Source: Amycolatopsis pittospori
GTDB taxonomy: Bacteria > Actinomycetota > Actinomycetes > Mycobacteriales > Pseudonocardiaceae
Direction of reading: 5' to 3'
Length of the DNA: 64,000 nucleotides
Assembly (NCBI RefSeq): GCF_013870525.1
Contig: NZ_JACBXD010000025.1
Span: 1-64,000, forward strand
Numbering within the stretch: the first letter of the stretch is position 1; each line of letters starts with the position of its first letter. Below the pieces are notes generated by a model. It worked only from the letters and a program-made list of their open reading frames with translations. It was not told where the DNA came from and made no database searches. The position numbers were made by a program, and so were the translations under genes. Positions 1 through 64,000 of this stretch are shown here, one piece after another.

Positions 1-414
1 CAGGGAGACGATCAGGTCGAGCAGGTCACGCCGGTAGCGCGCGGCCGAATGGAGCTCGATGGTGTCGTTGACGCCGAGCGCGATCACCACGAGGTCGGCG
101 GGGCCGAGTAGCGGCAGCAGTTCCTCGCGCACGACCCGGGCGTTGGCACCGGTCTTGCCGACGGCCTGCCAGGCGACCGCGCGGCCGTCCCGCGCGAGCT
201 CACCGGCCAGGCGTCCGGTCAGCGCTTCGGCGTGCGTCGCGGCCCCGACGCCGTCCACAGTGGACTCCCCCAGCACGGCCAGCCGCAGTGGGCGGCCCTC
301 GCCGTCGACGAGACCGGTCACCGGTCCTGCCGCGCCGGGCAGCCTGGGCGTCGTACGCCGTACCCGGACCGCTTGCGCGAGGAGGATCGGGGCCAGCACC
401 ACCGCGCGACTCAT
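1..414 (-). CDS. SGNH/GDSL-family hydrolase, partial (C-terminus outside window)
   Basis: Reading leftwards from an ATG at 414, the frame stays open to base 1, so about 138 residues are present and the C-terminal part is missing. The N-terminus is a short hydrophobic stretch. Residues about 49-53 (GESTV) match block I of SGNH hydrolases, with the nucleophile Ser in a GES rather than GDS setting. GANA further on resembles block II (Gly), and ALGVND resembles block III (GxND, oxyanion Asn). The family hydrolyses esters, lipids or acyl-sugars. The hydrophobic start suggests membrane association or export. The catalytic Asp-His block V would lie beyond the window edge and cannot be checked. Substrate unknown. 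Confidence 0.75.
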   Translation of the reverse strand, partial: MSRAVVLAPILLAQAVRVRRTTPRLPGAAGPVTGLVDGEGRPLRLAVLGESTVDGVGAATHAEALTGRLAGELARDGRAVAWQAVGKTGANARVVREELLPLLGPADLVVIALGVNDTIELHSAARYRRDLLDLIVSL

Positions 415-501
415 CACTCCGCGACCCTACTTCTCGCGTTCAGTCCTCTAGTGGCGATCGTTGCGCACGCAACAATCGCATTCAGAGGACTAAATGCGGA
501 G

Positions 502-1134
502 TCAGCCGTGGGCGATCGAGACCGTCTGGCGGATGAGTGTGTCGTCCGAAGCGGCGCGAAGCAGGTAGTCAGCGACGTCGGCGCGGTTGATGGTGAAGCT
601 GCCTCGGACGTTGCCGTCGGTGCTGGCGGCGATCACCCCGGTGTGCGGGCCGTTCAGCAGCCGCGGCGGGCGCACGATCGTCCAGTCGAGGTCGCTCGCG
701 TTCACGATCCGCTCGGCGGCGATCATGTCGGCGAAGTTGTGCTTGAGGACCTGGCCCAGGATCGGTTTGACGAGGTTCCTGGTGAAGAAACCGTCGCCGT
801 CGACGAACGCGCCGCTGGCGGAAACCACCAGCAGCCGCCGGGTTCCCACAGAACGCATCGCGGCGAGGGCGGCGTGCGCCCCGTCGGTGACGACGGTCGT
901 CGGCTTCCGGTCGTGTGCGCCGAGCGCCGAGATCACCGCGTCGCGCCCGGACACGGCCTCGGTCAGCACGCCGTGCTCGGACAGCCTGGCGACGACGACC
1001 TCCAGCAGGCCGCCCTCCGCGTTCAGCCGGGACGGGTCGCGGACGACCGCCGTGACGTGGTGGCCAGCGGCCAGGGCCTGCTTGACGACCTCGGTGCCGA
1101 TTCCGCCGGTCGCCCCGAAAACGGTGAGCTTCAT
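502..1134 (-). CDS. NAD(P)-binding oxidoreductase of the atypical SDR (NmrA-like) type
   Basis: The 210-residue protein opens with MKLTVFGATGGIG, a GxxGxxG dinucleotide-binding motif directly after the first beta strand. It has the length and fold signature of NAD(P)H-binding atypical short-chain dehydrogenases. A VVSASGAF segment follows mid-protein, and there is no clear YxxxK pair, as is usual in this branch. The ATG at 1134 is preceded by AGAGAGG. It is divergent from a TetR-family gene, and the shared 97-bp gap holds a perfect 13-bp inverted repeat, so repression by that regulator is likely. The natural substrate is not predictable; quinone or aldehyde reduction, or a redox-sensing role, are possible. 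Confidence 0.85.
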   Translation of the reverse strand: MKLTVFGATGGIGTEVVKQALAAGHHVTAVVRDPSRLNAEGGLLEVVVARLSEHGVLTEAVSGRDAVISALGAHDRKPTTVVTDGAHAALAAMRSVGTRRLLVVSASGAFVDGDGFFTRNLVKPILGQVLKHNFADMIAAERIVNASDLDWTIVRPPRLLNGPHTGVIAASTDGNVRGSFTINRADVADYLLRAASDDTLIRQTVSIAHG

Positions 1135-1154
1135 GATCGCGCCTCTCTGGGTTA

Positions 1155-1186
1155 GTGAACACTCACCCACTATGGTGAGTGTTCAC
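1155..1186. promoter_or_regulatory. Palindromic operator between divergent oxidoreductase and TetR genes
   Basis: GTGAACACTCACC (1155-1167) is followed after six bases by its exact reverse complement at 1174-1186. The dyad sits between two divergent starts (1134 and 1232), the usual place for a TetR operator. A TGAACACTCACC-type half-site fits TetR proteins of oxidoreductase pairs. The assignment to the adjacent regulator is inference. Confidence 0.75.
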
Positions 1187-1231
1187 TGACCACTTGTCGA
1201 GCGAACGCTGAGAAGCCCTCAGGGAGGGACC

Positions 1232-1816
1232 GTGGGAAGCCGGGAGGACATCGTCGCCGCAGCGGCGAAGGTGATGCGCGAGCAGGGCTACGCGCACGCC
1301 ACCACTAAGGCCATCGCGCAGGCGGCCGGGTACTCCGAGGCGCTGTTGTACAAGCATTTCAAGGACAAGACCGAGATCTTCATGAGCGTGCTGACCGAGC
1401 GGCTGCCCGCGCTCGGGACGACCTTGGACGAGCTGATGAAGACCGCGGCCGAAACCCCGCTCGCGACGAACCTGACCAGGCTGGCGCGGATCACGCTGTC
1501 GTTCTACCTGGAGAGTTTCCCGATCGCGGTGTCGCTGTTCTCCTCACGGGAACTGCTCGCGACCCATCGGGAACGGGTGACGAACAGGCAGGCGGGGCCG
1601 GACGTCCCGCTCGCACGCGTCACCGAGTACCTCGGCGAGGAGACCCGGCTCGGCCGGATCCGCGAGGACGCGGACCTGGAGGCGGCGGCGTCCCTGCTGC
1701 TCGGGGCCTGTTTCCAGTACGCGTTCCTGGTGTCCTTCGAAGATCGCGACCCGGCGGAAGAGGAACTGGACACGTGGGCGGAAAGACTCGCGACGACGCT
1801 GGCGCGAACGCTCTGA
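1232..1816 (+). CDS. TetR/AcrR family transcriptional repressor
   Basis: The 194-residue protein has a TetR DNA-binding domain at residues about 5-50: helices around EDIVAAAAKVMREQGY, then TTKAIAQAAGYSEALLYKHF, the recognition helix being the SEALLYKHF part. The rest is an all-helical ligand-binding domain. Start is the GTG at 1232, with AGGGAGG just upstream. The gene faces away from the NAD(P)-binding oxidoreductase across a perfect palindrome, so it probably represses both genes until a small ligand is bound. Confidence 0.9.
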   Translation: MGSREDIVAAAAKVMREQGYAHATTKAIAQAAGYSEALLYKHFKDKTEIFMSVLTERLPALGTTLDELMKTAAETPLATNLTRLARITLSFYLESFPIAVSLFSSRELLATHRERVTNRQAGPDVPLARVTEYLGEETRLGRIREDADLEAAASLLLGACFQYAFLVSFEDRDPAEEELDTWAERLATTLARTL

Positions 1817-1871
1817 CTTCTCGCGGAGTCGACCGACCGGCCTGATCGCGATCCGTCGCCGCAGCGCTGGG

Positions 1872-1917
1872 GTCGTGAGTGGTAAGTGTCGTTCTAACCC
1901 TCCTTATCACTCACGAC
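1872..1917. terminator. Inverted repeat between convergent genes, probable bidirectional terminator
   Basis: GTCGTGAGTGGTAAG (1872-1886) pairs with CTTATCACTCACGAC (1903-1917) with a single mismatch across a 16-base loop. It lies between the ends of two convergent genes (1816 and 1929). There is no clear U-tract, so it may also be a dispersed palindromic repeat. Confidence 0.55.
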
Positions 1918-1928
1918 ACCGCCGATCC

Positions 1929-2429
1929 CTACTTGCTCTTTCCGGCCCGCATCTCATGCCACTTGGCGTACATGTCGTTGAGCTCCTTGATCATGAAGCT
2001 CAGGAAGTCCCGCATCTCGGCGACCCGCTCGCCCGCCGGGGTGCCGGTGCCCAGCGCGGCGACGCCCTCGTCGGCGGCGTCGCGCCACAGGGTGATCATG
2101 CGGTCGCGTTTCATGAAGGTGGCGTACCAAAGGTCGTCGAAGAGCCGGTAGTGGTCGCGGCGCGAGCCGGGCTCGCGCTCTTTGGCGACCAGGCCGATCT
2201 GCTCCAGCCACCGTACGGCTCCCGAGATCGCCGCGGGGCTCACCGAAAGCTGGTCGGCCAGTTCGGCCGCGGTCAATCGGCCGGCGTCGGTGGTCATCAA
2301 CGCGGCGAACACCCTGGCCGGCATCCGCTGCATCCCGATCTGGGAGAGCGTGATGCCCAGGTGTTCCACGTAACGGCGGACGGCGTCCTCGTCTCTCTGG
2401 GTGCTCGAAGCACTCTCAGGCGTCGTCAT
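1929..2429 (-). CDS. GbsR/MarR-type winged-helix transcriptional regulator
   Basis: This 166-residue protein has a winged-helix core at residues about 30-95. The LTAAELADQLSVSPAAISGA segment is the helix-turn-helix, and LVAKEREPGSRRDHYRL is the wing. The architecture matches the GbsR branch of MarR regulators. I chose the ATG at 2429, preceded by GAGAGGA, over the upstream in-frame start at 2492, which would run through the divergent promoter region. It is divergent from an ABC exporter at 2524 and probably controls it. Such regulators commonly sense drugs or osmolytes; the effector is unknown. Confidence 0.85.
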   Translation of the reverse strand: MTTPESASSTQRDEDAVRRYVEHLGITLSQIGMQRMPARVFAALMTTDAGRLTAAELADQLSVSPAAISGAVRWLEQIGLVAKEREPGSRRDHYRLFDDLWYATFMKRDRMITLWRDAADEGVAALGTGTPAGERVAEMRDFLSFMIKELNDMYAKWHEMRAGKSK

Positions 2430-2484
2430 GGGCTCATCCTCTCGTACATCCCCCAGAGTGATCACACCATCCATACGTTTTCTT

Positions 2485-2506
2485 AACTTCACAACTTCGT
2501 GAAATC
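2485..2506. promoter_or_regulatory. Candidate operator/promoter region of the ABC exporter
   Basis: An AT-rich stretch within the 94-bp divergent gap carries TTCAC-N6-GTGAA (arms near 2488-2505) plus two copies of AACTTC spaced nine bases apart. It lies about 20 bases before the exporter start. Binding by the adjacent GbsR-like protein is inferred only from position and symmetry. Confidence 0.4.
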
Positions 2507-2523
2507 ACTGTACCTTCAGATCC

Positions 2524-3435
2524 ATGGAAAACGCCATCTCCATCTCCGGCCTCCACAAATCCTTCGGCCGGACCAAGGCCCTCGACGGTCTTGACCTGCA
2601 GGTACCCGCTGGGGAGGTGCACGGTTTCCTCGGCCCGAACGGCGCGGGGAAGTCGACCACCGTCCGGGTCCTGCTCGGCCTGCTCCATGCAGACTCGGGC
2701 GACGTCCGCCTGCTCGGCGGCGACCCCTGGAAGGACGCGGCGAGCCTTCACCGGCGCCTCGCCTACGTCCCCGGCGACGTCAACCTCTGGCCCAATCTCT
2801 CCGGCGGCGAGGTCATCGACCTGCTCGGGAGACTGCGGGGCGGGCTCGACCAGCGACGTCGCAAGGACCTCATCGAACGCTTCGACCTCGACCCCAAGAA
2901 GAAAGGGCGCACCTACTCCAAGGGCAACCGGCAGAAGGTCGCCATCGTGGCCGCGCTGGCCTCGCACGTGGATCTGCTGATCCTCGACGAGCCGACCTCC
3001 GGCCTCGACCCGCTGATGGAGGCCACCTTCCAGTACGCGATCCAGGAGGAGCGCGAGCAGGGCCGCACGGTGCTGCTTTCGAGCCACATCCTGGCCGAGG
3101 TCGAGGCGCTCTGCGACAAGGTCAGCATCATCCGCAACGGCCACACCGTGGAAAGCGGGACGCTGGCCGAACTGCGCCACCTCACCAGGACGTCGATCTC
3201 GGCCGAACTCGCCGGCCCGCCGAACGGGCTGGCGAACCTGGAGAACATCCACGACCTCAAGGTCGAGGGGAACCGGGTCCGCTTCGACGTCGAAACCCGT
3301 TCGCTCGACGAGGCCCTGCGACAGCTCACCCAGGTCGGCGTCCGCAGCCTGACCAGCCAGCCGCCGACGCTGGAAGAGCTGTTCCTCCGCCACTACACCA
3401 CCGAAGCGAGCACCACCGAAGCGAGCGCGAAATGA
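2524..3435 (+). CDS. ABC transporter ATP-binding protein (antibiotic-exporter type)
   Basis: A 303-residue nucleotide-binding subunit. Walker A is [10 protein letters not shown] near residue 38. The signature is the divergent YSKGNRQK form near 137, Walker B is [13 protein letters not shown] near 155, and the H-loop is LLSSHIL. A C-terminal domain of about 90 residues follows, as in DrrA-like drug exporters. It overlaps the downstream permease start by four bases (ATGA), so the two are translationally coupled. It powers efflux by the paired permease at the cytoplasmic membrane. The C-terminus carries a short repeat ([10 protein letters not shown]) from a duplicated sequence near 3405-3425. 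Substrate is unknown. Confidence 0.92.
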
Positions 3436-5075
3436 CCGCGACGCTCAGCCGCCCCGCGCACGCGGCGGCCACCGGACCGGCGCACGGACTCGTCGGCACC
3501 TGGCAGCTGACCAGGCTCGCCCTGCGGCGGGACCGGGTCGTCCTGCCGATCTGGATCATCCTGCTCGGCATCATGCCTTCGACGTCGTCGGGCACGTTCG
3601 AAACGCTGTACCCAACGGCCGCCGAACGCGCCGGGCTCACCGCGAGCATGGGCGCGAACCCGTCGCTCTCGCTGATCTACGGCCCGGCCTTCGACCTCTC
3701 GACCGCGGGCGGGTTCACCGCGTGGCGACTCGGCGGTTTCCTCGCCCTGATCATCGGGCTGATGGCCGTCTTCACCGTCACCAGGCACACCCGCGCCGAG
3801 GAGGACACCGGCCGCGCGGAACTGCTGGCGTCCGCGGTGGTCGGCCGGTATGCCCTGCTCAGCGCGGCCGTGCTCGTGTCGGCCGGGGCGAGTGTCCTCA
3901 TCGGACTCATCGAGACCGGGCTGATGATCGGCGCGAAACTGCCCGCCGAAGGGGCGATCGCGCTCGGCGGCGTCACCGCGGCGACCGGGCTGGTCTTCAC
4001 CGCGATCGCCGCGGTCGCCGTCCAGGTGGCCGAATACTCGAGGACGGCCAACGGGATCGGCGCCACCGCCGTCGGCGTCGCGTTCCTCCTGCGCGCGGTC
4101 GGCGACTCGACGTCGGACGCGCAGTGGGTCTCGTGGTTGTCCCCGATCGGCTGGGCGCAGCGGCTCCGGCCGTTCGCCGACGAACGCTGGTGGGTGGTGC
4201 TGCTGCCGCTGGCCGCGACCGTGGTCGTCGGTGCCGTCGGCTACTCGTTGCTCCCGCGGCGCGACGTCGGGACCGGCCTCCTCCCGCCCCGTCCGGGGCC
4301 CGCCGAAGCCGCGGCGTCGCTCCGCAGCCCGTTCGCGCTGGCGTGGCGGCTGCACCGGGGCCCGTTGATCGGCTGGCTGATCGGCGTGGCGGTCTGCGCC
4401 GCGGTGTTCGGCTCGGTCGCGAGCGGGATCGGCGACGTCGTCGGGGAAAGCGCGCAGGCGAAGGAGATCTTCCAGCGCCTTGGCGGAACGGACGCGCTGA
4501 TCGACGCCTTCATGGCGGCGATGGCGGGCATGTTCGCCATGGTCGTCGCGCTCTACGGGGTGCAGGCCGCGCTGCGGCTCCGCACCGAGGAGACGGCGAT
4601 CCGCGTCGAGCCGCTGCTCGCGACGGGCGTCGGACGGCTGCGGCTGCTGGGAAGCCACCTGGTGTTCGCGTTCGGCGGCACGGCGCTGATGATGGTCGTC
4701 AGTGGTGTCCTCTTAGGACTGTCCAACGGGTTGCGGGGCGACGACGTCGGCGGCTCGATCGGCGACATGACGGTCGCGTCGCTCGCGCAACTCCCGGCGG
4801 TGTGGGTGATCGTCGGCCTCGCCGTGACGTTGTTCGGCCTGGCGCCGAAGTTCTCGACGGCGGCGTGGGCGATCGCCGGGCTGGCGTTGCTGCTCAGCCT
4901 GTTCGGCGCGGTGCTGAACCTGCCGCAGGTGCTGCTGGACGCGTCGCCGTTCTCGCACGTTCCGAAACTGCCCGCCGCGGAGTTCACCGCGACCCCGCTG
5001 ATCTGGCTCACCGGGGTGGCCGTGGTCGCGTTGGCGGCGGGACTCGTCGGCTGGCGTCGTCGCGACGTCGGCTGA
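3432..5075 (+). CDS. ABC transporter permease, polyketide-antibiotic exporter family
   Basis: This 547-residue integral membrane protein has about twelve hydrophobic segments in two similar halves, split by a hydrophilic linker near residues 270-300. That double-permease layout is typical of actinomycete exporters annotated as polyketide-antibiotic exporters (TnrB3-like). Its start overlaps the ATPase stop. Together the two form a complete exporter under the likely control of the divergent GbsR-like regulator. No biosynthetic genes are adjacent, so a housekeeping or xenobiotic-efflux role is as likely as self-resistance. Confidence 0.88.
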
Positions 5076-5093
5076 CCGGGGGTAACAGGGGAA

Positions 5094-5132
5094 ACCGTGG
5101 AGGCCGCTTCATCGGGGGGCGGCCTCTACGGT
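5094..5132. terminator. Strong hairpin terminator between convergent genes
   Basis: ACCGTGGAGGCCGC (5094-5107) pairs with GCGGCCTCTACGGT (5119-5132) with one mismatch. The loop is 11 bases. The hairpin lies between the exporter operon and the leftward lipoprotein gene, whose TAG stop falls inside the stem. Confidence 0.75.
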
Positions 5133-5605
5133 GCTTGCTTCACCTCGCCTCCGGGGGTGACGACCAGCTTCGCGATCGGCACCCCGCCCCCGCATTTCTC
5201 GCCCGCCGGGTAGGTGAGCACCGGCGTGACGTCGAGGACATGGGGCTTGCCGTCGTCGAAGGTCACCGTGGTCTTCACCGGTGTGACCGGCAGCCCCTGG
5301 ACGGGCACGGACGTGTACTTGCCGCCGGTGGGCACCGCCTGCGCCGAGCACACGTCGCCGGTGCAGCCCTGGTCCCGGCTGGCGCTGCTCGGCATCAGTT
5401 CGGCGGATTCGGTCACGCATCTGCCCGCCCAGCACAACTCCATCGACGCCCGGGTGATCCCGGCCGCCGCCTCCGGCGGGACGTCGAGCGAGATCCCCTC
5501 CATCAAGGCGATGGCGGGACACTGTTCACCGCCCCCGGCACCCGAGGACTGGCCGCAAGCGGTCAATGTCGCGAGCAGGAACACGAAAACGGGTAGGCGC
5601 CGCAT
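5126..5605 (-). CDS. Putative secreted lipoprotein
   Basis: The 159-residue protein begins with a lipoprotein signal peptide: MRR, a hydrophobic core, then a LTAC lipobox with Cys at residue 17. It should be lipidated and anchored on the outer face of the membrane. The mature part has six further Cys, which could form disulfides, in a beta-rich, Pro/Val/Thr-rich sequence. I recognise no catalytic motif. It may form an envelope pair with the membrane protein just upstream (5642-5983). Confidence 0.75.
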   Translation of the reverse strand: MRRLPVFVFLLATLTACGQSSGAGGGEQCPAIALMEGISLDVPPEAAAGITRASMELCWAGRCVTESAELMPSSASRDQGCTGDVCSAQAVPTGGKYTSVPVQGLPVTPVKTTVTFDDGKPHVLDVTPVLTYPAGEKCGGGVPIAKLVVTPGGEVKQAP

Positions 5606-5641
5606 ACCGGGCAGACGTCGCGGAGGGCCGCCGCGGTTGCA

Positions 5642-5983
5642 TCAATCGCGGCGGGATTCCGTGTTCGAACTGGGCGGGAGCGTTGTCGGAGTGCTCGACG
5701 ACGTCGAAGTGGTGGACGGCGTCACGGTCCGGGTCACCGTGCGCGGCACCGGAACGCTGGTGCGGGTGACCGTGAGCGGTTCCTGCACGATGCCCGACAC
5801 GGTGACCGTGACCGGGCCGATCGACCGGGAAATCGTTGCCGGGGAAGGGGTCGTGCCGACTTCGTGGACACGGGGCAGCGGCTCGCGCCCGGCGACGAGA
5901 AGGGCGGCGACGAGCAGTCCGGTGGCGACACCCGCTAGAGCCGCGACCGTGACGGAACCGGTGGTGGGACCCTGACCGAACAT
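5642..5983 (-). CDS. Small membrane-anchored protein with Thr/Ser/Pro-rich external tail
   Basis: About 113 residues: one transmembrane helix (residues about 10-32, Ala/Val/Leu-rich) followed by a low-complexity outer region rich in Val-Thr and Thr-Ser-Pro repeats. The short cytoplasmic N-terminus and long disordered tail suggest an envelope protein, but no domain is recognisable. The ATG at 5983 was preferred; an in-frame ATG at 6001 would add six residues. The stop lies 36 bp from the lipoprotein start on the same strand, so co-transcription is likely. Confidence 0.6.
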   Translation of the reverse strand: MFGQGPTTGSVTVAALAGVATGLLVAALLVAGREPLPRVHEVGTTPSPATISRSIGPVTVTVSGIVQEPLTVTRTSVPVPRTVTRTVTPSTTSTSSSTPTTLPPSSNTESRRD

Positions 5984-6077
5984 CCAGCACCCCCTCGCCA
6001 TGCGAAGCGCAGGTACGAGGACTACTCGCGTTGATCTTACGTTTTGTTACGCAGCGTGCAAGTTGAGTGGAATGTCC

Positions 6078-6626
6078 TCAAGCCGCTTTACGCAGGCCAT
6101 CGACCACGACGCGGACGAGATGACGGCTTTCGGGTGAGTACCGTTCCGCGGCGAGACAGCCGGCGATCAGGGCGCGCAGGTCGTCGCCGTCGATGTCCTC
6201 GCGCACCGCACCCGCGGCCTGCGCCCGCATCAGCAACGCCTGCACCGCCGACCGGAAATCGGTTCCCGCCTCGGCCTTGAAGCCGAGCCCCGTCGTCTCG
6301 GCGAGCGCGTCGCAGAGAGCCCGGTTGCGGGACGCCTGCTGGACGACGCGCTTGAAGAAGTCGAAGAAGGCCGCGCCGGGGTCTCCGGCGGTCAGCGATT
6401 CGCGGGCCTCGCGTGCGAACTGCTCGATGCGCTCCAGCACGACCGCCTGGAAGAGCGCTTCCTTACTGGGGAAATGCCGGTAGACCGTGCCCGCGCCGAC
6501 GCCGGCGATCCGCGCGATCTCGTCGAGGGGGACGGCCAGACCGTCGACGGCGAAAGCCTCTTCGGCCGCTGCGAGCACCTTCGCTCGGTTGCGTCGCGCG
6601 TCGGCGCGCAGCACGGGCTTGTCCAC
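6078..6626 (-). CDS. TetR/AcrR family transcriptional regulator
   Basis: A 182-residue regulator with a typical N-terminal helix-turn-helix: NRAKVLAAAEEAFAVDG, then VPLDEIARIAGVGAGTVYRHF with YRHF closing the recognition helix. The rest is a helical effector domain like that of small TetR proteins with the SBP-type C-terminal domain. The GTG start at 6626 follows GAGGAGGGG at a good distance. It is not divergent from a clear target; the nearest co-directional gene upstream is the YdjM-like membrane protein. Confidence 0.88.
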   Translation of the reverse strand: MDKPVLRADARRNRAKVLAAAEEAFAVDGLAVPLDEIARIAGVGAGTVYRHFPSKEALFQAVVLERIEQFAREARESLTAGDPGAAFFDFFKRVVQQASRNRALCDALAETTGLGFKAEAGTDFRSAVQALLMRAQAAGAVREDIDGDDLRALIAGCLAAERYSPESRHLVRVVVDGLRKAA

Positions 6627-6697
6627 TGTTCCCCTCCTCAACCGGGTCCGGCGTTCCGATTCAACGCTTCCGGCGACGAGGGCATTCCTCACTTGGG

Positions 6698-7486
6698 CTA
6701 CTGCACCGCGGTCTGCGCCCCGTCCGGTGTGAGGAAACCCTGGACCGTGGTGAACAAGTAGTCCCACACGCCGGGGATCAGCACGACCGCGGCGACCGCG
6801 AACACCGGGAAGATCAGCCGGTTCTCCACCTTCTTGCCGGTGCGGAACCGCAGCGGTTTCGGCGGCCGGATCTCGTACCAGGTCTCGCCCGCGATCGGGA
6901 TGGGGAACAGGAACGGGCAGCCGGATTCGGTCAGCGCGTCGCCGAGGCAGTGCACGAAACAGCCCGCGGCGACGGCGATACCGAGCCAGCCGGAGATTTC
7001 GGCGAGTTGCGCGGCCTTGTCGGGCGGCGCGGTCCAGACCCACCAGCCGACGGCGGCGCCGCTGACCGGCAGGAGCCAGTCGCCGAGCGCGCCTTCCGCG
7101 AGCAGCAGGCCCAGGACGACGACGCCGAACACCGCCCACGGTCCGCCGGTTTCGGTGCCCCAGGAGGTCAGGAAGCCGAGGCCGACCGCGAAGAGCACGG
7201 TGTGCGAAAGGTGCCGGTGCTTACCGGTGACCTTCTCGTCGCGGGGGCCCTTGGTCAGGGCGTAGAGGGCCGCCGAAACGCGGCGCAGGAACCAGGAGAT
7301 GGCCCCGGTGAACCAGCCGAGGAGCCGCGACGCGCGGGCTCCCGGGTGGTCGAGGTCCGGCAGGAGGGCGAACCCGGCCGTGGTCGCGGCGAACACGACC
7401 GCCTGGTGCACCGTGCCCGCCCCGACGACGGGTGCGAGCGCGAGGCCCGCGCACCAGCCGGTCAGGGCATGCGTCCGCCCCATCAT
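6698..7486 (-). CDS. YdjM/DUF457-type membrane-bound metal-dependent hydrolase
   Basis: The 262-residue protein has about five hydrophobic segments. It carries the family's conserved acidic/His signatures: LLPDLDHP near residue 40 and HRHLSHT near residue 92. A further FVHCLGDALT element in the second half supplies more possible metal ligands. Members are called LexA-regulated inner-membrane putative hydrolases, but their reaction is not established. It starts with tandem ATGs at 7486. No partner gene is evident. Confidence 0.8.
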   Translation of the reverse strand: MMGRTHALTGWCAGLALAPVVGAGTVHQAVVFAATTAGFALLPDLDHPGARASRLLGWFTGAISWFLRRVSAALYALTKGPRDEKVTGKHRHLSHTVLFAVGLGFLTSWGTETGGPWAVFGVVVLGLLLAEGALGDWLLPVSGAAVGWWVWTAPPDKAAQLAEISGWLGIAVAAGCFVHCLGDALTESGCPFLFPIPIAGETWYEIRPPKPLRFRTGKKVENRLIFPVFAVAAVVLIPGVWDYLFTTVQGFLTPDGAQTAVQ

Positions 7487-7537
7487 CGTGCTGCCCCCAG
7501 GTGTCGCGGATCACGAGCCCACGACCGTAGCGGGGGA

Positions 7538-7891
7538 TCAGGCGGGGGGCTCCTCCGACACGCTGAGGTGCTCGGCGACGCCGGTGAGCTCGATCACTCG
7601 GCTCACCTGGGGGCTGGGCACCACTTCGAGCTCGACCGCCTTCTCGGCGGCCTGGCGCTGTGCCTGGAGCACCACGTTCAGCGCCGAGGAGTCGAAAAAG
7701 GTCACACCGGTCAGGTCGGCGACGACCCGTCCGGACGGCTTGTCCGTGATCAGGGCCCCGAGGGTCTCCTGCAGCTGCGGGCTCGTCAGCAGGTCGAGCT
7801 CACCGGTGACCACCACGCGGGGTACGGAGGCCTCGGAGTCCAGCGTGATGCTGAAGCCGGGCGGCGTGGTGTTCTGCTCCGCTGCGGGCAT
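7538..7891 (-). CDS. STAS-domain anti-sigma factor antagonist
   Basis: A 117-residue single STAS domain. The conserved phosphorylation loop is at FFDSSALNV (Ser in the DSSA motif), preceded by VVADLTGVT. In partner switching the unphosphorylated antagonist binds an anti-sigma kinase and frees the sigma factor; phosphorylation of the Ser by the kinase reverses this. The ATG at 7891 is seven bases after AGGAG and was preferred over in-frame ATGs at 7897 and 7906. Its likely partners are the two HATPase proteins at 8546 and 9810, close by but on the other strand. Confidence 0.88.
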   Translation of the reverse strand: MPAAEQNTTPPGFSITLDSEASVPRVVVTGELDLLTSPQLQETLGALITDKPSGRVVADLTGVTFFDSSALNVVLQAQRQAAEKAVELEVVPSPQVSRVIELTGVAEHLSVSEEPPA

Positions 7892-8099
7892 GCACATTCT
7901 CCTCATCAGGTGAGAACCGGCGCTCGGCGCGCCGGGCTCGCCTGTGGTCTCAAGCTACGGCCGCGCCCTGTCCGGACACGGACGCACGCTCTTCTTCGGC
8001 GGGAGCTGTCCCCGCAACGACAGTCCCAACCCTAACCCAGTCCGGACGGGGCGCCACGATCGCCGTCACGCGCGTCGCCGACCGGTGTCCGGCGAGCGC

Positions 8100-8408
8100 T
8101 CAATGAGCGGCCAGCGTCTTGCGCCCGGCGCGGCGTTCGCGCAGGAACAGTTCGCGGCGCTCGATCTCGCCGAGGCCGCCCCAAATCCCGTACGGCTCCT
8201 GCACCGCCATCGCGTGCTTGCGGCACTGCGCCAGCACGGGACAGGTCTGGCAGATCGCCTTGGCACGGGACTCGCGCCGCTCGCGGGCCGATCCGCGCTC
8301 GTTGTCCGTGTGGAAGAACAAGCTGCTGTCGGCGCCTCGGCACGACCCACGGAGCTGCCAGTCCCACTCTTCCGCCACCACGTTCGGCAGCCGGCTCACG
8401 TCAGCCAT
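8100..8408 (-). CDS. whiD: WhiB-family Fe-S transcription factor, WhiB3/WhiD type
   Basis: The 102-residue protein has the four-Cys WhiB signature: C23, then C53-x2-C56-x5-C62, which bind a 4Fe-4S cluster. The GIWGG turn and a basic C-terminus follow. The WDWQLRGSCRG and FFHTDNERG segments match the WhiB3/WhiD subgroup rather than WhiB1, 2 or 4. WhiB3 senses redox and nitric oxide; WhiD is needed for spore maturation in Streptomyces. WhiB proteins act with the principal sigma factor. It is divergent from the anti-sigma/sigma operon, so both may respond to stress or development. Confidence 0.9.
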   Translation of the reverse strand: MADVSRLPNVVAEEWDWQLRGSCRGADSSLFFHTDNERGSARERRESRAKAICQTCPVLAQCRKHAMAVQEPYGIWGGLGEIERRELFLRERRAGRKTLAAH

Positions 8409-8481
8409 GTCGGTCCCCGCCCTTTCCAGGAGATCGTTTGTCGCCCGTTACATGCCCGCCCCCTGCGCGAATCAAACGTGG

Positions 8482-8507
8482 GTTTGGTTTGCTCACACCC
8501 AGGGCAT
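8482..8507 (+). promoter_or_regulatory. Sigma-B/F-like promoter of the anti-sigma/sigma operon
   Basis: GTTT (8482-8485), 16 bases, then GGGCAT (8502-8507) resembles the actinobacterial sigma-B-type consensus GNNT-N14-16-GGGTAY. It ends about 40 bases before the kinase start. Autoregulation by the sigma factor encoded downstream is inferred. Confidence 0.5.
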
Positions 8508-8545
8508 CTGTCGACACGGCAGTGCAGCTCCAGAGAGGAACACAC

Positions 8546-8962
8546 GTGGTGGACAACACCCCGCCCAGCGGGGAGGGCGCTCAACTCATCGAGGTACGCA
8601 CGGCCGCGGTACCGCATGTGGTGCCGACCCTTCGGACGATCGTCGCGGATATCGCGATGCGTCAGGACTTCGACCTGGACGCGGTCGAAGATCTCCGGAT
8701 GGCCGTGGACGAGGCCTGTTCCATGCTGCTTCCATCGGCCTCCGACGGCCATCTGACCTGCGTCTTCTCCTGGAAGGACGGCCGGATCGAGGTCACCGTC
8801 TCGGTGTTCGCGGACTCCGCCGATTCCGACGACGAGACCGGTCTGTCCTGGCAGCTGCTGACCGCGCTGGCGACGTCCGCGCGGCGGATCGTCACCCCGG
8901 CGGATGGCGGCTACCTGTCCAGGGTCGAGCTCGTCCGGGAGAGCGAGGCGGCCCGGCCGTGA
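8546..8962 (+). CDS. Anti-sigma factor, RsbW-like HATPase
   Basis: About 138 residues with a GHKL/HATPase_c fold as in RsbW-type anti-sigma kinases: the N-box region LRMAVDEACSML and a DDETGLSWQLL G1 region. In canonical RsbW the N-box reads E-x3-N to chelate Mg; here the Asn position is Met (EACSM), so kinase activity may be weak or altered. The start is one of two adjacent GTGs (8546 or 8549) behind GAGAGGAA. Its last codon overlaps the sigma start (GTGA), the classic rsbW-sigB arrangement, so the two products should bind each other. Confidence 0.85.
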   Translation: MVDNTPPSGEGAQLIEVRTAAVPHVVPTLRTIVADIAMRQDFDLDAVEDLRMAVDEACSMLLPSASDGHLTCVFSWKDGRIEVTVSVFADSADSDDETGLSWQLLTALATSARRIVTPADGGYLSRVELVRESEAARP

Positions 8963-9732
8963 CGGAACCGGTCGAGCAAGACGGCCCCGATGTTCCGGCC
9001 CTGTTCGAGCGCATGTGCGCGCTGCCCCAGGACGACCCCAAGCGTGAACAGCTGAGGGACGACCTGGTGCGGGCGCATCTGGAACTCGCGCGCAACCTGG
9101 CGCGCAAGTTCCGTAACCGGGACGAGTCGATGGAGGACCTGGTCCAGATCGCCACGATCGGACTGATCCACGCCGTCGACCGCTTCGATCCCACCCAGGG
9201 CAGCGATTTCCTGGCCTTCGCGGTCCCGACGATCTCCGGCGAGCTGCGTCACCACTTCCGGGACAACAGCTGGTCGGTGCGGGTCCCGCGGCGGCTCAAG
9301 GAGCTGAACGCCAACATCTCGGCGGTGCGCGAAGAGCTGACAGTCCGGCTTTCGCGCGCGCCGAAGCCCAGTGAGATCGCCGCCCACCTGGGCGTCCCGG
9401 TCGACGAGGTCTTCGAAGGGCTCCGCGCCGGCCAAGGCCGCTACGGGGCCTCTTTGGACAACCTCTTGGAGAACTCGGCGCACACCAGGTTCGGGGAGGC
9501 CGACGCCAACCTGAGCCAGGCGGAGCTGCGTGAGGCGCTGCGGCCGATGTTGGAGCGGCTGCCCGATCGCGAGCGCAAGATCGTCGCGCTGCGGTTCGGG
9601 TCCGGGATGAGCCAGTCGGACATCGCGCGCCGTGTCGGGGTCTCCCAGATGCAGGTGTCGCGGCTCTTGGCTGCCACACTCAAGAAACTGCGTGAAGGAC
9701 TGACCGAGACAGAACTCACGGACGGAGTCTGA
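8959..9732 (+). CDS. SigB/SigF/SigG-family RNA polymerase sigma factor
   Basis: A 257-residue group-3 sigma factor. Region 2 contains ARNLARKFRNRDESMEDLVQ and IGLIHAVDRFDPTQG. Region 3 is around WSVRVPRRLKEL. Region 4 has the HTH GMSQSDIARRVGVSQMQVSRL near the C-terminus. No sigma-70 region 1.1 is present. It is translationally coupled to the upstream RsbW-like protein and should direct RNA polymerase to promoters of the GNNT/GGGTAY type during stress or sporulation. Two such motifs occur at 8482 and 9731. Confidence 0.93.
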   Translation: MTEPVEQDGPDVPALFERMCALPQDDPKREQLRDDLVRAHLELARNLARKFRNRDESMEDLVQIATIGLIHAVDRFDPTQGSDFLAFAVPTISGELRHHFRDNSWSVRVPRRLKELNANISAVREELTVRLSRAPKPSEIAAHLGVPVDEVFEGLRAGQGRYGASLDNLLENSAHTRFGEADANLSQAELREALRPMLERLPDRERKIVALRFGSGMSQSDIARRVGVSQMQVSRLLAATLKKLREGLTETELTDGV

Positions 9733-9756
9733 TTCGACCTTCACCCTTGTGGGTAT
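9731..9756 (+). promoter_or_regulatory. Sigma-B/F-like promoter before second HATPase gene
   Basis: GATT (9731-9734), exactly 16 bases, then GGGTAT (9751-9756) is a full match to GNNT-N16-GGGTAY. It starts at the end of the sigma gene and lies 54 bases before the next ATG, making the downstream kinase a likely member of the regulon. Confidence 0.6.
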
Positions 9757-9809
9757 CTGGGAGACGAACAGCGGATTCGGGAGTCTCTCGCGAGGGGAGG
9801 TGCGGAACC

Positions 9810-10229
9810 ATGACGATGTCCAAGATGCGATCGGAGGGCTCGTTGCCGGTGGTGTCCCTGCCCCTGCCGGTCGACGTGACGGCTCCTGCCGTCGCTCGGC
9901 AGGCGGTGCGGGCGACCCTGGCCGGCCTGGGCTTCGACGACGCGGGTGTCGACGACGTCCTCCTGGCCACGTCCGAGCTGGTCACCAATGCCTTCGAACA
10001 CGGCGAGCGGCCGGACAGGCTGGAGGTCGAGTACTCCGGCGGACGGTTGACCCTGCGGGTCTTCGACTCCGGCACGGGACGGCCGAAGCTCAAGGAACCT
10101 TCGCCGGCGGCGGCGCGCAGCCGAGGCTTGCAGCTGGTGCACGCGTTGTCCGACGACTGGGGACACGAGCCGTGCTCCGGCGGGAAGTACGTCTGGGCGG
10201 TGTTCAGCCTTCCTGGGCTCGACGGCTGA
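9810..10229 (+). CDS. ATP-binding anti-sigma/serine kinase (HATPase_c)
   Basis: A 139-residue GHKL ATPase with a complete motif set: N-box SELVTNAFEHG, G1 box VFDSGTG and G2-like region SRGLQLV. It is the same class as RsbW/SpoIIAB and, unlike the kinase at 8546, keeps the N-box Asn. The ATG at 9810 follows GGGGAGGT. It sits just after the sigma factor behind a sigma-B-like promoter, so it may give feedback on the sigma factor or phosphorylate the STAS protein at 7538. It ends convergently, overlapping the MarR gene by 26 bases. Confidence 0.85.
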   Translation: MTMSKMRSEGSLPVVSLPLPVDVTAPAVARQAVRATLAGLGFDDAGVDDVLLATSELVTNAFEHGERPDRLEVEYSGGRLTLRVFDSGTGRPKLKEPSPAAARSRGLQLVHALSDDWGHEPCSGGKYVWAVFSLPGLDG

Positions 10230-10680
10230 GCGCGATGCCCGCTTCGGTCTCGGCGATGCGTTCCCGGAGCGGCTTGCGCTCCAAAGCCTCGACGGCGGCG
10301 ACCAGCACCTCCCGCAACGGGTACGGAAGTTCCGCTTCCAGCTGCTCGGCTGCGGCGATGGTCGCCGCCCACTCGGCTTCGAGGGTGGGCATGAGCCTCT
10401 GGGTCTTCTCGGTCAGCGAAACGATCCGCTGACGGGCGTCCCTGCCAGGCTCGAGCGAGACGAGGTCCTGGCGCGCCATTTGCGCGACGGTCTGGCTGGC
10501 CGCTGAATGCGTCACCCCGACCTCCGCGGCCAGGGCGCGGATGGACAGCGGCCCGTGCGCGACGATCGCGCGGACCACCGGCGTGAACCTCGGCCGGTAG
10601 TCCCCCAGGCCGATGTTCTCGAAGAACGCGGACACGTCCGCTTCGGTCAGTTCGAGGACATGTCTCAGCAGCGTGCCCAT
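10204..10680 (-). CDS. MarR-family transcriptional regulator
   Basis: The 158-residue protein has a MarR winged helix: LSIRALAAEVGVTHSAASQTV is the helix-turn-helix, and LVSLEPGRDARQRIV the wing with its DxR element. The helical ends form the dimer interface. Start is the ATG at 10680 after GAGGG. It is divergent from an aldo/keto reductase gene 54 bases away, the likely target. The ligand is unknown. Confidence 0.88.
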   Translation of the reverse strand: MGTLLRHVLELTEADVSAFFENIGLGDYRPRFTPVVRAIVAHGPLSIRALAAEVGVTHSAASQTVAQMARQDLVSLEPGRDARQRIVSLTEKTQRLMPTLEAEWAATIAAAEQLEAELPYPLREVLVAAVEALERKPLRERIAETEAGIALSRRAQEG

Positions 10681-10734
10681 CCCTCGTTCCCTCGGCGGCT
10701 TGCCCACCGGGGGATCCTATCTAGGATCGCGATC

Positions 10735-11718
10735 ATGGAGACTCGGAAGATCGCCCGGCTCGGCCGCGACGTCGGCGTGGTGGGGCTCGGCTGCTGGCAG
10801 CTCGGCGCGGACTGGGGCACGGTCGACGAGGCGGACGCGCTCGCCGTCCTCCACGCCGCGGCGGACTCCGGGGTCACCTTCTTCGACACCGCCGACGTCT
10901 ACGGTGACGGCCGCAGTGAGCGGCTCGTCGGCCGGTTCCGCGCGGAACGTGGCGACGACGCGGTCTTCGTCGCCACCAAGATGGGGCGCCGCGCCGAGCA
11001 GCTTCCGGAGAACTACGTCGCCGAGAATTTCCGCGCTTGGAACGACCGTTCGCGCGCGAACCTCGGCGTGGACACACTCGACCTCGTCCAGCTCCACTGC
11101 CCGCCGACGCCGGTGTACTCGTCCGACGCGGTGTACGACGCTCTCGACGCGATGGTCGACGAAGGCCGGATCAAGGCGTATGGCGTCAGCGTCGAGACCT
11201 GCGAAGAGGCGCTGGCGGCGCTCGCGCGGCCGAACGTGGCTTCGGTGCAGATCATCCTGAACTGCCTGCGGCTCAAGCCGCTCGAGCAAGTTCTGCCGGC
11301 CGCGGAGAAGGCGGGCGCCGGGATCATCGCGCGCGTACCGCTCGCGTCGGGCCTGCTCTCCGGTCGCTACACCGCTTCGACCACCTTCGGCGAAGACGAC
11401 CACCGCAACTACAACCGCCAGGGCGCCGCTTTCGACGTCGGCGAGACGTTCTCGGGCGTTCCATACGACGTCGGGCTCGAAGCCGTGGAGCGCCTTCGCG
11501 GCTTCGTCCCCGAAGGACAGACGCTCGCGCAGTTCGCGCTGCGCTGGATCGTCGACCGTCCCGGCGTCAGCGTCGTCATCCCCGGCGCGCGCAACGCCGA
11601 GCAGGCCAGGGCGAACAGTTCGGCGGCCGCGTCGGCGCCCCTTCCGGCCGAAGCCACGGCCGCTGTCGAAGAGGTCTATAACGAGCTGCTGAAACCGTTG
11701 ATCCATCCGCGTTGGTGA
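10735..11718 (+). CDS. Aldo/keto reductase
   Basis: This 327-residue NADPH-dependent reductase carries the family tetrad: Asp and Tyr in FFDTADVYGDG, Lys in VATKMG, and His in LVQLHCPP. The cofactor-binding end is around VVIPGARNAEQ near residue 280. It resembles the YajO/L-glyceraldehyde-3-phosphate-reductase-like branch, which reduces aldehydes and ketones. The ATG at 10735 is preceded by AGGATCG. A MarR regulator is divergent, suggesting induction by a reactive compound. Confidence 0.92.
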   Translation: METRKIARLGRDVGVVGLGCWQLGADWGTVDEADALAVLHAAADSGVTFFDTADVYGDGRSERLVGRFRAERGDDAVFVATKMGRRAEQLPENYVAENFRAWNDRSRANLGVDTLDLVQLHCPPTPVYSSDAVYDALDAMVDEGRIKAYGVSVETCEEALAALARPNVASVQIILNCLRLKPLEQVLPAAEKAGAGIIARVPLASGLLSGRYTASTTFGEDDHRNYNRQGAAFDVGETFSGVPYDVGLEAVERLRGFVPEGQTLAQFALRWIVDRPGVSVVIPGARNAEQARANSSAAASAPLPAEATAAVEEVYNELLKPLIHPRW

Positions 11719-11756
11719 TCTCGGCAGAACGCCTCCGACGACGACATAATCGCGGG

Positions 11757-12392
11757 ATGACGCCTGAAGAGCTGCTGACGACCACGCGGACTGTCCGCAA
11801 ACGACTGGACCTGTCCCGGCCGGTTCCCCTCGAACTGGTGAAACACGCCCTGCAGGTCGCGCTGCAGGCGCCGAGCGGGTCGAATACGCAGCGCTGGCAT
11901 TGGCTCGTGATCACCGATCCCGGGCAGCGGGCGGAAATCGGCAAGCTCTATCAGCGCGCCTGCCGCGAGTACCTCGATTCGCCGCGTGCCGCCGGGAAGC
12001 TGTTCGCGGACGACCCGCAGCGCTCGAAGGTGCAGAAGCGCGTCGGCTCCAGCGTCGAGTACCTGGCCGACAAGATGGGCGAGGTGCCGGTGCACGTCAT
12101 CCCGTGTCTGGAGACGACGGGCGCCGACCTGCCCGCCGGCAACCAGGCCGGACTGTGGGGGAACCTGCTGCCGGCGGTGTGGAGCTACATGCTCGCGGCG
12201 CGCGCGGTCACGCTCGGCACGGCGTGGACGACGCTGCACCTCGCGTACGAGAAGGAGGCCGCGGAGATCCTCGGTCTCCCGGAGAACGTGCACCAGGCCG
12301 CGCTCATCCCGACGGCGTTCTACACCGGCGACACCTTCAAACCCGCAGCGCGCCAGCCGCTCGAAGAGGTCATGCGCCTGGATCGCTGGTGA
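11757..12392 (+). CDS. Nitroreductase-family FMN oxidoreductase
   Basis: A 211-residue protein of the nitroreductase fold. The N-terminus has RTVRKRLDLSRPV, where the first Arg binds FMN phosphate, followed by APSGSNTQRW, the FMN-contacting Ser/Asn loop. A C-terminal GDTF segment follows. Such enzymes use NAD(P)H and FMN to reduce nitro, quinone or enone substrates as dimers. It starts 38 bases after the aldo/keto reductase on the same strand and ends one base from the convergent hydrolase gene. Confidence 0.88.
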   Translation: MTPEELLTTTRTVRKRLDLSRPVPLELVKHALQVALQAPSGSNTQRWHWLVITDPGQRAEIGKLYQRACREYLDSPRAAGKLFADDPQRSKVQKRVGSSVEYLADKMGEVPVHVIPCLETTGADLPAGNQAGLWGNLLPAVWSYMLAARAVTLGTAWTTLHLAYEKEAAEILGLPENVHQAALIPTAFYTGDTFKPAARQPLEEVMRLDRW

Positions 12393-12393
12393 G

Positions 12394-13032
12394 TTACAGG
12401 TAGGACTCCAGGCGGTCCGCCAGGTCCTTCGGGTGGCTCAACGGCACGGAATGCGAGCCGTCGATTTCGTCGGGCGCGAACCCGAGCCGCTCTTGGACGA
12501 CCCGGCGCTGGAACTCGGGCGCGAAGAAGCGGTCTTCGCGCCCGATGAGCACCTTCGTCGGGACGTCCGGCCACTTCTCCAGCGGCCACGGCTCGTTCCA
12601 CTCGGCGCTGACCTGGTTCCGCCCGTGCGAACCCGCCTCCGCGACGAGGTCGGCGGGAACACCGTTGAAGAACTTCTCCTCGTCGCTGAGGTCGGTGTTG
12701 TCCGCGAAACCCGTGTTGCCCCACCAGTCCCCCGGCGTCTCACCCGGTTTCGGGATCATCGGCGTCAGCAGGACGAGCAGCCGGGCGGAGAGCTTTTCGG
12801 CGACGAGCGGCGCGGTGAAACCGCCGTAGGAGTGGCCGAGGACGACCAGGTCCCCGCGGTCGCCGACCGCCTTCGTGACTGCGCCGACATGCTCGGCGAA
12901 GCCCGCCTTCTCGTCCTCGATCGGCAGGTTCACCGCGACCACGTCGTGTCCGCGCCCGGTCAGTTCCGCCTCCAGGAGGTGGAAGTCCCAGGCGCTGCCG
13001 CCACCGCCGTGGATCAGTACGAAAGTCCCCAT
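12394..13032 (-). CDS. Alpha/beta-fold hydrolase
   Basis: The 212-residue hydrolase has the oxyanion motif HGGGGSAW near residue 8, the nucleophile elbow GHSYGG (Ser near 68), an acidic residue in LIGREDRFF and His in DGSHSVPLSHP. This fits the salicylate-esterase/EstC-like group of small esterases. It is cytoplasmic, with no signal peptide. The HNH nuclease gene lies 28 bases upstream on the same strand. Confidence 0.88.
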   Translation of the reverse strand: MGTFVLIHGGGGSAWDFHLLEAELTGRGHDVVAVNLPIEDEKAGFAEHVGAVTKAVGDRGDLVVLGHSYGGFTAPLVAEKLSARLLVLLTPMIPKPGETPGDWWGNTGFADNTDLSDEEKFFNGVPADLVAEAGSHGRNQVSAEWNEPWPLEKWPDVPTKVLIGREDRFFAPEFQRRVVQERLGFAPDEIDGSHSVPLSHPKDLADRLESYL

Positions 13033-13060
13033 CGCCCCAGCTAAGCCGAAGCCGGGCGGA

Positions 13061-13744
13061 TCAGCAACGACCGAGCATGTCCCCGAGCGCGGTCTTCTCC
13101 GCGGCGGTGATCGTGAGCGCGTAGTAGTGCTTCACGGTGATCCAGTCCGTCGCGTAGGTGCACCAGAACGAGACGAGCGGCGGCTTCCACTGGTCCGGCG
13201 CCTTGTCGCTCTTCTCCTGGTTGACGTTGTCGGTGACGGCGAACAGCTGCGGCCTGGTCAGGTCGTTCGCGAACTGGCGCCGCTTCTCGTCGTTCCACGA
13301 CTTCGCGCCGCTGACCCAGCTCTGCGCGAGCGGGACCATGTGGTCGATGTCGACGTCGGTCGGCTTGGTCCAGGTCTCGCCGTCGTAGATGCTGGTCCAG
13401 CTGCCGGAGGTCGGGGCGCAGTCGGAACCGGCCTTCACGTCCTTGCCGTCGCGCTTGAGGACGAACTCGCGCGTGTTGCAGTTGTTCCCCTGGTTGTCCC
13501 AGTGCGGGTACTTCTTGCGGTCGTAGCCGTCCATCGTGCCGCGCGGGGCGACGGTGAGTTCGTCGAGCTGTTTGCGCGCGTCCGCGGCACTGGCGGGGTT
13601 CGACGACGAGGACGTCGTCGGGCTCGGCTGGAGCGCGGAACCCTTGCCGGTCACCAGCCAGATCCCGACGAGTACCACCGCGGAGAGGGTGATCAGCAGG
13701 AGCAGCCGCTGGGCCGTGGTCATCTGCCGGGTACGCGTGGCCAC
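13061..13744 (-). CDS. Membrane-anchored HNH nuclease-like protein (DUF1524/GmrSD C-terminal type)
   Basis: About 227 residues: a short basic N-terminus, one transmembrane helix (about residues 10-30), a Ser/Thr/Pro linker, then a nuclease-like domain. The core is DVDIDHMVPLAQSW, matching the DxDHxxPL motif of the DUF1524/HNH family, with the later FWCTYATDW segment. The topology puts the nuclease outside the cell. Secreted or surface nucleases of this type are common in actinomycetes, for nutrient DNA or competition. I chose the GTG at 13744, seven bases after GAGAGGAA, over an upstream in-frame start. Confidence 0.8.
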   Translation of the reverse strand: MATRTRQMTTAQRLLLLITLSAVVLVGIWLVTGKGSALQPSPTTSSSSNPASAADARKQLDELTVAPRGTMDGYDRKKYPHWDNQGNNCNTREFVLKRDGKDVKAGSDCAPTSGSWTSIYDGETWTKPTDVDIDHMVPLAQSWVSGAKSWNDEKRRQFANDLTRPQLFAVTDNVNQEKSDKAPDQWKPPLVSFWCTYATDWITVKHYYALTITAAEKTALGDMLGRC

Positions 13745-13898
13745 CGCGCGATTCCTCTCTACGGGGATGGGGAGCGCCAAGTATCGCCGGGCTCGCGCGG
13801 AAACCGGGTGCGACACGGCGATGACACCAGGTAGTTGTTGTCACATCGGGGCCCTGACCGGCGACTACCCCAGGGACGCTGCCGGAAGGAGCGGGTTT

Positions 13899-14891
13899 GT
13901 GGGCGCCGAAAAACGAAAATGGAACAACCGGGTCGACGATTACCTGAACCGGAAGGCCGCGGAACGCGGACATGTGATCGCCATGGCACGGATGGGATCC
14001 ACCGCGCTGGAGCGGGGCGATCTGGACGAGGCGGAGGCATGGTTCCGCAAGGCCGCGGCGGGCGGTGACCGGGTCTCGATGGGCAACCTGGCGCACCTCC
14101 TGCGGGAACGCGGCGCGCCCGAACAGGCCGAACGCTGGTACCGCGAAGCGGCGACCGCCGGTGATTCGCATGCCATGGCGCATCTGGGAAATCTCTCTGC
14201 GGGGCGAGGGAAACTGGACGACGCCGAGGACTGGTGGCGGCAGGCCGCCGGCGAGGGCCGGGTCGAGGCGATGACCGAACTCGCGCGCCTGCTGCACCGG
14301 CGCGGCGAACTGCGGGAAGCCGAGCGGTGGGCGGGTGAGGCCGCCGAGGCGGGCGACGTCGAAGGGATGATCACGCTCGGCGCGATCCTGTGCGACACCG
14401 GGCGGGCGAGGGAAGCTGAACCGTGGTGGCGCGCGGCCGGCGAAGAGGCCGATGCGGCCGCGCTGGTCAAACTGGGCCACCAGGCCGAACAACGCAAGGA
14501 CCTCGGCCGTGCGGAAAGCTGCTACCGCGCGGCCGACTCCGCCGGCGCGCCCGACTCCGCCGTCCGGCTCGGGCTGCTGCTGCATCGGCGCGGCGAAGTC
14601 GAAGCGGCGGAACGCTGGTACATGAAGGCCGCCAAACGGGGCGACGCCGCGGCGATGACGAACCTCGGCGTGCTCGCGAACGACCGGAACGACCCCGGCG
14701 AGGCCACCGCCTGGTACCGGAAGGCCGCCGAACTCGGCAGCGTCCCGGCGTACACGAACCTCGGCAGGCTCGCCGCCGACCACGGGAACTTCCAGGAGGC
14801 CGAGCACTGGTTCCGCGCGGCCGCCGACACCGGCGACCAGGCCGGGCAACGGGATCTGGAGGAGTTGTACCGCAACCGCCAGCGGTTTTAG
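13899..14891 (+). CDS. Sel1-like/TPR repeat protein
   Basis: The 330-residue protein is built almost wholly from about eight repeats of roughly 36 residues. Each has the pattern A(M/E)..LG.L....G....AE.WYR.AA..GD, the consensus of Sel1-like/TPR repeats. It should form a helical solenoid for protein-protein contacts. GTG at 13899 follows GGAAGGAG. No enzymatic domain is present. It overlaps the convergent SWIM gene by four bases. Partner proteins are unknown. Confidence 0.85.
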   Translation: MGAEKRKWNNRVDDYLNRKAAERGHVIAMARMGSTALERGDLDEAEAWFRKAAAGGDRVSMGNLAHLLRERGAPEQAERWYREAATAGDSHAMAHLGNLSAGRGKLDDAEDWWRQAAGEGRVEAMTELARLLHRRGELREAERWAGEAAEAGDVEGMITLGAILCDTGRAREAEPWWRAAGEEADAAALVKLGHQAEQRKDLGRAESCYRAADSAGAPDSAVRLGLLLHRRGEVEAAERWYMKAAKRGDAAAMTNLGVLANDRNDPGEATAWYRKAAELGSVPAYTNLGRLAADHGNFQEAEHWFRAAADTGDQAGQRDLEELYRNRQRF

Positions 14892-15781
14892 GCTTTCCAG
14901 TTCCGCATCGCCGCGAAGCCCTCGCGCAACCGCTGGAGCTTCCGGCTCCGGTACGGGTCTTCGCCGTCGTCGAGCCGCCACCGCTCGTCGACGCCCGCGC
15001 GGAACGCCGCGAGCCCTTCGAAGCCGAGCCCGGCGGTGAAGTCCGCGACGCTCACCTCGACGCGCCCGGAGCCGTCAAGATCGATACGCAGCAACCATTC
15101 CGCCAGTTCCTTGGGCTCCGGCGGCGTCTCCGCGCAGGCCTCCGCGTACAACGCGAGCGCCCGCCTCACCTCGTCACTGAGCGTCCCGAAGGAGTCGTCG
15201 ACGAAGTCCAGCGCCTCCACGACCAGCTCGACGACGCGGCACAGCAGAGGCCCGTCCATCACTTCCTCGGCGGTGGCGAGCACCTCACGGACCTTCTCGG
15301 CATACGCGAGAGTGCCCTGGAACCCGACGAAACCCCGCAACCGCAACGTTCCCTCGACGTGACGTCGCAACGCGTCGAGGTCGTCGCGGCCAGCCTTGAG
15401 CGACAGCCTGCGGAACAGGACCGGGTCCTCGTTCGCGTGCTCGACCAGCAGGTCGATCAGCTCCGCGCGGTCGAGCGACTCGACGTACCCGCGGATGTCG
15501 GCCGCGCCGCCGTCCGCCGCGCCCTCCAGGACGAGCAGCCCGACCGCGACACAGTGCTTGCAGAAGAAGCCGTCCGCCGCGTGCGGACAGGAACACTCGC
15601 CCACCAGCTCGCCGTCGACGTCGCGCAACCGGACCGTGTACCTGTCGGTGCCGCTGACCACCGCCGTGACCCCGCCCGCGACGTCGTCCAGCGACTCGAC
15701 CGACTCCAGGTACTTGGCCCCGCGCGCGAACGACACGTCACCGGCCTGCCCCCGGAGGTCTGCCTCGCTGAACCACGTCAC
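14888..15781 (-). CDS. SWIM zinc-finger protein
   Basis: A 297-residue protein with a SWIM zinc finger near residues 63-76: CSC, then FFCKHCVAV, giving the CxCx(n)CxH ligand pattern. A helical C-terminal region rich in Leu and acidic residues follows. SWIM fingers bind DNA or proteins. In bacteria they also occur in larger SNF2-helicase contexts, but no helicase neighbour is present. It borders the left edge of the defence island without belonging to it by composition or orientation. Confidence 0.85.
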   Translation of the reverse strand: MTWFSEADLRGQAGDVSFARGAKYLESVESLDDVAGGVTAVVSGTDRYTVRLRDVDGELVGECSCPHAADGFFCKHCVAVGLLVLEGAADGGAADIRGYVESLDRAELIDLLVEHANEDPVLFRRLSLKAGRDDLDALRRHVEGTLRLRGFVGFQGTLAYAEKVREVLATAEEVMDGPLLCRVVELVVEALDFVDDSFGTLSDEVRRALALYAEACAETPPEPKELAEWLLRIDLDGSGRVEVSVADFTAGLGFEGLAAFRAGVDERWRLDDGEDPYRSRKLQRLREGFAAMRNWKA

Positions 15782-15798
15782 CGGCCCATTGAACCCCC

Positions 15799-15911
15799 TC
15801 AGGTTCCGAGACCGAGGAACAACCCGCCGCTCGCGTCGAGGACCTGCCCGGGTGAGCCGGCGGGTGTCGTCGGAAAGCGAGGAAGGCCACGACGTCCGCT
15901 ATGTCCTCTGA
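15799..15911 (-). pseudogene. C-terminal stub of a short-chain dehydrogenase/reductase, frameshifted
   Basis: Reading leftwards from 15911 gives SEDIADVVAFLA, then in a second frame SDDTRRLT, and in a third GQVLDASGGLFLG followed by TGA at 15799-15801. Joined, this is the familiar SDR C-terminus (EDIADVVAFLASDD...TGQVLDASGG), broken by two single-base insertions: an extra T near 15875 and an extra C near 15850. Nothing resembling the rest of an SDR lies further right. The stub therefore marks a gene truncated at the island's left edge and then decayed. Confidence 0.7.
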
Positions 15912-16164
15912 CGCGCCGTCATGATTCGTGGCGGCACGATAGCGCTCGTCGTAAGGCAGTACAGGGGAGCGATCTACGGCTAGCCCTCAACCCTTAACGA
16001 AGCAGCGATGCCTCAACTTCTCTCGCACCTAGAGCTCTGTTTGGTAACGTACTGTAACGCGCGGCTTGCTCAGATATATCCATTAACGTGGCCCGCTCAC
16101 CAGCCGGCCACGCGGCCATGCCTCTGTTTCGGCCGCCGAACAAGATCGGGGTGGGGAGCGGTTC
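15912..16164. other. Left-boundary intergenic region of the defence island
   Basis: The 253 bases between the SDR stub and the first island gene contain no gene. The right half is more AT-rich than its surroundings, with a pair of GTAACG words (16044-16049 and 16054-16059) and a TATATC (16075-16080) that could be a -10 element for block A. No copy of a tRNA 3' end and no long direct repeat shared with the right edge was found. Confidence 0.45.
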
Positions 16165-17670
16165 ATGGTCGAGTGGAGCCAAGACGTACCGACCGACGGA
16201 AGTATCGAACTCCCGCCGGATCCGAGCACGTTGGACGCCATTGGACGAAACCACTCGATGGAGACGGCCCTGGCAGACCTGGTCGACAACTCCATTGACG
16301 CGGGCGCGACTCATGTACTGATCCAAATCGTCAAAGTGGGCGGGCGACCGCGCTCCCTCTACATCGTCGACAACGGCCATGGCATGACACCGACAACGAT
16401 CGACACAGCGATGACTGTCGGTCACCGGCGCGAGTACCGGGAGCGCGATCTCGGCCACTTCGGGCTTGGCTTGAAGGCTGCCTCGTTCAGCCAAGCCAGA
16501 AGTCTCACTGTGATGTCGAAGGCCGCAGGGCACGACGCTGTCGGACGCCGTTGGCGCCTGGATGACGGACCTCAGCGTGGCTTTGCTTGCGACGTGGTTC
16601 CAGGGCAATTCGCCTCGGAGGAGTTCAAGAGGAACTGGCAGATCCCTATCGGCGAGTCCGGGACCGTCATCCGCTGGGACGATGTCGTGTCCTTTGCCGC
16701 CACGAACGATCCGAAGAACGTAGAGAAGATTCTCAACCACACGATCACCACTGCCTGCCAGCACCTGGGCATGGTGTTCCACCGCTTCCTGGAAGACGAC
16801 AAGATCAGCGTCGAGTTCCAGGTGCACGATGTCGACTTGTCCTTCGTGGGACCTCCCGTCCCGGTCACTCCTCTGAATCCTTTCGGGTACGCAAGGCCAG
16901 CGCGTCCCGACTTCCCCAAGACGCTCACCGCCCACGTGGACGGTCTAAGTCTCGCGTTTCGTTGCCACCTTTGGCCAGGAAGGTCGAGCAGCGCGCAATT
17001 CATGTTGACCGGCAACCCCGTTGATCATCAGGGGCTGTACTTCTACCGTCGTGGCCGGCTACTGCAAGCCGGGGGCTGGGTTGGCGTTCATGCCCCACAC
17101 AGGCGGCTCGCGCTCGCCCGCGTAGAGGTCGAGATCGGCACCGAGGCGATCGGCTTGTTCCAGTTCAACCCCGAGAAATCACGAGTCCTGGTCGGACCTG
17201 AGTTCGCAATGCTCGCCTCGGCGGCGCAGTCATCCGATGGGATGACGCTCGCCCAATACTTCGAAGTCGCCGAGGACGTGTTCAGAGCGGCGAACAAACG
17301 AGCCCCGAAGCGAACCGCCATGATCCATCCTGGTACCGGGCTACCTCCTCGCCTCCGCTCCACCATCGAGAACGAGATACCCCAGGTGCTCGGGGAGAAG
17401 CCCATCGACATCAGGTGGGACACCTTCCCTGACGACTCCTTCTTCCGAGTCGATCGGGATGAGCACACGCTTTGGCTGAACAAGCGCTACCGGAAGATGC
17501 TGCTCGGTGGCAAGCATGGGGGCCTGAACGATCTACCACTACTGAAGTCCCTGCTGTACCTGTTGATCGGAAACGTGTTCGAAGGTGATTACCTCGGCCC
17601 AAGGGACAAGGACAACATCGACCTCTGGCAAGCTGTTCTGACCACCGCTGTGCAGGCGGAACGCCAGTGA
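16165..17670 (+). CDS. MORC/MutL-like GHKL ATPase of block A
   Basis: A 501-residue ATPase. The N-terminal GHKL domain has the N-box ALADLVDNSIDAGAT (residues about 35-50), G1 box IVDNGHGM and G2 loop GHFGLGLKAASFSQA. These match the MutL/MORC branch rather than histidine kinases. The S5-like second half is around HRRLALARVEVEIG and FQFNPEKSRV. ATP-driven dimerisation would act as a DNA clamp or switch. Prokaryotic members are linked with restriction-modification genes. The ATG follows GGGGAG. The stop overlaps the next start (GTGA), tying it to the nuclease. Confidence 0.88.
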   Translation: MVEWSQDVPTDGSIELPPDPSTLDAIGRNHSMETALADLVDNSIDAGATHVLIQIVKVGGRPRSLYIVDNGHGMTPTTIDTAMTVGHRREYRERDLGHFGLGLKAASFSQARSLTVMSKAAGHDAVGRRWRLDDGPQRGFACDVVPGQFASEEFKRNWQIPIGESGTVIRWDDVVSFAATNDPKNVEKILNHTITTACQHLGMVFHRFLEDDKISVEFQVHDVDLSFVGPPVPVTPLNPFGYARPARPDFPKTLTAHVDGLSLAFRCHLWPGRSSSAQFMLTGNPVDHQGLYFYRRGRLLQAGGWVGVHAPHRRLALARVEVEIGTEAIGLFQFNPEKSRVLVGPEFAMLASAAQSSDGMTLAQYFEVAEDVFRAANKRAPKRTAMIHPGTGLPPRLRSTIENEIPQVLGEKPIDIRWDTFPDDSFFRVDRDEHTLWLNKRYRKMLLGGKHGGLNDLPLLKSLLYLLIGNVFEGDYLGPRDKDNIDLWQAVLTTAVQAERQ

Positions 17671-18662
17671 GGACGTCCGCCGCCCCAGGTGACAAGCGGC
17701 ACGCGTCGCCAGAGACGTTCGATCGCTACCTCGCCAGCGAGGTCCCGTACGACTTGCCGGTCAAAGGTTCGCCGCGGGCGTTCATCTTCATAGCTCCCTC
17801 GAAGTCGGAGATAGGGCTACGGGTGGAAGTCGACTTCGAAGCGGAAGCACCTGATACAGGACTCCGCAATATCGTCGCCCGGGTAGCCGTGCACGACGGC
17901 GTACCCTTCTTCGAGGTCGCTGTCACCACCCCTGCCCTGTTCAGTGATGCCTATCCCTTACTGTGCTCGATGGCGGATCGAATCCAGATCAGCGGGCTTT
18001 CACCCAGCGATGCGCTGTGGGCCACGCTCGACAAGATGTCCAGGCTCCTACTCGCGCCTGACGCGTTGTCTCGAGAGCGCGAAGTGGGCCTGTTCGGGGA
18101 ACTTCTCTTCTTGGCCGGTCTCTTCGAGGTGGTCGGCGTCGAGAAGGCGCTAGAGGCGTGGCGCGGAGGCACCGAGGAGCATGACTTCGGACTTCCGACG
18201 ATGGACATCGAGATCAAGACAACCATCGGCGAACGACGAAGGCATTGGGTCGAGTCGCTGACCCAGTTGGAACCGACGCTGGGGCGTCCCCTGTGGTTGG
18301 TCTCGCACCAGCTGACCCCAGCGGGCGCGGGCGACGGTCGATTCTTGTCAGACCTCGTCGATACGATCCGGGCCAAGATCGACTCAGGAGCCTCCCGTTA
18401 CGGCTTCGAGAGCACCCTGGCGGAGGCAGGCTGGAACGACGATCATCGATCACGGCTCACTACCCGGTGGACTCAGCGCTCGGCGAGTCAGGCATACCCC
18501 GTTGTCGACACGTTCCCGCGGCTTACGCAGAGCGCGCTACTGAACAGCGGGGTCCGGCTCAGCCTGATCCCCGATGTGCGCTACCGGATTGACTTGACCG
18601 ACCTCGCGACAACACCAAACCTTCCCGAGATCATCGAAGCAGCCATCGGGTTCGAAGGGTGA
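17667..18662 (+). CDS. PD-(D/E)XK-motif nuclease-like protein (DUF4420 type)
   Basis: The 331-residue protein has a restriction-endonuclease-like core in its middle: an upstream helix with REVGLFGELLFL (Glu), then EEHDFGLPTMDIEIKTT, where the Asp and the E-x-K of EIK form the PD-(D/E)XK catalytic triad. This corresponds to the family annotated as PD-(D/E)XK motif protein next to Z1-domain proteins. It is the likely DNA-cleaving subunit of block A. Both ends overlap neighbouring genes by four bases, so stoichiometric synthesis with the ATPase and the Z1 helicase is expected. Confidence 0.85.
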   Translation: MRTSAAPGDKRHASPETFDRYLASEVPYDLPVKGSPRAFIFIAPSKSEIGLRVEVDFEAEAPDTGLRNIVARVAVHDGVPFFEVAVTTPALFSDAYPLLCSMADRIQISGLSPSDALWATLDKMSRLLLAPDALSREREVGLFGELLFLAGLFEVVGVEKALEAWRGGTEEHDFGLPTMDIEIKTTIGERRRHWVESLTQLEPTLGRPLWLVSHQLTPAGAGDGRFLSDLVDTIRAKIDSGASRYGFESTLAEAGWNDDHRSRLTTRWTQRSASQAYPVVDTFPRLTQSALLNSGVRLSLIPDVRYRIDLTDLATTPNLPEIIEAAIGFEG

Positions 18663-21532
18663 CCATGGACAACCCAATTGTCGAGGCCTACAGCAGCGCG
18701 TTGAGGGCGATGGAAGGCAGGGCCCCCAAAGGCCTGCTACGTCGCGCACGCGTCGAGGCCGAGGACATCGTTCCCGAACCCGATGTATCCGAAGCGCGGC
18801 TTCGGGAGCATCTGGACGCGGCGGGACAGGACGACCGTCTCGTCGTTTTTCTAACCGTCAACATGGGGAAGTGGGAGCACGCATCCGCCGAGGAACACCC
18901 ATGGACCCGCGGGACTCGCCCGAACTCACCTGAACGCCGGCAGCTCGTGATCGAGTCGTTGAAACTCGAGCCTGAGACCGCCGACGCGTTCGCGACACAT
19001 TTCCCACTCGCCAAAGGCGACGGCACGACAGTTATAGCCGGCCCTTGGGAACCGTGGTACACGATGGGCGTCCAGCGTGATCGGGACTTCTATTGGGGTC
19101 ACTACACCGAGTACCTGCGAACCAGACGCAACTGGGGCGCGCGGGCGATCGAGACCCTGGACACGGCCACCACCCACGTCGTAGAACGGTTGATCGATCC
19201 ATCACGGGCCAAGGCGGGCCAAACCAAGGGGCTGGTCGTCGGGTACGTCCAGAGTGGGAAGACCGCCAATTTCACTGGGGTTATCGCGAAGGCGATCGAC
19301 GCCGGGTATCGGCTGGTCATCGTGATGACCGGCACGACGAACCTTCTTCGTGAGCAGACCCAGCGACGCCTCGACATGGAACTGGTCGGGCGAGAAAACA
19401 TCCTGCGAGGCGCCGACGAGTCCGACCCGAGCGTCGCTCAACTCATCGACTACTTGGGTGATGAGGACTGGCACAGGGACAGATTCATTCGCCACGGTGT
19501 CCGACCGTCCGAACATGGGAAGCCAGACATCCATCGCATGACCACCCGGCGTTTCGACTATCGACGGCTCCAGCAAGGCCTGCCGGCGCTGGAATTCGAG
19601 CGACGTGATCGAACCAAGCAACTGTGGCATCCAGAGAACCTCTTCACCAGTGACGCCAGACTGATCATCGTCAAGAAGAACTCGTCGGTCTTGAATAATC
19701 TAGTAAAGGATTTAAAGAATAACGCCGACAAGCTCGACGACATCCCAACGCTGATTATCGACGACGAGTCAGATCAAGCTTCAGTCAACACCACTGATCC
19801 GCGAAAGTGGAAAAAAGAGAAAAAGAAGCGTACGGCGATCAACCAACATTTATCAGACCTGCTGCGAATGCTGCCACGCGCCCAGTATGTCGGATATACA
19901 GCCACACCGTTCGCTAACGTCTTCGTCGATCCGACCGACGACGAGGACATCTTCCCCAAGGACTACCTGATTTCCCTGGAACGCCCAGCGGGATACATGG
20001 GCGCGGAAGACTTCCATGACCTCGACCTTGCGACCCCCGAGTCAGAGAAGACATTCGCCAATTCCAAAGAGAGGGCGCATGTCAGGATAGTCGGCAAAGA
20101 AGCAGGGGAAGATAAGCTGCAGACCGCACTGGATTCATTCGTGCTGGCCGGCACCATAAAGTTGTACCGCGAAGCACACGGCGCCAACACCTTTAAGCAT
20201 CACACGATGCTCGTCCACGAAGCGATGCGTAAGGCAGTCCACAAGACCAGGACTGAGTCAATCCAGGACCTTTGGCACACGAGTGGCTATCTGAGCGGCC
20301 ACGCGAGTGCACGACTTCGCGAGCTTTTTGAAGCGGACTTCGCCCCAGTCGCCGCCGCGCTCAAGCTCGATCACCTAATGCCGCCAGCGTTCGACGATCT
20401 CCTCCCATTCCTGGGCGTGGCCGCACGTCGGATCGCACCAAATGGGAACCCTGTCCTTGTCGTGAACAGCGACAAGGACATTGAACAAGAGGACCTCGAC
20501 TTCGACAAGCGATCGGTATGGCGCATTCTCGTAGGCGGGAACTCCCTTGCGCGGGGATTCACCGTCGAGGGCCTGACTGTCACCTATTATTCGCGAGACG
20601 TTGGGCATACCGAAGCTTTGATGCAGATGGGACGCTGGTTCGGGTTCCGACCTGGATACCGTGATCTCGTCCGTTTGTTCGTTACCGCCAAAGTCCGTGA
20701 CGCGTTTGAAGCGGCTTGTCGGGACGAGGAGGAGTTTCGACGCGAGCTTCGCCAGTACGCGACCATGGTCGACGGCCGCCCCTTGATCACTCCAAAGGAC
20801 ATCCAGCCCCAGGTGATGAGACACGGCGGACTAAGGCCAACGGCCGCGAACAAGATGTACAACGCGAAGTTGGTCGAGCGGCGGACTCGCACGAAGGAGC
20901 CGAGTTCCGGTTACCCGAACCTGGACGACCAGTCAGCGCTAAACCACAACGTCGACGCCTGCCGCCCACTCCTAACGGCGACCGTGGAAGCTTCCCTGGC
21001 GAGAACGGGTCTCGCCTTCGACGCCTTAGCTGGCTCTGTGACCCATAAGGAAATGGTCGATGTCCTGAGTGAACTGAAGTGGGCGAAGGAGGACACCTTC
21101 ACCGCCGACCTAGCCTGGATCGCCAGTCTTCCGGAGGATGTCATCGATCAGTGGCACATTGTCATGCCGCAACAGAAGACAGGAAGGCGGGTCAACATCA
21201 GGGGTATCGGCGAGTTCACTGTCCATGGCCGCAAGGTCGAGAAGCAGAATCGCATCCGAGGGAACTCCGAGAGCGCGCACCGCAGAGCACTCGACGGAGA
21301 CCTCCCAGGCAAGACCCCGACCTCGGGCTACGCCCTCCTGTATCCGGTGATGGACAAAGAGCGAACGGCCATTGAGGTCGACGACGACGGCTACCCTGCC
21401 GGCGTCGTGATGGCGCTCATGCTCCGGCTCCCGGACGCGACACTGTCCGCTGGCCTGAAACCGCTCGTCTACAAGGTTCAAGTCCCCGGGAAGCCGTACT
21501 ATGCGCTCGTCGACGAGCCCAAGAAACCCTGA
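18659..21532 (+). CDS. Z1-domain SF2-type helicase/ATPase
   Basis: A 957-residue protein. Motif I is VQSGKTANF near residue 198, motif II is IIDDESDQAS near 365, motif III is GYTATPFANVF near 405. The Z1 signature is around GGNSLARGFTVEGLTV and QMGRWFGFRPGY near 630-660, equivalent to helicase motifs V-VI. Z1 proteins couple to MORC-type ATPases and methyltransferases in restriction operons and probably translocate on DNA. GTG at 18659 overlaps the previous stop; an ATG lies six bases on. A stretch near 19680-19910 is markedly AT-rich, with Lys/Asn-rich codons, unlike its flanks. Confidence 0.88.
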   Translation: MTMDNPIVEAYSSALRAMEGRAPKGLLRRARVEAEDIVPEPDVSEARLREHLDAAGQDDRLVVFLTVNMGKWEHASAEEHPWTRGTRPNSPERRQLVIESLKLEPETADAFATHFPLAKGDGTTVIAGPWEPWYTMGVQRDRDFYWGHYTEYLRTRRNWGARAIETLDTATTHVVERLIDPSRAKAGQTKGLVVGYVQSGKTANFTGVIAKAIDAGYRLVIVMTGTTNLLREQTQRRLDMELVGRENILRGADESDPSVAQLIDYLGDEDWHRDRFIRHGVRPSEHGKPDIHRMTTRRFDYRRLQQGLPALEFERRDRTKQLWHPENLFTSDARLIIVKKNSSVLNNLVKDLKNNADKLDDIPTLIIDDESDQASVNTTDPRKWKKEKKKRTAINQHLSDLLRMLPRAQYVGYTATPFANVFVDPTDDEDIFPKDYLISLERPAGYMGAEDFHDLDLATPESEKTFANSKERAHVRIVGKEAGEDKLQTALDSFVLAGTIKLYREAHGANTFKHHTMLVHEAMRKAVHKTRTESIQDLWHTSGYLSGHASARLRELFEADFAPVAAALKLDHLMPPAFDDLLPFLGVAARRIAPNGNPVLVVNSDKDIEQEDLDFDKRSVWRILVGGNSLARGFTVEGLTVTYYSRDVGHTEALMQMGRWFGFRPGYRDLVRLFVTAKVRDAFEAACRDEEEFRRELRQYATMVDGRPLITPKDIQPQVMRHGGLRPTAANKMYNAKLVERRTRTKEPSSGYPNLDDQSALNHNVDACRPLLTATVEASLARTGLAFDALAGSVTHKEMVDVLSELKWAKEDTFTADLAWIASLPEDVIDQWHIVMPQQKTGRRVNIRGIGEFTVHGRKVEKQNRIRGNSESAHRRALDGDLPGKTPTSGYALLYPVMDKERTAIEVDDDGYPAGVVMALMLRLPDATLSAGLKPLVYKVQVPGKPYYALVDEPKKP

Positions 21533-21600
21533 TCTACCAGGCAAGACCGAGCCGCGCGCCTACTTAGGTCACAAACTTCGACAGGGTAGGCTCTTGCGCC

Positions 21601-22902
21601 ATGGCCGATAATCGAGCACCGATAGAGCGCACGTCTGTCGAACTGTTCGCAGGCGGCGGCGGCCTGGCCATGGCCGTCCATCGCGCGGGCTTCCGTCCGC
21701 TGTTGCTGAACGAGTACGTCAAGCACGCGTGCGACACGCTAGAGGCCAACGGCGCCGTCCCCAGAGGGGAAGAAGAGACAGTCCCCGAACCGGGTGATCC
21801 ATGGCCGCTGGTGCGGGGAGATGTCCGCGACCTCAAGATGGGGTACTTACAGGGTGCGGTTGATCTCCTAGCGGGCGGACCGCCGTGTCAGCCATTCAGC
21901 CTAGGTGGCGTCGCGAAGGGCGACGAAGACAAGCGCAACATGTTCCCCGAGATGTTCCGTGCCATCCGCGAGATCCAACCCAAGGCCGTGATCTGCGAGA
22001 ACGTCCGCGGCTTGTTGAGGCCATCCTTCAAGCCGTACTTCGACTACATCCTTCGCGAACTGGAACTCCCCTTCGAGGAGCGCGACCCGGCAGCTACCTG
22101 GCTCCAGCACGACGCCATTCTCCGCGCGAAGAGGGAGCAGAAGGCTGCCAGCTCCCCCGAGCGATACCGCGTGTTCAAGTTCGAGGTCAACGCGGCCGAC
22201 TACGGCGTACCTCAGATCCGCAACCGCGTCCTCATCGTCGCCTTCCGCGGCGACCTCGACATAGATGAGGCGATCCTGCGCGACGCTGTCAAGAAGACAC
22301 ACTCGGAGGAGGCTCTCCGCTGGTCGTTGATCAGTGGCGAGTACTGGGAACGCCACCAGAACGTGCCAAAACACGTCCGAAACAACGCCATGAAGAAGGC
22401 AGGCGGGGAACTCCCGCTTGAGGGCAGTGCTCTCAAGCCGTGGCGCACTTTGCGGGACGCTATCGCGGGATTCGACGGCGAACAAGACTCACTGCCACAG
22501 ATCAGGTGGGACAAGCTCGACCGGGTCCAGTACGACGACATGCCATTGGATCACGTTGGCTGGCCGGACGCCCGTATCTATGACGGCCATACTCCTAACG
22601 TCCTCGATCGACCCGCGAAGACCGTCAAGGCGGGCGTCCACGGTGTTCCCGGCGGGGAATCCGTAATGTTGACCGACTCTCGCATCAACGGTCCCAAATC
22701 ACTCTCCGGACAGAGCTATCGACACAGGTATATGACGGTGCGGGAGACCGCCCGGGTCATGACCTTTCCCGACGACTGGAAGCTGAGCGGGCCAAGGGGC
22801 GAGAAGATGCGACAGCTCGGGAACGCGGTGCCAGTACTACTTGGCGAGGTTTTCGCTAAGGCGGTGGCCAAAGTTCTGGATGAGGTCGAGAGTCGTACGT
22901 GA
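21601..22902 (+). CDS. C5-cytosine DNA methyltransferase (block A)
   Basis: A 433-residue m5C methyltransferase with the ordered motifs. Motif I is ELFAGGGGLAMAV, motif IV GGPPCQPFSLGG (catalytic Cys near residue 98), motif VI ICENVRGL, motif VIII QIRNRVLIV, and motifs IX-X are TVRETARVMTFP and QLGNAVPV. All catalytic elements are present. It should protect host DNA from the block A nuclease; the target sequence is not predictable. A 68-base gap separates it from the Z1 gene, and its stop overlaps the vsr start. Confidence 0.93.
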   Translation: MADNRAPIERTSVELFAGGGGLAMAVHRAGFRPLLLNEYVKHACDTLEANGAVPRGEEETVPEPGDPWPLVRGDVRDLKMGYLQGAVDLLAGGPPCQPFSLGGVAKGDEDKRNMFPEMFRAIREIQPKAVICENVRGLLRPSFKPYFDYILRELELPFEERDPAATWLQHDAILRAKREQKAASSPERYRVFKFEVNAADYGVPQIRNRVLIVAFRGDLDIDEAILRDAVKKTHSEEALRWSLISGEYWERHQNVPKHVRNNAMKKAGGELPLEGSALKPWRTLRDAIAGFDGEQDSLPQIRWDKLDRVQYDDMPLDHVGWPDARIYDGHTPNVLDRPAKTVKAGVHGVPGGESVMLTDSRINGPKSLSGQSYRHRYMTVRETARVMTFPDDWKLSGPRGEKMRQLGNAVPVLLGEVFAKAVAKVLDEVESRT

Positions 22903-23642
22903 CAGCCGCACCCCTGCGGGCCTGGAAGCCAAGAGCGGGACGGGCGAGGGCCCTCGTTGAAGCCGAACAGGACAAGACTGCCGGCGGCCCTCACCGGCGC
23001 ACGGTGTTCACGAAAGGTGACAATGCCGTTCGCGCTTCTGTCGTGTTGAACGCATCAGCGGGGCAGGGCACTATTCGGGCGTACCTGCGTTGGCGACAAA
23101 ATGGTCGTTCAGTAACTCGGTCGCTCGGCCCGGTCAGGCACACGACCAGGTTGGAGAACCTCGTCCAAGCGTGGGACCTCGCTCGCGCTCAGGGCTTGGT
23201 ACACGACGAGAAGCCGCCTCCTGAATCATGGGCTTCATCTCCGCAGGTCCGAGCTTCCATGAAGGGCAACCGCGGACGTGACACGCGTCCAGAACGTCGA
23301 GTGCGCGCTCTCCTCCACGCATGTGGCCTGCGGTACCGCGTATCGGTCCGTCCGCTACCGGAGCTACGACGCACAGCGGATATCGTCTTTCCCAAAGCGA
23401 AGGTCGCCATCTTCATGGACGGTTGCTACTGGCATGGATGCCCTGACCACCACCGGCCAGCCAAGACGAACTCCCAGTTCTGGCGCGAAAAAATCGCCGA
23501 GAACAAGAAGCGGGATGCCGATACAGACCGTAAGCTCATGAACCAGGGTTGGACAGTGCTTCGCTTCTGGGAACACGAGGAACCAACGTATGCGGCAGAA
23601 CGCATCATTACCACATTAGGCGCTTACGGCAACCAACGCTAA
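22899..23642 (+). CDS. vsr: Very-short-patch repair (Vsr) endonuclease with N-terminal extension
   Basis: The 247-residue protein ends in a full Vsr domain from about residue 118: KGNRGRDTRPE, then RTADIVF (metal-binding Asp), MDGCYWHGCPDH (Cys/His zinc site) and RFWEHE. Vsr nicks T:G mismatches that arise when 5-methylcytosine deaminates. It follows a cytosine methyltransferase with a GTGA overlap, the classic dcm-vsr pair. The first 115 residues are unusual: a basic segment and a compact part around TIRAYLRWRQNGRSVTRSLG that resembles a small DNA-binding domain. A restriction role rather than repair is possible in this context. Confidence 0.88.
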   Translation: MTAAPLRAWKPRAGRARALVEAEQDKTAGGPHRRTVFTKGDNAVRASVVLNASAGQGTIRAYLRWRQNGRSVTRSLGPVRHTTRLENLVQAWDLARAQGLVHDEKPPPESWASSPQVRASMKGNRGRDTRPERRVRALLHACGLRYRVSVRPLPELRRTADIVFPKAKVAIFMDGCYWHGCPDHHRPAKTNSQFWREKIAENKKRDADTDRKLMNQGWTVLRFWEHEEPTYAAERIITTLGAYGNQR

Positions 23643-23654
23643 CCGGAGGCCGCT

Positions 23655-24269
23655 TTGCCAAAACCTGAGATACCCGTACCCAAAGACATTCGCGACTCTG
23701 TTATCCGTGAGATCTATCGCCAAGCAGAGCAGGTGGACTGGGAGGACATCCCGGACCGCGAGAAATCAAAACACTACGCACGCTGGGTGGCCGACGCTAA
23801 AATCGGCGACGTACTAGCCGACTACTACACCGCCGACGGGATGCGAGTCTGGCTCAAGGACACACCGCTCAAGGAGTACGCGCGGGCTGTCGAGGATTTC
23901 GGCCCTTTCGCGAAGTACGCTTCAAAGCGACTCACCCCACCAGCCGAGTTCGTCGCGCCGCTACTCGGCCCTGATTGGAGTCTCGTACACGGCAGTGTCG
24001 GCGAGAAGCCCATGCATTGCACGTTCACTGACGGCACGCGGGCGCGAAATATCTACTGGGGAAAACCCCGCAGCTTTAGCATCCTCCTCTGGGCGGCCGT
24101 GAACAATGCCGTGAAGACACACACTCGACCTCTCATGGTCGTATACCTGCAAGACGGAAAAGCTATCGACGAAGAGCAGAGACTTTTGCATGAGAAGATA
24201 GCAGCGCATTGCTCCATCGATCTCGCCTACGTAAATCGAAAGCTAGAGTCGAAACGGCTAGATAAATAG
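23655..24269 (+). CDS. Unknown protein at end of block A operon
   Basis: A 204-residue protein starting at a TTG five bases after GGAGG. It has a charged helical N-terminus, then a mixed region with KPMHCTFTDGTRARNIYWG and a hydrophobic SILLWAAVNNAV stretch, ending in a helical, basic tail. I recognise no family or catalytic motif. The 12-base gap from vsr and the shared strand make it the last gene of the operon, so it may be an accessory or specificity factor. Codon use is less GC-biased than in the flanking chromosome. Confidence 0.65.
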   Translation: MPKPEIPVPKDIRDSVIREIYRQAEQVDWEDIPDREKSKHYARWVADAKIGDVLADYYTADGMRVWLKDTPLKEYARAVEDFGPFAKYASKRLTPPAEFVAPLLGPDWSLVHGSVGEKPMHCTFTDGTRARNIYWGKPRSFSILLWAAVNNAVKTHTRPLMVVYLQDGKAIDEEQRLLHEKIAAHCSIDLAYVNRKLESKRLDK

Positions 24270-24465
24270 GAAATCGGCGCCATCATTTTCATCTCTCCAC
24301 AAGCTCTCGCCGGTCCATTGCGGTGAGCCGCGACACCTTCCTCGCAGCTCGCCAAGATCGTCGAGGGAACTTCGGTGAGCTACACGTCATACACGCGAGA
24401 AAAGCGTTGCGTTGTCGCGAACCTTGAGTCATAGTTAATGCACTCAACCAGCCACAGGAGCAGCC
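24270..24465. other. Intergenic region after block A
   Basis: No gene is supported here. The last 60 bases are AT-richer, with TTGTCG (24413-24418) and TTAATG (24435-24440), a 16-base-spaced pair that could be a promoter for the short reading frame that follows. Confidence 0.35.
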
Positions 24466-24606
24466 ATGACGAACGTGCACGAGCGAAAGGCGCAGCGCTG
24501 GCATCCGGCCATCGCGCTCGCTGCCACGTGTCCGTCGGTCTGTGGCCGACGACCGTCATCCTGGCCTGGTCAGCGGACTCTGACCGGCGAAGGCTCCCCA
24601 TCATGA
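24466..24606 (+). CDS. Possible 46-residue small protein
   Basis: An ATG at 24466 stands five bases after AGGAG and opens a 46-codon frame ending in TGA at 24604. The product begins MTNVHERKAQRWH and has two Cys and a basic, Pro/Ser-rich tail. A candidate promoter precedes it and a strong terminator follows 25 bases later, so the unit looks like a complete small transcript. There is no homologue I recognise. It could equally be a non-coding RNA with a chance frame. Confidence 0.35.
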   Translation: MTNVHERKAQRWHPAIALAATCPSVCGRRPSSWPGQRTLTGEGSPS

Positions 24607-24631
24607 CGCCATAGCGTTCGTCATGCCAGGG

Positions 24632-24672
24632 AGCCGCCCATCGGGAAACCGATCAGGGCGGCTTCTCTTTTT
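24632..24672 (+). terminator. Rho-independent terminator
   Basis: AGCCGCC (24632-24638) pairs with GGCGGCT (24657-24663). An inner ATCGG-GAAA-CCGAT stem lies within. A T-rich tail (TCTCTTTTT) follows to 24672. It is placed to end the small transcript at 24466-24606, or block A read-through, before the tRNA array. Confidence 0.8.
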
Positions 24673-24693
24673 GCTGCGCCCGAATACTTTCTT

Positions 24694-24763
24694 ATCGGCG
24701 AGCTTGGGAAGCGGAACGGCCTCCAAAACCGTTTCCAGGGGGGTTCGACTCCCTCCGCCGGTG
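24694..24763 (+). tRNA. Atypical tRNA-Trp(CCA) with truncated D-arm
   Basis: A 7-bp acceptor stem (ATCGGCG with CGCCGGT, one G-U), an anticodon loop CTCCAAA (anticodon CCA) and a TTCGACT T-loop on a 5-bp stem are all present. Only 15 bases separate the acceptor from the anticodon stem, allowing at best a 3-bp D-stem with a 3-base loop. The anticodon stem has a C-A mismatch at its top. It is either a degenerate gene or a minimal, D-arm-poor tRNA. Confidence 0.6.
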
Positions 24764-24857
24764 CTCGACGCTGCCATTTCAGCGCGAACCTTGATAACCG
24801 AAGACTTTTCCCAAAAGCTCGTCCCCGTCACCGAAGGAGGTGGCCAGGACGAGTGCC

Positions 24858-24883
24858 GGTGAAGGCGTGTACACGTCTTCACC
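24858..24883. other. Hairpin just before tRNA-Arg
   Basis: GGTGAAGGCGTG and CACGTCTTCACC form a 12-bp stem with one G-T pair and a two-base loop, ending two bases before the tRNA-Arg acceptor. It may be a processing signal or a terminator of the preceding tRNA transcript. Confidence 0.4.
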
Positions 24884-24885
24884 TC

Positions 24886-24959
24886 GCCCTTGTAGCTCAG
24901 GTGGACAGAGCGCCGCACTACGAATGCGGAGGTCCCAGGTTCGAGTCCTGGCAGGGGCA
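24886..24959 (+). tRNA. tRNA-Arg(ACG), array copy
   Basis: Standard cloverleaf: acceptor GCCCTTG with CAGGGGC, D-arm around TAGCTCAGGTGGACAGAGC, anticodon stem CCGCA/TGCGG with loop CTACGAA (anticodon ACG), and T-arm CCAGG-TTCGAGT-CCTGG. The 3' CCA is not encoded. A second, different tRNA-Arg(ACG) lies at 44188-44261. Confidence 0.92.
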
Positions 24960-24994
24960 CTGGTCGGCGTGTCCGAGGGGGATACGCCGGCTGC

Positions 24995-25068
24995 CGGATG
25001 CGAGGGGCACTGGCGACCCCGCCTGATTTGGGATCAGGAGTCACCGCGTTCGACTCGCGGGCGTCCGA
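24995..25068 (+). tRNA. tRNA-Pro(TGG) with non-standard D-arm
   Basis: Acceptor CGGATGC pairs with GCGTCCG. The anticodon stem CCTGA/TCAGG holds loop TTTGGGA (anticodon TGG), and the T-arm is CCGCG-TTCGACT-CGCGG. The D-arm is a G4/C4 stem around a nine-base loop, unlike chromosomal tRNA-Pro genes. Confidence 0.8.
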
Positions 25069-25083
25069 CGGACAGCACAGCAA

Positions 25084-25172
25084 GGAGGATTGGCCGAGCC
25101 CGGTAAGGCAACCGTCTTGAAAACGGTGGTCGGCGTGAGAGCGCCGCGCAGGTTCGAATCCTGCATCCTCCG
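25084..25172 (+). tRNA. tRNA-Ser(TGA)
   Basis: Acceptor GGAGGAT with ATCCTCC, anticodon stem ACCGT/ACGGT with loop CTTGAAA (anticodon TGA), a long class-II variable arm (GGTCGGCGTGAGAGCGCCG), and T-arm GCAGG-TTCGAAT-CCTGC. At 89 bases it is typical of tRNA-Ser. Confidence 0.9.
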
Positions 25173-25176
25173 CAAA

Positions 25177-25248
25177 GCCCCCGTGGTCCAACGGATACGA
25201 CGCCGGCGTCCGAAGCCGGGAACGCAGGTTCGACTCCTGCCGGGGGCA
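25177..25248 (+). tRNA. tRNA-Arg(CCG)
   Basis: Acceptor GCCCCCG with CGGGGGC, anticodon stem CCGGC/GCCGG with loop GTCCGAA (anticodon CCG), and T-arm GCAGG-TTCGACT-CCTGC. It lies only four bases after tRNA-Ser, so the array is probably one precursor transcript. Confidence 0.9.
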
Positions 25249-25299
25249 CCGGAGGCCACGCGGTGGCGTGATCGGCACAGCCTTTGCGAGAATGGGCAT

Positions 25300-25716
25300 G
25301 TGAAGCTGGAGGCGACAACGGGCGTCCGGACGAGGATGAGCAAGCAGAAGTCTCGAAACACGAAAATCGAGATAGAGCTACGCAAAGCCCTCTTCGCCGC
25401 CGGGTTGCGCTACCGCGTGCACCGCAGACCGGTGAAGGGCGTACGCCGGGAAGCCGACATCGTGTTCGGCTCCGCGCGTGTCGCGGTCTTCGTGGACGGC
25501 TGCTTCTGGCATGGCTGCCCGGAGCACGCGACGTGGCCGAAGAACAACGCGGAGTTCTGGCGCACGAAGATCGAAACCAATCGACGACGCGACCTCGACA
25601 CGGACGCCCGACTTGCCGAGGCGGGCTGGTTGGCCGTGCGGGTGTGGGAGCACGAGGCAGTCGACGCCGCGGCCGCCCGCGTGCACGGGATCGTGCGCAG
25701 CAGGCGGCCCGGCTGA
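25300..25716 (+). CDS. vsr: Vsr-family endonuclease (block B)
   Basis: A 138-residue Vsr protein of normal length. It has SKQKSRNTKIEIELRKAL at the start, READIVF with the metal-binding Asp, then VDGCFWHGCPEH (zinc Cys/His) and RVWEHE. It is clearly related to, but distinct from, the Vsr at 22899. The GTG at 25300 is the best start; no good ribosome site precedes it, so it may be translated from a near-leaderless message or a tRNA-array transcript. It ends 16 bases from the convergent drmB gene. It is the only recognisable nuclease in block B. Confidence 0.82.
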   Translation: MKLEATTGVRTRMSKQKSRNTKIEIELRKALFAAGLRYRVHRRPVKGVRREADIVFGSARVAVFVDGCFWHGCPEHATWPKNNAEFWRTKIETNRRRDLDTDARLAEAGWLAVRVWEHEAVDAAAARVHGIVRSRRPG

Positions 25717-25732
25717 CGCCCCGCCTTCGCTG

Positions 25733-27574
25733 TCAGACGCGATTGAAGTATCCAGGCACCTCTTCGGACGGCGTGCCGACCAGCAACGCGCGATCCAGGA
25801 AGCTGTTGTTCAGCTCGCAGCTCGTTTCGGGCAACAACACGCACGCGTGACATGCCGCGAGATTGACGCTGTCCGCCCCGCTCGCGCCGGATTCCATGCA
25901 CAGGGGATCGTTCGAGCACCACGCCGCCCGCGCGAGGGCTGACTGCAACGTCGCGGCCAGACGCTCCGGATCGCCCTGGGCGACGATACCGCCGAGACTT
26001 CCGGCAGAGTCGCTGGTCGCGGTGTAGACGAGGATTCCGGCCATGGCCTCACTCGCGTACAAGCGTTCCCGGAGCGCGGACGCGGGATAACCACCGTCCA
26101 AGCTCCACTCGTTGATCAGGATGTGCGCCAACGTGTGGAGCAAAACGAAACGCGGGGACACCGGTGACCTGGGCGCGCTCGACTTCGGTGTATTCGGGCG
26201 AGTTCTCTCCTCGATGAGGGCCAGGTGGTTCCGCCGCATCTGCTCGACTTGTTCGATCACCGTGGGCTTCGTTTCCCACTCGTGCAAGCGATCTTCATCG
26301 AGCCTGACGAAGACACCTTCTCCTTTGACTTCGATCGCGGGCAACCAGCTGACGTCGCGGCCCAGCTGGAGTTCGGCGAGCCGCTGCTCGGGTTCGCTCT
26401 CCAGCGGTGCGACGCCACGGGTGAATCCTTCCAGCGCGCGAACCTCGCGCAACCGCTTCGCCAACATGATCTCGGCGAGACCGTGTGCGTGCACCGGTGT
26501 GAGATCGCCTTCCGGCTTCTCGCAGACGAACGGTTGCCACTCCGCCGTGTGCTGTTCGGGATTTCCGCGACGCAGACTCTCGTATTCCTCTTCACGCAGC
26601 AATGTATGAGGGTCGACCCGGCCGTCTCCGTTCTCACTGGAATTCGGGGGTTCCTCATTCATTTCACGAGCGAGATCGATCACTTCCTCGACGGTCGTAT
26701 CTGCCTTCTTCAACAGTCCAGGTCGCTTCTCGAAGTGCCACCGAATGGCGCTTTCGGGTGCGCCGATCAGCTTCTCCCGTTCCACCAACCCACGCGCGCC
26801 CTCACCCCACGGCGGGATCGACAAGGCGCTTCGCATGACCGGATGCCAAGCGGATGACGAACCTCGTTGCATGGCCCGAGGATGGCGCGTACACGGCTGC
26901 GGCTTCGCTCCGCCGAGCCAGGGTCGGCGACCTTCGCATCGAATACCCAGGTCCCTCAACGCTTTGACACGGAAGGCTCCCTCCATCGAGACGTCCGGAA
27001 CACCGCACGTGCATCGCACGACGACCGATCGGAGTGACGCCGTGTTGCCCTCCGTCTGCAGTGTCAACGTCCCGCCACAGAGACCTCTCGCCTGCTCGGA
27101 ACCTCGATGCAACCACTTCCAGTAGGGAAAGTCCTCGATATGGCCGTCGTCGCACGCGAGTACGAACCGTGAAGGCACCAGGTCCTCTTGGCAGGTCGGA
27201 CAGCTCGCGCGACCGGGGAGGCAATTGAATACCGAGAACGGCTGGAGGACATGGCACTGGGGGCATGAGTAGAACTCGGGGAATCGCCGCACTCGGACGC
27301 CGTCGACCCCGCGGTCGGGATCGGGCGTGGGCGGCAGGCGGAACGAAGTCACCCCGCGCAGCACCTTCGCGAGCCTGCGTTCGAAGATCTCCGGTGCGTG
27401 GTCGATGTTCCACGAGTCGATTCCCGCCACGATGAAGGACTCGTTGTCGACCGCGATCATCGCGCCCACTCCATAAGTGGTGACGAGCTGCGATCTGCGT
27501 ACGGTCCCGAGCTTGCGCGCTCGCGGACGGGCGGGGACGCCGGCACTCCGGAGCCGTGATGGAGGAGGAGTCAT
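25733..27574 (-). CDS. drmB: DrmB-like DUF1998 protein
   Basis: A 613-residue DUF1998 protein as in DISARM DrmB. The N-terminus reads VRRSQLVTTYGVGAMI. A four-Cys zinc ribbon follows (YSCPQCHVL and ASCPTCQED, residues about 105-135). The C-terminal DUF1998 part has LLHTLAHILINEW near 480 and a Cys-rich site with CHACVLLPETSC near 585. In DISARM, DrmB works with the DrmA helicase and helps recognise incoming phage DNA. ATG at 27574 follows GGTAGGAA, seven bases after the drmA stop, so both are in one operon. Confidence 0.88.
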   Translation of the reverse strand: MTPPPSRLRSAGVPARPRARKLGTVRRSQLVTTYGVGAMIAVDNESFIVAGIDSWNIDHAPEIFERRLAKVLRGVTSFRLPPTPDPDRGVDGVRVRRFPEFYSCPQCHVLQPFSVFNCLPGRASCPTCQEDLVPSRFVLACDDGHIEDFPYWKWLHRGSEQARGLCGGTLTLQTEGNTASLRSVVVRCTCGVPDVSMEGAFRVKALRDLGIRCEGRRPWLGGAKPQPCTRHPRAMQRGSSSAWHPVMRSALSIPPWGEGARGLVEREKLIGAPESAIRWHFEKRPGLLKKADTTVEEVIDLAREMNEEPPNSSENGDGRVDPHTLLREEEYESLRRGNPEQHTAEWQPFVCEKPEGDLTPVHAHGLAEIMLAKRLREVRALEGFTRGVAPLESEPEQRLAELQLGRDVSWLPAIEVKGEGVFVRLDEDRLHEWETKPTVIEQVEQMRRNHLALIEERTRPNTPKSSAPRSPVSPRFVLLHTLAHILINEWSLDGGYPASALRERLYASEAMAGILVYTATSDSAGSLGGIVAQGDPERLAATLQSALARAAWCSNDPLCMESGASGADSVNLAACHACVLLPETSCELNNSFLDRALLVGTPSEEVPGYFNRV

Positions 27575-27581
27575 TTCGTTC

Positions 27582-30500
27582 CTACCGTTTCTCGAGAAAG
27601 AGCGTCGACTCGGCGTCGACGTCACGGAGGCTCCAGAGGGTGTCCCAGCCACCATTGCCGTCGTCGGCGTTGTCGAAACCCCTCAACAGGGCGGGCTCTC
27701 GGGTGCCGCGCTTGGCTTCGTAAACGAGGTCTGGTTCGGCCTCGGCTTCCTCACGCCACCAGGTGATGAACTCGTCGAAGTACTCGGTCGTCGCCTGCAG
27801 TTCATCGGGGTCGACCGAGCGAACGCGGTCCAGAATCGCGGGTCGCACCGTCGAGATGATCTCCGGCAGGAAGGTCTCGATGTCCGCGGCTGCCTGGTTG
27901 GGGCAGGCTTTCACGATCATCAACCGAGTGAGCGCGACAACCACCGCGTGGAATCCCCGATCCCGGGCGCGGGCGGAGAAGGGCGTGACGCTGGTCGACT
28001 CCACCTCGCGATAGAGGGCCGAGTGGAAGCCGGGGAAGTTCTCGTAATGCGACCGGTCCCTCGACCGCGCAGAGTTGAGCATGACCGCGATGAGACCGGG
28101 ATGCCGACGTCCTACCCGACTGGTTGCCTGGATGTACTCGGCGGTGGTCTGCGGTTGACCCATGACCGCCATGAGACCGAGTCTGTCGATGTCGACACCG
28201 ACAGAAATCATATTCGTCGCGAGCAGGAAGTCCAGGACGTTGTCTTTGTCCGGCCATGCGCACTTCAACAGCTTCAAGTAGCTGGGGATGGCGCTCGAAT
28301 CCGCACGACTGCTCAGCTCGATGTGAGCCGACACCGGACGCGCGCCACTGCAGCCGTCCCGCTTGGCCAGCAACTCCAGGCGATCCTGTACGTCGTCGAG
28401 CACTTGCAGCTCTGCGGCGGACAGCAACCGCAGACTGTTGAAGTACCCCACGAGCGTCCAATACGCGTCGCGCACCTTGGGATCGGCTTCAGTACGTGCC
28501 ACGGCCTGGAACAGCGCCGCGTAAGTCCTGACCAGCAAGGTCGCCTGACTGGTCGCCGGCGTGAGCAGTCCGATGTAACGACGCGATGCCTTGTCCCCTC
28601 GCGAGGTCTCCACGGCGAACCACGAGTCCCTGGAATCGAGGCCGGCGGGCGGGAATTGCGCCAGCTTTCGATCGAACAACGCTCCGACCTGACCGGAGGC
28701 GCGCCGGATCGTCGCGGTCGAGGCGACGACCTTCGGCCGGTCGGCCAGCACGTCCACTGCGGTCTCGTACAGACCGGTGAGGGTGCCGAGCGGACCAGAG
28801 ATGAGGTGGAGTTCGTCCTGGACGATGAGCTCCGGCTTTCGGACGTCGCTTCCGAGGTCTCGATTGAACAATGCGGCCGTTTCCGGCCGCCACGGCATGG
28901 AGGCGAACTTGTCCACCGTGGCGATCACCAGTGTCGGGTGGGCGTCGTACACGGCCTCGTCCACCAGATGGACGGGCAACCCCTCGTCGGTGGCGAATTC
29001 GCAGTCGGCGTTCGGACAGCGCACCAGCATCCGCGTGAGCCGTGGACGGACCTCGTAGTCGCCTGCCCCCAACGGTTCTCCGCACCACGGGCAGGAGTGA
29101 AGCTGTACCGGATTTTCCTTCTGGAGCGGCTTTTCCGGGTTCTTCCGTAGTTCGTCGAGCTTGATCACGGCTCGGTCGAGTTTGTTCGGGGTCGCCGACA
29201 TACCCACCCACATGCCGATCGACACCGGAACGTCGCCGAGATCGCCTTCTTTCCGCTCGGCACGGACTCGCTCCATGGCGCAGATCAAAGCCGCGGCGCG
29301 CTCGAACTGTTGGAGAGTGAGAAGCCGGAGGGTGTAGCGCATCAGCACGGTCACTCCGTCGCCGTGCCCGCCGTCGCGGAGGCGACGGAGAAACACGGTG
29401 AAGGCCACCAACCCGAGGTACGCCTCGGTCTTTCCGCCGCCGGTCGGGAACCACAACAGGTCGGCGATACCGCGGTCCTCGTGGTCCGGATCGACGATGC
29501 CTTCCAGGCACAGCAGCATGAACGCGATCTGGAAGGGGCGCCACCGCCCCGCCTCGGGATCAGGCTCGCCTTCTCGTCCCCTTTCGATCCATTCCGCCCG
29601 ACCTCGTTGGCGGGCCATGGCCTGGTTCGCCAGGCGGAACGCCTCGACCGGCATGGGCCGTGCGGGATCGGCGAGCAGCTCGACCCCTCTCCTCATGCGA
29701 CCGAGCGCTCGGTCGCAGTACTTGATCTGCTCACGCGCCACGTTGGCGTAGTCGGTGTCTTCCAGCTCGAGAGCCTCCTGCTTTCGAGCCTTGATCCACT
29801 TCTCGTACCCGTCGAGCAGGCCCCCGAGCGCACCGATGACGTCTTCGACGGTTCCGTGCCCGAGGCGGTGCATACCGAGTGCTTTGTCGTCGATCTGCGG
29901 GTTCGAATCGGTCAGCAAAACCTCATGACTGGGCACCAGCTCCGTACGGATCGACGAAACCGCTGCCTGCGTCGGCATGGCGGTACGGATCGGCGGAGCC
30001 GTCCAGCTCCATGCGACGGAGCAACCGTGACCGGTAGCGAAGTAGGGCGCGTGCCGGTGCAGCAACCGACTCAACGCGTGCTCGGCGTCCACGGCACCGA
30101 GAGGTGCCTTTCGCTCGACGAATGGCTTGGTTCCTTCAGGACCGGACACCTCCAGCTCGGGCTGGAAGAAACAGTAGGCGTCCTGGAGGTCGAATACGCC
30201 TGCGCGCCGCATGTTGACCAACGTCACTGTCACCGTGACCGTGCCACCGTCGTCGACGGGACGGATCAGCGTGCGCAACTCCAGCCCGGGACACAGTTCC
30301 GCGATGTGCATGCCGGCAGAGGTGACGTCGACGGCCACGGGTTCGCACTCCTCGGGAAGGCGACGCCACCGCTCTCGTTGTTGCTCGGTACTGCGGGCCT
30401 CGCTTCGACGCGGCTCGACGGGGACTCCGTCTTCGTCCTCCGGCGCGTAGGTCGCGACCCGGACCTTCACCTGCACCGAATCCGCGATACCCGGATCGAC

Positions 30501-30806
30501 ACCGAACGTCATGCCCATCGACGATGGCTTGCGACGGTTGGCGAGGGAGACCCCGAGGTCGGTTTCACCCTGCTCGGAGTCGTCCCCGCGGACGACATCC
30601 GGTGGCGCGTCCACGCTGTCGGTCTCCGCGAGATGATCGGAGTTCTCGATCTGCGGAAACAGGACACCGACGGGATAAGCGGTGATCGGGGCGTCGGTGG
30701 CAAGGATCTCCTTCGCGCCGCCCTGCGGACCGAGCAGGTCGTCGCGCAGGGCGATGCGAAGGTCCTTGCGCAGCGCATAATGTGCCGCATGGCGGGACTC
30801 GGTCAC
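27582..30806 (-). CDS. drmA: DrmA-like SF2 helicase
   Basis: A 1,074-residue helicase. Motif I is FPTGGGKTEAY near residue 450, motif II VQDELHLISGP near 665, motif III ASTATIR near 690. Motifs V-VI are NMISVGVDIDRLGL and QATSRVGRRHPG near 870-900, with the C-terminal HYENFPGFHSALYR typical of DrmA. In DISARM, DrmA-DrmB form the ATP-driven core that loads on foreign DNA with 5' ends. The GTG at 30806 overlaps the upstream TGA. I chose it over far-upstream in-frame starts, which would run 220 bases into the UvrD-like gene. Confidence 0.88.
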   Translation of the reverse strand: MTESRHAAHYALRKDLRIALRDDLLGPQGGAKEILATDAPITAYPVGVLFPQIENSDHLAETDSVDAPPDVVRGDDSEQGETDLGVSLANRRKPSSMGMTFGVDPGIADSVQVKVRVATYAPEDEDGVPVEPRRSEARSTEQQRERWRRLPEECEPVAVDVTSAGMHIAELCPGLELRTLIRPVDDGGTVTVTVTLVNMRRAGVFDLQDAYCFFQPELEVSGPEGTKPFVERKAPLGAVDAEHALSRLLHRHAPYFATGHGCSVAWSWTAPPIRTAMPTQAAVSSIRTELVPSHEVLLTDSNPQIDDKALGMHRLGHGTVEDVIGALGGLLDGYEKWIKARKQEALELEDTDYANVAREQIKYCDRALGRMRRGVELLADPARPMPVEAFRLANQAMARQRGRAEWIERGREGEPDPEAGRWRPFQIAFMLLCLEGIVDPDHEDRGIADLLWFPTGGGKTEAYLGLVAFTVFLRRLRDGGHGDGVTVLMRYTLRLLTLQQFERAAALICAMERVRAERKEGDLGDVPVSIGMWVGMSATPNKLDRAVIKLDELRKNPEKPLQKENPVQLHSCPWCGEPLGAGDYEVRPRLTRMLVRCPNADCEFATDEGLPVHLVDEAVYDAHPTLVIATVDKFASMPWRPETAALFNRDLGSDVRKPELIVQDELHLISGPLGTLTGLYETAVDVLADRPKVVASTATIRRASGQVGALFDRKLAQFPPAGLDSRDSWFAVETSRGDKASRRYIGLLTPATSQATLLVRTYAALFQAVARTEADPKVRDAYWTLVGYFNSLRLLSAAELQVLDDVQDRLELLAKRDGCSGARPVSAHIELSSRADSSAIPSYLKLLKCAWPDKDNVLDFLLATNMISVGVDIDRLGLMAVMGQPQTTAEYIQATSRVGRRHPGLIAVMLNSARSRDRSHYENFPGFHSALYREVESTSVTPFSARARDRGFHAVVVALTRLMIVKACPNQAAADIETFLPEIISTVRPAILDRVRSVDPDELQATTEYFDEFITWWREEAEAEPDLVYEAKRGTREPALLRGFDNADDGNGGWDTLWSLRDVDAESTLFLEKR

Positions 30807-32722
30807 AGGTTGTCCTGTCCTTCCGAGACCCGCTCGGCGTGGGTCCAGTCGAATCGGCCGAGGCCGCACAGTCGAGGGGCGAGCCATCCGCCCCGGTCGC
30901 CGAGACCGTGGCGTTCGGTGACGGCGGTCGAACCGACAACTGTTTCGACACAGTCGATTCGCAAGCCGGTGATCAGGTACGGCCACCGTTTCACCTGGTA
31001 GCCGCCGGACTGCTTGAGCAGGCGCCACAGGTCTTGCCGGAACGTCTCGGAGACCTCACCGATCGGCGTGTCCGTGTGGAAGATGCCGTACGGCGGCGTT
31101 TCGGCCGGAGACGTTGGCAGATCGTGCAGTCTGCGCAACACCACTGTGTCTCCAGGGCGAACACAGTCGCGCAGATACCTCTGCGCCGCGGCAGGGTCGT
31201 TCCCGGGTGCACGCACGCCGGCAGGTGCCTCGTGGCACACATCCGTCTCGAGACTTTCCACTCCGACGCGTTTCCAACGTTCGCGGCCACCCACGTACCA
31301 GCGCTGGATCGGTGTCGACAGGTGTACTCCCTTGCGCAACGTCCACGTGTCAGGGCATTCGACGCGATACAAGTCGTCCCGGGCCCGTGTCATGGCGACA
31401 TAGAGAAGCCTCGCCTCAGCCGTTGTGTCCATCTCATCGGTCCGCCACCGCGCGGTCGCGTCGAACCCCGCGATCAGCACACGATCGAACTCCAGTCCCT
31501 TGGCGCGGTGGACCGTGGAAACGAGGATCGGGTGCGGGAGCGGCGCCGCCAGGTCATCAGGCAACCGCCCTTCGGCGATCGCCCTTCGTAAGACCGCGGG
31601 ATCGAGCTGGTTGCGTGCGCCCGCCGCGACGGTCCGCAACGAGCGCCACGTCTCCTCGATGTCCACGTTTGCAGACATCTCGAGCTCGGGTAGAAGCTGT
31701 TCGAACCGCTCCTGACTCAACGTCGCAGCACCGGTCGCGGCGATCAGTCCCGCCATCCAGGCAGGCGCGGCACCGGATCGTGGAGACCGCTGGATACGGT
31801 GCGGGACATCGAGCTGCCCCAGCTTTTCGGACAACAGAAGCACCTGGGCGTTGTCCCGGCAGAGGATCGCCGTCGTACCGGCGAAGTCCCGCAAAGAGTC
31901 CTGTGCGAATGGAGTGTCGAGCTTTCCGAATGAGGCGACTTCCGTGAGGCGGGATCGGAGCACGTGGAGAAGCGACGCCGCCTCCGTCTCCGCCTCGGGA
32001 ATGTCCGTTAGTCGCTGCAGACGTTCTCCGTAGGGCAGCGCAATGCGGGCCTCGACTGTACGGGCGCGAAAGTTGTCGTCGAGGACGACTTCGCGCAGCT
32101 CGTCCCCGAAAGAGGCACGCAGCCACCTGAAGAACAGGCCCGCTTCGTCAGCCCGCGCCTGCGGGTCGGACACCTGAAATCCGTAGATCGACTGCGCGGA
32201 GTCACCGACGACGGTGAAACCCATGTCCGGGAACCTGTCGAGGAACGACTCGACCATTTCCCGCCGTGGTCCGACAAGGTCCTGCACCTCGTCGATGATC
32301 ACGTGAGCGGGTGCCCCCCGTTCGGTCTCCTCGACGACTCCGTTTTCGATCGCGGCGGTGGCGAGTTCGATCCGCCGATCGAACCCGTGGCTCGAAAGGT
32401 ATTCAGGGCGATTGCCCGCTTCGAGGAGGAGGGACGAAGCCCAACTGTCGAGGGTCTGGGTACGGGCCCGCCGACCCGCAACCGCGTTCCGGCCTGCCCG
32501 GGTGCGCATGACCTGGGCTGCCGCACGGGAAAAAGTCCAGATCAGGATCTCCGATGCCTCGATTCCCTCCACCGTCATCAGATGCTCGATCCGATGGATC
32601 AAGGTGGTGGTCTTGCCCGCGCCCGCCTGTGCCGAGACCAGCAGTTTGTCATTCCAGGCACTGGTCACGACGGCTCGCTGAGCGGGGGTGAGCACAAGGC
32701 TCTCCCCCTCCGGCTTCGTCAC
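30803..32722 (-). CDS. UvrD/Rep-like SF1 helicase
   Basis: A 639-residue SF1A helicase. Walker A is AQAGAGKTTT near residue 32, motif II IIDEVQDL near 145, motif III VVGDSAQSIYGF near 175, motif V STVHRAKGLEFD near 405, and motif VI LYVAMTRARDDL near 435. The C-terminal 200 residues are unique and carry no visible nuclease motif. GTG at 32722 overlaps the stop of the upstream fusion gene, and its stop overlaps drmA. Canonical DISARM lacks such a subunit, so it is a distinguishing component of block B. Function is inferred: unwinding or translocation on DNA. Confidence 0.85.
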   Translation of the reverse strand: MTKPEGESLVLTPAQRAVVTSAWNDKLLVSAQAGAGKTTTLIHRIEHLMTVEGIEASEILIWTFSRAAAQVMRTRAGRNAVAGRRARTQTLDSWASSLLLEAGNRPEYLSSHGFDRRIELATAAIENGVVEETERGAPAHVIIDEVQDLVGPRREMVESFLDRFPDMGFTVVGDSAQSIYGFQVSDPQARADEAGLFFRWLRASFGDELREVVLDDNFRARTVEARIALPYGERLQRLTDIPEAETEAASLLHVLRSRLTEVASFGKLDTPFAQDSLRDFAGTTAILCRDNAQVLLLSEKLGQLDVPHRIQRSPRSGAAPAWMAGLIAATGAATLSQERFEQLLPELEMSANVDIEETWRSLRTVAAGARNQLDPAVLRRAIAEGRLPDDLAAPLPHPILVSTVHRAKGLEFDRVLIAGFDATARWRTDEMDTTAEARLLYVAMTRARDDLYRVECPDTWTLRKGVHLSTPIQRWYVGGRERWKRVGVESLETDVCHEAPAGVRAPGNDPAAAQRYLRDCVRPGDTVVLRRLHDLPTSPAETPPYGIFHTDTPIGEVSETFRQDLWRLLKQSGGYQVKRWPYLITGLRIDCVETVVGSTAVTERHGLGDRGGWLAPRLCGLGRFDWTHAERVSEGQDNL

Positions 32723-35700
32723 CGCTCCCCCTTCTTCCAGAGGTACTCGAACTTCGTGAACGCGAGGTCCTGATGGAAGTTCGTGATGTTGTCGCGCACA
32801 TCCAGGATGAGACAGCTGTCCTTGCCCCCGTTGCGACTTCCGCGCAGGCCACGTCCGATCATCTGCTGATAGTCGTTCGGGCTGTACACGGGCCGGGCGA
32901 TGACGACGGCCCGGGTCGCCGGCGCGTCGAAACCTTGCGAGAGCACGCCGTAGTTGGTGAGGACCCGAAGCCTCCCCTGCCGGAACGACTCGATGCGCTG
33001 ACGCCGCTCCGGCATCGGAGTCGCGGAATCGATCGCGGCTGAGCGGACACCGCGGTTGCCGAGTTTGGCGGCCAGGAACTTGGCGTGGCCGACCGACGTC
33101 GCGAACACGAGAACCGGCCAGTCCTCGGGCAACGCGGTGATCTCCTCCACGAGGAGTTTGTTGCGGGCCTCGTCGTCGGCGAGGCGCAGCTCCGCGCTCC
33201 TCGGCAGAAAACCCTTGATCCCTCCGAGCTCGTCCGGATCGAGCGAGATGTCCGCGCCGACCAGCTCACGGTGTTCGACGCGGGCGAGGACGCCCAGATC
33301 CTGCAAGTCGGAAATGGGCTCGCCGGAGAAGACACCGTCGTCGAGCCGGACGTTGCCGAATCGCTGCACCAAACGCCTGGTCAGCTCGGCGTCGTTGCGG
33401 AACGGCGTGGCCGTCAGCCCGACGAGGTGCCGTGACGTCTCGCGGTGGGTGAGCCCGAGGTGCTCGAGGATGAAAGTGTACTCGCGGGAGATCGCCACGT
33501 GAGCCTCATCGACGAAAACGGCCGAAGCGTTGCGCAACCATGCGTATTCATCCGTACCTAAACACATTCGCAACTTTGCGTCGGTCGCGATGACGAGATG
33601 CGGCCTGCCCGTGACGGGGCTGGCGGAATTCGTCGTCCACAGTCGATCGATGACCAACGACTGTTCGGGACCGACGTTCTCCCAAACGTGCTTCCACGAC
33701 TGGAAGGCCTGCTCACAGAGCTCGTTGGTCTGCGCGATCCACAGAATCGGCCCCTCGGGAATCCCGTCCTCCCGGATCCACCGGATCGCGCCTTCTGCCG
33801 CGATCCGGGTCTTGCCCGCCGCGGTCGGCAGGCTCAGCATCCCCCGCTCGGCGCATTCATTCCGCAGCAAAGCGGTGAGCCTGGTGGCGAGCACCTCCTG
33901 GAAGACGTGCAGACGGGGAAACGCCGTCGGGCCCTCGGCTTCCTCGCGCATGGGCGGAACAGGGATCCGAACACCCGCGAACACGTCGGGGAGACCGAGG
34001 TCGGTCACGAACCGCAGCGCGGCGGGGCCGCCGTCGAAGTTCGCCGGAGCGGTCTCGAACCGCTCGGCGATGTCCTTGGCGTGTACTCGGAGCACGCCAT
34101 CGTCATGTGCGTTGTATGCCAGCTGAGCCAACCTGTGAGCGACCGGTTCGCGACCGGTCTCCGACCTCTCGCTGTCGACAAGGCCGGGGGGAAGGCCCTT
34201 ACGCAGGTTATCTTCCCCGATCAGGAAGGCGATCTTCTCGACGAAGCTGTCGCTCTCGCGGATCTCGGCAAGCCGGGCTTGGACCGCGCTGTCCTTCTGC
34301 TGCTGGTGATGCGCTTCGATCACCAGCCGACATCCGGAGGCTCCGAGATTCCACCCGAGTTCCCTGTCGACGAGGACGAGAGCGTCCTCGAACGACGTGC
34401 CGTCGAGCACCAGCACCGTGTTGTCCTGTCGGGCGCTCCTCATCGCGGTGGTTCGAGTGCCCTGCGGGCTGCGGGTCACTTCCTCGAGCTCGCTGCACCA
34501 CTGCAGGTATCGCCCATGGACCGCGTTCGCACCCAACCGCTGTCGAAGCGGCGGCCACTCGTCGGTGAGCGGGACGGCGGGCCCGCTGTAGACCGCACGC
34601 AGCCGCTTTTCGATCACGTCGACGAAACGACGCATGCCGAGCTCACGGATCATGAAATCGACCCGCTCGGTCTCGCCCGGGAAATCCGCCAGCATCGCGG
34701 GATGGTTCTCCCGGACCAGCACCGCGTACTCCTCCGCGGTCGTCGCGACCGCGATTTCACCACGCGCACGGAGCTCCCACTCCTGACCTACCCGGCAACG
34801 CATCACCTCTTCCCGCTCGACGAGGTCCGGGGCGAATCGGGAAAGCAGGGCGTAGGCGAAACCCACGAACTTGTCGTCAGTACTGGCCTTCACTCGTTCG
34901 AGGAACTCGGTCCAGCGTTGCGGGTCCATGTCACCGACGTTGACGGTCATCCCCAGCCGCCGGGCCTTGTCCGGGCTGATGGCCGCGACGGGAAGCAGGG
35001 AGGCGAACGCGGTCAGCTGAGGACCGACAGCCTCGCGCACGGCGACCAGTCCCATCGAAGTCTCGACCATGCCGTAAGTACGCAGGAACCAATTGACCGG
35101 TGAAGGCACTCGCATCCTGGTGCTCACCTTGCTGCCGATCTGCCGGGTCCAGGACTCGATCAGGCCGTCCTCCGGCGCCGCCGCCAGGAATGCGGCCTTG
35201 CCCTCGTCGGACAGGTCCTGGAACAGGTGCAGCGACCCCATGGTCGGCGCCCCGGTCAACACGACCGTCTGGAGCTGCACCCTGCTGGCGGTCGCCTGCA
35301 ACTCACGGCAGTACTCGCCGTGCACCCAGAGGTGGTACTCGTGGAACCAGCTGTCGTTCTCCGGTCGATGGCCGGACGTCGGCCGGTCGGTCATGCCGAG
35401 TTCCCGCAACACCGGCAAGTCGTCGGAGTGGAAGCTGACGTCGACGGCCAGACGGGCATCACGCGACCCGTCCTCCGGCACCACAGGCCCCGGCAACAGG
35501 CACTTGCCGATCGGACGAAACACCCCGGCCGCGGTCCTGACCCGGAGCCCGGCGGACACCTTGGCCGACTTGTCACGCACCACACTCACGAGGTCCACAC
35601 CGCCCGCGGTACGCCACAGCTCCCAGAACCGGGTCCACTCCTCATCGCCGTAGCCAAAGAAGCCCTGGTCGATGACGCTGCGGAAACGCCCTTCCGCATC

Positions 35701-37515
35701 GGCTTCGCGGATCCCGAGCTGGTCGAGTTCCCGGATCATCGTCGGGTCGTCCGAGATTTCGCGAGCCAGATACACCAGGTCATCGGTCAGACCGTCCTCG
35801 GCACTGGACCGGAAGACGCGGCCGGCCGACGCGGCGACGAAGTCACCGCTCTCGGTCAGGACGATCTCGGCCTTCCTCACTTCGGTCGCGACCGTTCGGA
35901 ACAGGACGTCCTCGGTGGCGAGCTCGTCGAGATGCGCCACGATCCGGATGGCGACGGCGGACGCGGCCGCTGTGCCGTCCTCGACCAGGGCTTCCAACCA
36001 AGCGACGACGGTTTCCACCTCGACTCCCGCCTCGGCGAGTATGTGGTTCACCTTCCCTCGACGCAGTCCGCTCACATCCACCGAGCTGTGCAGCCAGTCC
36101 TTCGGCCGACCGGCGTATCCGGTCCACAGCGTCAGCGCGATTCGGCTCAACTTTTCCGGGTGAACGCGCAGCTCGGCGGGCTTACGCAGGAGTCCGTCCT
36201 GATCGGGGAGAGAGGGCCGGACCGCCGCGAGCGCCCAGACCTTCTCGGTCAGGTGCTCGCACGCCCAGTTCGGCGACTCCTTGGCGCGGCCCGGCAGCAG
36301 CGGCAGGTACGCGGCCGGGTCCTCCAGCACGATCAACTCCGGCAACGAAGAGATGACCAGGTCCGCGGCGACGTCGAGCAGCTCGGTGTTGAGTTCGCTT
36401 CCGGAAAGCAGGTGCTGGCGGTCCTCGTTGGTCTTCCATGCGGCGTTGACGACACCGCTGAGGGTGGTCGCGTACTCGGTCGGGAAGAAGGCCCAGAACT
36501 CTCCCCTCTCGTGCGGCACCTGGCAAACGGTCTGCCCATGATCGGTCTTCGTGACCGTGTACTCCGGCACGGCCCAGGACACGTCGATGACCACGCGATC
36601 GTGCAGTTCACCCGCTACACGCCGGGTGCGTTCACTGACTTCGTGCGGACGCAGGAAGACCCGATGCTGCTCGGAGCGTGCCTTCTGCCCACCGCGGACC
36701 TCATGGATCGTGTGTCTCGCCCCGTCATGCTCGACCGTGATCTCGCGGCGAACCACCGGCAGCTCCCGACGGTCCTCGAGCACCATCTTGTGAACATGGT
36801 GCGAGAACACCTGGAACAGGCGAGGGAACTCGACGATGTCCTTACCGAGCAGGCCGTCGACTTCGGGAAGCAGCGGCAGGCGGACAACGGTTGCCGCGTT
36901 CGTACCCATCAGCTCGTCGAGCACGGGGTCGAGCGAACGTTCGCGCTCCTCGTCCAGCGGCCACGCCAGCCTCAGTACCGGAGTCTCGCCCACCGTATCC
37001 AGCGGTTGCTCGCCCTTCGCCGTTCGAGCTTCGTTGACCGCCTTGAGGATCTCCACAGCGGACCGCTCCGCATCGAACCCGAAGGAGCCAGAACGACTGA
37101 AGAACTGCGGGGTGTCGGTAACCGTCAGCACCGACTTCACGCCGACGCCGAAACGACCGATCTGGCTGCCGCTCTTCTGCGACACCCCCATGCGCAAGAT
37201 GGTGTCCGCGCCCTGCTCCGTAATGGGCGCGCCGTCGTTCGCGCAGTACATGTGGGTCTCGGTCAGAACGACCTGGATCGTGCCGCCCTGATGCTCGGGC
37301 GCACGCATCTCGTCCGCGCCGTTCTGCACGAGTTCGAACACTCCACGTTCGCGGTAGCCACCCTGGTGAATGCGTCTCTCGGCGTTGGCGTCTTCCTTGA
37401 TCCGGTCGGGGTCGAGCACATAGGTGCCCAAGGCCAGGCCGACGAGCCTGTCGATCATGGCGAGCACTGCGTTGAAGGCACGTTCGATCATTGCTACTTC
37501 ACTCCTTGACAGCAT
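32719..37515 (-). CDS. Sacsin-like GHKL ATPase fused to SF2 helicase
   Basis: About 1,598 residues. The N-terminal Hsp90/sacsin-like GHKL domain has the N-box VFELVQNGADE near residue 62, G1 YCANDGAPI and G2 IGRFGVGVKSVL. A long middle part of some 900 residues has no recognised domain. The C-terminal SF2 helicase has LPTAAGKTRIA near 1230, FVDEAHVA near 1335, GLTATPFR near 1375, and SQGFDAPATRAV with QMIGRGLRG near 1530-1550. The start region is a perfect tandem duplication, giving two equal starts (37515 and 37491), each behind AAGGAG. It is first in a four-gene leftward operon with overlapping ends and divergent from the HTH-GHKL gene. Confidence 0.85.
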   Translation of the reverse strand: MLSRSEVAMIERAFNAVLAMIDRLVGLALGTYVLDPDRIKEDANAERRIHQGGYRERGVFELVQNGADEMRAPEHQGGTIQVVLTETHMYCANDGAPITEQGADTILRMGVSQKSGSQIGRFGVGVKSVLTVTDTPQFFSRSGSFGFDAERSAVEILKAVNEARTAKGEQPLDTVGETPVLRLAWPLDEERERSLDPVLDELMGTNAATVVRLPLLPEVDGLLGKDIVEFPRLFQVFSHHVHKMVLEDRRELPVVRREITVEHDGARHTIHEVRGGQKARSEQHRVFLRPHEVSERTRRVAGELHDRVVIDVSWAVPEYTVTKTDHGQTVCQVPHERGEFWAFFPTEYATTLSGVVNAAWKTNEDRQHLLSGSELNTELLDVAADLVISSLPELIVLEDPAAYLPLLPGRAKESPNWACEHLTEKVWALAAVRPSLPDQDGLLRKPAELRVHPEKLSRIALTLWTGYAGRPKDWLHSSVDVSGLRRGKVNHILAEAGVEVETVVAWLEALVEDGTAAASAVAIRIVAHLDELATEDVLFRTVATEVRKAEIVLTESGDFVAASAGRVFRSSAEDGLTDDLVYLAREISDDPTMIRELDQLGIREADAEGRFRSVIDQGFFGYGDEEWTRFWELWRTAGGVDLVSVVRDKSAKVSAGLRVRTAAGVFRPIGKCLLPGPVVPEDGSRDARLAVDVSFHSDDLPVLRELGMTDRPTSGHRPENDSWFHEYHLWVHGEYCRELQATASRVQLQTVVLTGAPTMGSLHLFQDLSDEGKAAFLAAAPEDGLIESWTRQIGSKVSTRMRVPSPVNWFLRTYGMVETSMGLVAVREAVGPQLTAFASLLPVAAISPDKARRLGMTVNVGDMDPQRWTEFLERVKASTDDKFVGFAYALLSRFAPDLVEREEVMRCRVGQEWELRARGEIAVATTAEEYAVLVRENHPAMLADFPGETERVDFMIRELGMRRFVDVIEKRLRAVYSGPAVPLTDEWPPLRQRLGANAVHGRYLQWCSELEEVTRSPQGTRTTAMRSARQDNTVLVLDGTSFEDALVLVDRELGWNLGASGCRLVIEAHHQQQKDSAVQARLAEIRESDSFVEKIAFLIGEDNLRKGLPPGLVDSERSETGREPVAHRLAQLAYNAHDDGVLRVHAKDIAERFETAPANFDGGPAALRFVTDLGLPDVFAGVRIPVPPMREEAEGPTAFPRLHVFQEVLATRLTALLRNECAERGMLSLPTAAGKTRIAAEGAIRWIREDGIPEGPILWIAQTNELCEQAFQSWKHVWENVGPEQSLVIDRLWTTNSASPVTGRPHLVIATDAKLRMCLGTDEYAWLRNASAVFVDEAHVAISREYTFILEHLGLTHRETSRHLVGLTATPFRNDAELTRRLVQRFGNVRLDDGVFSGEPISDLQDLGVLARVEHRELVGADISLDPDELGGIKGFLPRSAELRLADDEARNKLLVEEITALPEDWPVLVFATSVGHAKFLAAKLGNRGVRSAAIDSATPMPERRQRIESFRQGRLRVLTNYGVLSQGFDAPATRAVVIARPVYSPNDYQQMIGRGLRGSRNGGKDSCLILDVRDNITNFHQDLAFTKFEYLWKKGER

Positions 37516-37536
37516 TGCTACTTCACTCCTTGACAG
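37489..37536. repeat. Perfect 24-bp tandem duplication across a translation start
   Basis: Bases 37489-37512 and 37513-37536 are identical. Each unit contains, on the minus strand, AAGGAG, a nine-base spacer and an ATG. The duplication is in frame and adds eight residues (MLSRSEVA-type) when the upstream ATG is used. Confidence 0.95.
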
Positions 37537-37810
37537 ACGGGTTAAGTGGCCACCGTCGTTTCGGTCCTGAGTAGATCCGGATTCGAGCGGGCGCGGCGCA
37601 CAGCCACCCGGCAACGGCGCTCTGCGCACATTTCCGGATGCGGCGAACTACGACCCGATCACGGGCCCCGCGCGGATTCAGTTGTGGTGCGGGCTGCTGT
37701 CGCCCAGATCCCTCCTGGAGGTGAGGCCGAAACTCCGAACTGTGTGTCGAAGCGGAGTGAAGCGGTACATTCGGGTAGCCTGAGCCGACCGAAGTGGTGT
37801 TAACCATAAG
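37537..37810. other. Divergent intergenic region of block B
   Basis: These 274 bases separate the leftward helicase operon from the operator of the rightward operon. No supported gene is present. The leftward promoter must lie here but has no clear consensus. AGTGGCCACC near 37545 resembles the palindrome AGTGGCCACT at 37845-37854 and may be a second binding site. Confidence 0.4.
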
Positions 37811-37831
37811 TTGACATGGCACTCATGTCAA
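37811..37831. promoter_or_regulatory. Palindromic operator overlapping a -35 element
   Basis: TTGACAT (37811-37817), seven bases, then ATGTCAA (37825-37831) is a perfect dyad, and its left arm is a consensus TTGACA -35 box. A weak TAGTCC -10 follows at 37833. The adjacent gene encodes an HTH domain, so autorepression by its product is the simplest reading. Confidence 0.7.
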
Positions 37832-37906
37832 ATAGTCCTGGTAGAGTGGCCACTGGCTCCCTGCCGGGAGCTCACCGCCAGGAACCTCGGAAGGCTGCAA
37901 AGGCGA

Positions 37907-40003
37907 ATGAGTGATCAGGAGGGCGAGGCCTTCGGCCCGTGGCTCGGACGACAACTGCGCAGGGCCGGAAAATCCCAAGCGGAGCTCGCCCAGCACCTCA
38001 AACTGACGCGCGCCGCCGTTTCCGCGTGGATCACCGGCCGCGCCGAGCCACGCGAGGAAGTCAAGCGTCAGATCGCCGGCTTCCTCGGCATCGACGTGGC
38101 GTCCCTGCACAATCGGGTCTCGGACGTGGTGACCAAGCTACCCCTGCAATGGCATCACAGGCCGGCGCACGCGGACGGCGGACGTGAATACGGAAACGCC
38201 GCCGCCTTCGCCTTCAAGGCGGACCTTTCGGTGCTCGCTCGCGAGGCGACACAGAACTCGCTCGACGAACGCAGTGACACCACCAAACCGGTCAGGATCC
38301 ACTACACGCTGCACGAGCTGAGCGGCGAGCACCTCGACAAGTTCCTGGACGCGTTGCAGTGGAACAAGCTCCGCCGTCACTACGACGAGGCCGCTTCCGC
38401 CGAACAGAAAGTCTCCCGCAGTCTGCGAGCTGCGCTGGACGACCTGGACCGGACGCGATCTCTCCTGTTGCTCCGGGTCGACGACTACAACGCCGCCGGT
38501 CTCACCGGGCCCGAGTACAGCGACGGCCGCTTCGCCGCAGTTGTCCGCAGGCAGCTGGACAGCCACAAGCAGTCAGGGACGCGCGCCGGCGGGTCATACG
38601 GGCTCGGCAAGGTCACGCTCTGGGCCACCAGTCGCTTCGGTCTCGTGCTGATGAACTCGACCCTCTCGATTCCGCACGAAGGTCGAACCGAACGCCGAGT
38701 CATCGGCAGGCTCGATCTGCCGTGGCGGAAAGTGGATGACAAGGCGTACGCCGGACCGGCCTGGTTCGGCGAGCCGGACACGGCGCCGAGCCACAAGGAA
38801 GTTTCCCGGTCGTGGTGGGCGGACGAGGACGCCGTTCGTGAACTCCACCTCGAACGGGCCAACTCGGACACGGGCACGTCGTTTCTCATCGTCGGGGCGC
38901 ATGATGCTTCCGGAGACACGGAATCCCTGGAAGACCTGCACGAGAAGTTGGTGCGTTCGCTGGCCGACGGGTTCTGGGCCGCGATGATCGGCGGTGACCG
39001 AGCGGGCGCGCTACTGGAAGCCCGCGTCACGACCCTCCGCAACGGCCGCGTGCTGGTACCGGAACATCAGGTCAATCCCCATACCCACCACCCTGCCCTG
39101 AGCAGGGCTCTCAAGGCCTACTTGGACAACGAGACCGTGGCCGAGCGGACCGCCGGCGATCAAGTGGCCAGTGTCGAGGTGCCGCTGTTCGTCACTCCTC
39201 GAAAAGGAGAAGGCAAAGCGCAAGGCAAAGGTGTGAAGCACTCTGCCGTCCTCCTGCTCACCCGTGCGGAAGGTGAGGAGCGAACCAATCGCGTGGTGTG
39301 CATGCGCGGCAACCGCATGACGATCATCGACAAGCGCCCTCGTGATCTTCCGCTGGGCACGGACGCCTTTCAAGCTGTCCTTCTCGCCGGCCACGCCACC
39401 GAGAACGAAGGTGAAGACGTCGACCTTGCCGAGCAGTTCCTCCGTGCGTCCGAGCCTCCCGAACATCACAAGTGGGACCGTACGGAAGAGCTGACCTCCC
39501 TGTACCAGAGAGGGGCGTTGACTCGGATCAAAGAGTTCCACGACGAGATCGACCGAGCGGTACGGGAGCTTGTCGGTCGTCGGGAGATCAGTCGACGCGG
39601 AGGCCCGACTGTGCTAAAGGAGTTACTGAAACTCGACAGCGCTGGCGCCGCCGGAAGCAGACGGGCACAAGGTGTGCCCACGGTCCGCAGCATCAACGCA
39701 CAGCTGGACGACACCGGCGCCTGGCATGTCAGCGTCGATATCAAGCTGCCCAACGCGGAAGATCCGTGGTTGCTGACTCCGGTCGCCAAGTTCGACGTCA
39801 GGTCCGGCGGCCGTCCGGCCGTGGACTGGAGTCTTCTCACCGCGGCGGAGAACTGTGACGTGGAGAACGGCAACCTGATAATTCCGCCTGGAGTGCGGTC
39901 GGCTTCGTTCATCGGAGTCACGGATCCGACGAGTCATCCTGTTCGAGGTCGTTTCTCCAGGCTTGTCGTGGACGTCCAGAAGGCACGCGGGGGTGCCGTA
40001 TGA
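37907..40003 (+). CDS. XRE-type HTH fused to GHKL ATPase
   Basis: A 698-residue fusion. Residues about 15-65 are an XRE helix-turn-helix (SQAELAQHLKLTRAAVSAWI). A Hsp90-like GHKL ATPase follows, with the N-box LAREATQNSLDE near 120, a G1-like LRVDDYNAAGL near 200 and the G2 loop GGSYGLGKVTLW near 235. The C-terminal 250 residues are unassigned. The ATG at 37907 is 75 bases after a palindromic operator. It probably couples DNA-bound control of block B to an ATP-dependent conformational change. The stop overlaps the next gene (ATGA). HTH-GHKL fusions are rare in known defence modules. Confidence 0.82.
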   Translation: MSDQEGEAFGPWLGRQLRRAGKSQAELAQHLKLTRAAVSAWITGRAEPREEVKRQIAGFLGIDVASLHNRVSDVVTKLPLQWHHRPAHADGGREYGNAAAFAFKADLSVLAREATQNSLDERSDTTKPVRIHYTLHELSGEHLDKFLDALQWNKLRRHYDEAASAEQKVSRSLRAALDDLDRTRSLLLLRVDDYNAAGLTGPEYSDGRFAAVVRRQLDSHKQSGTRAGGSYGLGKVTLWATSRFGLVLMNSTLSIPHEGRTERRVIGRLDLPWRKVDDKAYAGPAWFGEPDTAPSHKEVSRSWWADEDAVRELHLERANSDTGTSFLIVGAHDASGDTESLEDLHEKLVRSLADGFWAAMIGGDRAGALLEARVTTLRNGRVLVPEHQVNPHTHHPALSRALKAYLDNETVAERTAGDQVASVEVPLFVTPRKGEGKAQGKGVKHSAVLLLTRAEGEERTNRVVCMRGNRMTIIDKRPRDLPLGTDAFQAVLLAGHATENEGEDVDLAEQFLRASEPPEHHKWDRTEELTSLYQRGALTRIKEFHDEIDRAVRELVGRREISRRGGPTVLKELLKLDSAGAAGSRRAQGVPTVRSINAQLDDTGAWHVSVDIKLPNAEDPWLLTPVAKFDVRSGGRPAVDWSLLTAAENCDVENGNLIIPPGVRSASFIGVTDPTSHPVRGRFSRLVVDVQKARGGAV

Positions 40004-40986
40004 AGGCCGCGTTCCCTTACCCGACGCTCTTCGGCGACGTGAGCCTCGACGTGACCGCGGTGAGTGTGGACGGTACGGCGTTGCCGTACTCGCACGTGTC
40101 CAAGATCGAGCAGACGGTCGCGTTGCATCAGACCGGTCGGGAAAAGTGGGAGATCGCGACTCTGCACCTCGCGGCCAAGCTGCCCGAAGACGAACTCTCC
40201 GAAGGCCCTTGGGTCGATCCGGTGTGCCTGGCGGTACTCACCGAAAAAGCCACCAATGCCCGGTCGACAACGCGTCTGACCCGTGCCCGTGACGGCAGCT
40301 GGCACGGAAGCATCGACCTTGCCCGCGCCCGTCACCTCAACCGTGCCTCTCTCGCCCTGACGGTTGTCGCCGGCCTCGACGACGTGACCGGCCGTTTCAT
40401 CGGCACCTCGGAAAAGCCCTGGTTCGTCGATCTGAAGGTCTCCACTCCGGTGCGGCAGCGCGACATCGAGATCGTCGAGATCGACTTCCGCGAAGGACCC
40501 TACGAGTGGTTGCGCCCGTTCAAGGAGTCCCCGTGGATCATCGAAACCTCGGGTGACATCCCGACTGTCTATCTGAACACCGGCGCGGTGGAAGGTCTGG
40601 TCGACGCCCTTCACGGCGCGGGCGGCGGTGCGGACGAGAAGATGTTGCGTGAACTGACCGCAAGCCAGATCGCCCAGGACGCATGGACCGCCATGTTCCA
40701 CACGGCAATCAGTGATCTGGACATCGACGAGGACGGAACGCCGCAAATGCCTGCCGGCTGGCGAGAGGCCGTGGTGCGGATGATGTTGCCGGACGTACTG
40801 CCAGGACGGCAGCTGACGGACGCGCTCTACGACATCAACGAGCGTCGCACCAAGGGGTTCGGTTGGTCCGAACTGCAGACGAGCGTTCAGCATGCGGCAG
40901 GCAGGCGCAGTCAGATCACCAAGAAGCTCACCAACGCCGTGCGCTCTGTCCAGCGGCAGTCGGAGGCGGTGGCCGATGAGTCGTGA
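40000..40986 (+). CDS. Unknown block B protein
   Basis: A 328-residue protein that I do not recognise. The first 150 residues are rich in beta-strand pattern, including HVSKIEQTVALHQTG and KWEIATLHLAAKLP, suggesting a sandwich fold. The C-terminal third is helical and basic, with RRTKGFGWSELQTSVQHAAGRR. There are no catalytic motifs. It overlaps its neighbours on both sides (4 and 11 bases), so it is made together with the HTH-GHKL protein and the DUF6339-like protein, probably as one complex. Confidence 0.75.
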   Translation: MKAAFPYPTLFGDVSLDVTAVSVDGTALPYSHVSKIEQTVALHQTGREKWEIATLHLAAKLPEDELSEGPWVDPVCLAVLTEKATNARSTTRLTRARDGSWHGSIDLARARHLNRASLALTVVAGLDDVTGRFIGTSEKPWFVDLKVSTPVRQRDIEIVEIDFREGPYEWLRPFKESPWIIETSGDIPTVYLNTGAVEGLVDALHGAGGGADEKMLRELTASQIAQDAWTAMFHTAISDLDIDEDGTPQMPAGWREAVVRMMLPDVLPGRQLTDALYDINERRTKGFGWSELQTSVQHAAGRRSQITKKLTNAVRSVQRQSEAVADES

Positions 40987-41863
40987 GACCGGTGTCGACC
41001 TCCCTCCTGAACTCGAGCTGCTTCCCGACGCGGCGGTCACCAAGTTCCTCACCCGCGGCATGCAGTCAGGGCAGGAGAAACCGCCGCTCGTCGCTCTCCG
41101 CAAGGCGTCAAGTCCACTTCCGTCGTCCGAAGCACGGTGGAGGATCGCGCCGGTAAGGGAGTTGCTCGACGTCGCGATGGAACGCTTCGAAGAGCGGCCC
41201 ACGGATGCCGACGGCTGGTTGGCTCCGCGGCTGCATGCCACACTGCGGATGACCCGGGCCGAAGCAGCCGACGGTCGCCTTTGGAACTACCTCGCCATGA
41301 TCGCAGCGCCAGACTACGTGGTCTGGCGCCACAAGGGCACCGAGATCACGGCTACTTCCCGGTTCAGCGGCCCGCACTACACACAAGCCTTTGCCCGTTT
41401 GTGGTGGGCGGCCGAGCTGTTCCGCAACGGGGACGACTACGGCCCGGTGGAAGTCGCGTGCAGCGTCCAGGACGTCCTGAACACGACGATGCGCCTGGAC
41501 GTGATCGACCACCGCCCGACCGCGATCGCGGTCATCCGCGTGCTCGAGGAGCTGAGACGGTCGAACGTTTCCCGTCTGGGCGACCGGGTCAACGCCTTGT
41601 CCTCAGCGGTGAACGCGGCGGGCAGCACTCTGATGTACGACGTACTGGCTCCGGACGAACCGGTGGATCACGACGCGGTGCACGACTGGATCGCCGAGGC
41701 CGCAGGCATGGCCCCCGTGCACTGGGACCGGCTTCCCGACGGCCCTGACGACGGCGAAGTCCGCGAGGACGCGGTCATTGCCTTGGTGCCGCTGTTCAAA
41801 CAACTGCTCGAAGAAGCGCCTATGCGACTTCGGAAGAAGGTTGCTGCTCCTCAGGAGCAGTAA
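40976..41863 (+). CDS. DUF6339-like protein
   Basis: A 295-residue, mostly helical protein resembling the DUF6339 family, known mainly from actinobacterial defence loci and without established function. Visible features are RLWNYLAMIAAPDYVVWRH, an aromatic-rich region around ARLWWAAELFRN, and RPTAIAVIRVLEELRR. The ATG at 40976 lies inside the previous gene's end. The last 44 bases overlap the tail of the convergent methyltransferase gene. The family call rests on remembered sequence character, not a search. Confidence 0.65.
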   Translation: MSRETGVDLPPELELLPDAAVTKFLTRGMQSGQEKPPLVALRKASSPLPSSEARWRIAPVRELLDVAMERFEERPTDADGWLAPRLHATLRMTRAEAADGRLWNYLAMIAAPDYVVWRHKGTEITATSRFSGPHYTQAFARLWWAAELFRNGDDYGPVEVACSVQDVLNTTMRLDVIDHRPTAIAVIRVLEELRRSNVSRLGDRVNALSSAVNAAGSTLMYDVLAPDEPVDHDAVHDWIAEAAGMAPVHWDRLPDGPDDGEVREDAVIALVPLFKQLLEEAPMRLRKKVAAPQEQ

Positions 41864-42992
41864 CCTCTTCGGACGGAGTCTTGAGAGGCGTCGAGGGCAG
41901 CAGAGGCGTGTCGTAAATTCCCGAGTCCCAGTTCGCGGCGACAACCGAGTCGAGGTCCTCGGCTTCGAACTTGCGACCCAAGGCCGCGGCGAGCACGTGG
42001 GCTGCCAGACGCGGCGGAATCGCATTCCCGACCTGCTGCGCGATCTCCTTGCCGGACCAGGGGTAATCGATGGGAAAGGTCTGCAGCAGCCCGGCTTCCT
42101 CTTTCGTCAGTCGGACGAGCTCGCGCTTGGGTGAAACAGACGAATACAGCCGATTTCGTGAGATCTTGCCGGTCACCGTCGCGGAAGGTTCGTCCGACCT
42201 GCGCCTGCCCCGCAACTTGGGATTGCCACCGGTGCCGTAGTTCGACACCACTTCGAACGGCTCGTTCCTCTCACGCAAAGCATCGGCCATCGTGACCCAC
42301 GGCTTGAGGGCGGCTGCGCCCTCGGAACGGTCCTTACCCTTGTGGTACCGACGATGCGTCGGCGTCGGCAATGAGGCTTCGCCGTTGCGGCGCGCGATGA
42401 GGATCGCGCGCCGTCGGGTCTGCGGCACACCGAACTCCTCGGTGTGCAAGATGCCGCACGCAACGCTGTAACCACGCTTTTTCAGCACAGCCGCGTAAGC
42501 CTCCCAGACAGGAAGGACGGCAGGCACCTGCTCCAACACGATGGCCTCATAGGGCATCTCGTGCTCGAGCGCGTCCAACACCCAGCGTAACGGCTCCAGC
42601 ACCAGGCCGGTGCGTTCATCGCCGTTGTGATGAAGCTTTTTGAGCTCTGGTTGGACGTCATCGCCGTCGGCCATTCGCTCCAGGAACTCGAGTACCCGAG
42701 TCAGCGCTTCCCGACCTTCACCGTTACCCGCGACCGTGTACGTCTGACACGGCGGGCCGCCCGAGAGCACGGTGGCATCCGGGAAGTCTTTGGGGCCGAA
42801 CTCCCGGACATCGGCTTGCTTGGTACCGAGACCGGCGGCGCGCCTGGTCTCGCAGGCGCTCTCGTCCCACTCGATGCCATCGACGTGAACGCCCAACCAG
42901 TGTGCGGCGACGTCCAGTCCGCCGGGCCCCGCGAACAGGTCCACCATCTGGATCTGCGCAGTCGTGAACAGCTGCGGCTGCACAGGGGTCAT
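41820..42992 (-). CDS. C5-cytosine DNA methyltransferase, catalytic (block B)
   Basis: A 390-residue m5C methyltransferase. Motif I is VDLFAGPGGLDVAA, motif IV LSGGPPCQTYTVAG with the catalytic Cys near residue 82. Motif VI is the variant LEQVPAVLP (EQV for ENV), motif VIII QTRRRAILIA, and motif X QQVGNAIPP. It is a plausible active enzyme that marks host DNA for block B, in the role of DrmMII in class 2 DISARM. It lies 37 bases downstream of a second methyltransferase-like gene on the same strand. Its 3' end overlaps the convergent gene by 44 bases. Confidence 0.9.
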   Translation of the reverse strand: MTPVQPQLFTTAQIQMVDLFAGPGGLDVAAHWLGVHVDGIEWDESACETRRAAGLGTKQADVREFGPKDFPDATVLSGGPPCQTYTVAGNGEGREALTRVLEFLERMADGDDVQPELKKLHHNGDERTGLVLEPLRWVLDALEHEMPYEAIVLEQVPAVLPVWEAYAAVLKKRGYSVACGILHTEEFGVPQTRRRAILIARRNGEASLPTPTHRRYHKGKDRSEGAAALKPWVTMADALRERNEPFEVVSNYGTGGNPKLRGRRRSDEPSATVTGKISRNRLYSSVSPKRELVRLTKEEAGLLQTFPIDYPWSGKEIAQQVGNAIPPRLAAHVLAAALGRKFEAEDLDSVVAANWDSGIYDTPLLPSTPLKTPSEEVTAPEEQQPSSEVA

Positions 42993-43029
42993 GAGGTGGA
43001 AGTTTAACTCGTGGACGACGTCGAAATCA

Positions 43030-44031
43030 TCAGGCTCCGCCGTGTGTCAGCGCGGAACGGATGACGCATCCCAACGCGTGGGCGACGGGTGGCGGCGAGG
43101 CGTGGCCGACCTGGCGATAGCGAACGGTTTTCTTGCCTTCGAACCGCCAGTCCGGGGGAAATCCCTGCAAGCGTGCGGCCTGCTCGACGGTCAGCTTCAC
43201 CAGGCCGTCCCGGCCGAGATCCGGGTTCCACACGAAGTCTGGCCCAGGCACCTCGTTCGCGACGGTGGCCCCGTCCACATCCATCTTGACCCACGCCCGC
43301 TTCGATCCGGTTGGCCCGAGATCCGGACCTCCTCGGTCCCAGGATCCGCCCACCAAGGTCGGCGCCAGTTTGTTCGCCTGCCGGGCCCAATTGCTCGCCT
43401 GGGCCCACCCGCGCGCCTTCATCGACTCCTCGAGCGCTTCACCCACCGTCACCGGTGGTTCCAGGCTCGGTTCGGGTTCCTCGAAGGCATCCATGGCATC
43501 ACCTTTGAGCGCGACCAGGACGCCCTGCTCACGGTTCTGAGGCACGCCATGGTCGGCCGCGTTGACCACGAACCATTTGTACCGATAGCCGAGGTGGTCC
43601 AGCTCCAGGCCGACGAACTCTCGCACCGCGCTGTAGGTGTCTTTGGTTACGAGGTCCGGAACGTTCTCGACCAACAAAGCACGCGGCTGCACCCCGTGCA
43701 TCAGCATGATTGTCGCTTTGAGCAGTTCGAGCTCGATATCACTGCCACGGGTCCTGTTGACCGTCGCCGAGGCCTTCACTCGCGGCAGGCCAGCGGACAG
43801 CAAATCGACGTCGTAGACCTGCTGGTGTTCCTCTGGAACGAACTCGAGAAGATCGAGTTCGAGAATGTTCCATCCAGGACGATTCGCTCGCAGCGTGCGG
43901 CACGCCACATCGCGATTGTCCAACAACAGAACGGGATCGAAGCCCGCTTGTTCCAGACCGAGCGCAAGCCCACCCGCACCGGAACAGACATCGAACGAAG
44001 AAAGTCGTCTTGCTTCCGCCACAGTCCCCAT
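43030..44031 (-). CDS. C5-cytosine methyltransferase homologue lacking the catalytic Cys
   Basis: A 333-residue protein with the m5C methyltransferase framework: motif I FDVCSGAGGLALGLEQAGF, motif VI LLVENVPDLV, and a motif X-like QVGHASPPP. The catalytic motif IV, normally GGPPCQxFS, reads SAGLPRVKAS, with Arg where the Cys should be. Motif VIII reads QNREQGVLV, missing the last Arg. The protein should bind cofactor and perhaps DNA but not methylate. It precedes the active methyltransferase on the same strand, suggesting a pseudo-enzyme partner. The ATG at 44031 follows GAGGGG. Confidence 0.85.
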   Translation of the reverse strand: MGTVAEARRLSSFDVCSGAGGLALGLEQAGFDPVLLLDNRDVACRTLRANRPGWNILELDLLEFVPEEHQQVYDVDLLSAGLPRVKASATVNRTRGSDIELELLKATIMLMHGVQPRALLVENVPDLVTKDTYSAVREFVGLELDHLGYRYKWFVVNAADHGVPQNREQGVLVALKGDAMDAFEEPEPSLEPPVTVGEALEESMKARGWAQASNWARQANKLAPTLVGGSWDRGGPDLGPTGSKRAWVKMDVDGATVANEVPGPDFVWNPDLGRDGLVKLTVEQAARLQGFPPDWRFEGKKTVRYRQVGHASPPPVAHALGCVIRSALTHGGA

Positions 44032-44140
44032 CGCGCCCCTCGACCATTGGAAGTACTCCAGCGTAACCCAGAACACTGTTCAACGAGAACGAATAGCCGA
44101 AGGCTTCAACCAGGGCCCAAAGTCCACACAGGACACAAAG

Positions 44141-44166
44141 AAGCCCTCCCGCGAACGGGAGGGCTT
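44141..44166 (-). terminator. Terminator after tRNA-Arg
   Basis: AAGCCCTCCC and GGGAGGGCTT form a perfect 10-bp stem with a six-base loop. On the minus strand it is followed by TTCTTTGTG, fitting termination of the tRNA-Ser/tRNA-Arg transcript. Confidence 0.8.
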
Positions 44167-44187
44167 CAGTGCTGTCTCAACCAGACG

Positions 44188-44261
44188 TGCGCCCGAAGGG
44201 ATTCGAACCCCTGACCTTCTGATCCGTAGTCAGATGCTCTATCCAGCTGAGCTACGGGCGC
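44188..44261 (-). tRNA. tRNA-Arg(ACG)
   Basis: On the minus strand, acceptor GCGCCCG pairs with CGGGCGC. The D-arm is TAGCTCAGCTGGATAGAGC, the anticodon loop CTACGGA (anticodon ACG) and the T-loop TTCGAAT. Its 3' end faces the defence island. Confidence 0.95.
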
Positions 44262-44303
44262 TTGTTCAGTTATCAATCTAGCACCTGCCGGAACAGGCAC
44301 CAG

Positions 44304-44393
44304 CGGAGGCTCCGGGATTTGAACCCGGGAGGGGGGGTTACCCCCAACCGCATTAGCAGTGCGGCGCCATAGACCAGACTAGGCGAAGCCTCC
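44304..44393 (-). tRNA. tRNA-Ser(GCT)
   Basis: On the minus strand, acceptor GGAGGCT pairs with AGCCTCC. The anticodon loop is CTGCTAA (anticodon GCT), a long variable arm (GGGGGTAACCCCC region) is present, and the T-arm is CCGGG-TTCAAAT-CCCGG. It probably shares a transcript with tRNA-Arg. Confidence 0.95.
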
Positions 44394-44458
44394 CAGGTCG
44401 AACGACCACTGCCCAGATAGGTTACACACCCCGTGAACCCCCGCGAAAGGGACCCCCC

Positions 44459-46132
44459 TTAGATCCGTTGCAACGCTCTGAGCAGCAGCGGAGAGCGTCC
44501 ACCAAGTCCTTCGGCTTCGAAGACGGCGATGCCGACGCGGGGTAGGTCGCGGGCCGCCGGGTACGCCAAGTAGCGAGGAACCCAGCGGGGTTGGAACTTC
44601 GCGTTGAAGCGGTAGAGGGTCTCGATCTGGATCCAACGTGACACGAATCTCAGCGTTCGGGCGGACAGGCGGGCGACGGGGCCGGCGCCGATGCGTTGGC
44701 CTTGTTCCAGGACGGCGCGGAAGGCGGCGAAGTTCAGGGAGACGTGCTGGGCCGCCCCAGACTGGAGAAGGTCGGAGATCATCAGCTCGTTGACGCCGTT
44801 GTCGGCGGCCCGGTCGCGGCGCATGACGTCGAGCGAGAGGCCCTTTTCGCCCCAGGGGACGAACTGGAGGACGCCGCGGGTGATCCCGTCGTGCTCGGCG
44901 GTCACCAGGACCGAGCCTGGGTCGCCCATGCGGCCGAGGGCCATCGAGAAGCCGCGTTCGGTGTCGGTGCCGCGCCAGGTGGCGGCGAGGGCGCGGAGTT
45001 CGCCGAGTTCCGCCTCAGGGATGTCTTCGGCTTTGCGGACGCGGGCGGTGTAGCCGGCACGCTTCGTGCGTGAGACGGCTTGGCGGACTCCCCGCATGAC
45101 GCGGCCTTCGAGGGTGAAGGTCTCCGTGTCCACGACGGCCTCGTCGCCGATCTCGAGGACTTCGAGGCCGAAGCGCGCCCAGACGGTTGCGCCCAGTTCC
45201 GAACAGCCCATGGTCGCGGGGGTCCAGGCGTAGCGCCGGCACACCTCCAGGTACTCCTCGATCGCGCCGGGCCATGCTTCCGGGTCACCCAGGGGATCCG
45301 CCGAGCACAGCGCGACACCGGCGATCACGCGATAGGTCACCGCGGCCTTCCCCGACTTCGAGAAGACGGCGAACTTGTCCCGGCGCAGGGCGAAGTACCC
45401 CAGCGAGTCCCGGTCGTCCAGTAGCGCCTTGAGCCGCTCGATCTCGTCGTCGGACAGCTCGGGCGCGGGTTCCGCCGAGCGGAGGAGGAAGTACGCCGCC
45501 AGGAGCACCGCGCTGATTCCGAACAGCACGCCGACGGCCGCCGACAGGTCCTCCAGCCAGAGCGCGTGGAACACCGCCGGGCCGCTGACGCCGACGAGGG
45601 CCAGTGCCGCCTGTGCGAGCCGGTCGCCCACGCTCAGGGGATCCAGCGCCCGCGCGACCGACAGCAGCACGAAGTTGATCGCGACCCCGGCCGACACCAG
45701 CTGCAGGAAGACCCGCACGGCGCGCCATCGGCCGGTCACCGGGTCGGGGAGCGCGACGAAGTACCGCCGGGTCGCGATCAGCGCGATCAGCAGCGCCAGC
45801 GACACGAGCCCGGTGCCCAGGGCGTGCCGGAGTCCGAGGTGCGACACGGTCAGCAGGACCGCGGCGGCGACCGCGAGCTGCCAGGCCCGTCGCTTCCGTC
45901 GTTTGAGGCCGGTGGCGAGCAGTACCAGCAGGACCCCGGTCACCAGCGCGACCGTCGCCGCGCCGACCGTGGCCTCGTGCGGCAGTTCCAGCCATTCGGC
46001 GACGCGCCCGCGGAGGGTGCGCCGCCCGGCCGGGACCAGCACCGAGACCAAGGCCAGCAGTCCGGCCAGCCGCGTCACCCAGGTGACCACGGCGACCGAG
46101 GTGGTCCCTGCCACCCGCCAAGCGCCCGCCAA
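44459..46132 (-). CDS. DUF2156/MprF-like membrane protein, phosphatidylglycerol lysyltransferase C-terminal type
   Basis: About 557 residues: six or so N-terminal membrane segments (to about residue 220), then a cytoplasmic GNAT-like DUF2156 domain. MprF enzymes use this domain to move an aminoacyl group from tRNA to phosphatidylglycerol, reducing membrane negative charge. Visible family features are FALRRDKFAVFS, KAAVTYRVIAGVALCSADPLG and FNAKFQPRWVPRYL near the C-terminus. The start is uncertain: TTG at 46132 or GTG at 46114. It follows the acetoacetyl-CoA ligase gene by 12 bases on the same strand. Confidence 0.85.
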   Translation of the reverse strand: MAGAWRVAGTTSVAVVTWVTRLAGLLALVSVLVPAGRRTLRGRVAEWLELPHEATVGAATVALVTGVLLVLLATGLKRRKRRAWQLAVAAAVLLTVSHLGLRHALGTGLVSLALLIALIATRRYFVALPDPVTGRWRAVRVFLQLVSAGVAINFVLLSVARALDPLSVGDRLAQAALALVGVSGPAVFHALWLEDLSAAVGVLFGISAVLLAAYFLLRSAEPAPELSDDEIERLKALLDDRDSLGYFALRRDKFAVFSKSGKAAVTYRVIAGVALCSADPLGDPEAWPGAIEEYLEVCRRYAWTPATMGCSELGATVWARFGLEVLEIGDEAVVDTETFTLEGRVMRGVRQAVSRTKRAGYTARVRKAEDIPEAELGELRALAATWRGTDTERGFSMALGRMGDPGSVLVTAEHDGITRGVLQFVPWGEKGLSLDVMRRDRAADNGVNELMISDLLQSGAAQHVSLNFAAFRAVLEQGQRIGAGPVARLSARTLRFVSRWIQIETLYRFNAKFQPRWVPRYLAYPAARDLPRVGIAVFEAEGLGGRSPLLLRALQRI

Positions 46133-46144
46133 GTTCCGCCCCCG

Positions 46145-48121
46145 TCAGCTCCTTGCCAGCTCTACGAACGGTACAAGGGCATCGGGGTTCAGCAGCGCAT
46201 CCCGGCTGACGGCGCGGTCAGGTGAAACACCCGAAAGGATCTTCTTGACCGGAACCTCGCATTTCTTGCCGTTGAGCGTGCGAGGTACCTCGGTCACCTG
46301 GACGAACCGGTCCGGGACGTGCCGCGGCGAAAGGGCGCCTCGCAGCTCCTTGCGCAGCGCCGGCTCGACCTCGTCGAGCGTGACACCGTCGGTCAGGACC
46401 AGGAAGCAGAGCAGCTGCCCGTCCTCGTTTCCGGCCGCCGACGTGTCGATCACCAGCGAGTCCGCGACCTGGTCGAAAGCCTCGACGACCCGGTAGAACT
46501 CGGCCGTGCCCATCCGGACGCCGCCGCGGTTCAGCGTCGAGTCGCTGCGCCCGTAGATGACCGCGGAGCCGCGTCCGGTGATCCGGATCCAGTCCCCGTG
46601 CCGCCAGATCCCCGGGTACATCTCGAAGTACGCCTCACGCAGCCGCGAGCCGTCCGGGTCGTTCCAGAAGAACACCGGCATCGACGGCATCGGCTCGGTG
46701 ATCACCAGTTCGCCGACCGTCTCCACCACCGGCTTCCCGTCCTCGTCGAAGGCGGCGACGGCGGCGCCGAGCGAGCGGACCGAAAGCTCGCCCAGCCACA
46801 CCGGGACGTCCGGGGCCGAAGCGACGAACGCCGCGCACAGGTCCGTGCCGCCGGACACCGAGCAGATCTGGACGCGTTTGCCGACCTCGTCGACGATCCA
46901 CCGGAAACCTTCGACGCTCAGTGGCGCGCCGGTGGAACCCAAGGCGCGCAACGCGGTGAGGTCGTAGCGCTCCGCCGGTTTGATCCCGGCCTTGAGGCAG
47001 CTCTGGATGTACGGCGCCGACGTGCCGAAGTAGGTGACGCGGTGCTGTTCGGCCAGATGCCACAACACGTTGAGGTCGGGGCTGCCGGGGCTGCCGTCGA
47101 AAAGCACGATCGTGGTGCCCGTCAGCAGGCCCGAGATGAGGAAGTTCCACATCATCCAGCCGGTGGTGGTGAACCAGAAGAACCGGTCACCGGGGCCCAG
47201 ATCGCTTTGCAGGGCAAGGGCTTTGAGGTGTTCGAGGGTGATCCCGCCGTGCCCGTGGACGATGCCCTTCGGCAGGCCGGTGGTCCCCGAGGAGTACAGG
47301 ACCCACAGCGGGTGACCGAATTCGACCGGCTCGAAGGCCAGTTCCGCGCCGGCGTTGTCGGCGAGCAGGGTGTCCCAGTCCAGCGTGCCGTCGAGCCGTC
47401 CGCCCGCGTAGTCGATGAGGACGGTCGCTTCGAGCGTGGAGATCTCGTCCCGCAACGAGTTCACCGTCGAACGACTGTCGAACCACCGTCCATTGTAGAC
47501 GTAGCCGTTGACGGCGATCAGCACCTTCGGCTCGATCTGCGTGAACCGGTCGCTGACCGCGCGGACCCCGAAGTCCGGCGAGCACGACGACCACACGGCG
47601 CCGAGGCTGGCGGTGGCGAGGAAGGCGATCAGCGTCTGCGGGCAGTTCGGCGCGAGCGCGACGACCCTGTCCCCTTTGGACACTCCGAGCTTCCGCAGCC
47701 CTTCCCGCGCGGAGGCGACGGCGGACCGCAAGGCGCCGAAGGTCAGCTGCGTCGAGAGGCCGTCTTCGCGATGGAAGATCACGGCGACCTCATCGTCGGC
47801 CTTCGCGGCGCCCGCGACACCGGGCATGAGCGAGTGCTCGGCGTAGTTCAGTGTGCCGCCGGCGAACCACTGCGCGTTCGGCATCTCGCCGGTGAGCACC
47901 TCACCGGGCTGGTCATGCCAGCGCAGGCCGAGGAACTCGGCGACGGCGGACCAGAACTCGGCCCCGCGTCGCACGGAGAATTCCCACAGCGCGTTGTAGT
48001 CGTCGACCTCGACTCCGCGCTCGGTGCGCAGCCATTGGCGGAACGCGTCGATCTTGGTGTCGGGCAGGCGGCTCGGCTCAGGGCGCCAGAGCACTTCCGG
48101 GGCGTCGGCGGTGTGCGTCAC
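46145..48121 (-). CDS. Acetoacetate-CoA ligase
   Basis: A 658-residue ANL-superfamily ligase. The ACS-type N-terminal region is WRPEPSRLPDTKIDAFRQWL. The phosphate loop is LYSSGTTGLPKG near residue 280. The adenylate motifs YGRSDSTLNRGGVRMG and the terminal Lys in PRTLNGKKCEVPVKK mark the acetoacetyl-CoA synthetase subfamily. It activates acetoacetate with ATP for ketone-body use or supply of acyl-CoA precursors. No export signal. The gene leads a two-gene leftward unit. Confidence 0.92.
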   Translation of the reverse strand: MTHTADAPEVLWRPEPSRLPDTKIDAFRQWLRTERGVEVDDYNALWEFSVRRGAEFWSAVAEFLGLRWHDQPGEVLTGEMPNAQWFAGGTLNYAEHSLMPGVAGAAKADDEVAVIFHREDGLSTQLTFGALRSAVASAREGLRKLGVSKGDRVVALAPNCPQTLIAFLATASLGAVWSSCSPDFGVRAVSDRFTQIEPKVLIAVNGYVYNGRWFDSRSTVNSLRDEISTLEATVLIDYAGGRLDGTLDWDTLLADNAGAELAFEPVEFGHPLWVLYSSGTTGLPKGIVHGHGGITLEHLKALALQSDLGPGDRFFWFTTTGWMMWNFLISGLLTGTTIVLFDGSPGSPDLNVLWHLAEQHRVTYFGTSAPYIQSCLKAGIKPAERYDLTALRALGSTGAPLSVEGFRWIVDEVGKRVQICSVSGGTDLCAAFVASAPDVPVWLGELSVRSLGAAVAAFDEDGKPVVETVGELVITEPMPSMPVFFWNDPDGSRLREAYFEMYPGIWRHGDWIRITGRGSAVIYGRSDSTLNRGGVRMGTAEFYRVVEAFDQVADSLVIDTSAAGNEDGQLLCFLVLTDGVTLDEVEPALRKELRGALSPRHVPDRFVQVTEVPRTLNGKKCEVPVKKILSGVSPDRAVSRDALLNPDALVPFVELARS

Positions 48122-48149
48122 CCCGCGATGTTAACCCTCGTTAACCGAT

Positions 48150-48902
48150 CTAGCGAGCCCCTGTGAACAGCTCGTACGCCATCGTCTTCAGCCGCCCCGC
48201 GTCGAGCGGGGTGATCGTCAGCCAGCCCCTGTCGCGACGAAGCCCGTAGCGCCCGTCGGGGGTGTCCACCCAGGTCAGCGTGCCTTCGCCGCGCTCCCAG
48301 CGGCCCTCCCACGACTTCCTGGTCGCGCCGAGCCGCCCGCTGCCGATCCGCTGCGTCGCGATCCGCACCATCACGATGACCTCGGGTTCGCGCAGTCCGG
48401 CGTCGCGCAGGACGTCGGAGAACGCCGGCTGCCCGCCGCGCTCCCCCGCTTCGCACGCCGACGTGTAGTCGTCGACGCGCAGGTTGACCGAGAGGCCCCG
48501 CCCCTGCTCGCACGGCGGCAACGCCTGCAGCAGGGTCGCGGCGACGAGCGGCTCCCGCAGCGCCGACATCTCGACGTCGGTGCCGGCGACGCCGATCGCG
48601 ACCGCGCCGCGATCGGATACGCAGCCGACGGCGCGGTACGACGGGTCGCCGTCGAGCCGCAGGTCCAGCGTCAGTTCACTGTTCGCGAGGGTGTGCAGAA
48701 GCCGCACGAGTTCGGGCGAAGGAGCTTCGATGGTGCCGAGGCCGCGTTCGGAGAGCGTGCGGCTCGCCGTGGCGGCCAGTTCGGCCCGGAACTCCGGCGT
48801 CCGCCCGACGTGCGGCACCTCCAGTACCGCGGGCAGTTCGTCGCGCCCGTGCGCCGACCACAGCAGGAACAGCTCGCCGATGTGCAGACGGATCCAGTCC
48901 AT
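48150..48902 (-). CDS. EspG-family ESX secretion-associated protein
   Basis: A 250-residue protein resembling EspG, the cytosolic chaperone that binds PE-PPE heterodimers before type VII secretion. The N-terminal strand region, EFRAELAATASRTLSERGL, and the C-terminal GYLxI-like GWLTITPLDAGRL segment fit this family. It overlaps the stop of the PPE-like gene upstream (ATGA), as expected for a chaperone and its cargo. No ESX core ATPase is in the window. Confidence 0.8.
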   Translation of the reverse strand: MDWIRLHIGELFLLWSAHGRDELPAVLEVPHVGRTPEFRAELAATASRTLSERGLGTIEAPSPELVRLLHTLANSELTLDLRLDGDPSYRAVGCVSDRGAVAIGVAGTDVEMSALREPLVAATLLQALPPCEQGRGLSVNLRVDDYTSACEAGERGGQPAFSDVLRDAGLREPEVIVMVRIATQRIGSGRLGATRKSWEGRWERGEGTLTWVDTPDGRYGLRRDRGWLTITPLDAGRLKTMAYELFTGAR

Positions 48903-50047
48903 CAGCGGCCACCTCGCGGATCTTCGCCGATGACCGGCGGGGTCACGTACCCGCTCAGCCCCCAGACGTCGGAATCCTCGACGAGATAGTCCGGCGACTT
49001 GTGGTCTCCCTCGTCCTGTTTGCCCTGCTGAGGGGCCATTCCCATCGGCATCCCGCCGAATCCGCCCATACCCGCGGCCGCGGCCCGCGAACCGGCACCG
49101 GCGCCCTGGCCGGGTTGCCCCGACGGCCCGAAGCCACCGACGCCGGAACGGCCGCCCTGGCCGAGCTGTTCCTGGGTGCCGCCGTAGGTTCCGGGCGGAC
49201 CGGACGGCGGCACGACGGCGCCGCTGCTCGCCCCGGGGGAACGCGGCGCGTCGACCTGCTCCCGCACCGGGACCGGCGCGACGTCTTCGGCGCCGCTGCT
49301 GCGCGTCGAGTCGTCCGGCGGCGTCTCCGGTTCCGGCCTGGGCTCGGGTTTCGGTTCGGGTTCGGGCTCTTCGGGCGTCTTGAGGATCTGCGGCTGCTTG
49401 CCGTAGGAGGTGAAGCGCGGGACGTTCTCGTAGACCTCGCCGGAGTTCTGCTGCATCCGCTTCATCACGTCGGCGGCCTGGCGGTGCAGGTCCTGCGAGA
49501 TCTCGTCGGTGGGCTCGGCGACGATCCGCCCGGCCGCGGCGAAGCCGGACGACGACGGGGCCGGCGACGCGGACATCGCCTGCGTCGAATCGGAGACCGG
49601 GATCGGACGGCGTTTCGGCGGCGCCGGCTCCTTGGGACGCGGAGCGACTCCCGGAGGCTCGGGCATGGTGCGCCGCGCGGTTTCGGCGATATCCGTCTGG
49701 CGGCGTACGCAGTTCGCGACGTTTTCCGCGCGCCAGCCGGTCTCGCCCGCCCAATCGACGAGTTTGACCGCGGCGTCACGGGCCCTGTCGGCACCTTCGC
49801 CGGTCCAGCCGTCGGCTGTGGCGGCGAGGGCGGCCCGGAGTTCGGAACCGACCCTGTCGAGGAAGCCGCTGATCTTGGTCCACTGCGCGGCGACGGCTTC
49901 CGCGCCCGCCAGGTCCAGCTCGTTGTGCACCATGTCGTAGAGCTCGCGGTGCGGGTAGCTCATCCAGTCGATGTCGGCCTTGAGGTGATCGGGCCCCGGT
50001 TGTGGTTCGGGCTCCCGCGGCGGCCACGGCGAGGGCAGGACGCGCAT
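48902..50047 (-). CDS. PPE/WXG100-like ESX substrate with Pro/Gly-rich tail
   Basis: A 381-residue protein. The N-terminal helical hairpin (residues about 35-135) contains ADGWTGEGAD, a W-x-G turn, like WXG100/PPE proteins. The C-terminal two thirds is low complexity: Pro-Glu-Lys repeats, then Gly/Ala/Gln-rich sequence, with VWGLSGYVTPPVIGE at the end. YENVPRFTSY may hold a YxxxD/E-type secretion signal. It is sandwiched by single-codon overlaps between an EspG-like and a small helical gene, and is the likely exported component. Confidence 0.75.
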   Translation of the reverse strand: MRVLPSPWPPREPEPQPGPDHLKADIDWMSYPHRELYDMVHNELDLAGAEAVAAQWTKISGFLDRVGSELRAALAATADGWTGEGADRARDAAVKLVDWAGETGWRAENVANCVRRQTDIAETARRTMPEPPGVAPRPKEPAPPKRRPIPVSDSTQAMSASPAPSSSGFAAAGRIVAEPTDEISQDLHRQAADVMKRMQQNSGEVYENVPRFTSYGKQPQILKTPEEPEPEPKPEPRPEPETPPDDSTRSSGAEDVAPVPVREQVDAPRSPGASSGAVVPPSGPPGTYGGTQEQLGQGGRSGVGGFGPSGQPGQGAGAGSRAAAAGMGGFGGMPMGMAPQQGKQDEGDHKSPDYLVEDSDVWGLSGYVTPPVIGEDPRGGR

Positions 50048-50526
50048 CAGCTCTCGTCCTTCCGCTGACCTTCGACGATGTCCTGCATGTCGAAGCGGCG
50101 GGCGACCCGTTCGAGCTGTTCCTGGCCTTCCTCGTCCGCGGCGACGTACATCTTCCGGGCCGCCATCACGGTGAGCTGGAAGTCCTTGAGCACCTTGGCG
50201 AAGTCGTTGAGAACGGGCAGGGCCGCTTCGGTCCCGTCGGTCGCGGTGGCCCGGAAACGTTCGCTCATCGTGTGCCCGACGAAGTTGTCGCCCAGTTTCA
50301 AGGGCGCCTTGAACTCCGTCGAGTCCTTGATCAGCGCGTTCAGCTCTTGGCGCGCTTTGAGCAGCGCGTCGACGAGTTTCTTGGCCGCGTCCTCGGTGAC
50401 CTTGACGGTGCCTTTCTTGGCGTCGGCCTTGGTGTCCCGGATCTTGCCCGCCACGGGAGCCAAGGCCGGCGCCGAAGCTCCGAAAGCGGCTTGTGGCGTC
50501 ACGGGTACCTTGGGTGACTGTGCCAT
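50047..50526 (-). CDS. Small helical protein of the ESX-like group
   Basis: A 159-residue, mostly alpha-helical protein with Ala/Lys/Glu-rich coiled-coil-like segments (KKLVDALLKARQELNALI). It has no WxG motif but is of a size and layout seen beside PPE-like genes in Pseudonocardiaceae. The ATG at 50526 follows GGGAGGG. Its stop overlaps the PPE-like start (ATGA). It may pair with the PPE-like protein as an ESX partner; this is inferred from context. Confidence 0.7.
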   Translation of the reverse strand: MAQSPKVPVTPQAAFGASAPALAPVAGKIRDTKADAKKGTVKVTEDAAKKLVDALLKARQELNALIKDSTEFKAPLKLGDNFVGHTMSERFRATATDGTEAALPVLNDFAKVLKDFQLTVMAARKMYVAADEEGQEQLERVARRFDMQDIVEGQRKDES

Positions 50527-50573
50527 TCGACCCTCCCCTGTCACATCTCAGGGGAATGTTAGCGCGAATGGAG

Positions 50574-51206
50574 TCATCGCAGGTGGGCGTCGAACCAATT
50601 CAACGTGCGCTGCCAAGCCTCGGCGGCGGCGTCCGGGTCGGCGTCGAAGCGGTGGTTGGCACCCGGATAGCGGACGACGTCCGTCGCGACCTTCGCCGAC
50701 GCCGCCGCGTCACGCAACTGCTCGACTTCGGCACCTCCGGCCTCGTCACCCGCGTCGCCGTACATGCCGAGCCACGGACTGGTCAGCCGTCCCGCGATCT
50801 CGACGAGGACCGGAAGTTCGGCGACACCCTGACCGCCGACGCTCACCGCGGCGCCCAGCCTGCGGTTCGACGCGACGACCAACGCCGCCGTCCCACCGAG
50901 ATCGAAGCCGACGACGCCGATGAGATCCGCCTGGACCCCGCGCTCGGACAGCCACGCGAGCGTCGCGTCGGTCGCTTCGAGCACGTCTTCCTGAGTGAGG
51001 TCGTCGCGATCGAGATGCGGCGTGACGGTGAGCCAGCCTTCGCCCGCGAGCCCTGCCAGAAGAAGGCTCAAGCCCTCCTCGACCTCTTCGGTCTCCTCGT
51101 GCAACACCACCAACCCGCCGCGGACGACGCCTTCCGGTTCGGCGAAGGTCAAGCGCAGCGTGTGGCCGTCCGCATGCTGGTGTTCCACGGTGGTCGTCAG
51201 GGTCAT
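50574..51206 (-). CDS. Dienelactone-hydrolase family protein with Asp at the nucleophile position
   Basis: A 210-residue alpha/beta protein in the dienelactone-hydrolase mould: VVLHEETEEVEE, the elbow GVVGFDLGGTAAL, PWLGMYGDAGDE, and His in YPGANHRFDAD. The family elbow is normally GFCxGG or GxSxGG; here it is GFDLGG, so the nucleophile is Asp or absent. It may be a non-classical hydrolase, as Asp nucleophiles occur in haloalkane dehalogenases and epoxide hydrolases, or a non-catalytic relative. Confidence 0.8.
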   Translation of the reverse strand: MTLTTTVEHQHADGHTLRLTFAEPEGVVRGGLVVLHEETEEVEEGLSLLLAGLAGEGWLTVTPHLDRDDLTQEDVLEATDATLAWLSERGVQADLIGVVGFDLGGTAALVVASNRRLGAAVSVGGQGVAELPVLVEIAGRLTSPWLGMYGDAGDEAGGAEVEQLRDAAASAKVATDVVRYPGANHRFDADPDAAAEAWQRTLNWFDAHLR

Positions 51207-51303
51207 TCCTCCATCAGACCACTCTTAGGTAAATATTCGGGGCTTGCCGTTGCGCGGGAGGATACGGTGTCGGAGCCGTCCCCCAGACGTAGGAGCGCCG
51301 AAG

Positions 51304-52359
51304 ATGTCCCCTGTTTCGCCGCGTGCGGATCTCGAATCGTTGCCGAAGTACGTCCCTGGCCGGACAATCCAGGGTGCGATCAAGCTTGCGAGCAACGAGG
51401 TTCCCGGTGGACCGCTGCCGAGTGTGGCGCAGGCCATAGTCGAGGCGGCGCAGGGTATCAACCGGTACCCGGACATCACGGCGTCCGCGCTCGTCGAGCG
51501 GCTGGCCCGCGAACTGGGCGAGCCCACCGAGCGGATCGCCATCGGCTGCGGCTCGGTTTCCCTTTGCCAGCAAATGATCCAGGCCCTGTGCGGACCGGGT
51601 GACGAGGTCGTCTTCCCGTGGCGTTCGTTCGAGGCGTACCCGATCGTCACGCAGGTCGCGAACGCCGTCAGCGTGAAGGTGCCGCTGACGGACGGGCACG
51701 GTCTGGACCTGGACGCGATGCTCGCCGCGATCACGCCGAAGACGCGACTGGTCTTCGTGTGCAACCCCAACAACCCGACCGGAACGGTGCTGCGCCGCGC
51801 GGAGCTGGAGCGTTTCCTCGACGCCGTGCCCGCGGGCGTGCTCGTCGTGCTCGACGAGGCGTACAAGGAGTTCGTGACCGACGCCGACGTTCCGGACGGC
51901 GTCGAACTGGCGCGCGGCAGGGACAACGTCGCGGTGCTTCGGACGTTCTCGAAGGCCTACGGCCTCGCCGGTCTCCGCGTGGGTTACGCGGTGGCGCCGG
52001 AAGCGATCACCGTCGCGCTGAAGCAGGTGTACGTCGCGTTCTCGGTTAACATGCTCGCCCAGGTGGCGGCCATCGCGTCCCTCGACGCGGCCGGCGAACT
52101 GCTGGAGCGCTGCAAGGAGATCGTCTCGGAGCGCACCCGCGTGCGGGATGCCTTGGTGGCCAAGGGTTACGAGGTTCCGGAGACGCAGGCGAACTTCGTC
52201 TGGCTGCCGCTGGGCGAGAAGACGACGGCGTTCGCGGAACACGCGCTGGAGCGGAAGCTGATCGTGCGCCCGTTCGCCGGCGAAGGTGCCCGAGTGACCA
52301 TCGGGACACCCGAGGAGAACGACCTCTTCCTCGAAGCCGCCGGGGATTTCCCGCGCTGA
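51304..52359 (+). CDS. PLP-dependent aminotransferase, HisC/Pat type
   Basis: A 351-residue fold-type I aminotransferase of the histidinol-phosphate/phenylalanine aminotransferase group. The N-terminal motif is KLASNE. The cofactor region is CNPNNPTG, Asp-Ala in VLDEAYKEF, and Lys in [14 protein letters not shown], which forms the PLP Schiff base. The substrate Arg region is IVRPFAG. No his operon is adjacent, so an aromatic-amino-acid (Pat) role is likely. ATG at 51304 follows TAGGAG. Confidence 0.88.
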
Positions 52360-52374
52360 CAACGGTTTCGGACG

Positions 52375-52408
52375 GCCCGCGCTGCGCTTCGCACGGAGCG
52401 CGGGCTTT
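52375..52408. terminator. Terminator between convergent genes
   Basis: GCCCGCGCT (52375-52383) pairs perfectly with AGCGCGGGC (52397-52405), followed by TTT. It separates the aminotransferase gene from the leftward TauE/SafE gene. Confidence 0.75.
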
Positions 52409-53170
52409 CTACTTGAGCAGCAGCTGCACCATCGCGGCGAGACCGACCACGACGATCACGCCGCGCAGCACCTTCGGCGAGAGCTTGCGGCCGATCTTGG
52501 CACCGATCTGGCCGCCGATCGTCGACCCGACCGCGAGCAGCGCGACCACGGGCCAGCTGACCGGCGCGATGAAGGCGTAGATCGCGCCGGCGACGATGTT
52601 GACGACGGCGGAGAGCGCGTTCTTGACGCCGTTGAGCCGCTGCAGCGACTCGGACATCAGCATCCCCATCACGGCCACCATCATCACGCCCTGCGCGGCC
52701 GTGAAGTATCCGCCGTAGATGCCGATCAGGAAGATCAGGAACAGTAGCAGCGGACCGATCTTGTGGACCGTTCCGTTCTCCTCGCGGCGTTTCGCGACCC
52801 AGGCGGCCACGCGCGGCTGGACGATCACGAGCACCACCGCGAGACCGACCAGCGCGGGCACGACGGTCTCGAAGGCGTCCTTCGGCAGTGACAGCAGCAG
52901 GATCGTCCCGCAGATCGCGCCGAAGAACGACGCCACGGCGAGTTTGACGACCTCGGGCCAGTAGCCCTTGAGTTCCTGGCGATAGCCGATCGCCCCGCTG
53001 ACCGTGCCCGGGGCCAGGCCGATCGCGTTGGACGTCGTCGCCGTCAGCGGCGAGTAGCCGAGCGCGACCAGGACCGGGAAGGTCACCAGCGTGCCCGACC
53101 CGACGACCGTGTTGATGGTGCCCGCCCAGAGCCCGGCGATGAAGATCAGCACCGCGTGCCACCACGTCAT
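52409..53170 (-). CDS. TauE/SafE (TSUP) family membrane transporter
   Basis: A 253-residue protein with about eight transmembrane helices. Duplicated TSUP features are NTVVGSGTLVTFPVLVALGYSP in the first half and a Gly-rich IGIYGGYFTAAQGVMM in the second. The family exports or imports sulfite, sulfoacetate or related organosulfur anions. It stands alone, so the substrate is unknown. Confidence 0.88.
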   Translation of the reverse strand: MTWWHAVLIFIAGLWAGTINTVVGSGTLVTFPVLVALGYSPLTATTSNAIGLAPGTVSGAIGYRQELKGYWPEVVKLAVASFFGAICGTILLLSLPKDAFETVVPALVGLAVVLVIVQPRVAAWVAKRREENGTVHKIGPLLLFLIFLIGIYGGYFTAAQGVMMVAVMGMLMSESLQRLNGVKNALSAVVNIVAGAIYAFIAPVSWPVVALLAVGSTIGGQIGAKIGRKLSPKVLRGVIVVVGLAAMVQLLLK

Positions 53171-53252
53171 AAAGCGCTCACCTGCGCACCATAAGCACCG
53201 TTACCTCCTTTCGCGATGTGGATGTGTCTAGTCGAACATTCGAGGCAGCCCG

Positions 53253-53603
53253 TTATGTCCCGTTCGGTGCGAACACACAGAACTCGTTGCCTTCGGGGTC
53301 TTCGAGAAGGTCCCACTCGATCTCGTCGTCCTTGGCTCGCACGAGCTTCGCCCCGGCGGCGACCAGCTCGGCCGTCGAGCCGAAGACGTCGAGGTGCATG
53401 CGGTTCTTCACCGTCTTCACTTCCGGCACCGGGTTGATCCAGATCAGCGGGCCACGCCCGGCCGGATCCTCGATCGCGACCGGCCACTCCACCGGCCGCT
53501 CCTCGCGGTGACGGCGGACGTAACCCATCGCGGCGCACCACCAGTCGGCGAGGGCCTGGTGGTCGTTCGCGTCGAGACAGATGTCCTTGAACACCGCCGT
53601 CAT
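53253..53603 (-). CDS. VOC-family (glyoxalase/bleomycin-resistance) protein
   Basis: A 116-residue protein with one pair of beta-alpha-beta-beta-beta units, ending DPEGNEFCVF, the canonical VOC metal-ligand Glu region. HLDVFG in the middle supplies a His. Members bind divalent metals or antibiotics. Its ATG overlaps the stop of the acetyltransferase gene, so they are co-expressed. Confidence 0.85.
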   Translation of the reverse strand: MTAVFKDICLDANDHQALADWWCAAMGYVRRHREERPVEWPVAIEDPAGRGPLIWINPVPEVKTVKNRMHLDVFGSTAELVAAGAKLVRAKDDEIEWDLLEDPEGNEFCVFAPNGT

Positions 53604-54232
53604 CGGCTCTCCTCCGGCAAATGGGCCGCGGTGATCTCCGAGGCCACCGTCCAGCCGAGCGCCAGGTACAGCGCCCGTCCTTCCTCCGTCGCGACCAGGA
53701 CCGCTCGCTCCGCCCCGGCGGCGACCGCCACCTCGTCGAGCCGGCGCATGACGAACCGGCCCAGCCCACGCCGTTGGTGCTCGGGCTCCGTCACGACCTG
53801 GTCCACCACCGCCGTACCCCCGGCGATCGCGACCCGGCCGGTGGCCGCGCGGGAACCGTCGGGCGCGCGGACCACGACGTCGGTGACGACACCGTCGCCG
53901 ACCAGTTCCGCCCGGTACGGCTCGGGCGCGGCCAGGGCGGGCCGCACCGCGAGCGGGGCGCTCATCAGGTACTCCGGCGGGCCGACCGTCCAGTTCGACG
54001 GCACCGCCACCTCTTCACGCGGACCGCTCACCTTCAGCCAGGTGCCGGGCTCCGTGAGCGCGCGTGCCCGCCCCTCGGCGGCTTTGCTGTCGGCCAGTAC
54101 ATATCTCACTCGATGCCCCGGACGCCCGACGTCGAGCCGGTAGCCGTCCGGTTCAGCCACCGGGATCCCGACCCCGCGGGAAAGCGCCCAGCCGTGCACC
54201 CATGCCTTGATCAGTCCTGCCACCCCAGTCAT
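53600..54232 (-). CDS. GNAT-family N-acetyltransferase
   Basis: A 210-residue protein whose C-terminal half is a GNAT fold: VVDQVVTEPEHQRRGLGRFVMRRL contains the Q/RxxGxG/A acetyl-CoA pyrophosphate loop (RRGLG), and EGRALYLALGW the last helix. The N-terminal half is a separate region rich in Val and Pro. It acetylates an unknown amine. The ATG at 54232 was chosen; farther upstream starts would overlap the divergent regulator gene. Confidence 0.85.
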   Translation of the reverse strand: MTGVAGLIKAWVHGWALSRGVGIPVAEPDGYRLDVGRPGHRVRYVLADSKAAEGRARALTEPGTWLKVSGPREEVAVPSNWTVGPPEYLMSAPLAVRPALAAPEPYRAELVGDGVVTDVVVRAPDGSRAATGRVAIAGGTAVVDQVVTEPEHQRRGLGRFVMRRLDEVAVAAGAERAVLVATEEGRALYLALGWTVASEITAAHLPEESR

Positions 54233-54297
54233 GGCTCGATGATGACACCGGTCACCGACAATCCCGGGCGGTTCGCCGAACCTGCGAGGATGGGGCC

Positions 54298-54990
54298 GTG
54301 GCCGACGACGAGCGCGAGCAGGTGTGGAGTGCGACCGTCGATCATCTGCGCACGATGATCGATTCGGGCAGGCTCCCCGCCGGGTCGAGGCTGCCCGCCG
54401 AACGGGCACTGTGCGAGCAGCTCGGGATCAGCCGCGGTTCACTGCGGCAGGCGTTGCGGGTGCTGGATTCCATCGGTTACGTGCAGGTGCGGCCGGGTTC
54501 GGGCACGTATGTCCGCGAGGACATCGAGGAGCGGCCGCTGCGCGGCTGGTTCGCCGAACACGAGCAACTGGTCGAGAAGCTGTTCGACCTGCGGACCACG
54601 GTCGAGCCGACGCTGGCCGAGCGGCTCGCGGTCGACCACACGCCGCGGGTGCTCGCGCGGCTGGAGAGCACCGTCGACGAGATGGACCAGGCCGCGGCCG
54701 ACGGCGACATGCTGCGCGTGATCGCGGCCGACGCGGAATTCCACCGGGTGATCGCCGGCAACGCGGGCAACGACGACGTCACCGATCTGCTGCGTTCGGT
54801 GCTCTCGCTGGTCGGCGAGGAGCGGCGGGCGGCGTTGCGGCTTCCGGGGCAGATTCGGAAGGCGATCGACGAGCACCGCGCGATCCTCGAAGCGATCCGC
54901 CGTTCGGACGCGGCGGCCGCCCGGGAGATCACCCGGAAGCATCTGCTGGACGCCAAGACCTACGTTCACGACTACACCGCGCGGGATTGA
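54298..54990 (+). CDS. FadR-subfamily GntR transcriptional regulator
   Basis: A 230-residue GntR regulator: winged helix at residues about 10-75 (LPAERALCEQLGISRGSLRQAL and the GSGTYV wing), then a helical FCD ligand-binding domain with metal-site residues in DAEFHRVIAGNAGN and DEHRAILEA. FadR-type regulators answer to organic acids. A dyad at 55033-55055 before the downstream methyltransferase gene could be its site. Confidence 0.9.
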   Translation: MADDEREQVWSATVDHLRTMIDSGRLPAGSRLPAERALCEQLGISRGSLRQALRVLDSIGYVQVRPGSGTYVREDIEERPLRGWFAEHEQLVEKLFDLRTTVEPTLAERLAVDHTPRVLARLESTVDEMDQAAADGDMLRVIAADAEFHRVIAGNAGNDDVTDLLRSVLSLVGEERRAALRLPGQIRKAIDEHRAILEAIRRSDAAAAREITRKHLLDAKTYVHDYTARD

Positions 54991-55024
54991 CGCTTCCTTG
55001 ATGGCGTCCTGGCGTCGTCGGGCG

Positions 55025-55055
55025 TATTATTTTCAGAAGATTGTGAAACTTCTGA
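55025..55055 (+). promoter_or_regulatory. Candidate -10 element and operator before the methyltransferase gene
   Basis: TATTAT (55025-55030) is a good -10. Just after it TCAGAAG (55033-55039) and CTTCTGA (55049-55055) form a perfect 7-bp dyad with a nine-base spacer, where a repressor would block transcription. Binding by the upstream GntR protein is inferred. Confidence 0.45.
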
Positions 55056-55067
55056 TGGGGGTGTGCG

Positions 55068-55895
55068 GTGGAGAAGGTCCGGTTCACCGAAGAGAAGGCG
55101 ACGATGCTGGCCACGCTGTACGGGCGTGCTCTCGACGCCCGCAGTGACCGGCCGATCCTCGGCGACAAGGCCGCAGACGAAGCCGTGAAGCAGATCGACT
55201 ACGACTTCGCCTCGCTCGGCGTCGACGAGCAACTCGGACTCACCGTCGCGCTGAGGGCGAAACCGATGGACGAGTGGGCCGCGGCATTCCTCCGGGAACA
55301 TCCGGACGCGACCGTCGTGCAACTCGGCTGTGGAATGGACAGTCGCGTGTACCGCGTCGACCCGCCGCCTTCGGTGCGGTGGTTCGACGTCGACTATCCC
55401 GAAGTCGTCGACCTGCGCGCCCGGATCTACCCCGCGCGCGACGGCTACCGGACCATCGGCTCTTCGGTGACGGACTTCGCCTGGATCGACGAGATCCCTT
55501 CCGGCAAGCCGGGTCTGGTGATCGCCGAGGGACTGACGATGTACCTGCGGCCATCCGAAGGCGAGGAATTGCTGCGGCGGCTGATCGCGCATTTCCCCCA
55601 GGGCGGGGAGATGGTCTTCGACACGTTCAGCCGGCTGGGGATCAAGCTGCAGAAGCTGAATCCCGTGGTGCGCAAGGCCGGAGCGACGTTGTACTGGGGT
55701 ATCGACGAGATCTCCGAGCTGGAGCGCCTTGGGTTGACGCTGGTTTCGAAACTGGACTCGACCGACTACGCGACGCCCGAGGTGAAGGACCGGCTTTCGG
55801 GGTCGATGCGGGCGCAGTTGTGGGTCGCGGGACTTTTCCCGGCGTTCAAGAAGATGGGGCGGATCCTGCGGTTCCGGTTCGGACCTCGTGAGTGA
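55068..55895 (+). CDS. SAM-dependent methyltransferase, PPM/TcmP type
   Basis: A 275-residue methyltransferase of the leucine-carboxyl/TcmP-like group. The SAM motif is VQLGCGMDSR near residue 83; WFDVDYPEV and IAEGLTMYL follow. Actinomycete members methylate carboxyl or hydroxyl groups of small metabolites such as polyketides. GTG start at 55068. It lies 77 bases after the FadR-type regulator on the same strand. Confidence 0.88.
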   Translation: MEKVRFTEEKATMLATLYGRALDARSDRPILGDKAADEAVKQIDYDFASLGVDEQLGLTVALRAKPMDEWAAAFLREHPDATVVQLGCGMDSRVYRVDPPPSVRWFDVDYPEVVDLRARIYPARDGYRTIGSSVTDFAWIDEIPSGKPGLVIAEGLTMYLRPSEGEELLRRLIAHFPQGGEMVFDTFSRLGIKLQKLNPVVRKAGATLYWGIDEISELERLGLTLVSKLDSTDYATPEVKDRLSGSMRAQLWVAGLFPAFKKMGRILRFRFGPRE

Positions 55896-55925
55896 TTCGG
55901 GCGCCGCTGGGCGCCCACGGGAGAT

Positions 55926-55978
55926 GTTGCGAAAGCCACTTTCGCAACGTTGAAGGTTGCGAAAGTGGCTTTCGCAAC
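55926..55978. repeat. Long perfect inverted repeat
   Basis: A 23-bp arm at 55926-55948 (GTTGCGAAAGCCACTTTCGC plus AAC) and its exact reverse complement at 55956-55978 flank seven bases. Each arm is itself nearly palindromic (GTTGCGAAAG/CTTTCGCAAC), so a cruciform or nested hairpin can form. It lies between convergent genes, where it may terminate transcription, and looks like a dispersed intergenic palindrome. Confidence 0.85.
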
Positions 55979-56030
55979 ACCCGGCTCCCCGGCGAACCGC
56001 GCTGAGCCAAGGGGTTCTCGAGAGCGGCGA

Positions 56031-56531
56031 TCAGCGGGATTCGAGGACCCGTTCCACGAAGCGGTGCAGTTTGTCCTCCAGCCGGGAGACGCGTTCTTCC
56101 AGGGAAAGCGTCTCCGCCGGCTGCGGCACGTCCGGCTTCAGTTCGCCGCGGATGTAGCGGCTGCACGAAAGGTTCGAGCACGCGTAGACGCCGAGCGTGT
56201 TCCCCTCGCGGCCGAGTTTCCCGGCGCGGCGGCCGGAGAACAGGGCGATGTCGGACAGCGGATGTGTCGTGGTGCACAGGCCGCACATGTTGCTCAGCAG
56301 GACGCGGCCCTTCGGCCGGGGCGCGGCCCGAAGGGACAGTCCGACGGTTTCCCCTTGATACGGCAGCACGAGGTACGCGCGGGCCGCGGCCTTCGGGTCG
56401 CGCCAGCCGAGGAATTCCAGTTTGTCCCAAGGGATCTCGTCCGGCCGGGCGGGCAGCGTGACCCCCTTGGCCTCGCCACGCGTGCAGTTCACGAAGGACG
56501 CCCTGATCTCGTCCTGTCCCAGCGATTCCAT
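56031..56531 (-). CDS. FBP-family treble-clef zinc-finger protein
   Basis: A 166-residue protein. The zinc site is formed by MCGLCTTTHPLSD and YACSNLSCSRYIRG, a four-Cys treble clef seen in the FBP (EF-G-binding/fusidic-acid-resistance-like) C-terminal domain. The final 25 residues are a coiled-coil-like helix. Related proteins bind elongation factor G and protect against fusidic acid. The ATG at 56531 has a weak ribosome site; a GTG at 56579 is an alternative start. Confidence 0.82.
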   Translation of the reverse strand: MESLGQDEIRASFVNCTRGEAKGVTLPARPDEIPWDKLEFLGWRDPKAAARAYLVLPYQGETVGLSLRAAPRPKGRVLLSNMCGLCTTTHPLSDIALFSGRRAGKLGREGNTLGVYACSNLSCSRYIRGELKPDVPQPAETLSLEERVSRLEDKLHRFVERVLESR

Positions 56532-56615
56532 TTGTGCAAGGTAGCCACCGGCCCCGAGCGCTGGCCAACCGTTTTCCACCGGAGGTCATACGATCACCGG
56601 GTGCGCGGGAAGACG

Positions 56616-58100
56616 ATGTCGAGGCGGTTCCGGCTGGTGCTCAGGACCAGTCTGGGGTTCGCCGCGCTCGGCATCGGTTCCAGTGTGTGCGGTGCCGGTG
56701 TCGTGGCTCTGCTGCTGCTCTTGCAGGGACTGCCGAGCGAAGTCGGCGAGCGGGGCTGGATCCTGTCGGTCACCGCGGCCGGGATCGTCGCGCTGTCGCT
56801 GGTGGTCGGCACGTTGTGGACGGCGTGGCTGCAGCGGCGTACGGCGGTCTGGTTCGTGTTCGGCCGCCCGCCGACGCGGGCCGAGGCCACGCGGGCGCTG
56901 CGGCTTCCGTTCGACATGGGGATCGTGAGCGGGACGCTGTGGCTGATCGCGACGATCGTGCTCGGCGCGCTCGCGTGGGTGCTCGGGTCGTGGATGGACG
57001 CGGTGGGGATGGCGCTGGTCATCGGGCTCGGCGGACTGACCACGGTCGGCCTCACCTATCTCGCCGCGGAATGGGTCGCCCGTCCGGTGATGACGATCGC
57101 GCTCAAGGTCACGCCGCCGAAGGGCTCGCTGCGGGTCACGGTGCTGACCCGGGTGGTCGTCACCTGGTCGCTGGCGAGCGGGGTGCCGTTCGTCGGCGTG
57201 CTGCTGGTCGCCACCCCGCCGGACCTCGGCCAGGGTGACCACGTCGCGAGCCTGATCACACTTTCGGTGATCGGCCTCGGTGTCGGCGCGATCGGGACGG
57301 GCCTGCTCGCGAAGGCCGTCGCGACACCCCTGCACCGGCTTCGCGTCGCGCTCGACGAGATCGCGCGCGGCAACAAGGAGATCATGGTCGATGTCGACGA
57401 CTCCAGTGAGATCGGCCTGCTCCAGACGTCGGTGAACGATCTCGCCGCCGGGCTCCGCGAGCAGGAGCGGATGCGGGACCTGTTCGGCAGGCACGTCGGG
57501 GACGAGGTCGCCCGGCACGCACTCGAATACGGCGCCTCCCTGTCGGGGGACGTACGCGAGGTGACCGCCCTGTTCGTCGACGTCGTCGATTCGACGGCGT
57601 TGGCCGGCCGGACCCCGCCGGAAGACCTGGTGAAGATGCTGAACCGCTTCTTCACCAGCGTCGTCAACGCGGTCGGGGCTCGCGGCGGCCTGGTCAACAA
57701 GTTCCAGGGTGACGCCGCGTTGTGCATCTTCGGCGCCCCGACCCGGCTCGCGGACGCGGAGACGGCGGCGCTTTCGGCCGCGCGGGTGATCCGGGACGCC
57801 GTCCACGAAACCGGCGAACTCGACCTCGGCATCGGGGTCGCGAGCGGCCGGGTCTTCGCCGGTCAGCTGGGCACGAGCAGCCGGTTCGAGTACACCGTCA
57901 TCGGCGACGCGGTGAACGAGGCCGCGCGGCTGACCGAGCACGCGAAATCCGCCGACGGCCGCATCCTGGCGAGCGAGTCGGTGATCAAGGCGGCGTTGGA
58001 GAGCGAGCGGTCACACTGGGCGCCGTACGCGGAACTGGAACTGCGTGGCCGACAGGAACCGACGCACGCCTGGGAAGCGAACGTGCTCAGCCCGGAATGA
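56616..58100 (+). CDS. Membrane-bound adenylate/guanylate cyclase (class III)
   Basis: A 494-residue protein: six transmembrane segments (residues about 10-250), a HAMP domain (TPLHRLRVALDEIARGNKEI), then a class III cyclase domain. Metal-binding Asps are in LFVDVVDSTAL and FQGDAALCIFG; the transition-state region is GDAVNEAARL. It resembles the Rv1318c-Rv1320c group of mycobacterial cyclases and makes cAMP or cGMP in response to envelope signals. A GTG at 56601 is an alternative start. The 3' end overlaps the convergent KAS III gene by 14 bases. Confidence 0.88.
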   Translation: MSRRFRLVLRTSLGFAALGIGSSVCGAGVVALLLLLQGLPSEVGERGWILSVTAAGIVALSLVVGTLWTAWLQRRTAVWFVFGRPPTRAEATRALRLPFDMGIVSGTLWLIATIVLGALAWVLGSWMDAVGMALVIGLGGLTTVGLTYLAAEWVARPVMTIALKVTPPKGSLRVTVLTRVVVTWSLASGVPFVGVLLVATPPDLGQGDHVASLITLSVIGLGVGAIGTGLLAKAVATPLHRLRVALDEIARGNKEIMVDVDDSSEIGLLQTSVNDLAAGLREQERMRDLFGRHVGDEVARHALEYGASLSGDVREVTALFVDVVDSTALAGRTPPEDLVKMLNRFFTSVVNAVGARGGLVNKFQGDAALCIFGAPTRLADAETAALSAARVIRDAVHETGELDLGIGVASGRVFAGQLGTSSRFEYTVIGDAVNEAARLTEHAKSADGRILASESVIKAALESERSHWAPYAELELRGRQEPTHAWEANVLSPE

Positions 58101-59085
58101 CGTCCGGCCAGCGCAGCAGCGTCGAGCCCCAGGTCAGACCGGCTCCGAAGGCGCCCATCACCACGCGGTGACCGGGCTGCAGCGAGCCGTCCTTGGCGGC
58201 GTCCGCCAGCGCGATCGGGATCGACGCCGCGCTGGTGTTGCCCACCTTCTCGATGTTCGAGTACATGACGTCGGCCGGGAGCCCCAGTTGCTTCGCGCAG
58301 GTCTGCAGAATGCGGATGTTGGCCTGATGCCCGATGAACCGGTCGATGTCGCCGACCACCCAGCCGGCGGAATCCAGGACCGCGCGCGCGGACTCGGCCA
58401 TCCGGGCGCAGGCGTGCCGGAAGACGGTCTGGCCCTGCATCACCAGATAGTGGTCACTCGGGTCGTCCGAATGACGGTTCTTGGCGCCCCCGGCTTCGAC
58501 CCACAGCAGATCCGCGAGTTCGCCTTCGCTGTGCAGGTCGAACGGGCCCAGCGCGCCGAGTTCGTCCGCGTCGCCCTGACGCAGCAGGACGGCGCCCGCA
58601 CCGTCGCCGAAGATCGGCACCGTCCCGCGGTCGTCGGGGTCGACGAGCGAGGTGAAGACGTCCGCCCCGATCACCAGGACGCTGCGCGCGATGCCGGCGG
58701 CCAGCAGGCCCGCGCCGGTGGCGAGCCCGTAGATGAACCCGCTGCAGACGGCGTTGACGTCGAACGCGGCGACGCCGTTCAGCCCGAGTTTGGTCGCGAC
58801 CTGCGGCGCGCTGGCCGGGCACACCTGGTCGGCCGTCGAGGTCGCGAGCACGACGGCGTCCGCGGTGGTCTCCCCGGCCGAGGCCAGCGCCCGGCGGCCC
58901 GCCTCGACCGCGAGGTCCACAGTGGACGTTCCGGGGTCGACGACGCGGCGTTCGGAGATACCGGTCCGCGTGCGGATCCACTCGTCGGAGGTGTCGAGCC
59001 GCGCCGCGATCTCTTCGTTGCTCACCACACGCGGAGGTAGCCAAGAGCCGAGCCCGGCGAGAACGGCCACCTGAGATGAGGGCAC
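58087..59085 (-). CDS. 3-oxoacyl-ACP synthase III (FabH-like)
   Basis: A 332-residue thiolase-fold enzyme with the KAS III triad: Cys in VNAVCSGF near residue 112, His in IGHQANIRIL near 250, Asn in VGNTSAASIP near 280. It condenses an acyl-CoA with malonyl-ACP to start fatty-acid or secondary-metabolite chains. No other fab genes are adjacent, so a dedicated starter role is possible. GTG at 59085 lies seven bases after AAAGGA and was preferred to the ATG at 59124, which has a poor ribosome site. Confidence 0.9.
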   Translation of the reverse strand: MPSSQVAVLAGLGSWLPPRVVSNEEIAARLDTSDEWIRTRTGISERRVVDPGTSTVDLAVEAGRRALASAGETTADAVVLATSTADQVCPASAPQVATKLGLNGVAAFDVNAVCSGFIYGLATGAGLLAAGIARSVLVIGADVFTSLVDPDDRGTVPIFGDGAGAVLLRQGDADELGALGPFDLHSEGELADLLWVEAGGAKNRHSDDPSDHYLVMQGQTVFRHACARMAESARAVLDSAGWVVGDIDRFIGHQANIRILQTCAKQLGLPADVMYSNIEKVGNTSAASIPIALADAAKDGSLQPGHRVVMGAFGAGLTWGSTLLRWPDVIPG

Positions 59086-59176
59086 CAAGAAATCCTTTCG
59101 CGCGGAAAAAGAGAGGTCTGCCATTCACTTGTAAGCGCTACCATTCAGTAGACCCGTCAGTTGTGTTCCGGGTCAC

Positions 59177-59189
59177 AATTCAAAGAATT
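59177..59189. promoter_or_regulatory. AT-rich dyad before the amino-acid dehydrogenase gene
   Basis: AATTC-AAA-GAATT is a perfect 13-base dyad in very GC-rich surroundings, 21 bases before the GTG start. An AT-rich symmetric site is what an Lrp-family protein, such as the one encoded at 60457, could bind. Confidence 0.4.
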
Positions 59190-59210
59190 CTCACCTTCTC
59201 CTGGAGCGCC

Positions 59211-60389
59211 GTGCCGGACCAGCCTTATCTGCAACTGACCTGGCAGGACAGGGTGACCGGGAAGACAGGTCACCTGGTGGTCGACAGGCTCGTCCGGGGC
59301 GTCGCCAGCGGCGGGCTCCGGATGCGGGCGGGCTGCACACTCGACGAGGTCCGTGGCCTCGCGGCGGGGATGACGGCCAAGGAGGCCCTCAACTACGACC
59401 CGGCCGGCCGGTACATCCCGCTCGGCGGCGCGAAGGGCGGCATCGACTGCGACCCGCGGGACCCGCGCGCGGGTCAGGTGCTGAGGCGCTACCTCGAAGC
59501 GGTCCGGCCGTACATCGAGACCATCTGGACCATGGGCGAGGACCTCGGGCTGCGCCAGGACGACATCGACGCGGCGCTCGCGGAAATCGGCGTCGAGTCG
59601 TCGATCATGGCGGTGTATCCGCTGCTCGAAGACCCGGCGAAGGCTCGGCGCCGACTTTCCGACGCGTTCGAGGTCGTCGTCGACGGCGTCCCGCTCGACG
59701 AACTCGTCGGCGGCTACGGCGTGGCCGAAGCGGCGCTGGCCGGACTCGGCGGGCTCGGCCTCGAACCGGCGGGCAGCCGGGCATTCGTCCAGGGCTTCGG
59801 CTCGATGGGCGGCGCGACGGCCCGGTACCTGGCCCGCGCGGGCGTCCGCGTCGTCGGGATCGCCGACGCCGTCGGCGTGGTCGCCAACCCGGCCGGTCTC
59901 GACGTCGAGAACCTGCTCCTGACCAGGAACTCCTTCGGTGAGGTCGACCGCGCGGAACTACGGCACGGCGACGCGCAGCTCCCACTGCGGAAGTGGCTCG
60001 ACGTCGAGGCGGAGATCCTGGTGCCCGCCGCCGTCTCGTACGCGATCACCGCCGAGAACCAGGCGGCGGTCCAGGCGAAGCTGATCGCCGAGGCGGCGAA
60101 CATGCCGGTGACGGCCGAGGCCGAAAAGTCGCTCGCCGAGCGCGGCGTGCTCGTCCTGCCGGACGTCGTGGTGAACTCGGCGACCAACGCCTGGTGGTGG
60201 TGGACGCTCTACGGAGACATCGAACCGAACGCCGAAAGCGCGTTCGCGAAGATCTCTTCGTCCATCCGCGCCCTGGTGGCCTCGGTACTCGACCGGGCGA
60301 ATCTCGCGTCGTCGCCGCCACGCGCCGCGGCGGCCGCTCTGGCCGCGGAATCCTTCCGGCGTATCGAACGCGAGTTCCCGACGGCGTGA
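59211..60389 (+). CDS. Glu/Leu/Phe/Val dehydrogenase family protein
   Basis: A 392-residue amino-acid dehydrogenase. The catalytic region has SGGLRMRAGCTLDEV and YIPLGGAKGGIDCDP with the catalytic Lys in GGAKGG. The Rossmann part has VQGFGSMGGATA near residue 190, a GxGxxG NAD site. The family oxidatively deaminates Glu or branched and aromatic amino acids. GTG at 59211 follows GGAG. An Lrp/AsnC regulator lies 67 bases downstream and likely tunes it. Confidence 0.88.
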   Translation: MPDQPYLQLTWQDRVTGKTGHLVVDRLVRGVASGGLRMRAGCTLDEVRGLAAGMTAKEALNYDPAGRYIPLGGAKGGIDCDPRDPRAGQVLRRYLEAVRPYIETIWTMGEDLGLRQDDIDAALAEIGVESSIMAVYPLLEDPAKARRRLSDAFEVVVDGVPLDELVGGYGVAEAALAGLGGLGLEPAGSRAFVQGFGSMGGATARYLARAGVRVVGIADAVGVVANPAGLDVENLLLTRNSFGEVDRAELRHGDAQLPLRKWLDVEAEILVPAAVSYAITAENQAAVQAKLIAEAANMPVTAEAEKSLAERGVLVLPDVVVNSATNAWWWWTLYGDIEPNAESAFAKISSSIRALVASVLDRANLASSPPRAAAAALAAESFRRIEREFPTA

Positions 60390-60456
60390 TCCACACCGCG
60401 TCCGGGCGTAAGTAAAGATCGGGCATCCGGGAGAGCCCTCCGGATAGCCTGATCCG

Positions 60457-60930
60457 GTGCACACACCCGACCTCGACCGCCTAGACGTGGCCATCCTGTC
60501 CTGCCTTCAGGCCGACGCCCGCACCATCGCCGAGACCATCGGCGCGAAGGTGGGTCTTTCGGCCGCCGCCGTACAGCGGCGGATCAAACGGCTGCGCGAG
60601 GCCGGGGTGATCGAACGCGAGGTGGCGGTGCTGTCACCGCAGGCGCTCGGGCTGTCGATGACGTTCGTGGTGATGGTCGAGATGGAACGCGAGAACCTCG
60701 CGGTGCTCGACGGGTTCCGGCGGCAGGTGCTCGCGGACGACAACGTCCAGCAGTGTTACTACGTCACCGGCAACGCGGACTTCGTGCTCGTGGTCACCTG
60801 CAAGGACATGACCGACTTCGAGGCGTTCACGCGGCGGATGTTCTTCGACAACCCGAACGTCCGGCACTTCACGACGTCGGTGGCGATGGACCGGGTCAAG
60901 ACGGGGCTGACGCTGCCGCTGGATCCGTAA
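60457..60930 (+). CDS. Lrp/AsnC-family transcriptional regulator
   Basis: A 157-residue regulator: N-terminal HTH (TIAETIGAKVGLSAAAVQRRIKRLREAGVI), then a RAM/ACT-like ligand domain with QQCYYVTGNADFVLVV, the Gly-rich effector turn. It binds amino acids and probably controls the preceding dehydrogenase. GTG start. Confidence 0.92.
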   Translation: MHTPDLDRLDVAILSCLQADARTIAETIGAKVGLSAAAVQRRIKRLREAGVIEREVAVLSPQALGLSMTFVVMVEMERENLAVLDGFRRQVLADDNVQQCYYVTGNADFVLVVTCKDMTDFEAFTRRMFFDNPNVRHFTTSVAMDRVKTGLTLPLDP

Positions 60931-61261
60931 GGTCCAAAGAGATGGTGAGCACGCCCGAACCGTCCACAGTGGATCCCGACTCGGCGATGCCGCATCGGCT
61001 CGCGCCTCCTGTGTCACTTTGCAAGTTGCAGTTCCGGTCACCGGCACCCTGCTCTCCGTGAGCACCCGGTCCGTGCCGACCCCGTCACCACGCGTATCGG
61101 CCTGAACGCAAGGGGTCTGTGCCCGGCGTTACACCACTATGGACATATGCAGCCGATAGCGTGAACGTCGCCGTACTCGCGTCATCCCGCGTCAGCCCGG
61201 GCATCTCCTTGCCGAGACAGAAAGTTCGCGCCGCGCGAACCACGAGCACTTAGGAGTGGCC
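60931..61261. other. Intergenic region upstream of the SsgA-like gene
   Basis: These 331 bases hold no convincing gene. They contain one copy of the palindrome GTCCACAGTGGA (60962-60973) and presumably the ssg promoter. I see no clear consensus elements. Confidence 0.5.
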
Positions 61262-61666
61262 GTGCACACCGACGCAGTTCACCAGAGCCAGTTCGTCCTG
61301 CTGAACAACAGCAGCACGCCCGTTCTCTCCCGCCTGTCCTTCCACGTCGACGAGCCTTACGCGGTCACCGTGGCGTTCCGGACCGAGCGCGGCCGGTGGG
61401 TCGAGTGGACCTTCGCGCGTGAGCTCCTGGCCACCGGTCTCACCGACCCCGCCGGGCTCGGCGACGTCCGCGTCCGCCCCGACCTCTCCGAGGACGAGGC
61501 GATGCTGACGCTCGAAATCGAGTCACCTGACGGCTATGCGTCGTTCGAGCTCGAGCGTGAGGATGTCGAGTCCTTCCTCGGCTCCACCTTCGAGCTGGTC
61601 CAGCTCGGCTGTGAAAGCGAGTATTTCGACATCGAGGCGCTGATCGAAGAGATCAGCAACGTGTAA
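61262..61666 (+). CDS. SsgA-like sporulation and cell-division protein
   Basis: A 134-residue SsgA-family protein. DEPYAVTVAFRT, WVEWTFARELLATGL and GDVRVRP match the core pattern of SsgA/SsgB. SsgB recruits FtsZ to sporulation septa in Streptomyces with SsgA. The family is restricted to morphologically complex actinobacteria. GTG at 61262 is five bases after AGGAG; the GTG at 61256 overlaps that site. Confidence 0.9.
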   Translation: MHTDAVHQSQFVLLNNSSTPVLSRLSFHVDEPYAVTVAFRTERGRWVEWTFARELLATGLTDPAGLGDVRVRPDLSEDEAMLTLEIESPDGYASFELEREDVESFLGSTFELVQLGCESEYFDIEALIEEISNV

Positions 61667-61695
61667 CCCGGACCACCGCTCCCGCGGTACGAAGA

Positions 61696-61740
61696 CGAAG
61701 GGCGGCCCGAGTGCGCTGGAGGCACTCGGACCGCCCTTCG
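61696..61740. terminator. Strong bidirectional terminator
   Basis: CGAAGGGCGG-CCCGAGTGC pairs with GCACTCGG-ACCGCCCTTCG, a nearly perfect 18-bp stem, between the SsgA-like gene and the convergent protease gene. Confidence 0.8.
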
Positions 61741-61762
61741 TCGGTGTTCAGGGTCGAAAGTT

Positions 61763-62857
61763 TCAGCCGAGGACCAGCGACGTCCCGGTCGCCGACAACG
61801 CCGGCCGCACCGGGAAGAAGTAGGTCACCGAGGTGTTGCCGCCGGACAGCATGCCCTGCGCCTGGTTGCCCGCGATGAACGAGCCGCCCGAGTCGCCCGC
61901 CTGCGAGCGCACGTTGGTGGCGGTCATGCCGTAGACGGTGCCTTCGGCGTAGCGGACGGTCTGGTTCTTGGCGCCGACGGTGCCGCAGGTCCAGCCGGTG
62001 GTCGAACCCGACTTGCAGACCGAGGCGCCGGTGGCCGCCACGGTCGAACCGCTCACCCGGGTGCCGTTGTTGATGATGCCGCGCGGCACCCAGTTGCTGT
62101 TGACCCGGACGTGGCCGTAGTCGTTCGTCGGGAAGCTGGTGCGGGCGAACGAGCCCATCGCGACCCGGTTGGAACCGGTCACGGTGCCCGGGCCGCAGTG
62201 CCCGGCGGTGAGGAAGCCGCCGTTGACCGAGAAACCGATCGAGCAGCGTGAAGAGTTGTTGATGTAGTACGCGTCGCCGCCTCGGACGTCGTACTTCAGG
62301 GTCGGCACCGAAGTGGTCTCGACCACAGCGACGGCGGTCTTGTCGACGCCGGTCTTCTCCAGGAACGAGTCGACGGCGCCGCTCTTGCCGGGTAACACGT
62401 TCAGCGTCACGCGGTTGGTCTTGGCGTCGACGCCCCAGCCGGTGATCGCACCGTCCGCCGCGCGCTCACCCGCGTTCAATTTGTCCACAGTGGAATCGAG
62501 CTGGGCGGCCGAGAAGCGCACGAGTTCCGCTTCCGCCCCGCTCGCGGTGACCTGGGCCAGTTTCGCCGCGTCGGTGACGCCGACGCGGAGCTTGCCCGTG
62601 GCCTCGTTGTAGCTCGCTCCGCCGAAGCTGCCGGCGAGCGCCGAGGCGAGTGACTGTTCGAGCGTGCCGGCGGCGGTCTCGCTCTGGATCCGGGCGAGTG
62701 CCTGGTCGGCGGTCAGACCGAGGTCCCGTTGCAGGGCGGGGACCATTTCGGTGTTGAGCAGAGCATCCGAGGACGCCGCCGCGGGGGTACCCGTGACGAG
62801 CGCGCCGGCCGACACGACAGCCGTGGCGGCCACTCCGAGGAGCTTCGTGATCTTCAT
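61763..62857 (-). CDS. Secreted S1 serine protease with propeptide (streptogrisin/alpha-lytic type)
   Basis: A 364-residue preproenzyme: Sec signal peptide (residues 1-28, cleavage near AAASS), an alpha-lytic-type prodomain (to about 175), then a chymotrypsin-fold protease with His in LTAGHCG, Asp in NDYGHV and Ser in AGDSGGS. Cys pairs (RCSIG/GHCG; SVCKS/WTCG) should form disulfides. The prodomain folds and inhibits the enzyme until secretion. It degrades extracellular protein. Confidence 0.93.
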   Translation of the reverse strand: MKITKLLGVAATAVVSAGALVTGTPAAASSDALLNTEMVPALQRDLGLTADQALARIQSETAAGTLEQSLASALAGSFGGASYNEATGKLRVGVTDAAKLAQVTASGAEAELVRFSAAQLDSTVDKLNAGERAADGAITGWGVDAKTNRVTLNVLPGKSGAVDSFLEKTGVDKTAVAVVETTSVPTLKYDVRGGDAYYINNSSRCSIGFSVNGGFLTAGHCGPGTVTGSNRVAMGSFARTSFPTNDYGHVRVNSNWVPRGIINNGTRVSGSTVAATGASVCKSGSTTGWTCGTVGAKNQTVRYAEGTVYGMTATNVRSQAGDSGGSFIAGNQAQGMLSGGNTSVTYFFPVRPALSATGTSLVLG

Positions 62858-63325
62858 GCTTCTCCCTCGTCATAACGCACGGCTCCGGTTCGCCATGCGA
62901 TTGCCTCCCCCGACGGGTGAGAGTTCTGGAACCGGGAAAGGCCCGCAATCCGGGTCGGCGCGGGATAGGTATACCCAATCTTCGGACGCAGAATCCCCTG
63001 CTCCGAGGGCGGTCACTTACAGCTGGCACCCGTACGGACACGTCCGTAAGTAGGGTTTCCTGTGAATACCTTGAGTAGTCACTCTCACCCCCTGAACGTG
63101 GGATGACCCGCCGGATCGGGTCCCTCGCCGATGTTTCGGGCGTCCGGTGATTTTCCAACCGACGATCCGTCAGTCAACCGGTGACGGTGCGTTCGCAGAC
63201 GGCCTAATCCGGCGCCCGTGCTGTCCGTGTTGAGAGGTTTACGGCCAGGTAGGCAGTGCTTAGGCTCCGCAGAACAACACACAAGATCGTGTCGGGCTCA
63301 GCGGGACCTTCGAACCGAGGAGCGC
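62858..63325. other. Divergent intergenic region, protease and regulator genes
   Basis: No gene is supported in these 468 bases. TACGGAC-AC-GTCCGTA (63033-63048) is a perfect dyad that may be an operator for the protease gene or the downstream regulator. Confidence 0.45.
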
Positions 63326-64000
63326 ATGATGTGGCTTGCCACCCCTCGCCCGACCTCGGTTTCGGTCCGCGCCGGATCGACGGCACTCGTGGGCCGCGAC
63401 GTCGAGGTCTCGGCGATCGTGAAGATCCTGCTGCGCCGTCCCGCCGCCGTCCTGATCGAGGGCGAACCCGGGATGGGCCGCAGCAGGCTGCTGGAAGAAC
63501 TGGCCGGACGCCGCGAGTTCGCGGCGGGCCGGGTGCTGTCCGGCGCCTGCCAGCCGATGCGCGAGCCGTTCCCCTTCGGACCGGTGCTCGAAGCGCTGCG
63601 CTCGGCGGGAGACCGGCCGCTCGGACCGCTCAGCCCGGTCGCCGGGGTACTGAGACCCTTGCTGCCCGAACTCGCGGAAAGCCTTCCACCCCAACCGGAA
63701 CCGCTCACCGACCCGTGCGCCGAACGGCATCGCCAGTTCCGCGCCGTCCGTGAGCTCCTGATCGCCTGCGGACCCGCGCTCGTCCTGATCGACGACCTTC
63801 AGTGGGCCGACGAGGGCACTCGCGATCTCATGCGGTTCCTCGCCGCGGCCATGCCCGCCGAACTCGCCGTCGTCTCGGCCTACCGGACCGGTTCCTCCTC
63901 GCGGCACGGAACCGCCGGCATCCCCTTCCGCACACCGCCGAACGTCCAGACCGCGCGTGTGACGCTGGGCCCGCTCGACGTCGAAGCCGTCGGGAAGATG
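63326..64000 (+). CDS. AAA-ATPase regulator of LuxR/LAL type, N-terminal part
   Basis: The first 225 residues of a large protein cut by the window end. Start is tandem ATG at 63326 after GAGGAG. STALVGRDVEV precedes Walker A, IEGEPGMGRSRLLEEL (residues about 45-60). Walker B is LVLIDDLQWADEGT near 155. This is the AAA_16 layout of LAL-type (large ATP-binding LuxR) regulators, which usually end in a LuxR HTH, here outside the window. They often control secondary metabolism. Confidence 0.8.
   Translation, partial: MMWLATPRPTSVSVRAGSTALVGRDVEVSAIVKILLRRPAAVLIEGEPGMGRSRLLEELAGRREFAAGRVLSGACQPMREPFPFGPVLEALRSAGDRPLGPLSPVAGVLRPLLPELAESLPPQPEPLTDPCAERHRQFRAVRELLIACGPALVLIDDLQWADEGTRDLMRFLAAAMPAELAVVSAYRTGSSSRHGTAGIPFRTPPNVQTARVTLGPLDVEAVGKM

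Follow-up and report, generated by a model that had tools for sequence, protein, structure and literature searches.

Ten genes in the 64,000-nucleotide window, by which we mean the whole stretch of DNA analysed, make up a single insert (Table 1), and the order of most of the block recurs in many actinomycetes. Judged from its sequence, the block looks like a mobile anti-phage system composed of a DISARM-type helicase set and a second, methyltransferase-containing set; it matches none of the system types against which it was tested, being neither DISARM of class 1 or 2 nor ARMADA. We tentatively regard the cassette as a single mobile system against phages whose halves, one for modification and sensing and one for effector functions, are coupled, and assign this reading a probability of roughly 0.4. 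New here are the loss of the catalytic Cys of the methyltransferase homologue MT2 tied to M33, a palindrome upstream of M33A, and the occurrence of M33ABC beside other effectors.

Table 1. Features of the cassette in window coordinates. Likely starts of M33A (37907), M33C (40976), Vsr (25300) and MT2 (44031) were chosen by eye from alignments.
Feature	Coordinates	Strand	Basis or remark
Whole inserted cassette, tRNA-gene hotspot	25250..44117	.	~18.9 kb; ten genes
Vsr-type PD-(D/E)XK endonuclease	25300..25716	+	PADLOC Vsr 1.2e-13
DrmB (DUF1998/MZB protein)	25733..27574	-	NF038324 483 bits, cut-off 240; PADLOC DrmB 4e-74
DrmA (YprA-type helicase, short form)	27582..30806	-	NCBIfam NF038325 998 bits, cut-off 950; own DrmA clade
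UvrD/GajB-like helicase	30803..32722	-	Pfam UvrD 7e-26
Sacsin/Hsp90-type GHKL ATPase fused to RadD-like SF2 helicase	32719..37629	-	
Palindrome TTGACATG-N5-CATGTCAA, operator-like	37811..37831	.	~75 bp upstream of likely M33A start
M33A, XRE-type HTH fused to GHKL ATPase	37907..40003	+	PADLOC PDC-M33A 8.1e-25; HTH_31/HTH_3
M33B, unnamed protein, Ig-like beta-sandwich + C-terminal helices	40000..40986	+	AlphaFold pLDDT 88.8
M33C, DUF6339 protein	40976..41863	+	PDC-M33C 2.2e-10; PF19866 2.6e-15
MT1, C5-cytosine methyltransferase with catalytic Cys	41820..42992	-	PF00145
MT2, C5-methyltransferase homologue without catalytic Cys (GLPRVK for GxPPCQ)	43030..44031	-	PF00145

Insertion site

The bounds of the cassette were derived from its empty site in relatives. 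In the same-genus relative G468, window position 25249 is joined to 44117 with 92 bp between, and in G450 460 bp separate the same position from 44121; G456 carries the cassette across the compared stretch (window 27060-47046) at 87% DNA identity. Same-genus genomes hold the cassette as a block, all present or all absent, and relatives carry other cargo at this hotspot. A tRNA-Cys is found at the empty site of relatives, for which the cassette-bearing genome has elsewhere only a 38-base, 87% match. To the left of the cassette, and separate from it, an MZA-like set contains a second Vsr and a C5 methyltransferase (21601-23642).

Helicase operon

Searches with PADLOC, Pfam and NCBIfam models bore out the genes, strands and coordinates of the array given in the original prediction, including its placement of DrmA, DrmB, UvrD and a sacsin-like GHKL/SF2 fusion in one operon; DrmA, DrmB and the fusion match family models above their cut-offs. 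The operon is not a chance arrangement, because 75 of the 76 related loci with room downstream (among the 79 closest loci found) keep the four-gene order. The N-terminus of the fusion is a sacsin-type GHKL domain (NF047352, 63 bits, cut-off 50), its C-terminus an SF2 helicase (Pfam DEAD, Helicase_C and ResIII above cut-offs; RadD closest by sequence), and the AlphaFold model of residues 58-1232 (pLDDT 86.4) resembles structures of Hsp90, TRAP1 and sacsin. By eye, alignments place the likely start of the fusion at about 37491. The four-base overlaps predicted at 32719 and 30803 are real, both reading GTGA; DrmB, taken from its likely start at 27574, does not overlap DrmA, and an alternative upstream ATG at 27655 would do so. 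The operon products may form one co-translated complex.

ATPase, helicase and Vsr motifs are conserved among cassette relatives, the Walker-type motifs of UvrD being invariant (n=20 sequences). Two regions of the operon were considered as hidden nucleases and rejected: the C-terminal region of UvrD, of which residues 455-639 gave no match in a Pfam search, and fusion residues 58-1232, most of which were barely probed and for which the 50 matches listed were of GHKL/Hsp90 type only. In the midpoint-rooted DrmA tree, the cassette proteins form a separate clade (support 100/100), sister (99/96) to five high-scoring rows (L141-L145); in the Drm scan, which covered L142-L145, L142 and L143 have DrmMI, L143 and L144 have DrmC, and L145, scanned for one gene, gave no Drm match.

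Some relatives deviate from this layout. The most divergent, G346, has a NERD-nuclease/UvrD fusion in the UvrD slot. In G118, the fusion lies near a contig end; the next gene, of 542 aa, gave no match to Pfam, PADLOC or UvrD, and a UvrD-DrmA-DrmB set is located about 27 kb away. G290a has an in-frame TGA within the fusion gene, and its DrmB is recovered in two tblastn pieces.

Divergent genes and upstream palindrome

The set containing the HTH-GHKL gene runs divergently, and two C5-methyltransferase homologues and Vsr complete the array, as predicted. The trio had been described as an HTH-GHKL fusion with two uncharacterised proteins; the latter term holds for M33B, which found no match in family-model searches (PADLOC, Pfam, NCBIfam), and fails for M33C, a PDC-M33C/DUF6339 protein, M33A and M33C both already belonging to the PADLOC candidate PDC-M33. 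The GHKL motifs of M33A are conserved (n=75 sequences); its C-terminus was dismissed as a hidden nuclease after inspection of the same number of sequences by eye revealed no conserved ExK-type motif. The structural neighbours of M33B residues 9-149 are sandwich-type, and a PADLOC scan of 22 members returned one HamA (E 0.043) as its sole match. A nuclease role for M33B was likewise set aside, the beta-sandwich having no convincing enzyme match (the VIA-align result is good for residues 9-149 only). Our own M33B HMM unites the middle genes of haloarchaeal and cyanobacterial trios.

The palindrome was found upstream of M33A in 47/67 intergenic regions, against 0.25 expected; its pattern was derived from the window and widened once (44/67, then 47/67), and was not found in the remaining 20/67. 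It lies close to M33A and far from the start of the fusion gene.

Methyltransferase homologues and Vsr

MT1 has its catalytic Cys in 53/53 readable rows, with 6 further rows not spanning the site; MT2 lacks it in all 63 sequences. MT2 occurs in 62 of the 66 loci that have the divergent trio and in 0/13 without it (79 closest kin found). Among 30 DruM2-family relatives, the seven without the Cys all lie beside M33-type genes, and the 23 that keep it have no M33A, B or C match within the surrounding 12-20 kb (0/23). The Cys is thus lost in every M33-locus sequence of MT2 examined and kept by relatives elsewhere, an oddity that is open to testing. As MT2 keeps motif VI (ENV in 50/63), it could have an activity other than methyl transfer. 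Both proteins match DrmMII models (MT1 1.6e-20, MT2 2.8e-26), far below their matches to the MTase_II and DruM2 models. The idea that the recognition region of MT2 is hypervariable, which would point to shifting specificity, was considered and rejected (mean identity 0.52 there vs 0.61 and 0.65 elsewhere); the corresponding values for MT1 are 0.50 vs 0.58 and 0.59 in the remainder. Vsr motifs are conserved (n=62 sequences), and a Vsr gene lies within the flanks in 57/79 loci.

Joint conservation of the two halves

The 79 loci represent the nearest relatives recovered when the best 80 out of 351 were retained, and imply no claim of restriction to Actinomycetota; locus counts rest on tblastn, because some genes were overlooked or wrongly called by the gene caller. 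Poor co-conservation of the halves had been named beforehand as an outcome that would refute the original prediction; instead, they are conserved together: the divergent trio is present in 66/79 loci, and distances between proteins of one half track those of the other at r 0.86-0.93 over 64 loci (fusion and M33A r 0.93; genome relatedness not removed from any of these values), with 0/999 permutations reaching the observed value for the three pairs that were tested. Agreement with the effector half is weakest for M33C (0.86-0.89). The fusion (17) and M33A (14) occur together in 8/394 genomes, with a Fisher p of 4.8e-9, or 6.4e-8 when the cassette's own genome is excluded. None of 11 matching plasmid records spans 80% of the fusion (0/11); one viral contig (L209) encodes a distant, nearly full-length relative of it (37%).

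A possible, rather doubtful explanation of the cassette is that two independent, self-sufficient systems travel together, namely a helicase operon of DISARM-like type and a restriction-type system made up of M33, methyltransferase and Vsr. The two halves can part, since in 13/79 loci the helicase operon lacks an adjoining divergent trio; among these, the contig starts too near in L114 and L119, and M33 genes lie elsewhere in L122 and L129, which are two places on one contig. M33ABC is also found without DrmAB nearby (L160-L163; Synechococcus plasmid). Against independence stand the near-fixed divergent layout with its shared promoter region, the fusion-M33A correlation and the single insertion unit. 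M33ABC further adjoins other effector sets, being paired with DrmAB of another clade and, in the archaeon Halobaculum, with class 2 DISARM, which also argues against two unrelated systems.

Improbable, by our estimate, is a mobile DNA-repair set without an anti-phage role, in which Vsr, the MutL/MORC-like GHKL protein and UvrD would serve the repair of deaminated 5-methylcytosine or replication restart. Vsr, MutL and UvrD do partner in VSP and mismatch repair (PMC2292703), but DrmA and DrmB match DISARM families, the insertion site is a hotspot with other cargo in relatives, and the occurrence is patchy, the long fusion homologue being present in 17/394 genomes.

Proposed model of action

Our preferred reading, a single system with coupled halves, builds on the gene content, its conservation, the single insertion, the MT2 Cys loss and the conserved palindrome, from which we infer phage restriction by the following order of events. 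MT1 would methylate host DNA. M33A, M33B and M33C, together with the catalytically dead MT2, would recognise DNA lacking the MT1 mark, with MT2 contributing DNA recognition and no methyl transfer. DNA recognised in this way would become the substrate of the GHKL/RadD-like fusion, UvrD and DrmAB; loading onto it, they would unwind it and prevent its use, and nicks would be made by Vsr or by a nuclease of the host. The palindrome in the M33A promoter may be bound by the HTH of M33A itself, which would keep the system repressed until host methylation is in place. In short, the likely mechanism is that a GHKL sensor licensed by methylation, together with a dead methyltransferase, steers the helicases and Vsr to foreign DNA. 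The compact cassette makes DISARM-like self/non-self discrimination, and the choice of nuclease without DrmC, testable.

Comparison with known systems

The YprA-helicase defence tree holds many uncharacterised DISARM-like classes according to PMC12458937; one such class now gains a defined gene set, insertion bounds and a candidate operator. With DISARM of both classes the cassette shares adjacent DrmA and DrmB genes above curated cut-offs, for which the biochemistry of DrmAB is described in PMC9142583, and nearby DNA methyltransferase genes. It differs in the GHKL-SF2 fusion and UvrD, the separate DrmA clade, the Cys-less C5 methyltransferase and M33ABC. For the cassette proteins, the PADLOC and NCBIfam matches listed include no DrmD or DrmMI (class 1) and no DrmE (class 2), and no DrmC PLD nuclease was found with NCBIfam or with PADLOC, where the matches listed for UvrD and the methyltransferases are the first 25. 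The same library detected DrmC and DrmMI in canonical loci (L142-L144) of other genomes from the taxonomic class (positive controls, as noted for the sister rows) and DrmE and DrmC in the Halobaculum control locus, in agreement with the prediction of a DISARM-like, non-canonical array. We consider it unlikely that the cassette is a DISARM that has diverged, with DrmD/DrmE replaced by the fusion and UvrD, DrmC replaced by Vsr, and M33 and MT2 acting as accessory regulators: the DrmA and DrmB scores, the sister rows with DrmMI or DrmC, and the finding that DrmC is dispensable and often absent (PMC9142583) favour it, whereas the lack of DrmD, DrmE and DrmMI among the matches listed, the separate DrmA clade and the close tie of MT2 to M33 do not.

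ARMADA consists of a YprA helicase with a fused DUF1998 region, BrxHII and PglX, and its YprA proteins contain a Vsr-type nuclease domain (PMC12458937). The cassette likewise has a YprA-type helicase, a GajB-like UvrD helicase and a Vsr, but its DrmA and DrmB are separate genes, and no BrxHII-like SNF2 helicase or PglX-like methyltransferase is among the matches listed for its proteins; the suspected ARMADA identity is rejected on these grounds. In difference from ARMADA type II, the GajB-like UvrD has no RelE match, its helicase match beginning at residue 11.

M33A and M33C match the models of the PADLOC candidate PDC-M33 (Table 1), a name without a match in the literature searched; M33B has no model match there, and the cassette goes beyond this candidate by its helicase operon, MT1, MT2 and Vsr. 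MZA shares a GHKL protein with the cassette, which an MZA-like set adjoins in the window. Finally, GHKL ATPases combined with a C5 methyltransferase, Vsr and an SF2 helicase are predicted restriction-modification systems of the MORC/paraMORC type (Iyer et al., 2008, PMC2292703), and all four occur in the cassette neighbourhood; the parts of that source on these systems name neither DrmA/DrmB nor a dead methyltransferase. The cassette thereby ties DISARM to GHKL-based restriction-modification systems.

Gene content and insertion site

The DISARM-like array (hereafter the cassette) was confirmed in genes and strands as originally predicted: DrmA and DrmB with a UvrD-like helicase and a GHKL/SF2 fusion, a divergent HTH-GHKL set, two methyltransferase homologues and a Vsr. 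DrmA and DrmB both exceeded the curated NCBIfam cut-offs. The fusion (1,636 codons) matches the GHKL domain of sacsin at its N-terminus and RadD-type helicases, solved structures included, at its C-terminus, and columns invariant among 17 homologues include residues of the GHKL and helicase motifs. The divergent trio M33A (HTH-GHKL), M33B and M33C (DUF6339) corresponds to PADLOC candidate PDC-M33; the PDC names were probably introduced by a preprint of the PADLOC group.

Features of the cassette and its flanks (window coordinates)
Feature	Position	Strand	Context
tRNA cluster	24886-25250		flank of cassette
Vsr	25.3-44.0 kb array, first gene	+	before DrmB
DrmB, DrmA, UvrD, fusion (in that order)	25.3-44.0 kb array	all -	after Vsr
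Palindrome TTGAC-N9-13-GTCAA (candidate operator)	37811-37831		upstream of M33A
M33A, M33B, M33C	25.3-44.0 kb array	+	divergent from fusion operon
MT1, MT2 (C5-methyltransferase homologues)	25.3-44.0 kb array, last genes	-	after M33C
tRNA cluster	44187-44393		flank of cassette

The cassette is one element, since genomes of the same genus show an empty site: window position 25249 is joined to 44117 in G468, with 92 bp between, and to 44121 in G450, with 460 bp between. Congeneric G456 carries the cassette at 87% DNA identity (stretch compared: window 27060 on), and G438, G474 and G492 hold different sequence between the same flanks. The tRNA genes on both sides of the insert form a hotspot layout. 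A tRNA-Cys(gca) was seen at the empty site in two relatives and none by ARAGORN in the window; at 26 other loci tested for tRNAs, few were seen.

Conservation and co-inheritance

A long fusion homologue was present in 17 of 394 genomes sampled from the class, own genome counted (18 loci, two in G290), and 3 further genomes matched the helicase part only. Outside the window there are 17 long homologues, 15 of them followed by UvrD, DrmA and DrmB in that order; a NERD/UvrD fusion occupies the UvrD slot in G346, and in G118 the contig ends soon after the homologue. M33ABC diverge from the fusion at 7 of these 17. Among 79 loci from the best 80 of 351 relatives, all with actinomycete names, the order fusion-UvrD-DrmA-DrmB was kept in 75 of the 76 with >7 kb of room (75/79 overall) and the divergent trio in 66/79, so that the two half-operons were co-conserved, as the original prediction had required.

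Pairwise protein distances, compared over the 64 loci that carry the full set of seven genes, correlated between fusion and M33A (r = 0.93) and between DrmA and M33A (r = 0.91, 64 loci); correlations with the fusion were 0.75 for MT2 (61 loci) and 0.50 for MT1 (54 loci). M33A (E <= 1e-15) was found in 14/394 genomes, 8 of which also contain the fusion (Fisher p = 4.8e-9; own genome left out, 6.4e-8). By these sequence comparisons, whose distance correlations and Fisher test still contain the kinship of the genomes, the two halves appear to be inherited together. The chief rival to one coupled system is two systems side by side; this joint inheritance counts against it, and the 13 loci lacking the divergent trio count for it.

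Actinoplanes xinjiangensis (L122, L129) has two fusion copies on one contig, with M33A/B downstream of DrmB on the same strand, not divergent. At five loci without the divergent trio (L124:9043-9708, L123, L126, L127, L129), the fusion gene is immediately preceded by a member of a gene family (~210-290 aa) that looks winged-HTH-like by eye. Near the cassette, an ATP-binding gene (anti-sigma-like by eye) was seen in 24/80 loci and an XRE regulator gene in 27/80 (best 80 of 351; example entry for both, L089:21894-23606).

A methyltransferase homologue without the catalytic cysteine

In the C5-methyltransferase family, whose motif names are established, the Cys of GxPPCQ is catalytic. MT2 matches this family with GLPRVK at the expected site; the Cys column holds Arg in 61/63 rows and Ser in 2/63, and motif VI is ENV in 50/63. 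MT1 keeps the Cys in 53/53 readable rows (6 further rows do not cover the column), with EQV replacing ENV in 59/59. MT2 is predicted to be a dead methyltransferase. It occurs in 62/66 loci with the divergent trio and 0/13 without (79 loci, best 80 of 351); the active partner varies, an MT3-like enzyme replacing MT1 in some loci.

The PADLOC models closest to MT2 are those of DruM2. DruM2-family matches comprised 38 rows in 35/296 genomes; in the 30 taken as loci, the Cys was absent from 7 and kept in 23. Six of the seven Cys-less genes sit in genomes with M33A (E <= 1e-15), and the seventh (G101) adjoins a distant GHKL gene, weakly matching an M33A profile, and a DUF6339-like stretch. No M33A/B/C profile match (E 1e-3) was found in the 12-20 kb around each of the 23 Cys-keeping genes, while 11/11 positive-control loci matched.

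Candidate operator and proposed mechanism

The palindrome occurs just upstream of M33A in 47/67 intergenic regions (66 loci from the best 80 of 351, plus the window) and was expected in 0.25 (first-order Markov simulations; <= 2 in 200 runs). It lies closer to M33A than to the fusion operon; elsewhere in the window and the 79 whole loci (best 80 of 351), it also matched in L097 and L117. Together with the XRE-type HTH of M33A, it suggests autoregulation, by analogy with the controller proteins of restriction-modification systems.

On the best reading of family knowledge and co-conservation, from which every functional step is drawn, MT1 would mark self DNA and M33A/B/C with MT2 would find unmarked DNA, which DrmAB, UvrD and the GHKL/RadD-like fusion would unwind and block and Vsr would nick. 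For Serratia DrmAB, PMC9142583 describes release of autoinhibition by 5'-overhang DNA. No earlier description of the gene set was found in the open-access literature searched.

Comparison with known systems

The suggested match to ARMADA was rejected: that system requires BrxHII and PglX together with a YprA helicase to which DUF1998 is fused (PMC12458937). Neither of the two partners was found among the cassette proteins, and DrmA and DrmB are separate genes here.

In the DrmA tree (midpoint-rooted; 43 rows: the window, a sample of 21 of the 79 loci, and 21 rows from elsewhere), cassette-type rows and G118 form one clade (support 100/100), with five high-scoring rows (L141-L145) as sister (99/96); other M33-linked rows (L149, L164) fall apart from it. 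The genomes sampled from the class also contain other DrmA homologues (L146-L159; roughly 750-910 bits summed against NF038325), which fall into several clades with varied partners, as unclassified DISARM-like sets. Behind one such DrmA-DrmB pair, a 975-aa protein (L147:13527-16454) has PADLOC MzaA/MzaB matches and Pfam sigma-70 regions 2 and 4, which gives this DISARM-like set a domain resembling a sigma factor. In the archaeon Halobaculum magnesiiphilum, a plasmid has a class 2 DISARM (DrmE-A-B-C) in the neighbourhood of M33A-B-C (L218:7009-25524).

PADLOC and NCBIfam listed no DrmC, DrmD, DrmE or DrmMI among the cassette proteins, in keeping with the predicted non-canonical type; the same library matched DrmMI (L142, L143) and DrmC (L143, L144) in control loci of the class, and DrmE in the Halobaculum control. 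Absence of DrmC alone cannot exclude DISARM, because DrmC is dispensable and often missing (Bravo et al., PMC9142583). The cassette has DrmA and DrmB in common with DISARM classes 1 and 2 but differs in those four components, and its whole gene set argues against membership of either class.
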